A stretch of DNA of 33,693 nt, taken from assembly GCA_027449025.1 (NCBI GenBank), contig DAIDMK010000033.1, positions 1 to 33,693 of the forward strand, read 5' to 3'. This DNA comes from Lutibacter sp. (GTDB taxonomy: Bacteria > Bacteroidota > Bacteroidia > Flavobacteriales > Flavobacteriaceae). Positions within the stretch are counted from its first letter, which is position 1. Each line of letters opens with the position of its first letter. Below, piece after piece: positions 1-33,693 of the stretch. Position numbers and translations under genes: made by a program. Under the pieces are notes generated by a model. The model was not told where the DNA came from and ran no database searches. It was given only the letters and a program-made list of their open reading frames with translations.

Positions 1-60
1 CCAACATTCCTACGCTGATTTTTTTGCATAGGATTTGTATTTTTGTTGGTCATAATTTAG
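1..60. repeat. Left arm of a perfect 60-bp inverted repeat
   Basis: Bases 1-60 are the exact reverse complement of 417-476. The right arm is the natural 3' end of the transposase gene plus 9 bp, so the left arm is an inverted copy of that end placed where the middle of the transposase should be. The arm begins at base 1, so the repeat may extend beyond the window. Confidence 0.95.
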
Positions 61-467
61 ATGACAATATGAAAGTCTCCCTTGTCAAAAAAGCACTGGA
101 AATGGCACATAAAAACCGTATTTACAACCACACAAATGTCATTCATCACTCTGATAGAGGTATCCAATACTGTTGCCCTGATTACTCCGATTTTGCGGAA
201 AAGAAAGGCTTTGTTTTAAGCACAACGCAACAATATGATCCATATGAAAATGCTGTGGCTGAAAGAATTAACGGTATTCTAAAATACGAATTTGGACTCA
301 AAAAAACCATTAAATCTATCCATATTGCACAGAAAATGGTCAAACAAGCTGTGCAAATTTATAATAATGAAAGATTGCACTGGAGCCTGGATCTAAATAC
401 TCCGCAAAGTGTTCACCTAAATTATGACCAACAAAAATACAAATCCTATGCAAAAAAATCAGCGTAG
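24..467 (+). pseudogene. IS3-family transposase OrfB, C-terminal fragment
   Basis: Only the second half of an rve-type DDE integrase core is present. HHSDRGIQY carries the second catalytic Asp, and NAVAERINGILKYE carries the catalytic Glu followed by the usual K/E context. The YNNERLHWSLDLNTPQ tail is typical of IS3-family OrfB ends. The first catalytic Asp and the whole N-terminal half are missing. The first 12 codons read through an inverted copy of the gene's own 3' end (1-60), so the apparent ATG at 24 is not a real start. VGHNLDDN, just at the junction, fits the family's usual region before the second Asp, so authentic sequence probably starts near position 45. The product cannot be an active transposase. 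No OrfA is seen. Confidence 0.85.
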
Positions 468-476
468 GAATGTTGG
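417..476. repeat. Right arm of the 60-bp inverted repeat
   Basis: Exact reverse complement of 1-60. It covers the last 17 codons of the transposase, its TAG stop (465-467) and 9 bp beyond. The match ends at 476 and does not continue into the following hairpin. Confidence 0.95.
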
Positions 477-477
477 T

Positions 478-517
478 AAGTTTTTTAAAACCCGCAGGGT
501 GTTTTTTAAAAAAACTT
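478..517 (+). terminator. Imperfect hairpin after the transposase, possible terminator or IS end
   Basis: A GC core ACCC-gca-GGGT (490-500) is flanked by AAGTTTTTT (478-486) and AAAAAACTT (509-517), giving an imperfect stem with T-rich arms just after the transposase stop. It may be a transcription terminator or part of the element's end. Confidence 0.5.
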
Positions 518-617
518 ATCAATGTTCCGATTATTTGACTATTTTTAATATTAATTTTTAACCAAAAAATGGTCAACCTATATCAGGACAAGACATGCAG
601 CCGCACATTTTAGCACA

Positions 618-660
618 TTTGGTTTTTGCCAACGGATAAGCCAACGCTCTAAAAACCAAA
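618..660. repeat. 10-bp inverted repeat with internal direct repeat, upstream of the mer cassette
   Basis: TTTGGTTTTT (618-627) and AAAAACCAAA (651-660) are perfect inverted arms. The 23-base loop holds two direct copies of GCCAACG (628-634 and 640-646). The rest of the 477-694 gap shows no gene. Confidence 0.7.
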
Positions 661-693
661 AGAGCTAAAATTTTCCCAATGTTTTGAAATTTA

Positions 694-734
694 TATTTAA
701 GTATTTGCTTAAATAAGAAATAAATGTAAATTTG
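694..734 (+). promoter_or_regulatory. mer cassette promoter with overlapping ArsR-type operator
   Basis: An inverted repeat TATTTAAG-N6-CTTAAATA lies at 694-715. A Bacteroidota-type promoter is seen as TTTG (704-707), 19 bp, and TAAATTTG (727-734). The operator overlaps the -33 element, which fits repression by the ArsR-type protein encoded just downstream, with derepression when metal binds. Counting 12 bp from the first T of the -7 element puts the transcript start at about 739, the A of the ATG. Confidence 0.7.
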
Positions 735-738
735 TGCT

Positions 739-1113
739 ATGGAAAATAATTCTTGCATAAGACAACAAGCAGATATTGAGCAAATAAATCGTTGCAAAGA
801 AACTGTTACGGAATTAAATGAATCGTTTGACTATTTAGCGAATGGACTTTCATTAGTAGGAAATAACGTAAGACTTAAAATACTTTACCTACTTTTTGAA
901 GAGAAAAGACTTTGCGTTTGTGATTTAAGCGATATTCTAGGAATGAATATTTCAGCTATTTCTCAACATTTGAGAAAAATGAAAGACAGAAATCTAATAG
1001 GAACCGAACGAGAAGCCCAAACGATTTTTTACTCATTGACAGTAGAATATTCAAAATTACTGAATCCGTTTTTTGAGATACTCTACAATAACAAAACTTT
1101 GGAAACCATATGA
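739..1113 (+). CDS. ArsR/SmtB-family metal-sensing repressor
   Basis: A 124-residue winged-helix protein. LKILYLLFEEKRLCVCDLSDILGMNISAISQHLRKMKDRNL spans the core helices and recognition helix. The CVC pair at about 59-61 lies in the classic ArsR metal site (ELCVCDL in ArsR). An extra Cys near the N-terminus and another at about residue 19 could complete a thiolate site. It is the first gene of the cassette, and its TGA overlaps the ATG of merTP as ATGA. In this cassette it takes the place of MerR, so mercury or another thiophilic metal is the likely inducer (inference). The start at 739 is the only upstream Met, and the promoter places the transcript start there, so the mRNA may be leaderless. 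Confidence 0.9.
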   Translation: MENNSCIRQQADIEQINRCKETVTELNESFDYLANGLSLVGNNVRLKILYLLFEEKRLCVCDLSDILGMNISAISQHLRKMKDRNLIGTEREAQTIFYSLTVEYSKLLNPFFEILYNNKTLETI

Positions 1114-1703
1114 AAAGTGAAAATAAACTAATCGGCGCAGGATTACTAACAGCAATTACAGCTTCATTATGTTGTATTACACCTGTTTTAGCTCTGATTG
1201 CAGGATCAAGCGGAATTGCTTCAACATTTTCTTGGATAGAGCCTTTTCGCCCCTATCTGTTTGGACTAACAATTTTAGTCCTTGGTGTTGCTTGGTATCA
1301 AAAACTAAATCCTAAAAATGAAATCGATTGTGAATGTGACACAGACGAAAAACCAAAATTTATACAGTCAAAAATATTTTTAGGAATTGTAACTGCGTTT
1401 GCAATAATTACGTTGGCTTTTCCATACTATTCAGGAATTTTTTATCCAAACACAGAAAAGCAAATAATCGTAGTTAACAAATCGAATATTAAAACAACCG
1501 AATTCAAAATCATTGGAATGACTTGTGCGAGTTGCGAAGAACACGTCAGCCACGAAGTGAATAAGCTCAACGGAATTGCAAACCTAAAAGCTTCATACGA
1601 AAATGGAAATGCAATCATTGAATTTGACAAAACCAAAACCAATGAAACGGAAATTGAGAAAGCAATTAACTCAACAGGCTATAAAGTAACCAACAAAAAA
1701 TAA
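1110..1703 (+). CDS. merTP: Mercuric ion transport protein MerTP (MerT-MerP fusion)
   Basis: A 197-residue inner-membrane Hg(II) transporter fused to its periplasmic-type binding domain. The N-terminal part has three predicted membrane helices (about 7-30, 46-62, 88-110). The MerT cysteine pair is in the first helix (SLCCITP, about 21-22), and a second pair, CEC, lies in the loop at about 74-76. After about residue 125 comes a MerP/HMA domain with GMTCASC, about residues 137-143. Known role of the family: HMA Cys residues pass Hg(II) to the membrane Cys pairs and on to cytosolic thiols. It is translationally coupled to the regulator by a 4-bp overlap. No merA is in the window, so uptake here is not paired with reduction unless merA lies elsewhere. 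Confidence 0.92.
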   Translation: MKSENKLIGAGLLTAITASLCCITPVLALIAGSSGIASTFSWIEPFRPYLFGLTILVLGVAWYQKLNPKNEIDCECDTDEKPKFIQSKIFLGIVTAFAIITLAFPYYSGIFYPNTEKQIIVVNKSNIKTTEFKIIGMTCASCEEHVSHEVNKLNGIANLKASYENGNAIIEFDKTKTNETEIEKAINSTGYKVTNKK

Positions 1704-1708
1704 AACTA

Positions 1709-1915
1709 ATGGAAATTCAATTAAAATCAGAAATTACTTGTCCAAACTGCGGATATAAAAAAATAGAAGAAATGCCGACAGATGCTTGTCAATTCTTTTA
1801 CGAGTGTGAAAATTGCAAAACTGTTCTGAAACCAAATGAGGGAGATTGTTGTGTTTATTGTTCTTACGGGACAGTAGATTGCCCATCAATCCAAGAAAAG
1901 AAAAGTTGTTGTTGA
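1709..1915 (+). CDS. GDCCVxC-domain small cysteine-rich protein
   Basis: 68 residues with twelve Cys. An N-terminal CPNC...CENC zinc-ribbon-like set is followed by GDCCVYCSYGTVDCP and a terminal SCC. The GDCCVxC motif names a small family often found with mercury genes; its biochemical role is not established. It starts 5 bp after merTP, so it is the third gene of the same transcript. A soluble metal-binding or metal-handoff role is inference from Cys content and context. Confidence 0.85.
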   Translation: MEIQLKSEITCPNCGYKKIEEMPTDACQFFYECENCKTVLKPNEGDCCVYCSYGTVDCPSIQEKKSCC

Positions 1916-1941
1916 AAAGCCTACACTAAAAGCCATACACA

Positions 1942-2073
1942 TTTGCAATTCGCTAAAACCGACACGCCATCCAAAATTGCAAAAGAGTATGTCTTTGCCC
2001 ACGCTTAAAAACAAAAAGAAAAAAAGGCCAGTGGGTAACAAAGAACTGAGTTAAAAAACTCGTATACTCTTTT
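1942..2073. repeat. Nested palindromes downstream of the mer cassette
   Basis: TTTGCAATT (1942-1950) pairs with AATTGCAAA (1975-1983). Next to it, AAAAGAGTAT (1981-1990) pairs with ATACTCTTTT (2064-2073). Inside the second pair are CTTTG/CAAAG, CCCAC/GTGGG and a small GAGTT-aaa-AACTC hairpin. Together they could form a large cruciform or folded RNA. No gene is seen here; the open frame on the minus strand (1953-2144) has no recognisable motif. Confidence 0.7.
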
Positions 2074-2176
2074 CTCAAGTTTATGCAGTATTTCCTTTCT
2101 AAAACCCAGTAGATAAAAAGATTATAAAACATTAAAAAAAACATTAGTTTAAATTATATTTTTCTATCATTAATTG

Positions 2177-2361
2177 TATATTTGCCACCGCAAAGACAGG
2201 TAAATTTTGTTTTTAAATAGTTCTTTTTGACTTTAGTGTACAATTCGGTGAATCATACTAAATTAAAAGTGTTTAAATACTTGAAATATAGCGGAATACA
2301 GAATTAAAATTAGTTCTGCCACCCCGACAAAACCTTTCAATAATTTATTGGAGGGTTTTTT
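2177..2361 (+). other. Promoter-to-terminator unit without a recognisable gene, possible small RNA or tRNA-locus relic
   Basis: TATATTTG (2177-2184) is a good -7 element and a strong hairpin terminator ends at 2361, so about 170 nt may be transcribed. No complete tRNA or protein frame can be read. The stretch just before the terminator (TGCCACCCCGAC, 2317-2328) looks like the 3' acceptor strand of a tRNA, but no matching 5' strand was found. Confidence 0.3.
2329..2361 (+). terminator. Rho-independent terminator
   Basis: Bases 2329-2343 pair with 2345-2359 (15 pairs, two of them G-U, the innermost opening into a loop), followed by further T residues. It ends the putative short transcript starting near 2189. 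Confidence 0.75.
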
Positions 2362-2412
2362 CAATTAAAAATGACATTAATTTTGAATAATCAAATCAAA
2401 AACCTTGATCGT

Positions 2413-2462
2413 GTCACGCCCTGACGTGAAGGTCGTTACGCTTGAGGCGTGACCACCCCGAC
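2413..2462. repeat. GC-rich palindrome with second CCACCCCGAC copy
   Basis: GTCACGCC (2413-2420) pairs with GGCGTGAC (2446-2453). The block is much richer in G and C than its surroundings. It ends in CCACCCCGAC (2453-2462), a 10-bp direct copy of 2319-2328. Possible attachment-site scar or structured RNA; unproven. Confidence 0.5.
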
Positions 2463-2465
2463 CAA

Positions 2466-2502
2466 AAAAAAGATTCTATTACAAAGCAATAGAATCTTTT
2501 TT
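2466..2502. terminator. Strong bidirectional terminator
   Basis: A perfect 15-bp stem (2466-2480 with 2488-2502) and a 7-nt loop, with six A on one arm and six T on the other, so it can act on both strands. On the minus strand it lies just after the sigma-like gene, which ends at 2535. Confidence 0.88.
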
Positions 2503-2534
2503 AATTTACAGAGATTTTTACTTTTTAGGATTTT

Positions 2535-3245
2535 TTATTTATCATAAAACAACTTCTCCAACCTTTCTTTCACCCTAACCATCACTTTTCTTGCGGTGTC
2601 TTCATGCACTTTCAACGTGTCTGAAATTTCAATTATATCCTGATTTCCAAATACATACAACTCAAGAATGTTTTTACTTATTGGTGGCAAAGTGCAAACT
2701 GAAGCTCCAAACAAAGCACGGCTTCGGTCAGAAAATAAAGCTGTGTCCTTTAAACCCAATTTCTCTATAATTTCCATTTCCATAGGTTGTTCTAAAATAA
2801 ATTGGGATGGCTTAAAACTATTTTTCTGGTAGGAAACATCAAAGAAATATTCATCAAATATATAATTGCCATCTGCTTCAACCGAAAAATCATCCATCAG
2901 CAAATTCAATTCATCTCTTAAAATTGTATCTATATTTAAATCCTCAGCAAACTGATTTTCCCCTTCTATTTTATGATTTATTTTTTGGATGGTTCTTAAA
3001 AAAAGTGTCTGGCGCAACTGTCTTTCGTCAATTTCTTTTGAATATAAATTAAACTCCTCCATAAATACTTCATCTAAAATTTCATTTGGATCATAAAGCC
3101 CCTTATCTATTAAACCTTCATTTTCAGCAAGTTGTAATTTTGAGGCGACGAACTTTTTCAAACTTGGAATGGCTGCAAAACTTTTTTTGTAAAATTCTTC
3201 GAATTCAGTTTCCTGATTGAGATGCATTGATTCTTTAATTTTCAT
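2535..3245 (-). CDS. Sigma-70 region 4-like helix-turn-helix protein
   Basis: 236 residues. The last 55 or so match sigma region 4: LPPISKNILELYVFG, then QDIIEISDTLKVHEDTARKVMVRVKERLEKL, with the usual helix-turn-helix spacing. The first 170 residues are acidic and helical and do not show a clear region 2, so this may be an unusual ECF-like sigma factor or a regulator that borrowed region 4. It is divergent from the mlaE operon. Its own promoter carries an FNR-like box (3333-3346), so it could spread the island's signal to a second gene set (inference). The ATG at 3245 gives a leader of about 53 nt from the predicted start. Confidence 0.7.
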   Translation of the reverse strand: MKIKESMHLNQETEFEEFYKKSFAAIPSLKKFVASKLQLAENEGLIDKGLYDPNEILDEVFMEEFNLYSKEIDERQLRQTLFLRTIQKINHKIEGENQFAEDLNIDTILRDELNLLMDDFSVEADGNYIFDEYFFDVSYQKNSFKPSQFILEQPMEMEIIEKLGLKDTALFSDRSRALFGASVCTLPPISKNILELYVFGNQDIIEISDTLKVHEDTARKVMVRVKERLEKLFYDK

Positions 3246-3302
3246 GGCTTTAAATTAATGGTTTTTAATACTTATTTTCTTGGATATTTAAACATTCTTA
3301 TG

Positions 3303-3346
3303 TAAAGTTAAATACTGCCTTTTTAACTTTAGATGATAAATATCAA
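3303..3346 (-). promoter_or_regulatory. FNR-like box and -7 element for the sigma-like gene
   Basis: On the minus strand the box reads TTGATATTTATCAT (3346 to 3333), followed by 22 bp and TAACTTTA (3310 to 3303). The predicted transcript start is near 3298. The rest of the 3246-3529 divergent gap shows no gene. Confidence 0.82.
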
Positions 3347-3473
3347 TGTATTGCGATAATTTAACTGTGGAAATTTTAGCATCAACAGCAATTATTGAAG
3401 ACTTATTTGAATGGAAAAAAATTTAATTTCTGTATCATTTTATAAATTCAATTCATTTTAAAGTGCTATTAAA

Positions 3474-3517
3474 TTGATATAAATCATTTTATTGCATATA
3501 AATCAGCAATAACTTTA
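3474..3517 (+). promoter_or_regulatory. FNR-like box and -7 element for the mla operon
   Basis: TTGATATAAATCAT (3474-3487), 22 bp, then TAACTTTA (3510-3517). The predicted start is near 3522, only about 8 nt before the mlaE ATG, so the leader would be very short. Confidence 0.82.
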
Positions 3518-3529
3518 TATCATCTAAAA

Positions 3530-4324
3530 ATGCTGAAACAGATGATAACATCAATTCAAATAGGAAACTCCCTCAAAAGCTTTTTTTCTGAAATTGGCGA
3601 GATGTCCTATTTTGCAGGTAGATTTTTTAAAGAGTTGTTCACAAAACCGTTTGAATTTAAAGAATTATTGCGGCAATGTTACAATATGGGGAATCGTTCC
3701 TTGTTTTTGGTGGGCATTACCGGTTTTATCTTGGGTTTGGTATTTACCTTGCAATCCAGACCAACGCTGATGGAGTTTGGCGCACAATCTTGGATGCCTT
3801 CCATGGTAAGTATTTCCATTGTGCGAGAAATTGGCCCTGTGATTATTGCACTTATTTGTGCCGGAAAAATAAGTTCGGGAATTGGAGCGGAATTGGGTTC
3901 TATGCGTGTAACCGAACAAATTGACGCCATGGAAGTTTCTGGTACAAATCCCTTTAAATATTTGGTGGTAACCCGCATTATGGCAGCTACTTTAATGATT
4001 CCGCTACTTATTATTTTTGGTGATGCCATTGCCCTTTTTGGTTCTGCATTGATAGAAAATTTAAAAGGTGATGTTTCCTTTCAGCTATATTTTAACAAGG
4101 TTTTTGACGCCATTGAATTTTCAGATATTCTTCCTGCCACGGTAAAATCGTTTTTCTTTGGCTTTGCTATTGGTTTGGTGGGGAGTTTTAAAGGATATAA
4201 TTGCACCAATGGAACTGTTGGTGTAGGAGAGGCTTCAAATTCTGCAGTAGTTTATACATCTATGCTCCTATTTATTATCGACTTTATTGCTGTTTTTGTA
4301 AGCGATATTTTCTTTGAACTCTAG
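3530..4324 (+). CDS. mlaE: MlaE-family ABC transporter permease
   Basis: 264-residue inner-membrane permease of the phospholipid or sterol MCE transporters. It has the MlaE core, including GFILGLVFTLQS, VREIGPVIIALICAGKISSG and GAELGSMRVTEQIDAMEVSG, the coupling region that meets the ATPase. About five membrane segments are seen. It heads a tight operon: 2 bp to the ATPase and 9 bp from that to the MCE protein. In Gram-negative bacteria such systems move lipids between inner and outer membrane. Here the operon has an FNR-like box. No periplasmic MlaC or outer-membrane MlaA partner is in the window. Confidence 0.93.
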   Translation: MLKQMITSIQIGNSLKSFFSEIGEMSYFAGRFFKELFTKPFEFKELLRQCYNMGNRSLFLVGITGFILGLVFTLQSRPTLMEFGAQSWMPSMVSISIVREIGPVIIALICAGKISSGIGAELGSMRVTEQIDAMEVSGTNPFKYLVVTRIMAATLMIPLLIIFGDAIALFGSALIENLKGDVSFQLYFNKVFDAIEFSDILPATVKSFFFGFAIGLVGSFKGYNCTNGTVGVGEASNSAVVYTSMLLFIIDFIAVFVSDIFFEL

Positions 4325-4326
4325 CT

Positions 4327-5067
4327 ATGGAAAAAACAAAAAACATAGAACCCATTTTAAGTATTAAAAATTTGAAGAAAAGCTTTGGCGACAATCATGT
4401 GCTAAACGGCTTTAATTTGGAATTGTTTGAGGGAGAAAATTTGGTGTTGATGGGGAAATCCGGATCAGGAAAATCGGTAATGATAAAATGTTTGGTTGGT
4501 TTAATGCAACCCGACACCGGATCTCTTGAAATTATGGGAAAAGATATCAGTAAACTACCTCAAAAAGAATTTAATGAATTGCGCACGGAATTAGGTTTCC
4601 TTTTTCAGGGAAGTGCCTTATACGATTCTATGACCGTTCGGGAAAATTTAGAATTTCCTATGCGTCAACAAAAAAAAACAGAAAAAGAATCCCTTAAACT
4701 AGTGCTTGAAGCCTTGGAAAGTGTTGGATTAACAGAAGCTATCGATTTAATGCCCAATGAACTTTCAGGCGGCATGAAAAGAAGAATTGCCCTTGCAAGA
4801 GCAATCATTCTAAAACCAAAAATTATCATTTATGATGAACCAACAACTGGGCTCGACCCAATAACCTCTAAAGAGATAATACAACTTATGCGTAATATTC
4901 AACAAAATTATAAAACCTCATCAATTATCATTACGCATGATGTAGATTGTGCGAGGGTAATCTCAAACAGAATGATTTTGTTGATTGACGGCATTAATTA
5001 TGCAGAAGGAACTTTTCAGGAATTGTCCACTAATAAAGACGAAAAAATTCAGGCATTTTTTAAATAG
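4327..5067 (+). CDS. mlaF: MlaF-family ABC transporter ATP-binding protein
   Basis: 246-residue ABC ATPase with a complete active site: Walker A GKSGSGKS at about 43-50, Q-loop in FLFQGSALYDSMTV, signature LSGGMKRRIALARA, Walker B IIIYDEPTTGLDP, and the switch His in IITHD. The SALYDSMTV stretch and LSGGMKRR are typical of the MlaF group rather than general ABC importers. It powers the MlaE permease encoded 2 bp upstream. Confidence 0.94.
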   Translation: MEKTKNIEPILSIKNLKKSFGDNHVLNGFNLELFEGENLVLMGKSGSGKSVMIKCLVGLMQPDTGSLEIMGKDISKLPQKEFNELRTELGFLFQGSALYDSMTVRENLEFPMRQQKKTEKESLKLVLEALESVGLTEAIDLMPNELSGGMKRRIALARAIILKPKIIIYDEPTTGLDPITSKEIIQLMRNIQQNYKTSSIIITHDVDCARVISNRMILLIDGINYAEGTFQELSTNKDEKIQAFFK

Positions 5068-5076
5068 ATACTCATT

Positions 5077-6063
5077 ATGAAAACATCAAACACACAAAAA
5101 TTAAGTCTCGGACTGTTTATTTTCATAACCACAATTATTTTTGTATTTGCACTTTATTTAATTGGCAATAAGCAAAATATTTTTGGCAACACGTTCAGAA
5201 TAAGCACCGTATTTAACAATGTAAACGGCTTAATGTTAGGCAATAACGTGCGCTATTCCGGTATTAATATTGGCACTGTAAAAAATATTGAAATGATTAA
5301 TGACAGCACCATTTGTGTTGATATGATTATCGAAGACAAAATGCTTAAACATATGAAAAAAAATGCAGTTGCCGCTGTTGGTTCTGATGGTTTGGTAGGA
5401 AGCATGGTGATAAATATTGTGCCTGGAAAAGATTTTTCTGAAGCCTTAAAACCTGGCGACACTATTAAATCTTACAATAAAACCTCAACTACAGATATGC
5501 TTGAAACTCTAAATACTACTAATGACAATGCAGCTAAGCTGACTTCCGATTTATTGAAAATCACCGCAGCCATTAAACAAGGAAAAGGTACCATTGGCAT
5601 GTTAATTGAAGACGCCGAAATGGCTTCTGACGTAAAACAAATCGTTATAAATTTAAAAAACGCCAGCGCAAGCGCCTCGGTAACAGTAAGCGAATTGAAT
5701 AAAATTATCAAGGCTATCGATTATAATGAAAGTATGGCTGCCGTACTATTAAGCGACACCGTTTCAGCAAATAAAATGAAATCAATTATTACCAATCTTG
5801 AACAATCTAGTTCGGGGATTGATTCAGTAATTAACAATTTAAATTCAGTGGTTTTAGATTTTAAATATGGAAAAGGCACCGTAAATTATATGGTAAATGA
5901 TACTATATTGGTCAATAACATTGATGAAACAATGGAAAACATTAAGGAAGGAAGTGCTCGTTTAAACGAAAATATGGAAGCTTTAAAACACAACTTCTTG
6001 TTTAGGGGTTATTTCAGGAAGCTAGAGCGTCAGCAAAAAAAAGAAGCTGAAAAGAAAAATTAA
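5077..6063 (+). CDS. mlaD: MlaD/MCE-domain protein
   Basis: 328 residues. One N-terminal membrane anchor (about 11-27) is followed by an MCE domain (about 38-125) containing FNNVNGLMLGNNVRYSGINIGTV, GSDGLVGSMVINI and PGDTI. The rest is a long helical tail with two related segments, KQGKGTIGMLIED and KYGKGTVNYMVND. It ends in a basic coiled stretch. MCE domains form hexameric lipid tunnels in the periplasm, bound to the MlaE/MlaF complex. The C-terminal tail is longer than in E. coli MlaD, as is common in Bacteroidota MCE proteins. Confidence 0.92.
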   Translation: MKTSNTQKLSLGLFIFITTIIFVFALYLIGNKQNIFGNTFRISTVFNNVNGLMLGNNVRYSGINIGTVKNIEMINDSTICVDMIIEDKMLKHMKKNAVAAVGSDGLVGSMVINIVPGKDFSEALKPGDTIKSYNKTSTTDMLETLNTTNDNAAKLTSDLLKITAAIKQGKGTIGMLIEDAEMASDVKQIVINLKNASASASVTVSELNKIIKAIDYNESMAAVLLSDTVSANKMKSIITNLEQSSSGIDSVINNLNSVVLDFKYGKGTVNYMVNDTILVNNIDETMENIKEGSARLNENMEALKHNFLFRGYFRKLERQQKKEAEKKN

Positions 6064-6083
6064 ATGCACTTTCGCCCTTAGGA

Positions 6084-6127
6084 TTGATAGATATCATTAC
6101 GGTCATTTTCGCTTTTTTGTAAATTGG
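6084..6127 (+). promoter_or_regulatory. FNR-like box and -7 element for the small lipoprotein gene
   Basis: TTGATAGATATCAT (6084-6097), 22 bp, then TAAATTGG (6120-6127). The predicted start is near 6132, which lies after the alternative TTG start at 6124 and so supports the ATG at 6148. Confidence 0.75.
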
Positions 6128-6147
6128 ATTTATTAAATGCTACAATA

Positions 6148-6534
6148 ATGAAAAAAATAGTTTTTTTACCATTTGTGCTTTTATTTTCTATTGTTTTATC
6201 TTTAGAAAGTTGCGGACCAGTAGTGATAACCTCCAGAATTGGAGCGCCACCACCAACATGGTTTTACCCAAACCGAGCAGAAGTGGTACGCTATATCTAT
6301 TTTCCAGACTATGAGATTTATTATGATTTTTCCCTGAGAACTTACTTATATTTGGACAATAATATTTGGATATCTACGCGTATTTTACCAGCCAGATTTA
6401 ACCATATTGATTTTAGGCGAAGTCACCGTGTTAGAATTAATAATTATTTTGATGATGACATAAAAATTTACCACAACAATAATAGCTACAGAAGCAACAC
6501 CAGCAGAAGGAATACAGGCACCAAGAAAAATTAA
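6148..6534 (+). CDS. Small putative lipoprotein, unknown function
   Basis: 128 residues from the ATG at 6148 (MKKIVFLPF); a longer frame from a TTG at 6124 would begin before the predicted transcript start. The N-terminus is a lipoprotein-like signal ending in LSLESC, so Cys is probably lipidated, though Glu at -2 is not ideal. The mature part is rich in Tyr, Asn and Arg, with a central repeat-like region (YIYFPDYEIYYDFSLRTYLY, then NIWISTRILPARF) and a hydrophilic Asn/Arg-rich tail. I do not recognise a named domain. It is monocistronic, with its own FNR-like box, and converges on the phosphoesterase gene. Confidence 0.75.
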   Translation: MKKIVFLPFVLLFSIVLSLESCGPVVITSRIGAPPPTWFYPNRAEVVRYIYFPDYEIYYDFSLRTYLYLDNNIWISTRILPARFNHIDFRRSHRVRINNYFDDDIKIYHNNNSYRSNTSRRNTGTKKN

Positions 6535-6551
6535 CAGTAACCAGAAAAAAA

Positions 6552-7766
6552 TTATTTGTTAAGTTCAATCAACGTAATTTCAGGGCGCATTCCCAATCTT
6601 CCAGGAAAACCCATCCAACCCAAACCTCTGGTAACATATAAATATTGGTTAAAACGCTTATACAATCCAGCCCAATATTCATATTTATACTGAATGGGAC
6701 TCCATTTTTTACTTTTGATGTTAATTCCGGCTTGCATTCCGTGTGTATGACCAGATAAGGTAAGTGGAATATCCGTTTTTTCCATAACTTCTTCATTCCA
6801 ATGCGAAGGATCGTGAGACAGCAATATTTTAAACGGAATATTGGCAACACTTTTTAAAGCTTTATTTAAATCGCCATATTTTTTAAAAGGCGGATTCCCC
6901 CAATTTTCTACGCCAACAATAGCAATTTTCTGATTCTCGTTTTCAATGCTGACGGATTCATTCAGCAATAATTTAAAATCTACTTTTTTGTAAAAATATT
7001 TGATCGATTCAAAATTGGATTGTTTTGCCTTGGCATTTTTCCAATCGCTATAGTCGCCATAATCATGATTTCCTAAAACCGCATATTTACCAGTTTTAGC
7101 CTTTAATTTTTTCAGTACCGTTTGCCAGCCTTTCAATTCCCATGCATTGTTATTAACCAAATCACCAGTAAAAAAAATAAAATCGGGTTCTAAATAATTG
7201 ATTATTTTAACAGCCCTGTCCAAAATATGATGTCGAGATTTAAAACTCCCCAAATGAAGATCGGAAATATGAACAATGCGCAATCCTTTAAAATTGGCTG
7301 GTAATTCTTCAAAATTAATTTTTATACGATGTACTTTAAACCGATATAAGCTTCTGAAAATACTATAAAGAATAACAAAAAAAGGTAGAAACCCTGCAAA
7401 TAAACCAATAACAGGAATGGCAATTAAAGATTCTTCCTCTGAAATAATATAGTTTGAAAAATATAGGATGGAAATAACAATTACAAAAATTAATTTCGGA
7501 ATAAAAGAAGATACCGTAAGTCCGTAAAATGAAGTTACAAGCAACTGCTTACGGTAAGGATGCATACGCTCTAACCTAACTTTCAACAAAATAATTGATG
7601 TAAGTAGCCCAATGGTAAAAACCCAAAAAGCAATATTAATTAAGTTTTGCAAAAATCCAGATGGCAGTAATCGGGTAATGGATTGAAGCCAATAAAATGC
7701 CAGCGTATCCACAAGCAATATTGCCAAGCATAACAGTATAATGGTGAAAATTGAATATGAGCGCAT
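6552..7766 (-). CDS. Membrane-anchored metallophosphoesterase
   Basis: 404 residues. The N-terminal 140 or so contain about four membrane helices. The rest is a calcineurin-like phosphoesterase domain with all metal motifs: HISDLHLG, FTGDLVNN, GNHDYGD, LSHDPSHW and SGHTHGMQ. The layout matches the YkuE/YaeI-type membrane phosphoesterases, for which a lipid-linked or nucleotide substrate is possible; the substrate is not shown by sequence. It lies 11 bp after the CDP-alcohol phosphatidyltransferase gene on the same strand, so the two form an operon, suggesting a lipid-related role. No FNR-like box was found upstream of this pair. Confidence 0.88.
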   Translation of the reverse strand: MRSYSIFTIILLCLAILLVDTLAFYWLQSITRLLPSGFLQNLINIAFWVFTIGLLTSIILLKVRLERMHPYRKQLLVTSFYGLTVSSFIPKLIFVIVISILYFSNYIISEEESLIAIPVIGLFAGFLPFFVILYSIFRSLYRFKVHRIKINFEELPANFKGLRIVHISDLHLGSFKSRHHILDRAVKIINYLEPDFIFFTGDLVNNNAWELKGWQTVLKKLKAKTGKYAVLGNHDYGDYSDWKNAKAKQSNFESIKYFYKKVDFKLLLNESVSIENENQKIAIVGVENWGNPPFKKYGDLNKALKSVANIPFKILLSHDPSHWNEEVMEKTDIPLTLSGHTHGMQAGINIKSKKWSPIQYKYEYWAGLYKRFNQYLYVTRGLGWMGFPGRLGMRPEITLIELNK

Positions 7767-7777
7767 GGCAAAATGAC

Positions 7778-8389
7778 TTAGTTTGAACTTTTTTCAACGG
7801 CAGTTTTATTCCTTAATCGTCTTTTATCCCGAATTGCCCAATAAACACCTTTCACTCCAGAGACCCAATTATCATACATAAAAATAAGGGTAATCTCTTC
7901 AATTGTTTCTACCAAACCCAATACAACCATCACATAAAACAACCAGTAAATTGGATCAAAAAACAACAGCCAAAGTATAAATATTGATTGAACAATTGCT
8001 GATAATTTAGCTAAATAAGTATGAAAAGCAGTCGCTTTTTTATATTTTAAAAATGCCAAAATCATCTGAAAAATATAAATTACCAAAACCAGCATGATAA
8101 AAAAAGCCTGCGCTTTTACAAAATCAAATTCGTAAATTAAAACACCTATCAATCCTACTAAAAAAGTGATTTGATCACCAAAAGAATCCAATTGAGAGCC
8201 TCTTGCGCTTGTTATATCTAACTTTCGCGCCAAAAAACCATCAATAGCGTCTGTTGAATAACTCACCAACAACAACCAGGTGAATAATTCCCTATTGCCC
8301 AACCATAAAATAAGCAATAAAAATGGTGCAGCAGCAATTCTGTAAAATGAAAACCAATCGGCAATATTATAATTTTTAAAAGTTAACAT
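7778..8389 (-). CDS. CDP-alcohol phosphatidyltransferase family protein
   Basis: 203-residue integral membrane enzyme with the complete family signature D-x2-DG-x2-AR-x8-G-x3-D-x3-D at about 47-72 (DAIDGFLARK, then GSQLDSFGD). The family swaps CMP on a CDP-activated lipid for an alcohol, as in phosphatidylglycerophosphate or phosphatidylinositol synthase. About six membrane helices. The alcohol substrate cannot be told from sequence. It is the first gene of a two-gene operon with the metallophosphoesterase, an arrangement that would suit a synthase followed by a phosphatase (inference). Confidence 0.88.
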   Translation of the reverse strand: MLTFKNYNIADWFSFYRIAAAPFLLLILWLGNRELFTWLLLVSYSTDAIDGFLARKLDITSARGSQLDSFGDQITFLVGLIGVLIYEFDFVKAQAFFIMLVLVIYIFQMILAFLKYKKATAFHTYLAKLSAIVQSIFILWLLFFDPIYWLFYVMVVLGLVETIEEITLIFMYDNWVSGVKGVYWAIRDKRRLRNKTAVEKSSN

Positions 8390-8700
8390 ATTGGTTAGAT
8401 TTTAGTATTTAAAATTTTTTAAATAATAAACAATTTATCGTTTGATGCAAGAGATTGAATTTCCAATCCCGTTTTCTAAAAAACACATTTAGAAGTATCA
8501 ACAATCTTTTACATTTTATCAAATTTTATCATCATAATCGCTCATTAAAGATATTAATTATTAATGTATTATTATAAGATATTGATGAAATTCAGGCCGT
8601 AAATTGAAATATTTCCCAAAAGAATTGACTCAATTAGAAATTTTATTTTTTTCTTATGAACGTGTTCAATTTTTTTACTATCTTTTAACTAAAATTAATT
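8390..8700. other. Divergent intergenic region between phosphatidyltransferase and kinase genes
   Basis: About 310 bp of AT-rich DNA. TGAAC-GT-GTTCA (8657-8668) is a 12-bp inverted repeat just upstream of a possible -7 element TATCTTTT (8679-8686) for the kinase gene. No box with the island's TTGAT-N4-ATCAT pattern was found, so the kinase does not appear to be in its own regulon. Confidence 0.5.
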
Positions 8701-9969
8701 TTGTTTAAAATAAATAAAAATAAGGAGTTTTATCAAAATCAGGATATTTTTAATATCCTTTTTGAAGCCATACCTGCAGGGGTTTTTATTGTTGATCAAG
8801 ATACCAATATTGTTGCCTTAAATGCTGTTGCCGAAAAAATGTTTGGTTATGAAAAAGGGGAATTACTTAATAAGTCTAAAGATATCTTGTTACCAAAAAG
8901 ATATCTATCAACCCATAAAAATCAATTAAACTATTTTATAAATCAAATTAAAAAAGGAAAGAAAACCCATGGCTTATACTTATTTGGCTTAACAAAAAAC
9001 AATAAAGAATTTCCGCTTGAAATTTCAATAAATTCTTTTACGCTGTATGAAAAAGAATACAGGTTGGCGCTGGTTATTGATATGACCCTTCGAAGTGAAA
9101 CGGAAAAAAAAATAGATTCCATAAAAGTTGTACTAGAAGAAAAAGTTAAAAAGGGAACTATCGAATTGCAAAATAACATTAACAAGTTAAAAGAAGTTAA
9201 CCGGAATTATAAAAAAGAGCTACACAGAAGGATTGAGATTGAAAATATACTTACGGAAGCCTTAAAAAAAGAAAGGGAACTTAACGAATTAAAGAGTAAA
9301 TTTTTGTCGCTTGTTTCGCACGAATTTAAAACACCTTTAAGCGGAATTCTAACCTCTGCAATTTTATTGGAAAGATACCAATTAACCGAACAACAAGAAA
9401 AAAGGGAAAAACATGTAAAAACAATCACCAATAAAGTACAATATCTAAACAATATCTTAAATGATTTTATTTCCTTAGAACGTTTAGATTCAAGCAATGA
9501 AAATTATAAATTTAAGACTTTTAATTTAAGCAAGGTAATTAATGAAGTTGTTTACAACGCCAATATGCTCTTAAAAAGTGGGCAACACATCAATATTCCA
9601 CTAAATTCAGCCGATTTTGTACTGTATCAGGATGAAAAAAAATTAGAACTTATATTGTCTGTCTTAATTTATAATGCCCTAAAATATTCACCCGAGAACT
9701 CAGAAATTGATTTAGAAATTTCTAGAAATGCCAAAAATATTATTTTCACAATAAAAGATCAAGGACTTGGAATTCCAAAAAAAGATCAAAAATTTGTGTA
9801 TAATCGATATTATAGGGCAGAAAATGTACTAAATATACAGGGAACTGGTATTGGTTTAAATATTGTTAAAGAACATTTAAAAAACTTAGGAGGGACCATT
9901 AGTTTTGATAGCACAGAAAATAAAGGCTCTGTATTTTTTGTTGAACTACCAATAATTAAGGAATTATGA
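8701..9969 (+). CDS. Soluble PAS-domain sensor histidine kinase
   Basis: 422 residues, no membrane segment. Order: PAS (about 14-130), coiled coil (135-195), HisKA with phospho-accepting His207 in SLVSHEFKTP, and HATPase with the N box around Asn325, DQGLG at 353-357 and GTGIG at 381-385. In the PAS domain, LPKRYLSTHKNQL places His72 where FixL has its haem-ligating His (PYRSRHDGYL), so an oxygen or redox sensor is possible. This His also occurs in non-haem PAS domains, and the FixL oxygen-contact Arg is not obvious here. The start is a TTG (8701); no ATG lies between the upstream stop and the PAS domain. The partner regulator follows after 84 bp. Confidence 0.9.
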   Translation: MFKINKNKEFYQNQDIFNILFEAIPAGVFIVDQDTNIVALNAVAEKMFGYEKGELLNKSKDILLPKRYLSTHKNQLNYFINQIKKGKKTHGLYLFGLTKNNKEFPLEISINSFTLYEKEYRLALVIDMTLRSETEKKIDSIKVVLEEKVKKGTIELQNNINKLKEVNRNYKKELHRRIEIENILTEALKKERELNELKSKFLSLVSHEFKTPLSGILTSAILLERYQLTEQQEKREKHVKTITNKVQYLNNILNDFISLERLDSSNENYKFKTFNLSKVINEVVYNANMLLKSGQHINIPLNSADFVLYQDEKKLELILSVLIYNALKYSPENSEIDLEISRNAKNIIFTIKDQGLGIPKKDQKFVYNRYYRAENVLNIQGTGIGLNIVKEHLKNLGGTISFDSTENKGSVFFVELPIIKEL

Positions 9970-10053
9970 CACAAGCATTACAAATTTTGAAAAATAAAGA
10001 AATGATTTATGGCGAACAGCATCTGTTACCGCTTAAAAATAAAATTTAAACAG

Positions 10054-11109
10054 ATGAAAAAGGTATTATTAATTGAAGATGATGAAGTAGTAAGAGAAAA
10101 TACTGCTGAACTTTTGGAATTGGCCAATTACGAAGTTTTTACTGCCGCAAATGGTAAAATTGGTGTTTTTGAAGCTAAAAAACAACTGCCAGATATTATT
10201 CTGTGTGATATTATGATGCCTGAATTAAATGGCTACGGTGTGCTTCAAATACTCTCAAAAGAACAAGAAACCAAACATATTCCGTTTATTTTTCTTTCAG
10301 CAAAAACCGAACACAAAGATATACGAAAAGGCATGGATTTGGGCGCCGATGATTATCTTACTAAGCCTTTTGACGAGTCGGAATTGTTTAGCGCTATAGA
10401 AAGCAGGTTGGCAAGGGTTGCCATTATTAAAGAAAACATAGAGAAAGTAAAAAATACTGAAATCTATTGCGCTGAAAATGAGCTGAAAACATTAAATCAT
10501 CTTAAAGGTTTTTTTGTAGACAATGTTGAAGAACTCTCCTTTAATCCAGGTGAAATTATTTACTATGAAGGCGACAATTCCAATTTCGTATTTTTAATAA
10601 GTGCAGGCATCGTAAAAACATTTAAAATTGATGAGCAAGGCAAAGAATTAGTGACTGGATTACATAAAGAAAATGATTTTTTTGGTTTTACGTCCTTCTC
10701 AAACAATATCCCCTACCAGGAATCGGCTGCGGCCATAGAATATGTAAAAGCCTCGAGATTGTTAAAAACCGAATTTAAAAACATCTTACAAAAAAATCAC
10801 GAAGTAACCTTTGAGTTGATTGATTATATCACTGATAATGTCTCAGAGATTAAAGACCAATTGCTGCAAATGGCCTATAGTTCCGTTCGAAAAAAAACAG
10901 CGAATACCATATTGCAATTTTCTGAAAAAATGAAGAAAGTACACAACGAAATGCCTAAAATTTCAAGAACCGACCTGGCAGGGATAGCAGGTATTGCCAC
11001 AGAGACTTTTATAAGAACCCTCTCCGATTTTAAAAAAGACGGTCTAATAGAAATAGAGGGAAGAAGTATTAAGATTTTGAATATTGAGAAGTTGAAGAAA
11101 GTTTTTTAG
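10054..11109 (+). CDS. Receiver domain fused to CRP/FNR-type transcription factor
   Basis: 351 residues from the ATG at 10054 (MKKVLLIEDD); an upstream ATG at 10009 would add 15 atypical residues. A receiver domain (1-120) has the acidic pair Asp9/Asp10, phospho-Asp52 in LCDIMMP and Lys104 in TKPF. A linker leads to a cNMP-like beta barrel (150-245), a dimer helix, and a CRP/FNR winged helix (about 275-345). The recognition helix reads ATETFIRTLSDF. Glu317 and Arg321 match the spacing of FNR E209/R213, which read the GA of TTGAT, while FNR Ser212 is Ile here. There are only two Cys, so no FNR-type iron-sulfur cluster; the signal should come through phosphorylation. It is the best candidate for binding the island's boxes. 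Confidence 0.9.
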   Translation: MKKVLLIEDDEVVRENTAELLELANYEVFTAANGKIGVFEAKKQLPDIILCDIMMPELNGYGVLQILSKEQETKHIPFIFLSAKTEHKDIRKGMDLGADDYLTKPFDESELFSAIESRLARVAIIKENIEKVKNTEIYCAENELKTLNHLKGFFVDNVEELSFNPGEIIYYEGDNSNFVFLISAGIVKTFKIDEQGKELVTGLHKENDFFGFTSFSNNIPYQESAAAIEYVKASRLLKTEFKNILQKNHEVTFELIDYITDNVSEIKDQLLQMAYSSVRKKTANTILQFSEKMKKVHNEMPKISRTDLAGIAGIATETFIRTLSDFKKDGLIEIEGRSIKILNIEKLKKVF

Positions 11110-11254
11110 TTTCGTTTTTGTGAAAATTATAGATTTTAAAATCCTGTTCACAATCATTTTTGATAAAAGGGAGCTTGATTTGAGTAAAAAATGATATTTA
11201 CAATATTTAACTTCTAAAATTTAAACTTCAATATTTAACGATTGACTTTCTCAA

Positions 11255-11298
11255 TTGATATATATCATTTGAGATTAAATTTTAAGGGTATAATTTTA
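11255..11298 (+). promoter_or_regulatory. FNR-like box and -7 element for the universal stress protein gene
   Basis: TTGATATATATCAT (11255-11268), 22 bp, then TAATTTTA (11291-11298). The predicted start is near 11303, 22 nt before the ATG. The box is identical to the one at 16991. Confidence 0.85.
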
Positions 11299-11324
11299 AT
11301 TGCGAGTTATAATAAATCAAACCC

Positions 11325-12170
11325 ATGAAAACCATTTTAATACCTACCGATTTTTCAGAAAATTCCTGGAACGCCGTTAAATACGCTTTAGAATTTTTTA
11401 AAAATACTGAATGTGATTTTTACTTGTTACATGTCTCTATAATTTACAACTACGCCAGTGGTGAAACACCAATAATGCCACCTATCAATGTTGAATTTAT
11501 TGATAAAACCGTATTAAAACAAGCCAAAACGCAATTAGAAAAACTTCTTAAAAAAATTGATTTATTGCCGCATAATCCAAAACATCATTTTTATACGCTA
11601 AATAATTACGATTATTTTATTGACGCCGTAAGAGCCCAAGTTACCGAAAAAAATATTGACCTTATTGTGATGGGTACTAAAGGTGCTTCTGGCCTAAAAA
11701 AAGTAATGATTGGGAGCAATACAGGCGATTTAATTACCAGAGTAAAATGCCCAGTTTTGATAGTTCCGGAAAATGCTGTATTTAAAGAAATTAAAGAAAT
11801 TGCATTTCCTACAGATTATCATCTTTTTTATCCAACCAAAATTTTAAACAGTATTTTAGAATTCATCAAAATGCATGATTCATCTTTAAGAATTGTGCAC
11901 ATTACAAAAAAAGATGAAGAGTTCACTGAATTTCAGCTTGAGAACAAGGAGTTCTTAAAAAATTTCTTTGCAGAAGAAAAACACAGTTTTCATAAAATTA
12001 CCAATAAAAATATTGAAGATGGTGTCCAGAGTTTCGTGGAAAGCAGGGATATTAATATGATAACAATGATTGCCAAGAACCTTAATCTTTTTCAACGAAT
12101 TTTATTTAGGCCAACCGTGGAAGAAATTAGTTACCATACTGAAATTCCCTTTTTTGTGCTGCACGAATAA
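11325..12170 (+). CDS. Tandem-domain universal stress protein (UspA family)
   Basis: 281 residues made of two Usp folds. The first (1-150) opens with TILIPTDFSENSWNAVKYA and keeps the ATP-binding G-x2-G-x9-G-S motif (GTKGASGLKKVMIGSNTG, then CPVLIVPE). The second (about 155-281) is degenerate and lacks that motif, so one active and one structural domain is likely. Usp proteins support survival in stasis and under low oxygen; the precise activity is unknown. The gene follows the receiver-CRP/FNR gene, has its own FNR-like box, and is followed 18 bp later by a small membrane protein gene in the same unit. Confidence 0.92.
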   Translation: MKTILIPTDFSENSWNAVKYALEFFKNTECDFYLLHVSIIYNYASGETPIMPPINVEFIDKTVLKQAKTQLEKLLKKIDLLPHNPKHHFYTLNNYDYFIDAVRAQVTEKNIDLIVMGTKGASGLKKVMIGSNTGDLITRVKCPVLIVPENAVFKEIKEIAFPTDYHLFYPTKILNSILEFIKMHDSSLRIVHITKKDEEFTEFQLENKEFLKNFFAEEKHSFHKITNKNIEDGVQSFVESRDINMITMIAKNLNLFQRILFRPTVEEISYHTEIPFFVLHE

Positions 12171-12188
12171 CCCACAAACAGATCTATT

Positions 12189-12581
12189 ATGGATGAAGTA
12201 TCTATTTTTCTAGCCAAATTTTGGGGATGGTATTTAATTATTTTCTTTTTAATATTAAGCTTCAATCCAAAAAGGATTGTACAAGTAATTAAAAACTTAG
12301 AAGATCAAAAATTTGTTATTGTCATTTCTTTTACGGCCATTGTTATTGGATTGCTCAATATTTTATTTCATAACATTTGGGAAGACGACTGGCGGCTAAT
12401 AATCACTTTTATAGGCTGGATAGCACTATTTATTGGCTTGTCGCTGTTTATTTTTCCAAAGAGAACCGTTTTATGGCTCGATTATCTCAATATTAAATTT
12501 GTTCAGGTAATTTATATGATGCTTTTTTTTGTAGGCCTGTTCCTGCTAAATATGGCTTACGGAATTGTTATTTTTCAATAA
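12189..12581 (+). CDS. Small four-helix membrane protein, unknown function
   Basis: 130 residues with about four hydrophobic segments (about 12-24, 41-60, 68-87, 105-128) and short loops. FWGWYLIIFFLILSFNPKRI and LFIFPKRTVLWLDYLN flank the helices. I do not recognise a named family with confidence. It lies 18 bp behind the Usp gene and is probably co-transcribed from the 11255 box, so it belongs to the same stress unit. Confidence 0.75.
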   Translation: MDEVSIFLAKFWGWYLIIFFLILSFNPKRIVQVIKNLEDQKFVIVISFTAIVIGLLNILFHNIWEDDWRLIITFIGWIALFIGLSLFIFPKRTVLWLDYLNIKFVQVIYMMLFFVGLFLLNMAYGIVIFQ

Positions 12582-12637
12582 AAAGGCTAAAAACACAATA
12601 AAAAAAACTCAAAAACTGAGAACAATCATATGCCTAA

Positions 12638-12681
12638 TTGATGCATATCATTTTAAGACATTAAATTAGATGTTAATTTTA
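12638..12681 (+). promoter_or_regulatory. FNR-like box and -7 element driving a noncoding region
   Basis: TTGATGCATATCAT (12638-12651), 22 bp, then TAATTTTA (12674-12681), the same design as the protein-gene promoters. The predicted start is near 12686, but no open frame of useful size follows until 13463. The transcript would instead cover the three-copy hairpin array. Confidence 0.82.
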
Positions 12682-12685
12682 CACC

Positions 12686-13298
12686 ATAATAAAAAACAAA
12701 AAGTTCATTGAATTAAAGCAAATAAAATTTCCCCACGTATTTAAATTTGCATTTTGCTTAGCAATAATAGGCTAATTTGAAGAATTAAAGGTGAACAAAT
12801 TAAATCGATTTTAGTTTTGTCTTAGAAATAAGGTGACGTAAGAAATTATTTAAAAATTGCAGAGAACAGCTTAATTACTTCAAGATAGACGCAGGAGGTT
12901 TCTGCCTCATGATTCTATCAAAAAACAGGTCTCCATTGTTGCAAAATAATGCAGATCCAGAAGGGTTTTAAGGTGTTATTTTAGTATAGCTAATTTTAGT
13001 ATTGTTTTAGAAATGAAATGCTATGAAAAATTAGTTAGCATTAAAAAACAATCTTAACCGCTTCAAGAAGCAGGAAGTTAAAAACTTCCTGCTTCTACTA
13101 AAAAAGGGATAGATTTTCATTATTGAAAAGTAATGAGGATTGAAATGAAGAGTTTCAAGTTGTTGTTTGAGTAAAATTAGTTTTAGTATTGGTGTTATTC
13201 TAGAGATAAATTAATATAAAAAATTAGTTTTGCGTTATAAAACAAACTTAATCCCTTCAGGAAACAGGAAGTTACGGCTTCCTGTTTCTATTTTTAAG
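12686..13298 (+). ncRNA. Three-copy tandem hairpin RNA array
   Basis: Three related units with a period of about 185-190 bp. Shared anchors are TTTTAGT (12809, 12994, 13181), CTTAA followed after three bases by CTTCA (CTTCA at 12878, 13061, 13255), and a terminal hairpin ending in TCTA. Unit 2 hairpin: a 14-bp perfect stem 13066-13079 with 13083-13096, loop AAA. Unit 3: an 11-bp stem 13261-13271 with 13278-13288, then a T-run. Unit 1 is degenerate: GATAGA/TCTATC (12884, 12914) around GAGG/CCTC. Units 2 and 3 are the closest pair. The array starts just after an FNR-box promoter and holds no protein frame. It could be one RNA of about 610 nt or a processed set of small RNAs. The function is unknown. 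Confidence 0.7.
13261..13295 (+). terminator. Unit 3 hairpin, probable terminator of the RNA array
   Basis: GAAACAGGAAG (13261-13271) pairs with CTTCCTGTTTC (13278-13288), followed by TATTTTT. It is the only one of the three hairpins followed by a T-run, which fits a single long transcript ending here. Confidence 0.7.
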
Positions 13299-13326
13299 AA
13301 ACTCGTAATCTTCTTTTAATAACATA

Positions 13327-13340
13327 TTGATTTCTATCAA
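13327..13340. promoter_or_regulatory. FNR-like box with non-standard placement, upstream of the DUF302 gene
   Basis: TTGATTTCTATCAA is a perfectly symmetric TTGAT-N4-ATCAA site. Unlike the others, no TAnnTTTA follows at 22 bp, and it lies 122 bp before the ATG at 13463. A TAAATTTA at 13443-13450 could be a separate -7 element, so the site may act as an upstream activator, as a repressor, or not at all. Confidence 0.45.
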
Positions 13341-13462
13341 ATTCACAATCCATTCAGAAATAACATGTTGAAAAGTTATGTAACAATTATACATCTTTTA
13401 TTGTAATAAATGTCGAAATTTACTGTCTTACTTAAACATTTATAAATTTAAAATTATAAAAA

Positions 13463-13852
13463 ATGGACTATTATTATTCAATTATATTAAACAAGCTCAC
13501 TTTTGAACAAGCCGTAGAAAAAGTAACTGCTGAACTTCAAAAAGAAGGATTTGGGGTGCTAACAGAAATAGACATAAAAACCACCCTTAAGAAAAAATTG
13601 GATGTGGATTTTTACAATTACAAAATACTGGGTGCCTGCAATGCACCTTTTGCCTACAAAGCTTTAAAAGCCGAAGACAAAATTGGAACCATGCTTCCGT
13701 GCAACGTTATTGTTCAGGAAAAAGAACCAGGAATTATTGAAGTATCAGCCATCAATCCAATTGTTTCTATGCAAGCCGTTGTAAATGAATCCTTGGCGCC
13801 AATTGCCTTGGAAATCGGTGATAAACTTAAAAAAGTCTTGGCAAACCTGTAA
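13463..13852 (+). CDS. DUF302-domain protein
   Basis: 129 residues, cytosolic, with the DUF302 core: FEQAVEKVTAELQKEGFGVLTEID at the start, YKILGACNAPFAYKAL in the middle, and GTMLPCNVIVQEKEPG before the C-terminal helix. DUF302 proteins are small alpha/beta folds of unknown activity, often next to stress and redox genes. It lies between the hairpin RNA array and the ribosome hibernation factor gene. It is probably a separate transcript, as no hairpin-free read-through from the array is evident. Confidence 0.88.
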   Translation: MDYYYSIILNKLTFEQAVEKVTAELQKEGFGVLTEIDIKTTLKKKLDVDFYNYKILGACNAPFAYKALKAEDKIGTMLPCNVIVQEKEPGIIEVSAINPIVSMQAVVNESLAPIALEIGDKLKKVLANL

Positions 13853-13942
13853 CTAATTATATCTAAACTACTTGCAACAAATTGATATTTAAATCTTGTT
13901 GCCGATAAATTTTCAAACAACGTTGATTTTATCAACCTACAT

Positions 13943-13986
13943 TTGATAAATATCATTGGCAATGGCTACTGTATTGAATATCTTTA
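13943..13986 (+). promoter_or_regulatory. FNR-like box and -7 element for the ribosome hibernation gene
   Basis: TTGATAAATATCAT (13943-13956), 22 bp, then TATCTTTA (13979-13986). The predicted start is near 13991, 30 nt before the ATG. Confidence 0.85.
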
Positions 13987-14020
13987 ACTGTCAATATCAT
14001 TTTAATATAAAGTTATTATT

Positions 14021-14323
14021 ATGGAAATTAAAATTCAATTTGTTCAAGTTCCAAAAAGTGAAGCTTTGGAATCATTTGTGATTAAAAAACTACATAAAAT
14101 GTCTGGCAAATATGAATGGTTGATTAGGGCTGATGTGTTTTATAAATTAGAACCTGACACAAAAGGAAAAGGTAAAATTTGCGATATAAGATTAAGTCTT
14201 CCCGGACCAATAATTTTTGCTTCTTCTGATGAAGAAAGCTTTGAAGCCGCTACTGATGAAACCTTACGCGACCTAGACAAGCAGCTACAAAAACGTAAAA
14301 ATGAAATGAAACTTTATTTGTAA
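14021..14323 (+). CDS. hpf: Ribosome hibernation promoting factor, HPF/RaiA family
   Basis: 100-residue short-type HPF/YfiA protein: MEIKIQFVQVPKSEALESFVIKKL at the start, the beta-strand region with CDIRLSLPGPIIFAS, then the helix SFEAATDETLRDLDKQLQKRK. The family binds the 30S decoding site and silences 70S ribosomes in resting cells. The length excludes the long form with a dimerising C-terminal domain. Control by an FNR-like box ties translation shutdown to the same signal as the Usp and Mla genes. It is monocistronic and convergent with the phosphoribosyltransferase operon; the gap holds only a weak AGCC/GGCT hairpin. Confidence 0.9.
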   Translation: MEIKIQFVQVPKSEALESFVIKKLHKMSGKYEWLIRADVFYKLEPDTKGKGKICDIRLSLPGPIIFASSDEESFEAATDETLRDLDKQLQKRKNEMKLYL

Positions 14324-14368
14324 GGCAGTATTTAGATTTTAGCCTATCGGCTTCTTATATTTGTTTTT

Positions 14369-15007
14369 TCAAACTAAATAGCTTGGGCAATTTTTCAAGA
14401 TTTCAACAACTTCATTGTCATTTACCTGATCAAACTCCTCATAAAACTGTCCGACCGCCTGAAAATCTACAGGAGCCAACAAGCAAATAACTTCATTCAC
14501 CTCAGGCATTTCCCTAATTTTCCTCAAAGCCGAATTTGGAGCAACAGGCAATGCAACAATTATTTTTGAAGGTTTTTGAAGCCGAAGAAGCTGAATACAA
14601 GAAATCATAGTGTTTCCTGTAGCGATGCCGTCATCAACCAAAATAATTATTTTGTCCTTGAGTGGCATTGGTTTTTTTTCTCCATAATACAAATGATGAC
14701 GCTGTTTTAACAAAGCCCTCACATGTTCTGTTTCATCATAAATATAAACAGGAGAAATTTCTTTTGCAACATCACTTAAAATACTGTTTTCTAAAGTAAC
14801 TGCGCCAATGGCATATTCTTTATTAAAAGGATGACCAATTTTTTTGGAGAACACTATTTCTAGTGGTACATTTAACGTTTTGGCTATTTCAACCGCAACA
14901 GGAACACCACCCCTTGGAATTGCAACAATAACAACCTCTTTATCGTCTTTATAGTTCCTTAATTTATTTGCCAGCAATTTGCCAGCTTCTTCCCTATCTG
15001 TAAACAT
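14369..15007 (-). CDS. Phosphoribosyltransferase family protein
   Basis: 212 residues of the type I PRTase fold. The PRPP loop is VDDGIATGNTM (DDGIATGNT at 125-133), and the first loop is AIPRGGVPVAVEIA. It resembles the stress-linked phosphoribosyltransferases that in other bacteria are fused or adjacent to a dienelactone-hydrolase-like domain; here the hydrolase is the separate gene 11 bp upstream. The base substrate is unknown. It is the last gene of the four-gene minus-strand unit that starts at 16773. Confidence 0.9.
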   Translation of the reverse strand: MFTDREEAGKLLANKLRNYKDDKEVVIVAIPRGGVPVAVEIAKTLNVPLEIVFSKKIGHPFNKEYAIGAVTLENSILSDVAKEISPVYIYDETEHVRALLKQRHHLYYGEKKPMPLKDKIIILVDDGIATGNTMISCIQLLRLQKPSKIIVALPVAPNSALRKIREMPEVNEVICLLAPVDFQAVGQFYEEFDQVNDNEVVEILKNCPSYLV

Positions 15008-15018
15008 GGCGTTCGCTT

Positions 15019-15675
15019 TTAGCTTCTCATTTTCAAATACTTGTCAAACCATTCCACAGAAAGTTTTGCAACAATTTCCAATTTTCCGGCTTCTGGAAAT
15101 AAATGCGTTGCGCCCTCAATAATTTTTAGTTCACAAATACCATTTATAGCTGCTGTTGCTTTTTTATTTAGTTCAATAACCACCTCATCATTGCCGCCAA
15201 CAATTAACAGTATAGGTGTTTTTATATCTTTTAAAATTGGCATGGCCAAATCTGGGCGACCGCCTCTCGATACAATGGCTCTTATGCTTTTTCCAAGCTG
15301 AGCAGCAGCACTTAAAGCAGAAGCTGCCCCAGTGCTTGCTCCAAAATATCCAATTGGTAATTTATTTGTTCCCTTTTGACTCATAACCCATTTTGTGACT
15401 TTCACAAGTCGTTCCGTGAGTAGTTCAATATTAAAACGATTTTCGTAGATTAAATCTTCTTTGGCAGTCAATAAATCGAAAAGCAAACTGGAAAAACCTT
15501 TCTCAAACAACAAACTTGCAACATAATTATTTCTGGTGCTCAACCTGCTGCTGCCACTTCCATGTGAAAATAATACAATTCCCTTAGAATGCTCGGCAAG
15601 TCTTAAATTTCCTTTTAAACTAATTCCGTCAATCTCAATATCTATTACTTTATAAGTTTCATCAATACTTGTCAT
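15019..15675 (-). CDS. Alpha/beta hydrolase, dienelactone hydrolase-like
   Basis: 218 residues with an apparently complete triad: nucleophile Ser114 in GYFGASTGAA, Asp163 in VGGNDEVV, His191 in EGATHLFPE. The oxyanion segment is FSHGSGSS (about 36-43). The family hydrolyses small esters or lactones; the substrate is unknown. It lies 11 bp before the phosphoribosyltransferase gene and 18 bp after the DUF2267 gene, matching the hydrolase-PRTase pairing found in stress loci of other phyla. Confidence 0.9.
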   Translation of the reverse strand: MTSIDETYKVIDIEIDGISLKGNLRLAEHSKGIVLFSHGSGSSRLSTRNNYVASLLFEKGFSSLLFDLLTAKEDLIYENRFNIELLTERLVKVTKWVMSQKGTNKLPIGYFGASTGAASALSAAAQLGKSIRAIVSRGGRPDLAMPILKDIKTPILLIVGGNDEVVIELNKKATAAINGICELKIIEGATHLFPEAGKLEIVAKLSVEWFDKYLKMRS

Positions 15676-15693
15676 AATTATATTTATTGGTTT

Positions 15694-16140
15694 TCAAAAC
15701 ATAATATTTTGATATACAATAGATTTAAGATCTTTTGGAAGCACTGTTCTAATGTCTTCTAGTTCACCCAATGAAACATATTTGCGTAACTCCATAAATG
15801 TTGAATTGATGTAATTTTCAGCAATTTCGTCAGAGCCGAAATCGTGTATGGAAGTTACCCCGTCTAATTCTCGAATTAAATCAATGAACTCAACCAAGTT
15901 TTTAATTTTTTTCTTTTTGCGTGTAGTCCATCTGTTTACATAAACTGCTTTTAAGAACATTGGAAATTGGGAAATTAACTGCAATGATTCTTCAATAGTG
16001 ATTACCTCACGCAATCCATGTAAAATAGAAGACAATATTCTTCCCGCTTTATCCTTATCGTCAGGCATATTCAATTTTTTTGCATAATCTTTTAGAAACG
16101 CATTGCCTTCTCTTGCATATTGATTAAAATTTAGTGCCAT
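15694..16140 (-). CDS. DUF2267-domain protein
   Basis: 148 residues, helical. The N-terminus NQYAREGNAFLKDYAKKLNM, the KAGRILSSILHGLREVITIEESLQLISQFPMFLKAVYVNRW block and a basic RKKKKIK stretch fit DUF2267, a family of unknown activity found near Usp, HPF and hydrolase genes. The C-terminal half repeats the helical pattern (LGELEDIRTVLPKDLK). Second gene of the minus-strand operon, 18 bp after the WG-repeat gene. Confidence 0.85.
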   Translation of the reverse strand: MALNFNQYAREGNAFLKDYAKKLNMPDDKDKAGRILSSILHGLREVITIEESLQLISQFPMFLKAVYVNRWTTRKKKKIKNLVEFIDLIRELDGVTSIHDFGSDEIAENYINSTFMELRKYVSLGELEDIRTVLPKDLKSIVYQNIMF

Positions 16141-16158
16141 AATATTGTTTTTTATAAG

Positions 16159-16773
16159 TTAAAACTGATATATTTCCCATTTTTTATTTTTGGTTTTTAC
16201 AGCAACTAATTTTGGTGCGATAAACATCGTTTCAATTATAGGAATGCCATTTTTATAGTTTGCCGGTACATTTTTTCTTGGATTGTATAAATATTTTACC
16301 AATTCTCCTGAAGTATCAATCACATATTCTTCCAAAACATTAGACACAACAGCCTTTTTAAGAACATAGTTAAACCCAATAGAATCTTTTGAAGACAACA
16401 CAACAATGGCATAACCATTTGAAAAATTTGTGGCATTTAAAAACTGAGGCTTAATTATTTCTACGCCTTTTTCATTGATAAAACCGTAGTAATAAGTATC
16501 GCCAATAAATTTTCTGATCAAACACCTGCCATCATTAAAAACAGGGTAAGAAATTGTTTGATTTAAAGAATTTAACCTATTGGTTAGCACTAAATCAGCC
16601 CTAAAATTAATTATCTTTTTACCTTCTTTATCTATAAAAGCCCACTGATCAGCTTTTTTAATGGCAGCAAAATCACCGTGAAAAGGATAAACCTCATCAA
16701 TATCACTTAAAATTTGTGAGAAAGCAGCAGTATAAAATCCGAAACAAACAATTAAAAGGAGTAATTTTTTCAT
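16159..16773 (-). CDS. Secreted WG-repeat protein
   Basis: 204 residues with a signal peptide (MKKLLLLIVCFGFYTAAFSQ). The mature part has two readable WG-type repeats: DQWAFIDKEGKKIINFRADL at about 42-61 and YGFINEKGVEIIKPQF at about 96-111. A C-terminal stretch KNKKWEIYQF may be a half repeat. WG repeats form beta folds, probably for binding; no enzyme motif is seen. It is the first gene of a four-gene operon and sits directly behind the FNR-like box at 16826-16839. An exported protein leading an otherwise cytosolic unit is unusual. Confidence 0.83.
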   Translation of the reverse strand: MKKLLLLIVCFGFYTAAFSQILSDIDEVYPFHGDFAAIKKADQWAFIDKEGKKIINFRADLVLTNRLNSLNQTISYPVFNDGRCLIRKFIGDTYYYGFINEKGVEIIKPQFLNATNFSNGYAIVVLSSKDSIGFNYVLKKAVVSNVLEEYVIDTSGELVKYLYNPRKNVPANYKNGIPIIETMFIAPKLVAVKTKNKKWEIYQF

Positions 16774-16795
16774 GATTATTCATTTATTATTCACA

Positions 16796-16839
16796 TAAAG
16801 CTATGGTTCGTTTAAATTTTAAAAAATGATTTCCCTCAA
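16796..16839 (-). promoter_or_regulatory. FNR-like box and -7 element for the WG/DUF2267/hydrolase/PRTase operon
   Basis: On the minus strand TTGAGGGAAATCAT (16839 to 16826, one mismatch to the island consensus), 22 bp, then TAGCTTTA (16803 to 16796). The predicted start is near 16791, 18 nt before the ATG. Confidence 0.72.
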
Positions 16840-16990
16840 TCTGACACGAATTCATTTTAAATTTCGATGTGAAATTTCAATCATTTGAAGTCATTTGTCA
16901 TAAATAGCCCGATTTACTACTGAAAATTATGTAAAACAATGAGCGTTTTCAATTTATTAGTGAATTAAGACCCTGTTTACTTGTCTCCGT

Positions 16991-17035
16991 TTGATATATA
17001 TCATTTCTAGTGAGGCTAATAATGAATTACTTAGC
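16991..17035 (+). promoter_or_regulatory. FNR-like box upstream of the first helical paralogue
   Basis: TTGATATATATCAT (16991-17004), identical to the Usp gene box. The best -7 candidate is TACTTAGC (17028-17035), 23 bp downstream and poorly matched, so this promoter may depend more on the activator. Confidence 0.72.
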
Positions 17036-17057
17036 TAAAAATTAAAAACCCTCAGAA

Positions 17058-17471
17058 ATGGAATCGAACATCGTTTACAAATCATTTTCCAAGGATAAAA
17101 CCATCGAGGAATTGCTTTATAATGTATCCTTATGGAAATCAGAATATGCTTTTATCAATATAGAATTGGCTTTTATAAAAAGACTCATTAAAGCCTATCC
17201 GTTTTCGGTAACCATCCCAAATTTGTATGAACGGTTGCAATTATTTATTTTAGAACTTGATAATTTGGAACAAACTAAAAATGATATTCTTGTTCAAATT
17301 AATGATTATGACAAGAAATTAACGGAACATAAAGATGCCATAACGCTGAATTCCGGTCATTTGCACCTGATTGAATTTGAAAATCTGGCGGAAGAAGTTT
17401 TTATATACATAAAACACTACAAAAATTTAAAAATTCGAATATTTGAATATATAAATGGTCTCATCAGTTAA
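17058..17471 (+). CDS. Helical protein of unknown family (paralogue 1)
   Basis: 137 residues, predicted mostly alpha-helical with coiled-coil potential and no signal peptide. The N-terminal part, SKDKTIEELLYNVSLWKSEYAFINIELAFIKRLI, aligns with the next gene's product: x-EEL-x2-N-x2-LW-x-SE-x2-FI-x3-E. The middle has LDNLEQTKNDILVQINDYDKKL and the end KHYKNLKIRIFEYINGL. I do not recognise the family. It has its own FNR-like box and no operon partner. Confidence 0.75.
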   Translation: MESNIVYKSFSKDKTIEELLYNVSLWKSEYAFINIELAFIKRLIKAYPFSVTIPNLYERLQLFILELDNLEQTKNDILVQINDYDKKLTEHKDAITLNSGHLHLIEFENLAEEVFIYIKHYKNLKIRIFEYINGLIS

Positions 17472-17503
17472 TCAGTTTCTGAAGAAAACTAAAATTTTAA
17501 AAA

Positions 17504-17547
17504 CTGATGGATATCAAATTATTTTTCGGTTTTAGTGTTTAACTTTA
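17504..17547 (+). promoter_or_regulatory. FNR-like box and -7 element for the second helical paralogue
   Basis: CTGATGGATATCAA (17504-17517), 22 bp, then TAACTTTA (17540-17547). The predicted start is near 17552. The box overlaps the right arm of an inverted repeat ATCAGTTT/AAACTGAT (17471-17478, 17501-17508) that may terminate the previous gene. Confidence 0.75.
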
Positions 17548-17570
17548 GAAAACAGCTAATTCGATAAAAA

Positions 17571-18041
17571 ATGGAAACTAAAATGAAAAAAGATTGGTTT
17601 GGCAGAGAAAAAAGCGCAGATGAACTACATCACAATTATAACCTATGGATTTCTGAAATAAAGTTCATTAAAGATGAAATTCGCTTTTTAGAACATTTGC
17701 TCGGCGAAAATTATATCGATTTTTTGTCAGCTGGTTTGCACAAAAAAATTGAGGAGAACGTCAAACAAATATCAGTTAAAAAAAATATTGGAATCACACT
17801 TTTGGAACTTATCAACAGTCATGAAAAAACGCTTTCAGAATTAATTAAATACAACAATGTTTCAAGCAACCAAAATTATTTAGAAAGCTATAAAAAAATA
17901 GAAATAGAAGTGAATAGCTACATTAATAAATATAAAGCGCTTAAACAAGGAATATTTAAAGTGGTAGAAGAGGTGATGAAGAAAAAGGACCAAAAAAAAA
18001 TATCTGGCACAGATGAAATTCCAAAATTATTAGACAAATAA
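17571..18041 (+). CDS. Helical protein of unknown family (paralogue 2)
   Basis: 156 residues, helical, soluble and Lys-rich. The region SADELHHNYNLWISEIKFIKDEIRFLEHLL aligns with the preceding gene product, and both end with a YKxLKxxIF helix, so the pair arose by duplication. The C-terminal tail KKKDQKKISGTDEIPKLLDK is extra and disordered. The start at 17571 lies 19 nt after the predicted transcript start; METKMKK offers a second Met at codon 5. Each paralogue keeps its own box, so regulation has been held after duplication. Confidence 0.75.
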   Translation: METKMKKDWFGREKSADELHHNYNLWISEIKFIKDEIRFLEHLLGENYIDFLSAGLHKKIEENVKQISVKKNIGITLLELINSHEKTLSELIKYNNVSSNQNYLESYKKIEIEVNSYINKYKALKQGIFKVVEEVMKKKDQKKISGTDEIPKLLDK

Positions 18042-18180
18042 TTAACCAAAATATTTTCTACAATATTGTTTTAAAAGGCTAATTTATTTTATTCTTTTTA
18101 CGCTCCCTTCAGAAAAAAAAAGTTTGCTAAAAATCCTTTTTTAACATTTTCACGCCTTCCAACCAACGAAAAGTATTGCT

Positions 18181-18252
18181 ATTGCTAATAAATTTAATTT
18201 TAGCAATTATAATATTTTAACATTTTACCTATCAATTAATTATGTAATTTTG
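18181..18252 (+). promoter_or_regulatory. Inverted repeat and promoter of the serine hydrolase genes
   Basis: ATTGCTAA (18181-18188) and TTAGCAAT (18200-18207) are perfect inverted arms, possibly an operator. TAATTTTG (18245-18252) is a good -7 element, 29 bp before the ATG. No FNR-like box was found, which marks the end of the island. The rest of the gap 18042-18280 shows nothing clear. Confidence 0.5.
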
Positions 18253-18280
18253 AAACGTTTTTTAAATCAACTATTTATTA

Positions 18281-19189
18281 ATGAAAACGTTACTAACCCT
18301 ATTTACCTTTGTTTTCTTATTTGCAAACCAATTAATGTCACAAAGCAACTTGCCACTTCATTTTGGCGGTGATAACATTAGACCTTTATTAAGTATGGGA
18401 AATATTACATTTCAAAACAGTTTAGAGTTTGAATTGATGAAAAATCCCCTATGGAAAAAATTAATAAATCAGAAAAAGATGGCTGTTGGCGTGGTGGATT
18501 TAAGCAATCCCGGCCAAGCTAAATTTGCATCCATCAATGGAAATTATATGATGTATGCAGCTAGTTTGCCAAAAATTGCCATTCTATTGGCTGCAGAAGA
18601 TGCCATTGACAAAGGAGAACTTAAAGAAACACCTGAAGTTAAAAGTGATTTAAGGCTTATGATCAGCAAATCGAACAACCAAGCTGCCACGAGAATGATT
18701 GACTTGTTAGGTTTCAAAAAAATACAAAATGTGCTGATGGATCCATTATATAAATTTTATGATAAAAATAATGGTGGTGGACTTTGGGTAGGAAAACGAT
18801 ACGCAAAAGATGGGAATACAAATAGAGAATCTCTTAAAAACTTAAGCCATGCGGCATCTGTAAATCAAGTGTGCAGGTATTATTATATGTTGGCAAACGG
18901 GGAGTTGGTTAGTAGAGATCGGTCTAAAATAATGTTGGATATGCTGGAGAAACCAGAACTTCACCACAAATTTGTAAACACATTGGATAAAATTGCGCCG
19001 GAAGCCACCTTATATAGAAAGTCAGGCTCTTGGAAAGATTTCCATTCTGATTCTGTATTGGTTTGGGACATAGATCCAGCAAGGCGTTATATTTTAGTTG
19101 CATTAGTTGATGATTCAAATGGCGAAAATATTATTAGAAATCTTGTGGTTCCAGTTGAAAAAGCACTGAAAAATGCACTAATTTTATAA
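18281..19189 (+). CDS. Secreted class A beta-lactamase-like serine hydrolase (copy 1)
   Basis: 302 residues with a signal peptide (MKTLLTLFTFVFLFANQLMS). Penicillin-binding motifs: nucleophile S95-LP-K98 in YAASLPKIA, SNN 131-133 in SKSNNQAA, and KSGS 247-250. The omega-loop Glu of true class A beta-lactamases is not clearly placed; ESLKNLSHAA is the closest stretch. The natural substrate may therefore be peptidoglycan or another amide or ester rather than an antibiotic. Its closest relative is the next gene, which shows the same blocks throughout, so this is a tandem duplication. Confidence 0.85.
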   Translation: MKTLLTLFTFVFLFANQLMSQSNLPLHFGGDNIRPLLSMGNITFQNSLEFELMKNPLWKKLINQKKMAVGVVDLSNPGQAKFASINGNYMMYAASLPKIAILLAAEDAIDKGELKETPEVKSDLRLMISKSNNQAATRMIDLLGFKKIQNVLMDPLYKFYDKNNGGGLWVGKRYAKDGNTNRESLKNLSHAASVNQVCRYYYMLANGELVSRDRSKIMLDMLEKPELHHKFVNTLDKIAPEATLYRKSGSWKDFHSDSVLVWDIDPARRYILVALVDDSNGENIIRNLVVPVEKALKNALIL

Positions 19190-19288
19190 GCAACTTACTA
19201 ATAGTGCCATTTTATATTTTTTAAGAAGTGTTGCCTAAATTACTTTTTAAACAAAATTAGTATTGGTAAATCTAATGCCTGAAATAAA

Positions 19289-20185
19289 ATGAAGAAATTT
19301 CAATTACTATTATTATCATTTTTTATAACATCATTTCTTTTTGGACAGAACGTTTTGCCTATTCAATCAGGTGAGTTAAGTATAAAACCATTGGGAAGTC
19401 TTTTAGATAAAGAGCTTCAAAATGGGCTAGAATTGGAGTTAAATAAAAATCCTAAATGGAAAAAATTAATTCAACAAAACAAGTTAGCTGTTGGGGTAAT
19501 TGATTTAAGTAATCAAAGTAATATTGAATATGCTCGAATTAATGGCAACAATATGATGTATGCTGCGAGCTTGCCTAAAATTGCTGTTTTATTGGCTGCA
19601 ATGGATGCCATTGAAAAAGGAGAACTAAAAGAAACTCCGGAGGTTGTAAGTGATATGAAATTAATGATTAGTAAATCGAACAACCAAGCTGCAACCAGAA
19701 TGATTGACAGATTGGGATTTGATAAAATTGAAAGCGTTTTAACTGATGAAAAATATCAATTGTATGATGAAGAACATGGCGGAGGATTATGGGTTGGGAA
19801 ACGTTATGCAAGCTCTGGCGCTACAAATAGAGAACCACTAAAAAATTTAAGTCATGCCGCAACGGTTAATCAAGTATGTCGGTTTTATTATTTATTAGCC
19901 AATGGTAAACTTGTAAATTATAAAAGATCTGCACAAATGTTAGGCATTATGGAAAATCCTGCACTTCATCATAAATTTGTGAATACTTTAGATGAAATTG
20001 CGCCTAATGCACGATTGTTTAGAAAATCTGGCTCTTGGAAAAACTTTCATTCCGATTCTATTCTGGTATGGGGAAAAGATCCTAAAAGACGTTATATTTT
20101 AGTTGCATTGGTTGATGATGCTTCTGGTGAAAAAATTATTAGAAATTTAGTAAAACCAGTGGAAAAAGTACTAAAAAATTATTAG
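19289..20185 (+). CDS. Secreted class A beta-lactamase-like serine hydrolase (copy 2)
   Basis: 298 residues, signal peptide MKKFQLLLLSFFITSFLFGQ. S94-LP-K97, SNN 130-132 and KSGS (about 246-249) are all kept, as are GGGLWVGKRYA and REPLKNLSHAA. It follows copy 1 after a 99-bp gap. Differences lie mainly in the N-terminal 80 residues and in scattered helix positions, so both copies look functional. A role in cell-wall turnover is possible; antibiotic hydrolysis cannot be claimed from sequence. Confidence 0.85.
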   Translation: MKKFQLLLLSFFITSFLFGQNVLPIQSGELSIKPLGSLLDKELQNGLELELNKNPKWKKLIQQNKLAVGVIDLSNQSNIEYARINGNNMMYAASLPKIAVLLAAMDAIEKGELKETPEVVSDMKLMISKSNNQAATRMIDRLGFDKIESVLTDEKYQLYDEEHGGGLWVGKRYASSGATNREPLKNLSHAATVNQVCRFYYLLANGKLVNYKRSAQMLGIMENPALHHKFVNTLDEIAPNARLFRKSGSWKNFHSDSILVWGKDPKRRYILVALVDDASGEKIIRNLVKPVEKVLKNY

Positions 20186-20254
20186 GCAACTGTTTTTTTC
20201 AATATTTCTAATTAAAAAAACCTCTTTTTTCTTAAATTGTTTGGAAATAAATGC

Positions 20255-20285
20255 TTTGCAAACACCTATCATTTATATATCTTTA
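20255..20285 (+). promoter_or_regulatory. Standard housekeeping-type promoter of the transporter-HEAT gene
   Basis: TTTG (20255-20258), 19 bp, TATCTTTA (20278-20285), with predicted start near 20290. The layout matches the mer promoter and not the FNR-box promoters. Confidence 0.6.
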
Positions 20286-20318
20286 ACAAAAGATTCTTCA
20301 ATTTTAAAAGTATTATAA

Positions 20319-23144
20319 ATGTTAATTCTTAGTATCTTAAAAAGATATATATTAAAAGTATTTGATTTAAAAGAAGAGGAACTTCACAAGACGCTTTTAC
20401 TTCAACTCAATATTTTTTTATTAATAACTACTTTATTAATAGTTAAGCCAACTATAAATTCACTTTTTTTATCCGAATTATCTTCTGATGCACTACCATT
20501 AGGATATGTGCTAACGGCAATTATGGCTATTGTTGGCTCTTATTTTTATGATAAAATTTTAGAAAAATACCCATTAAATAAAGTAATTGAAGGAACTATT
20601 ATTGGGTCGGTAATTTCATTGGTTATTTTCGGAATTGCATTAACTTTTAATATAGCGGGTGGATTAATTTTATACATTCCCTATGTTTGGGTGGCGATTT
20701 TTGGTTTACTAACCGCTTCGCAATTTTGGATTTTAGCCAATCTGGTCTATAATGTTCGAGAAGCAAAACGCATATTTGGCTTTATCGGAGCCGGAGCAAT
20801 TGCAGGTGGAATTTTTGGAGGATATCTAACATCAATACTCACCACATTTTTAAGAACAGAAGTGTTGCTTTTTGTTGCTGCATTTATTGTGTTTTTTTGC
20901 TTGCCAATCACAAAATATATATGGAAAACTGAAGTTGTAAAATTAAATACGTTCCAAGTATCAATTCGTACAAATCCAAAAGGAGAATCACCTTTTAAAC
21001 TGATTAAACAATCCAAGCTGTTAAGTTTAATAGCTATTGTTATTGGATTAAGTGTTTTAGTTGCAAAATTGGTTGATTATCAGTATAGTGATTACGCATC
21101 TCGGCTTATTGAAGATCAGGAAGAATTAACATCTTTTTTTGGTTTTTGGTTTTCAACATTGAGTGTGATTTCATTACTGGTTCAACTATTTTTAACAAAA
21201 CGAATTGTTGGTACTTTTGGCGTTGGAAAATCGTTATTGTGGCTTCCTTCAGGAATTTTTATTGGCTCAATATTTTTGTTATTTCTTCCTCAAATTTGGG
21301 TAATTATCGCCATTAAAATTATCGATGGAAGTTTAAAACAATCAGTCAATAAAGCAGCGACAGAATTATTATCAATTCCAATTCCAATTGACATAAAAAA
21401 GAAAACGAAAACATTTACTGATGTTGTTGTTGACAGCATTGCAACAGGGTTGGCCGGATTTATATTGATATTTTTTATTAATGGGTTAAATATCTCATCA
21501 ACCTACATTAGTTTAATAATTATCGCTTTAATTTCAGTTTGGCTATATTTTATTTATCATTTAAGAAAAGAGTATATTATTTCATTTAAAGATTTATTGG
21601 ATACCTCACATGTAAAAAAGGAGAAAATAATAAAGAAAGAAATAGCTATAACCTCTATAATTGACACGGTAAATAAAGTTTTAAATAATGGCTCTGAAGG
21701 TCAAATTTTACATATGCTTCAAAAAACGCTGGAAGTTAAAGATGAACGATTTTTTGAAGCTATCAAAAAATTATTGATTCATGAATCGCCCAAAGTTAGA
21801 GCGCTGGCAATTGAAAATTTATACTTTTTGAAGTCTGAAAATTTGAGTTTTCAAATAGAAACTATGGTGAACGATAGAGATCAACAAGTTACAACAGCTG
21901 CTTTTAGGTATTTATTAAAGAAATACGATAATAATACCATCGAACTTTTTGACAATTATTTAAACAGAAAAGATGACACCATTGCAAATGCCGCTTTAAT
22001 TGGACTTTCTTTAGAATTAAGAAATCATCCTTTACTTCAAAATAGATTTGATCTAGAAAATAGAATTCAGTTAGCGCTTCAACAAAGTCCAGAAATTATT
22101 TCTGAAGAACAAAAAACATATAAAATACAAGCTATTATAGAAGCTATAGGAAATGCCAGAGTTGAAAATTTTTACCACATCCTAAATGAGTATTTACATT
22201 CTAAAAATCAATCTGTTCAAAATACGGCTATTTTATGTAGTGCAAAAACTTTGGATAAAATATTTATTCCGATTTTAATTGATTTTCTATGCAGTAAAGA
22301 CACCCGGAAATCGGCTATTGATGCTTTATATAATTATGGAGAACCTATTAATGATATATTGGTTAAAAGTGTTAAAGAGGAATCTATCGCTTTAGATGAT
22401 GCCGTTCACGTGATAGCCGTTATTGAAAAATTCGCTTCCCAAAAAGCAATTAGCTCTTTAAAAAAATTAACTGACAATACTGAACATTCTGTTAAAATTG
22501 AAGCCATTGAAGCATTAAAAAGGTTAAAATGGAAATATCCTAATTTATATATAAAAGATAGGTATATTATTGATAAAGTTCTGGATGAATGCCATCTTTA
22601 CCTAAACACACTTTCAGTCATTCATTCCCAAATTGTTATTCAATACAAAAAGAAAGATTACCTAAATGAAAACCTTGAAGTTATAGAAGCCAGAAATGGT
22701 TTGATGCAATTATTAGAACAGCGTTTGGACAGACAATTACAACGTATTTTTAGGTTTTTAGGAATTAAATATCCGCCCAATGATGTGGAGCCTATTCTTA
22801 ACATTATACTAAATGGCAAGGAAGAGCAACGCATCCATGCCATTGAATTTTTAGATAATATTTTAGACAATCAACTAAAAAAAGAATTAATTCCAATTGC
22901 TGAATCTATTTTAGTAGAAGCCATTTCAGAAGAAAAAATAAAAAAACTGAATTTAAAAATACTCAGTGAATCTGAATGTTACAGAACTTTATTAGAAAGA
23001 AAAGACAGCAAATTAAAACTTGCTGTATTGTATTTAATTGAAAAAACCAAGGATCCAAAATATGTTCCCTTGGTTGAATTGGTTATCAATGATACCAATG
23101 AAAAAATCAGAAATAAAGCATTTGAAATTTTAAATAAAAACTAG
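20319..23144 (+). CDS. ATP/ADP-translocase-like (TLC/NTT) membrane protein fused to HEAT repeats
   Basis: 941 residues. Residues 1 to about 425 carry about twelve membrane helices of the TLC nucleotide-transporter superfamily: FWILANLVYNVREAKRIFGFIGAGAIAG and DGSLKQSVNKAATELLSIPIP followed by KKKTKTFTDVVVDSIATGLAG match the conserved blocks of ATP/ADP translocases. Residues about 450-941 are cytosolic helical HEAT-type repeats, e.g. SPKVRALAIENLYFLK, KIEAIEALKRLKWKYP and EQRIHAIEFLDNIL. Plastid and rickettsial members exchange ATP for ADP; the substrate of free-living HEAT-fused forms is not settled. It is convergent with the serine hydrolase-dikinase operon, with one base between the stop codons. 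Confidence 0.85.
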   Translation: MLILSILKRYILKVFDLKEEELHKTLLLQLNIFLLITTLLIVKPTINSLFLSELSSDALPLGYVLTAIMAIVGSYFYDKILEKYPLNKVIEGTIIGSVISLVIFGIALTFNIAGGLILYIPYVWVAIFGLLTASQFWILANLVYNVREAKRIFGFIGAGAIAGGIFGGYLTSILTTFLRTEVLLFVAAFIVFFCLPITKYIWKTEVVKLNTFQVSIRTNPKGESPFKLIKQSKLLSLIAIVIGLSVLVAKLVDYQYSDYASRLIEDQEELTSFFGFWFSTLSVISLLVQLFLTKRIVGTFGVGKSLLWLPSGIFIGSIFLLFLPQIWVIIAIKIIDGSLKQSVNKAATELLSIPIPIDIKKKTKTFTDVVVDSIATGLAGFILIFFINGLNISSTYISLIIIALISVWLYFIYHLRKEYIISFKDLLDTSHVKKEKIIKKEIAITSIIDTVNKVLNNGSEGQILHMLQKTLEVKDERFFEAIKKLLIHESPKVRALAIENLYFLKSENLSFQIETMVNDRDQQVTTAAFRYLLKKYDNNTIELFDNYLNRKDDTIANAALIGLSLELRNHPLLQNRFDLENRIQLALQQSPEIISEEQKTYKIQAIIEAIGNARVENFYHILNEYLHSKNQSVQNTAILCSAKTLDKIFIPILIDFLCSKDTRKSAIDALYNYGEPINDILVKSVKEESIALDDAVHVIAVIEKFASQKAISSLKKLTDNTEHSVKIEAIEALKRLKWKYPNLYIKDRYIIDKVLDECHLYLNTLSVIHSQIVIQYKKKDYLNENLEVIEARNGLMQLLEQRLDRQLQRIFRFLGIKYPPNDVEPILNIILNGKEEQRIHAIEFLDNILDNQLKKELIPIAESILVEAISEEKIKKLNLKILSESECYRTLLERKDSKLKLAVLYLIEKTKDPKYVPLVELVINDTNEKIRNKAFEILNKN

Positions 23145-23145
23145 T

Positions 23146-24402
23146 TTATTTTTGAATCAATTTATCAATACTTCCAGCCAAATACATATGGTCACTTGCT
23201 GAGTTTTTTCGTAACACATTGGTCATTAACACGACCATATATTTTTTATTATTTGGATGTTCAACAATTGCCACTGAATTCATAAAATTTTGAACATTTC
23301 CCATATATTTTCCACAAGCTTCTCCTTTACTTCTATCACATTTGTACAAACTACCCGATTTAAAATAAACCGCAGCATCTTTTAATGCTGGTGATTGGGC
23401 ATAACGAATTCTTCTATCAGTCATATACATCAATCTTTTCATTTCTAAGCTCGATTTTTCATCAACTACTTTCCCTTGCTCTAACTGAACTAAAAATTTC
23501 ATTAAACCAATTGGACTTCCAATACTGCCATCTTTACTTCCAATAAAATTATTAGCGCCTTTCGTGAAAAAAGTCCCTAAACGCCATTCTTCAAATGTAA
23601 TTCCAAGTTTGCGTAAAGGTAAATTCACCACGTAATTTCCTAAATTTGTTAAATCTTTTTTAGGGGTGTTTTTAAAATACGCATCAGCACCTTCTTGCGT
23701 TAAAGCTGGATAATCTTTACCAAAAGCAGCCATTAAAAGTGTTTCTCTCCAAACAATACTTGCGGCCCCGTTATTGCTCACAGACATCATATGGTCTGCC
23801 CATTCAAATAAGGTAAAAACATCACTAGGAATTACTTGTCGTTTCACCAATTTATTTGTTTCAATATTAAAAATTGGAACCGTGTGTTCATCTGTTAAAC
23901 CCCACAAACCAGCTTTTACCGATTTTGTTCTTAATAGTTCAATCCTTTTTTCAAATGAATCCGGATAAATTTTAGCCAATTGTGTAAACAAACCAGCTAA
24001 AACCGCAATTTTCCCAACACTTCCTGGTTGATAACCTGCGGTTTCATTACGTGCAGCATAACGAATATTATTTACGTCTGAAATATCTAAAACTGTTAAC
24101 GAATAACTTTTATCCAACCCATAAAAAAGCCCATTAATTTCTTTGTTAAACTTTTCATCTTTAATTAAAAACTGGGTGGTACTGTCCTTCTTTTTTGAAG
24201 TTAAGCTTAAGGCAATTTCATTATACGATTTCATTGCACCAGCTGGAAGATTTAAATTTTCTTTTATTTCTCCCTTTTTTATCCGTTCTAGTCGTAATAA
24301 ACGTTTTATTCCTGTTCTGGAATATCCATCAATTGGGTACGGATTTAATCCAACGAAAGTCCAACACAACACTAAAACTATTGTAAATTTTAAATAATTC
24401 AT
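23146..24402 (-). CDS. Secreted serine hydrolase with beta-lactamase/transpeptidase fold
   Basis: 418 residues with an N-terminal signal or anchor (about 4-20). Motifs: S128-VG-K131 in YQPGSVGKIAV, SNN 209-211 in SVSNNGAAS, and KSGS 348-351. It is longer than class A enzymes, with an extra N-terminal segment (about 25-95) and an insertion around 225-290. Two Cys near the C-terminal motif (KCDRSKGEACGK) may form a disulfide. Its ATG lies 2 bp behind the dikinase stop, so the two genes are translationally linked and the products are likely to act together outside the inner membrane. Confidence 0.85.
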   Translation of the reverse strand: MNYLKFTIVLVLCWTFVGLNPYPIDGYSRTGIKRLLRLERIKKGEIKENLNLPAGAMKSYNEIALSLTSKKKDSTTQFLIKDEKFNKEINGLFYGLDKSYSLTVLDISDVNNIRYAARNETAGYQPGSVGKIAVLAGLFTQLAKIYPDSFEKRIELLRTKSVKAGLWGLTDEHTVPIFNIETNKLVKRQVIPSDVFTLFEWADHMMSVSNNGAASIVWRETLLMAAFGKDYPALTQEGADAYFKNTPKKDLTNLGNYVVNLPLRKLGITFEEWRLGTFFTKGANNFIGSKDGSIGSPIGLMKFLVQLEQGKVVDEKSSLEMKRLMYMTDRRIRYAQSPALKDAAVYFKSGSLYKCDRSKGEACGKYMGNVQNFMNSVAIVEHPNNKKYMVVLMTNVLRKNSASDHMYLAGSIDKLIQK

Positions 24403-24404
24403 TT

Positions 24405-27311
24405 TTATATCTTTTTTGAAAGTAATACTTCCTTGTTTATATTAATTTTCGGAGTAATAGATTCTAAATAACCTGAACTTAATGCCTTTTTATTTTCTAC
24501 AAACGGGCGAATTTGAAACAACCACAATTTATTGTTTTTAAAACCAAGCTCCACATCATAAGCACCTTCATATTCTGCATTTACTTCTTCTGCCATTTTT
24601 TGTCTAATTGTTGATGCCAAGGCTCTTATCTCTTCTATATTCTGTTCATTTAAAATCGGGTTTTCAAAAGTTGCCGGTTTTTTTGCAGTTCCGCCAGTAA
24701 TTGGCAAACTATTAAATAATGGCTCACGAGATGGTGCAATTAATTTAGTAATACCATCATCATTTAACTCATAGGCTTCTGCCGATTGTCCGTCAACTGC
24801 GCCTCCCGCACCTCTGCTAAAAGCAACAGTCAAATCTTTTGGGTTTCCCGAATTTATTCCAGTTGTAATCATAACCCCTGAATAATCCACATCAACACTT
24901 GGAATCACCAAAATTGAAGGAAAAACATTTTCTGGGTTCAACAAATATTTTTGACGCCATTTAAAGCTTCGTTCTGTGTATGGTGACGCCCAAACATCTT
25001 TAATTCCTTGTAAAATTTTATCTCTTGCAACTACATTAAACAAGGTCAAATTTAAACCGGCTCCAGAAAAATCTTTTAAATCTTCCATATTGGTATCGCT
25101 TCTTAGAAAAACAGGAATTTCACCTAATTTTTTTCCTAAAACAGCTACAAATTCATTTTCTAATTGTGAAATAAAACTAGACTGAATTGGCATTTTCTTA
25201 ATGGCTTCACGTAAAATTTCTAATTGTTTTAATTGATATTTCTCTACTTCTATTTCAGAAATATTGCTTGAACGTTGCCTATCAGCTTCTAAAAACATAT
25301 TGGTTAAAAATTTCCAATAAGAAACCTTTTGCCCAGGCATTTGTTGATCCATATGCGATTTAAAAACTCCAAAAGGAATTACAACACCTTCCACTACTTT
25401 ATCGGGAAACATTTTTTTAAGCTGACCTAAATTAGCTGCTTTCGGCCCACATAATTTACCGGAATCCTTTGCGTCAACACTTCTCATATTTAAAATACTA
25501 TTCACATCTAAACGAATATGTTCAACAGGAACAGCAATTTTAGTTTCATTTCTTTCTTTTTTCGAAAACAAGTCTTTTTCTTCCGAAGTCATATCCTTTT
25601 CTAATTTCAGAATCACATTTCCTTTATTAGAAACCGCATAAAACACTTTTTGCCCGTTGAATTTTTTTAAATTTTGAAGATTATCATCAGACAACGCTGC
25701 ATTTGGAATTCCTAAATTTCGCGCCAATAATTGGACATGAGAAACTAAATTTCCTTCAGCAACAGTGGCTATTCCTCCAACAGGTTTTAAATCGGATGGT
25801 GGTTTTTGAAAAATATAAATTTTATTTGAAGAAACCTCAACTCCTTCAGGAGAGCCATCAATTACAACTAACTCGCCAAAAGCGTAACCCGGATTTAATC
25901 CTCTTATGGAACTTTGGTTTGAAATAGTTAATACTTTATTTGTTAAAGAAGATTCGGTGGCTATAAGATCGCCCAAATCAGCCACCGCTTTCCCTAAATG
26001 TAAGGCGATAGAACTTCGTATTTTATCATCAATAAAACCATATGCTTTTGGTTCAAAACCAGTATAAACATCAACAATTTCTTCATAGGTTGCTTTTACC
26101 ATAGATGAACTCCACTCAACTTCACTCCTTGCCGATTGTAAAATCGCAGTCAGCTCATTTAAAGACAGTGAGGTTGTATTTTTTGGTTTTAAAACGGGTT
26201 CAATTTGGTTCCATTCCCAAAGTTCAATATAACCAGCTCCGGCTGTTGCCATTCCTAAATAATAGGTCTTATTTAACAATTCTTGTATGGTTGTTGGCTG
26301 CCATTGCGATGCATTTTTAAAAACAACTTCTTCTAATTTTAAAGATGCATCTAACAATTGAATTCTTGCAGTCGCTCTTTTTTCAACAAAAGTAGCCTTT
26401 CTAATTTCTAACAATAATTTAGCTGATTCCGTAACCAACTTAACAGGGTTTGTCTCTGAATCATTTTTTACTGAAAATTCTTTAATTAAATTTCCAATAG
26501 GAGTGTTTTTAACCAAACTAGTTTTTTGTGGTAATGCACCAATATCAATCGGCTTGTAAAAATTATTCATTGTTACAAGCAATTCATCAAATTTTAAATT
26601 TAATGCGTTTGTTAATTTTGCTGAATTTTTTATTTTAAATTGTTTTACTTTTTCAATATCATTAAATTCTGGTTGTCCATGAATTTTAACACGCAAATCC
26701 ATAAATTGTGGAAATAAATCGGATAAAACCTTCGATTGGCTTCTCATTAATTGAGCAACATTATCGTCTCCCTTATGCGGAATATCTTTTAAAGACTGGC
26801 GAATTAAAAAGAAATTTTTTGTAATACTTGTATCCCCCGTTAATAACCATTTATAAAAATCAATGCCCCAAGCTTCTTCATCTTCCACCTGAACGGCACC
26901 TCTATAATATTGTGCTTTTTGCAAAATCCAACCATCATCAACACTTCTTAAATACTTATCTAACTGGTATTGTTTTAAGCGTGAATTGTAATTTTGAGAA
27001 TCCCAAAACTCTTGATTGGTGGTATATGCCAAAATTTGACCTAAAAACACATGGTTTTTTTTGCCAATATTTTCAACAACATCTCTATATCTAGCGTGTT
27101 GAACTCCCGGACCTATTTCCTTTGGACAAGGCTCCTGTGGCATTCTTACACTTCCGTCTTTGCAAAACCAACGAATATCTTTGTATGGACCACGAAGTTC
27201 ATTTTTATATAGGCTAATTTGATCTTTAATAAATTGATTGCTCAAATTTTGAGAAAATGTTGCTAAAGAAAAAAAACCTACAAGAAAACTAAAAAGCACT
27301 TGTTTTATCAT
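24405..27311 (-). CDS. Secreted PEP synthase/dikinase-like protein
   Basis: 968 residues with a clear signal peptide (MIKQVLFSFLVGFFSLATFS, then Q). Residues about 22-460 are a helical region without a recognised name, with two Cys (50, 62). A phosphohistidine swivel domain follows (about 470-570), with catalytic His525 in GNLVSHVQLLARNLGIPNA. A PPDK-type ATP-grasp domain comes last (about 618-950): GPKAANLGQLKKMFP, FLRSDTNMEDLKDFSGAG, GVMITTGINSG, DVELGF and LFQIRPF. The order His domain then ATP domain is that of glucan water dikinase rather than PEP synthase. No PEP/pyruvate TIM barrel is present. An ATP-dependent enzyme with an export signal is unusual; its nucleotide source and acceptor are unknown. 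Confidence 0.85.
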   Translation of the reverse strand: MIKQVLFSFLVGFFSLATFSQNLSNQFIKDQISLYKNELRGPYKDIRWFCKDGSVRMPQEPCPKEIGPGVQHARYRDVVENIGKKNHVFLGQILAYTTNQEFWDSQNYNSRLKQYQLDKYLRSVDDGWILQKAQYYRGAVQVEDEEAWGIDFYKWLLTGDTSITKNFFLIRQSLKDIPHKGDDNVAQLMRSQSKVLSDLFPQFMDLRVKIHGQPEFNDIEKVKQFKIKNSAKLTNALNLKFDELLVTMNNFYKPIDIGALPQKTSLVKNTPIGNLIKEFSVKNDSETNPVKLVTESAKLLLEIRKATFVEKRATARIQLLDASLKLEEVVFKNASQWQPTTIQELLNKTYYLGMATAGAGYIELWEWNQIEPVLKPKNTTSLSLNELTAILQSARSEVEWSSSMVKATYEEIVDVYTGFEPKAYGFIDDKIRSSIALHLGKAVADLGDLIATESSLTNKVLTISNQSSIRGLNPGYAFGELVVIDGSPEGVEVSSNKIYIFQKPPSDLKPVGGIATVAEGNLVSHVQLLARNLGIPNAALSDDNLQNLKKFNGQKVFYAVSNKGNVILKLEKDMTSEEKDLFSKKERNETKIAVPVEHIRLDVNSILNMRSVDAKDSGKLCGPKAANLGQLKKMFPDKVVEGVVIPFGVFKSHMDQQMPGQKVSYWKFLTNMFLEADRQRSSNISEIEVEKYQLKQLEILREAIKKMPIQSSFISQLENEFVAVLGKKLGEIPVFLRSDTNMEDLKDFSGAGLNLTLFNVVARDKILQGIKDVWASPYTERSFKWRQKYLLNPENVFPSILVIPSVDVDYSGVMITTGINSGNPKDLTVAFSRGAGGAVDGQSAEAYELNDDGITKLIAPSREPLFNSLPITGGTAKKPATFENPILNEQNIEEIRALASTIRQKMAEEVNAEYEGAYDVELGFKNNKLWLFQIRPFVENKKALSSGYLESITPKININKEVLLSKKI

Positions 27312-27526
27312 ATGATTGTTATTGATTTAATAGATTGAAACTCAATTATAATGCCATAAATTTTAAATTTAAGGTAATTACAATTTAAATAAAATATTCT
27401 ATTTATTATAAATTTTATCTTAAATTTCAAATCTTGACAGCATTATTTGATTACTTTTAACAAGTAAATAGTGATTTCCTTTAAAATTACTGTCCAATAA
27501 GTTTTAATTAGTATCTATTTTTTATT
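27312..27526. other. Divergent intergenic region between dikinase and cotransporter genes
   Basis: AT-rich, 215 bp. It must hold both promoters, but no convincing -33/-7 pair or operator stands out and there is no FNR-like box. Confidence 0.5.
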
Positions 27527-29761
27527 ATGAGCAAAGCGCTAATTTCTTCAAAAGCTAATTTTGGCACTCTTCCTGTTTTTTTAACCGCTATCTCAACAAT
27601 CTTAGGAGCTGTGATGTTTTTGCGTTTTGGATTTGCTGTGGGTTCTGTAGGTCTTATGGGTGCCTTATTAATTATTTTAATTGGCCATATGGTGACCATC
27701 CCAACCGCCATGGCTTTGGCTGAAATTGCCACCAATCAAAAAGTTGAAGGTGGTGGTGAATATTTTATAATTTCAAGATCTTTTGGGTTAAATATAGGTG
27801 CCGCAATTGGCATAACTTTATACCTATCGCAAGCCATTAGTGTTGCCTTTTATATTATTGCCTTTGCCGAATCTTTTGAAGCCATAAAACCTTGGGTTGC
27901 CTCACAGTTTGGCTATATACTTTACGACAATCGTTTATTCAGCTTACCAGCGTTAATCCTATTAATTTGGTTAATGGTTACTAAAGGTGCGGATTTGGGA
28001 GTGAAAGCATTGTATGTGGTAGTTGCCATATTAGCTATTTCTTTAATTCTTTTTTTCGCTGGTTCAACGCCTTTCAGTGATGTTTTTGATAGTTCGCTAT
28101 TATTTAATAATGTTTCTTCAGATAAAGGTTTCTTTTACGTTTTTGCCATCATTTTCCCTGCATTTACAGGAATAACTGCAGGAGTAGGTTTATCGGGAGA
28201 TTTACGAGATCCTAAAAAATCTATTCCCTTAGGAACACTTGCAGCTACCGTTGTGGGAATGATTCTGTATATTTTTATCGCTTTAAAATTAACAACTTCC
28301 GCAAGCGCAGATGACTTGATAAATGATCAATTAATAATGAGTAAAATTGCTCTTTGGGGACCAATTATTCCAATTGGATTGGCAGCAGCTACCATATCTT
28401 CTGCCCTTGGTTCTTTTATGGTTGCCCCAAGAACGCTCCAAGCCATTGGTGGTGACCAAATATTTCCAAATAAATTTATAAATAAATTTGTTGCTAAAGG
28501 CACTGCAAAAAATAATGAGCCAAGAAATGCCACCATTTTAACCAGTGCAATTGCATTAATTTTTGTATTAATGGGTGATGTTAATGCTGTAGCGGAAATT
28601 ATCTCCATGTTTTTTATGGTTACTTATGGATCGCTTTGTTTAATCTCATTTATGCAACATTTTGCTGCAGACCCTTCGTACCGCCCTTCTTTTAAATCTA
28701 AATGGTATTTATCTCTTTTAGGAGCTATTATGAGCATTTATTTAATGTTTAAAATCAATACACCTTATGCACTTTCGGCAATTGTATTAATGGTTGTTTT
28801 ATATTTTTACATCACTTTAAAAAGTGATAACAAAAAAGGACTGGCCACTATATTTCAAGGTGTAATTCATCAATTTAGCAGAACTTTACAAGTTTTTCTT
28901 CAAAAAACAGATAAAGATAAAAGCGAAGAACATTGGCGTCCTGCAGTTTTATGTCTATCTAAAGATAGTTTTGAACGATATGGCGCTATGGAATTGATGA
29001 AATGGATTTCTTACCGATATGGATTTGGAACCTATATTCATTTTGAAAAGGCTTATTTTTCTAGCGAATCTAAAAAAATTGCTGAGCTAAAACTTGAAAA
29101 GTTAATTAAAATTGCCTCTTTAAGCAAGTCCAATATTTTTTTAGAAACTATTATATCGCCCTCAAATACGGCCGCTATTGTCCAGGCAATACAGCAACCA
29201 GGAATATCTGGACAACCTAATAATATGATGCTTTTTGAATTTAAAAAAGGAGAAACTGAGTGGCTTACGCATATTGTTGACAATTACAGCGTAATAAAAA
29301 CTGCAAAGTATGATTTATGCATCTTGGCAAGTTCTGATAAAGGTTTTGGTTATAAAAAAGAAATTCACGTATGGATAAGAAAAGAAGATTATGAAAGTGC
29401 CAATTTAATGATTTTGCTCTCTTACATTATTTTAGGCCATAAAGATTGGAATAAAGGCCAGATTAAAATTTTCGCTACGTTTAAAGAAGAAGATATATTA
29501 CAAGAAGAAAAAAACTTAATAGAACTTACGGCGAGTGGGCGTTTACCAATTTCAGCAAACAATATTGTTGTTTTACCATTAGATGAAAACAAAAGAAGAA
29601 TAACCTTAATTAATGAATATTCTGCAGATGCTGATCTTACTTTAATTGGTTTTCATTCAAGCAGCCTTAAAACTGAAAAAGGAATTGAAATTTTTGAAGG
29701 ATATGACGCTATTGGAAATATTCTATTTGTTAATACACTAACTTCTAAATTTATCAAATAG
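27527..29761 (+). CDS. SLC12-like cation-chloride cotransporter homologue (copy 1)
   Basis: 744 residues. Residues about 10-430 hold twelve membrane helices of the APC fold with SLC12-type blocks: FLTAISTILGAVMFLRFGFAVG, GGGEYFIISRSFGLNIGAAIG in helix 3, and GVGLSGDLRDPKKSIPLGTLAA. Residues about 460-744 are a cytosolic alpha/beta domain like that of eukaryotic cotransporters (EEHWRPAVLCLSKD, then VRIK-type strands). Family members couple Cl- to Na+ and/or K+; ion use here is unknown. It is convergent, with a 23-bp gap, to a minus-strand unit ending with a second homologue. Confidence 0.87.
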   Translation: MSKALISSKANFGTLPVFLTAISTILGAVMFLRFGFAVGSVGLMGALLIILIGHMVTIPTAMALAEIATNQKVEGGGEYFIISRSFGLNIGAAIGITLYLSQAISVAFYIIAFAESFEAIKPWVASQFGYILYDNRLFSLPALILLIWLMVTKGADLGVKALYVVVAILAISLILFFAGSTPFSDVFDSSLLFNNVSSDKGFFYVFAIIFPAFTGITAGVGLSGDLRDPKKSIPLGTLAATVVGMILYIFIALKLTTSASADDLINDQLIMSKIALWGPIIPIGLAAATISSALGSFMVAPRTLQAIGGDQIFPNKFINKFVAKGTAKNNEPRNATILTSAIALIFVLMGDVNAVAEIISMFFMVTYGSLCLISFMQHFAADPSYRPSFKSKWYLSLLGAIMSIYLMFKINTPYALSAIVLMVVLYFYITLKSDNKKGLATIFQGVIHQFSRTLQVFLQKTDKDKSEEHWRPAVLCLSKDSFERYGAMELMKWISYRYGFGTYIHFEKAYFSSESKKIAELKLEKLIKIASLSKSNIFLETIISPSNTAAIVQAIQQPGISGQPNNMMLFEFKKGETEWLTHIVDNYSVIKTAKYDLCILASSDKGFGYKKEIHVWIRKEDYESANLMILLSYIILGHKDWNKGQIKIFATFKEEDILQEEKNLIELTASGRLPISANNIVVLPLDENKRRITLINEYSADADLTLIGFHSSSLKTEKGIEIFEGYDAIGNILFVNTLTSKFIK

Positions 29762-29784
29762 TATTAAATTATTGTTCTCTAGTA

Positions 29785-30228
29785 TTAAAAAATCAGTTTA
29801 GATTCAAAAGGTTCAGACCATTTGGAAGCTCGGCTAATTGCTGGGATTAAAGTGGCAAAAACTTCCAATTCTCTTGAAGAGTTTGAGGCTCCTTTTTTTA
29901 ATTCACCCAATTTTATAGCAATAGGCGTTTGGAGTTTTACATTTACTGTTCTTGCGGTAATATTTAACATGGTCTTCCCCAAAAGGTGATCTTTTCTATC
30001 AAGAGAAATTCCCATAACATAACTCTCATCCCAATTGCTGATAATAACTGGGATATCTTCTTTCCCATGAACATCATAAACAAATAAATAAAGTAAATAT
30101 TCCATTTGCATTTTAATATCTAGCTTGTGAAATTCTATTTGAGTATTTATAATAATATCAGTAATATCATCCCCAACATTAATAATTTCAGGAACTAAAT
30201 CTAAAGAAACCAAATTAATTTTTGCCAT
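29785..30228 (-). CDS. Hypothetical cytosolic protein
   Basis: 147 residues, no signal peptide or membrane helix, mixed alpha/beta. It begins MAKINLVSLDLVPEIINVGDDITDIIINTQ and ends with SRASKWSEPFESKLIF. The alternation of hydrophobic strands (NVKLQTPIAIKLGEL, LLYLFVYDVHGKEDIP) suggests a beta-sandwich. Family not recognised. It lies 4 bp after the LapA-like gene and is the last of three minus-strand genes behind the second cotransporter. Confidence 0.65.
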   Translation of the reverse strand: MAKINLVSLDLVPEIINVGDDITDIIINTQIEFHKLDIKMQMEYLLYLFVYDVHGKEDIPVIISNWDESYVMGISLDRKDHLLGKTMLNITARTVNVKLQTPIAIKLGELKKGASNSSRELEVFATLIPAISRASKWSEPFESKLIF

Positions 30229-30232
30229 AATA

Positions 30233-30436
30233 TTATTTTTTTTTAACTATTTTTCTCTTTATTATTAATAAAACGCCAACCAAAACACCAATCGAAAAAC
30301 TACCCAAAATAATAATAATTCTTGAAAAGGACAATTTCCAAAAAAGAAATTTAATGTCTGTTATTTCTGCGTTTTGTAATGAAAAAACAACTATAACAAC
30401 TACGAATAAAATAGCTACAAAGGATTTTAGTTTCAT
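30233..30436 (-). CDS. Small LapA/DUF1049-like membrane protein
   Basis: About 67 residues from the ATG at 30436 (MKLKSFVAILFV); an upstream ATG at 30475 would overlap the preceding gene and add a basic, unlikely N-terminus. Two membrane helices are separated by LQNAEITDIKFLFWKLSFS, the typical LapA_dom pattern (QN...V...F.....P). A basic tail KRKIVKKK follows. In other bacteria such proteins affect lipopolysaccharide assembly; role unproven here. Middle gene of the minus-strand trio. Confidence 0.75.
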   Translation of the reverse strand: MKLKSFVAILFVVVIVVFSLQNAEITDIKFLFWKLSFSRIIIILGSFSIGVLVGVLLIIKRKIVKKK

Positions 30437-30455
30437 ATTTCTGTTTTTTAATAAT

Positions 30456-32648
30456 TTACACCAATGCATTTTCACTACTGCTGTCTAGGCAAAACAATGC
30501 AGATGTTCTTGTAGTGTTTACCAAATCTAACAAATCTTGAACGCTTTTATCTTTAGGTAGAGGGAAAATATTAAGATCTGTTACATTTTTCCCTATCATC
30601 TCTAACTCTGACTCAAGTGAATATGTCAAGACTTTTGTTGAAACCGGAAAACGCACTAAATCATTCAACAAAATAACATCCTCTTCTCTTTTAATTGCTT
30701 TAGCATCTATTGCAACTTTAACAGTAAGGTTTCCATTCCAGTTTTTTTGTAATAACAAAGATGTAAGGATTGCTAAATCATTATTTTTAATATTGAAATT
30801 ATTTTTCCAACCTTCTGAAAAATCTTTTAGCCAGAGTGCAATATCTTTCTCTAAAGATAAACCAACATTTTCATATGGAACATAAAGCATTACTGCATAA
30901 TCATTTTGTTCAGCAACATCAATAATTTTTTGATAAGATTTATATAGGTTGTCGCTTGCACTAACAGGAATAAATATGGTATTAGGTTTAAAAAATGCTG
31001 CTTTTAATGATTGCATACTAATTTTTAACGTTTCTGCAAAATCATCTCCACTAACGTAAGTATAGCTATTTGAGATATTTTGCTTTTTTAATCGATGGCT
31101 TACTTCGGGTAAAAATGTATTCATTTTGTCCTGAATGTCTTTATCTAAATTTTTTAAAGCTAAAAATTTTACAGAGCCTTTTGGCGCAACAATACTTTCA
31201 ATAAGTTTAAAAGAACTTCTTATTTCTCGAGGTCTTGTTACTGGAACTAATAAATCTGGCCTCCAAGAACGCACCTCTCGGGTTGGGCTTAATTCAGTGG
31301 TTTTTTTAGTTGCCCACTCCGCTAAGGCAGTAAATAAACCACTACGAGAATCACCTGCTTCAGATTTTAGTTTTTTCTTCACCAAATACACATAGAATAA
31401 TACAATTAGTACAAGTGAAGCCATTGCTATCACGGCATTTATTATAAACATTACCGTTATGGAGCCAAAAGCACCAATCAATGGTATATATATTGAAATT
31501 TTTAAAGTTGGCCTAAAACTTGGAAGTGATAAGGATTGTTCAATTAAAGCAACTAGGTTTACCATGGCATATGTAATCATAAAAAACATGGTAATAAGTG
31601 GCGCAATGGTATTTAAATCTCTTAAAGAAAGTCCAATTAAAACAATCACAGCAGTTATAATCATTGCATTAAAAGGCTCCCCTTTTATATTTGTTTTTGA
31701 AAGAAACTCACTCTTGGGTAATATTCTTTTTTCTCCTAAAGCCAATAAAATTCGTGGTGCCCCCACAAAAGAAGCCAATGCAGAGGATAAGGTAGCTCCC
31801 AACAATCCAGCCAAAACAATAGGTCCAAAATAGGCTTTATCTATAAATACATTATAATTTTCAACCAGTTCTATTGGTGTGGCAATTAATGCGGCCACAA
31901 CAACCAAACCCAGATAAATAAATGTTGTAATTATAACAGCACTTAGGGTTCCAACTGGTATGCTACGTCTTGGATTGTTTAAATCGCCCGACATATTTGC
32001 GCCTGCCATTACACCAGTAACTGCAGGAAAAAATACAGCAAACACCAGCCAAAAAGAGGATCCGCTAAAATTATTTTCTATAGATCCAGGATAATCTCCA
32101 AACCAAATAAAATCTAATTTAGGTTCATTTATAAATAATCCTCCCACAATAGAAACAATTGACAATAATATAATTGCCATGATTACATATTGAATTTTAA
32201 ATGCAAAACTGGTGCTTATAAAAGCAATAAGCATTACCAATCCAAAAACTAATATATCTAATAGCAGCGGATTATAATCTGGCAATATAGATTGTAATCC
32301 TTCCCTAAATCCAAAAATATACATGGCAACAGCAATGGCTTGAGAAAAGAAAAAAGGAATACCTATTGCACCGCCAATTTCCAACCCAAGAGATTGAGAA
32401 ATTAAACTAAATGCCCCTCCAGAGCCAATTCGAATATTAGTGGTAATACTCGATAAAGATAATGCTGTTGTTATGGTTATTGCAACTGCAACCACGATAA
32501 TTAATAAGGCCCCAACAATTCCAGCATTTCCCACCACCCAAGGAAGTCGCAAAAACATAATAACCCCTAGAACAGTTAAAAAGGTTGGTGTAAAAACACC
32601 TGCCATTGTGCCAAATTTCTTTATTTGAATAGGCTCTTTCGTATCCAT
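30456..32648 (-). CDS. SLC12-like cation-chloride cotransporter homologue (copy 2)
   Basis: 730 residues with the same layout as the gene at 27527. Twelve membrane helices (about 12-430) hold FLTVLGVIMFLRLPWVVGNAG, GSGGAFSLISQSLGLEIGGAIG and GANMSGDLNNPRRSIPVGTLS; a cytosolic domain with SWRPDLLVPVTRPRE (about 455-730) follows. GAFSLISQSLGLEIGG is closer to eukaryotic SLC12 than the copy 1 equivalent. It heads a minus-strand unit with the LapA-like and hypothetical genes. TAACTTTA on the minus strand (32692 to 32685) may be its -7 element, but no FNR-like box is at the right distance. Confidence 0.88.
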   Translation of the reverse strand: MDTKEPIQIKKFGTMAGVFTPTFLTVLGVIMFLRLPWVVGNAGIVGALLIIVVAVAITITTALSLSSITTNIRIGSGGAFSLISQSLGLEIGGAIGIPFFFSQAIAVAMYIFGFREGLQSILPDYNPLLLDILVFGLVMLIAFISTSFAFKIQYVIMAIILLSIVSIVGGLFINEPKLDFIWFGDYPGSIENNFSGSSFWLVFAVFFPAVTGVMAGANMSGDLNNPRRSIPVGTLSAVIITTFIYLGLVVVAALIATPIELVENYNVFIDKAYFGPIVLAGLLGATLSSALASFVGAPRILLALGEKRILPKSEFLSKTNIKGEPFNAMIITAVIVLIGLSLRDLNTIAPLITMFFMITYAMVNLVALIEQSLSLPSFRPTLKISIYIPLIGAFGSITVMFIINAVIAMASLVLIVLFYVYLVKKKLKSEAGDSRSGLFTALAEWATKKTTELSPTREVRSWRPDLLVPVTRPREIRSSFKLIESIVAPKGSVKFLALKNLDKDIQDKMNTFLPEVSHRLKKQNISNSYTYVSGDDFAETLKISMQSLKAAFFKPNTIFIPVSASDNLYKSYQKIIDVAEQNDYAVMLYVPYENVGLSLEKDIALWLKDFSEGWKNNFNIKNNDLAILTSLLLQKNWNGNLTVKVAIDAKAIKREEDVILLNDLVRFPVSTKVLTYSLESELEMIGKNVTDLNIFPLPKDKSVQDLLDLVNTTRTSALFCLDSSSENALV

Positions 32649-32872
32649 AACTTTATGCTTAGTATTATTTTAGACACTTATTTATAAAGTTAAGTCACAT
32701 TTCTTAATAATTTTAAAAAAAAGATGCTTTCTTGCTGATATTGGTTTCCTATTTCCTGAAAATTTATTGAAACATTCAAAAATTAGATTAATAAAGCAAT
32801 TATTATCAAACAAAAAAACGCCAATTTAAATTGTGTTAATGCATATTTAAATAGGTATATTAAGTAAATTTT

Positions 32873-33565
32873 TTAATCTAATATTTCAACGTCATTTTCA
32901 ACTACATCTTTAATTGGCAAAACAACCTTTCCCTCTGAAGTTTTTAAGGTTAATGAAATATTTTCGATAGATTCTATACTTCCAGAATAGTTTTTAAATT
33001 TTATTTTTTGCCCAACTTCAAAATTTTTCCTTACGTAAAAAGTTCTTAATAAATCACCAATAATTTCTTTTGAACCAAAACCAAAGGCAATAGCAATAGC
33101 AGCTAAAAACGCCCCTAAAATAATTGTAAAATTACTGGTAATAATCTCCGTTTCAATATCTGCCTGATTTAGCGCTGTTATTGTAATTAATATAGCAATT
33201 AAAAGAAACACCAAACCACTTATCATTTTCGAACCACTTAAATTAAAAGAATCAAACAGTCCTTGTATGGTCCTTTTTACAAAGTTAGCAACATAAATAC
33301 CAATCATAAATAATGCAATGGCACTAAATAATTTTGGCAAATAACGAAGTAAGTTCCCAATCTCTAAAGAAATTGCTTCCCACTTCATTATATCCGATGC
33401 TATTATTAAAAATATTAAGTATAAAATCCACTTTACAAAACTTATAATCACTTTTGTAACATTAAACCTTAATTTTAATTTTCCAAAAAGTTCTCTTTCA
33501 TTAATTAAATCGGTTAGTTTATCTGCTTTGACAAATTTTAGTAACTTTTTTAGTATTAGCACCAC
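32873..33565 (-). CDS. Small MscS-like mechanosensitive channel
   Basis: At least 230 residues with four or more membrane helices and a short MscS-type beta domain at the C-terminus (FEVGQKIKFKNYSGSIESIE, then KVVLPIKDVVEND). FGFGSKEIIGDLL before the beta domain is the MscS pore-lining and beta-entry motif. The GTG at 33565 is only the first standard start. The frame stays open to about 33640, and its codons (NIIGAILIILIGWGITKIV) form the expected first membrane helix, so translation probably begins further upstream from a non-ATG codon or the true start has been lost to a frameshift. Confidence 0.8.
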   Translation of the reverse strand: MVLILKKLLKFVKADKLTDLINERELFGKLKLRFNVTKVIISFVKWILYLIFLIIASDIMKWEAISLEIGNLLRYLPKLFSAIALFMIGIYVANFVKRTIQGLFDSFNLSGSKMISGLVFLLIAILITITALNQADIETEIITSNFTIILGAFLAAIAIAFGFGSKEIIGDLLRTFYVRKNFEVGQKIKFKNYSGSIESIENISLTLKTSEGKVVLPIKDVVENDVEILD

Positions 33566-33693
33566 AATTTTTGTAATTCCCCAGCCAATTAAAATAATTA
33601 GAATCGCGCCAATTATATTAACGTGAGTTCGATTTAAGCCATAATGCCATTATCTATTATTTCTATATTTAATGAAGGTTTTTTAGGGAAGAA
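33566..33693 (-). other. Upstream coding extension of the MscS-like gene, then unassigned sequence
   Basis: On the minus strand, codons continue in frame from 33565 back to a TAA near 33651, but without any ATG. An ATG seen close by (ATGGCTTAA) is in another frame and stops at once. Beyond this nothing is recognisable. Confidence 0.5.

Follow-up and report, generated by a model that had tools for sequence, protein, structure and literature searches.

Nine promoter boxes in a Lutibacter contig lie at one fixed distance from their -7 elements, and they are likely to belong to a two-component low-oxygen regulon whose activator would be the product of 10054-11109. Such a system would resemble FixLJ-FixK with FixJ and FixK merged in one protein. 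The window analyzed here is the whole 33,693-nt stretch of Lutibacter sp. contig DAIDMK010000033.1, and its box-bearing part extends over positions 3303-17547 (Table 1).

Table 1. Boxes, predicted promoters and genes of the window, with the number of same-genus orthologues and of matches in other genera that are preceded by a site
Position	Strand	Feature	Box	-7 element at 22 bp	Same genus	Other genera
3303..3346	-	predicted promoter of sigma-like gene 3245-2535	TTGATATTTATCAT (3346-3333)	TAACTTTA	3/3	0/3
3474..3517	+	predicted promoter of mlaE-ABC-mlaD (3530-6063)	TTGATATAAATCAT	TAACTTTA	6/6 (one, L313, with a different box)	4/7 (MlaE)
6084..6127	+	precedes small protein without Pfam match	TTGATAGATATCAT	TAAATTGG (imperfect)	7/7	
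8701..9969	+	histidine kinase, PAS-HisKA-HATPase; start codon uncertain				
10054..11109	+	regulator, 351 aa: receiver domain, cNMP-binding fold, CRP/FNR helix-turn-helix				
11255..11298	+	predicted promoter of usp	TTGATATATATCAT	TAATTTTA	9/10	
11325..12170	+	universal stress protein (usp)				
12638..12681	+	predicted promoter of noncoding array	TTGATGCATATCAT	TAATTTTA	see text	
12796..13306	+	noncoding array of three units spaced about 185 nt, a hairpin at the end of each				
13943..13986	+	predicted promoter of HPF-like gene 14021-14323	TTGATAAATATCAT	TATCTTTA	10/10	11/16
16796..16839	-	predicted promoter of WG protein gene (genes 16773-14369)	TTGAGGGAAATCAT	TAGCTTTA	8/8	5/10
16991..17034	+	precedes 17058-17471 (no family)	TTGATATATATCAT	TTACTTAG	8/9	1/10
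17504..17547	+	precedes 17571-18041 (no family)	CTGATGGATATCAA	TAACTTTA	8/8	5/24

Boxes and spacing in the window

The nine boxes of the original prediction were all found where it had placed them. The sequence TTGATNNNNATCAT is exact at seven of these places (3346 on the minus strand, 3474, 6084, 11255, 12638, 13943 and 16991), the box at 16839 on the minus strand has one mismatch to it, and the box at 17504 reads CTGAT...ATCAA. Seven exact copies in the window compare with a mean of 0.20 and a maximum of 2 in 200 shuffles; when up to one mismatch was allowed, 21 matches were found against 7.5 expected. The joint pattern of TGA-N6-TCA, 22 bp and TAnnTTT also occurs seven times, always within 3303-17547, compared with 0.14 in the shuffles (maximum 2), and any other gap from 17 to 28 bp gave 0 or 1. 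A chance origin of the boxes was rejected on the basis of these shuffles, and the boxes at fixed spacing are real.

The gap is 22 bp in all nine boxes, seven of which have a full TAnnTTT element. The original prediction had assigned 22 bp to eight boxes, which proved right, and 23 bp to the box at 16991, which did not. The element 22 bp from this box is TTACTTAG, and since it is kept at 22 bp before eight of the nine same-genus orthologues of the downstream gene, the gap is better read as 22 bp and the 23-bp reading was discarded. The -7 element of the 6084 box, TAAATTGG, is imperfect but lies at 22 bp, and all seven same-genus orthologues have an element at this distance (TAAATTGG, TAAATTGA or TAAATTAG). 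A further box outside the original list was noticed at 13327-13340 (TTGATTTCTATCAA); it has no element at 22 bp.

In Flavobacterium psychrophilum, the -7 box has been mapped at -12 to -5, as given in PMC9723704. On that scale the 14-mer would extend from -48 to -35, with a predicted centre at -41.5. No conserved -33 element was found in the spacer. The sites are best read as class II activator promoters with this predicted centre.

Promoters and genes

Most of the genes behind the boxes are listed in Table 1. The frame 12189-12581 is probably under the same 11255 promoter as usp, and the DUF2267, alpha/beta hydrolase and phosphoribosyltransferase genes would share the WG promoter if they form one operon with it. 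Support for reading 2535-3245 as sigma-like is weak: the matches to region 4 (E=0.022) and sigma70-ECF (5e-4) both fall short of the curated cut-offs. Pfam gave no convincing family for the frames at 6124, 12189, 17058 and 17571, and Rfam at gathering thresholds gave no match in the window.

The noncoding array was compared among relatives with a widened pattern, which collected 53 units where an earlier, too narrow pattern had collected 5. Each of the 12 loci holds three to six units. The 12638 box was present in all 11 same-genus loci, a count that is partly due to selection because the loci had been picked by their match to the array.

Conservation in the genus and family

These 11 same-genus regions were those that matched the noncoding array over the greatest length. 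When the best match per locus was taken at a coverage of at least 60%, and matches with less than 120 nt upstream were omitted, a site was found before 59 of the 61 orthologues of boxed genes and before 2 of the 95 orthologues of unboxed genes. The original prediction could have failed on boxes missing upstream of orthologues; they are present.

Of 149 family genomes searched, 66 have the regulator, and the regions of 60 were analyzed (the window's own genome, G022, G037, G041, G089 and G146 were left out). In these 60 regions around the regulator orthologue, TGA-N6-TCA lies 22 bp from TAnnTTT 240 times, while every other gap from 5 to 44 occurs 3-13 times. With the TGAT core, there were 113 sites at gap 22 and 0-8 at each other gap in that range; eight control cores showed no gap peak in the same regions. 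The site density was 202/Mb near the regulator and 7.5/Mb in control regions, which were 20 places hand-picked away from the regulator in 20 of these genomes. Outside the family the signal was weak, with 12 sites at gap 22 and a mean of 1.4 at other gaps in 20 regions. Spacing, density and orthologue comparison thus strongly support a single regulon whose promoters share a fixed geometry.

The box itself departs from the one first proposed. The consensus of E. coli FNR is TTGAT-N4-ATCAA. In 239 sites (the 240 less one at an edge), the left outer base is C in 52%, A in 41% and T in 5%, and the right outer base is T in 97%. These base counts reject the exact FNR/FixK consensus named in the original prediction; the window box is TTGAT-N4-ATCAT, and that of the family is (C/A)TGAT-WWWT-ATCAT.

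The common core target is Usp (106 of 232 frames), and 105 of 206 Usp matches, in 56 of the 60 regions, have an upstream site. HPF, cbb3 oxidase, Hsp20 and HemN are rarer targets, the last three occurring only in some relatives, where a D-lactate dehydrogenase-like gene is also among the targets; target clusters were named from one representative each or by tblastn with a window gene. No convincing Pfam family was found for a 135-aa family downstream of 27 sites. In other genera, a number of the window genes are seldom found near the regulator, and no site precedes the matches there to DUF2267 (0/3), the phosphoribosyltransferase (0/2), the hydrolase (0/2) or the sigma-like gene. Other genera share only part of the window set, with Usp as the common core.

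The regulator

The product of 10054-11109 matches Response_reg (2e-28), cNMP_binding (7e-16) and HTH_Crp_2 (3e-13). It has the receiver Asp and Lys of two-component response regulators, D52 (the phosphorylatable Asp) and K104, both invariant in 30 of 30 sequences, together with the cNMP-binding fold and Crp helix-turn-helix of the CRP/FNR superfamily. E317 and R321 of the recognition helix are invariant in the same 30 sequences, and the predicted contacts of this Glu...Arg pair with TGAT half-sites are of the FNR/FixK kind. Ile320 sits where FNR has Ser212. No N-terminal 4Fe-4S cysteine ligands are conserved, the sole invariant Cys in the 30 sequences being Cys51 in the receiver, and FNR proper was rejected for lack of this cluster. 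An output domain of the FixJ/LuxR type is likewise absent from the regulator. The FNR/FixK framing of the original prediction thus gives way to a response regulator with CRP/FNR output, which is neither protein proper. The fold matches CRP proteins with whole-query TM-scores of only 0.29-0.39; because the pTM of the AlphaFold model was 0.41, its domain arrangement was not used.

The outer base of the box varies together with the recognition helix. Where residue 319 is Phe, the outer base is T at 41 of 52 sites in the genus and at 5 of 18 outside it; where it is Leu, the outer base is C or A, with T at just 7 of 211 sites. Outside the genus, where there are only four Phe regions, the association gave a Fisher p=0.001; the helix was read in 69 of 71 regions and the test takes no account of phylogeny. 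This covariation suggests that the 10054-11109 product probably binds the boxes. Autoregulation of the kinase-regulator pair was rejected, as no site precedes either gene in the 60 regions.

The signal and alternative explanations

A PAS kinase adjoins the regulator in 71 of 72 regions. His72 of the window kinase aligns with the heme-ligand His of FixL, and this His is kept in 71 of 72 kinases. Leu92 of the window kinase aligns with Arg220 of FixL, a position at which 50 of 72 kinases have Arg. Histidine and arginine at these places are also found in PAS domains without known heme binding. In sequence the PAS domain comes closest to the heme sensors FixL and DosP. The Salinimicrobium PAS matched 14 solved sequences, every one of them a heme PAS domain, and the PAS of Mucilaginibacter gave a match to FixL at 1e-32. 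Most likely a FixL-type heme PAS lets the kinase detect a fall in oxygen, although this is the weakest step for the window genome. Because of Leu92, the window kinase may sense something else, and the TM-scores of the PAS structure model (pTM 0.70), 0.67 for flavin LOV domains and 0.57-0.64 for heme PAS, indicate that the two fit about equally well. Usp and HPF respond to starvation too. The same two-component system might therefore answer to redox state, energy, nitric oxide or starvation, which we regard as rather unlikely in view of the heme PAS matches and of the cbb3 oxidase, HemN and D-lactate dehydrogenase-like targets of relatives. Oxygen is thus suggested as the signal by target content together with the kinase PAS.

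Another candidate activator is an FNR-like protein on contig C52 of the window's genome. It could bind all the boxes and sense oxygen via its own cysteines (CxxC and VCFIPK, which recur in the relatives examined), the receiver-CRP fusion having other targets. In its recognition helix (ATESAIR) it closely resembles the fusion. Gap-22 sites per genome averaged 11.3 with both regulators, 6.5 with the fusion alone, 4.8 with the FNR-like protein alone and 1.45 with neither (gap-25 control, 0.93-1.46 across the classes), in a comparison that takes no account of phylogeny; one genome with the FNR-like protein alone has 20 sites, and three of the 29 with neither hold 6, 7 and 8. Around the FNR-like gene, 18 of 20 regions examined from the 54 fusion-negative genomes that have it hold a site (19 sites, 52/Mb). 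The fusion is supported more cleanly than this: around the FNR-like gene, one other gap came to 14 sites when the TGA core was used, and the 5 sites that the TGAT core gave at gap 22 do not exceed the highest count at another gap. Short FNR-like loci (19 of 2.3-3.5 kb) had given 0 sites and were set aside as misleading, because the wider regions hold the 19 sites. Against this explanation, 26 of 27 fusion regions from genomes without an FNR-like gene (E<=1e-25) hold sites, 103 in total or 3.8 per region, whereas regions around the FNR-like gene have about one each; there the outer base is A at 16 of 19 sites, and Usp is absent. The fusion helix also covaries with the outer base, and in the window genome the cluster boxes start with T in 8 of 9 cases (5 of 6 by the strict pattern) while the other boxes, mostly A or C, do so in 2 of 12 (p=0.002 for the comparison with 8 of 9). 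It is therefore quite improbable that the FNR-like protein binds all the boxes; it uses a nearly identical box, and its own targets are probably genes of anaerobic metabolism at other places in the genome. Repression is also conceivable from a box that overlaps -35, but repressor sites or a compositional accident are extremely hard to reconcile with an exact 22 bp across regions of 60 other genomes, with the flat control cores and with the conservation before orthologues.

Proposed mechanism

In the two-component mechanism that we prefer, the kinase encoded just upstream would sense falling oxygen through its FixL-type heme PAS and would phosphorylate the regulator, presumably at the invariant Asp52. 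Phosphorylated dimers would bind (T/C/A)TGAT-N4-ATCAT centred at -41.5 and would recruit the housekeeping sigma factor at the TAnnTTTA/G -7 box, a role suggested by the spacing and by a spacer without a conserved -33 element. The output would be a shutdown and survival programme of Usp, the HPF-like hibernation factor, Mla lipid transport, the WG-DUF2267-hydrolase-phosphoribosyltransferase genes, the sigma-like protein and the noncoding array, to which some relatives would add cbb3 oxidase, Hsp20 and HemN. We would give roughly even chances to a broader reading, a one-step switch across a class of Bacteroidota in which a FixL-type kinase acts directly on an FNR-type response regulator. Its core job in the family would be to activate a shutdown programme made up of several Usp paralogues and ribosome hibernation, joined in this genus by structured noncoding RNA units in tandem, which may serve as a repeated hairpin decoy or a multi-copy small RNA.

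Comparison with known systems

Flavobacteria are a major group of sea, soil and fish. We found no description of such a regulon in the open-access literature, and no named regulator for oxygen-loss sensing or shutdown in flavobacteria. In F. psychrophilum, cbb3 is induced by oxygen limitation, and the words FNR and CRP are absent from the main text of that report (PMC9723704). The present analysis puts forward candidates for the sensor, the regulator, the box, its spacing and the targets in dozens of genera. It also describes a regulator that combines two steps of a known cascade in one protein, with covariation of helix and box.

The FixL-FixJ-FixK cascade of rhizobia is alike in its FixL-related PAS kinase, its CRP/FNR-type DNA binding, the predicted centre at -41.5 and, in some relatives, cbb3 oxidase among the targets. 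It differs in that receiver and CRP/FNR output here lie in one protein without a FixJ-type output domain, the box ends are (C/A/T)TGAT...ATCAT, Usp genes dominate and heme is putative. E. coli-type FNR shares the half-sites TGAT...ATCA, the invariant Glu317 and Arg321 and the predicted class II spacing, whereas the present regulator lacks a conserved N-terminal cysteine cluster, has an added receiver domain and goes with different outer bases.

The output domain, sensor type and DNA box of DosR differ from those found here. The DosR regulon of mycobacteria, as described in PMC5309233, combines Usp, the ribosome-associated hypoxia factor Rv0079 and the putative phosphoribosyltransferase Rv0571c under two-component control. 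The DosR parallel drawn in the original prediction thus extends to gene content (Usp, a ribosome factor and a phosphoribosyltransferase under a two-component system) but not to protein families. NmpRSTU of Myxococcus xanthus (PMC11841059) has a heme-binding kinase, is linked to hypoxia and counts Usp, cbb3 oxidase and HemN among its targets. These targets are alike, and a heme-binding kinase there corresponds to a putative heme here; NmpRSTU differs in its NtrC-type regulator, its sigma-54 promoters and a phosphorelay of several proteins.

Boxes in the window and in the genome

All nine boxes of the original prediction, TTGAT-N4-ATCAT-like sequences lying 22 bp from a TAnnTTT-like -7 element, were found at the predicted positions. 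Seven carry the exact box; those at 16839(-) and 17504 deviate. Shuffling the sequence 200 times with dinucleotides preserved gave the exact box 0.20 times on average (maximum 2), versus 7 times in the window. The joint pattern of TGA-N6-TCA, 22 bp and TAnnTTT also occurs 7 times (shuffle mean 0.14, maximum 2), always inside the predicted interval 3303..17547. Genome-wide (GCA_027449025.1, 3.34 Mb), there are 18 copies of the TGAT-core pattern with gap 22, of which this 33.7-kb contig contributes 6, and 0 of its backward-read control.

The original prediction had also asked whether boxes stand before the orthologues in relatives, and they do. In 11 same-genus loci, the eight boxed protein genes have 61 orthologues, and 59 of these carry the 22-bp site upstream, versus 2 of the 95 orthologues of 12 unboxed genes. 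Of the 59, 44 match the strict pattern and 15, at the 6124 and 17058 genes, a looser -7 element. The box of the noncoding array was kept in 11/11 loci, which had been selected by matching that very stretch.

Locations of the features discussed
Feature	Position	Strand	Description
Kinase gene	8701-9969	+	PAS-HisKA-HATPase
Short frame	9966-10049		27 codons; ATGA overlap with kinase stop; fills the gap up to the regulator (by eye)
Regulator gene	10054-11109	+	receiver, cNMP fold, Crp helix-turn-helix
-7 element	6120-6127		TAAATTGG; similar to the TAnnTTGY box of F. psychrophilum SM5-type promoters in the available part of PMC9723704
Noncoding array	12796-13306	+	three units about 185-193 nt apart, a hairpin closing each
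Palindrome	13327-13340		TTGATTTCTATCAA; fuller than any of the nine boxes; no element at 22 bp
L161 (other genus), frame-less sites	11877, 12100	+	hairpin and T-run within about 300 nt (by eye)
L174 (other genus), frame-less site	1057	-	as for L161
L216 (other genus), frame-less site	11763	+	as for L161
L315 (same genus), hairpins	about 3020-3720		six, near-identical, terminator-like, about 132 nt apart: AAGAAGCCTCTTC...GAAGAGGC then T-run; downstream of a 17571-type gene

By analogy, an alternative sigma factor is possible at the 6120-6127 promoter.

Spacing and promoter geometry

A search of 149 genomes of the family with the regulator (cut-off E<=1e-40) found it in 66 of them, in 65/148 genera; to go by the closest hits that carry names, Aquimarina and Salinimicrobium among them, this family is probably Flavobacteriaceae. 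Within 60 regions, each some 20 kb long and surrounding one of its orthologues, TGAT-N4-ATCA was separated from TAnnTTT by 22 bp in 113 cases, and by each other gap from 5 to 44 in 0-8 cases. With the looser TGA-N6-TCA core, the gap of 22 was found 240 times and other gaps 3-13 times each; none of eight control cores gave a gap peak in the same regions. The site density near the regulator was 202/Mb, versus 7.5/Mb (3 sites) in 20 control regions, each from one of 20 genomes also in the 60-region set.

The -7 element lies at a median distance of 24 from the start codon. In 239 sites the spacer contained no -33 element, and a T-rich stretch adjoining the box was its sole feature. Since the -7 box of F. 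psychrophilum spans -12 to -5 according to the available part of PMC9723704, a 22-bp gap would place the 14-mer at -48 to -35. By this analogy its centre, -41.5, would be a class II position.

In the phylum, 46/296 genomes, the window's own among them, matched the regulator at E<=1e-40; 43 matches, from several families of the same class, span nearly the whole protein and 3 run through the receiver alone. Outside the family the gap-22 excess was small (12 versus a mean of 1.4 in 20 regions). A single gap-22 site lies directly after or before the regulator gene in regions L279, L289, L290, L057 and L059 of other families; the frame behind it is D-lactate dehydrogenase-like in L290, and those of the other four look alike by eye. 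Other sites outside the family precede genes that look CcoN-like by eye and genes for CBS-domain-like proteins.

Target genes

Reading frames follow 232 of the 240 sites; behind the other 8 there is none. On clustering, Usp was commonest (106 frames in 56 regions), followed by a 135-aa family lacking a Pfam match (27 frames in 27/60 regions; for example, 12147-12554 in region L164). Thirteen frames resemble 17571-18041 by eye. Other clusters comprise 11 HPF, 8 fused CcoNO of cbb3 oxidase, 5 WG, 4 Hsp20, 4 MlaE and 4 frames whose 90-aa family lacks a Pfam match. DnaJ, thioredoxin, a pyridoxamine oxidase-like protein and a 93-aa protein account for 3 each; the smallest are 2 HemN, further pairs and 22 singletons.

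Usp occurs in 58/60 regulator regions versus 0/20 controls, and the site precedes 105 of 206 Usp hits, in 56 regions. In the 60 regions, the site precedes 11/16 hits of HPF, 4/7 of MlaE, 5/10 of WG, 5/24 of the 17571-like gene and 1/10 of the 17058-like gene. Sigma-like, DUF2267, hydrolase, PRTase and DUF302 genes were present in just 2-5 of the 60 regions, none with a site. From these counts, Usp is the common core of the regulon, and the other targets differ between genomes.

Outside the window, the own genome holds 12 sites, 4 before unnamed frames, 1 before none and 7 before nameable genes: pyruvate phosphate dikinase, indolepyruvate ferredoxin oxidoreductase, molybdopterin oxidoreductase, a multiheme cytochrome, a beta-CASP nuclease, a flavoprotein oxidoreductase and another CRP-family gene. 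This set is in large part anaerobic.

Candidate binders of the box

In the alignment of the fusion regulator, D52 and K104 are invariant, as are E317 and R321 of the recognition helix; the only invariant cysteine is Cys51, within the receiver. A second candidate is an FNR-like protein of the same genome, broken off at a contig end, whose recognition helix is similar to that of the fusion and whose relatives have several cysteines in common. It was found in 90/149 family genomes (E<=1e-25). Genomes with both regulators (n=36) had 11.3 gap-22 sites on average, those with only the fusion (n=30) 6.5, those with only the FNR-like protein (n=54) 4.8 and those with neither (n=29) 1.45; the gap-25 control gave 0.94, 0.93, 1.46 and 1.07, respectively. 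From these counts, both proteins seem to use the box.

Fusion regions contained sites in 26/27 genomes without the FNR-like protein (3.8 per region) and in 33/33 with it (4.2 per region). In 20 fusion-negative genomes, the surroundings of the FNR-like gene contained 19 sites in 18 regions (52/Mb), 16/19 with outer base A, and Usp was absent. Regions L166, L167, L168, L169 and L180 each contain, besides the fusion gene, another CRP-type gene whose helix reads ESAIR as in the FNR-like protein.

The outer left base varies with residue 319 of the fusion. With Phe, it was T at 41/52 sites in the genus and 5/18 outside it; with Leu, at 7/211; and with Ala, at 0/11. Outside the genus the association of Phe with T gave p=0.001 whether counted by sites or by regions (4/4 versus 7/53), with few Phe regions (four) and statistics that ignore common descent. 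We regard this association as direct evidence for the fusion as the probable binder. In the own genome, the first base is T in 8/9 cluster boxes (5/6 of the strict pattern; p=0.002 for 8/9) versus 2/12 elsewhere, as if the two regulators shared out the sites between them.

The kinase and its signal

The PAS kinase gene lies beside the regulator, in the same orientation, in 71/72 regions (60 of the family and 11 of 12 named), and a kinase match was found in 18/20 regions of other families. Among solved structures, the kinase PAS is nearest FixL and DosP in sequence, with E=1e-32 for Mucilaginibacter and 5e-15 for Salinimicrobium, where all 14 matched solved sequences are heme PAS. In this comparison an aligned His is present at the heme-ligand His of FixL, which binds heme in that protein. 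The window kinase PAS matches FixL at 1e-5; in a fold search with its model, heme PAS domains came top by E-value and flavin LOV domains stood higher in TM-score. His72 is conserved in 71/72 kinases. In the alignment, Arg occupies the place of FixL Arg220 in 50/72 kinases, and Leu does so in the window kinase. Given the PAS likeness and these residues, oxygen is the likely signal for the family as a whole, and is less sure for the window's own kinase because of its Leu.

Noncoding array and other frame-less sites

After the 12638 box, the + strand lacks any frame of 60 codons up to 13463. Of 38 same-genus genomes searched, 11 others matched about 690 bases of the array with 76-85% identity, and in the rest the match was weak or absent. 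The 12 loci, window included, hold 3-6 units each. Among 53 aligned units, 3/14 predicted pairs keep their pairing although both sides change, and 2 of these 3 belong to the end hairpin. The array had no Rfam match at the gathering threshold. Our guesses at its role would be a small RNA induced by hypoxia or a repeated decoy. The frame-less stretches of L161, L174 and L216 are possible small RNAs.

Discussion

The shared-box pattern of the original prediction is real, and its support is now stronger than the sequence alone had given. Judged by comparison across genomes, the sites form one conserved promoter class tied to the regulator. We infer that the regulator, when phosphorylated, would activate from the box at -41.5, with oxygen as the signal. 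In the open-access literature, no published description of this kinase, regulator and box system was found. The types of target match those of the DosR regulon in the available part of PMC5309233, and likewise those of the NmpRSTU regulon in that of PMC11841059.
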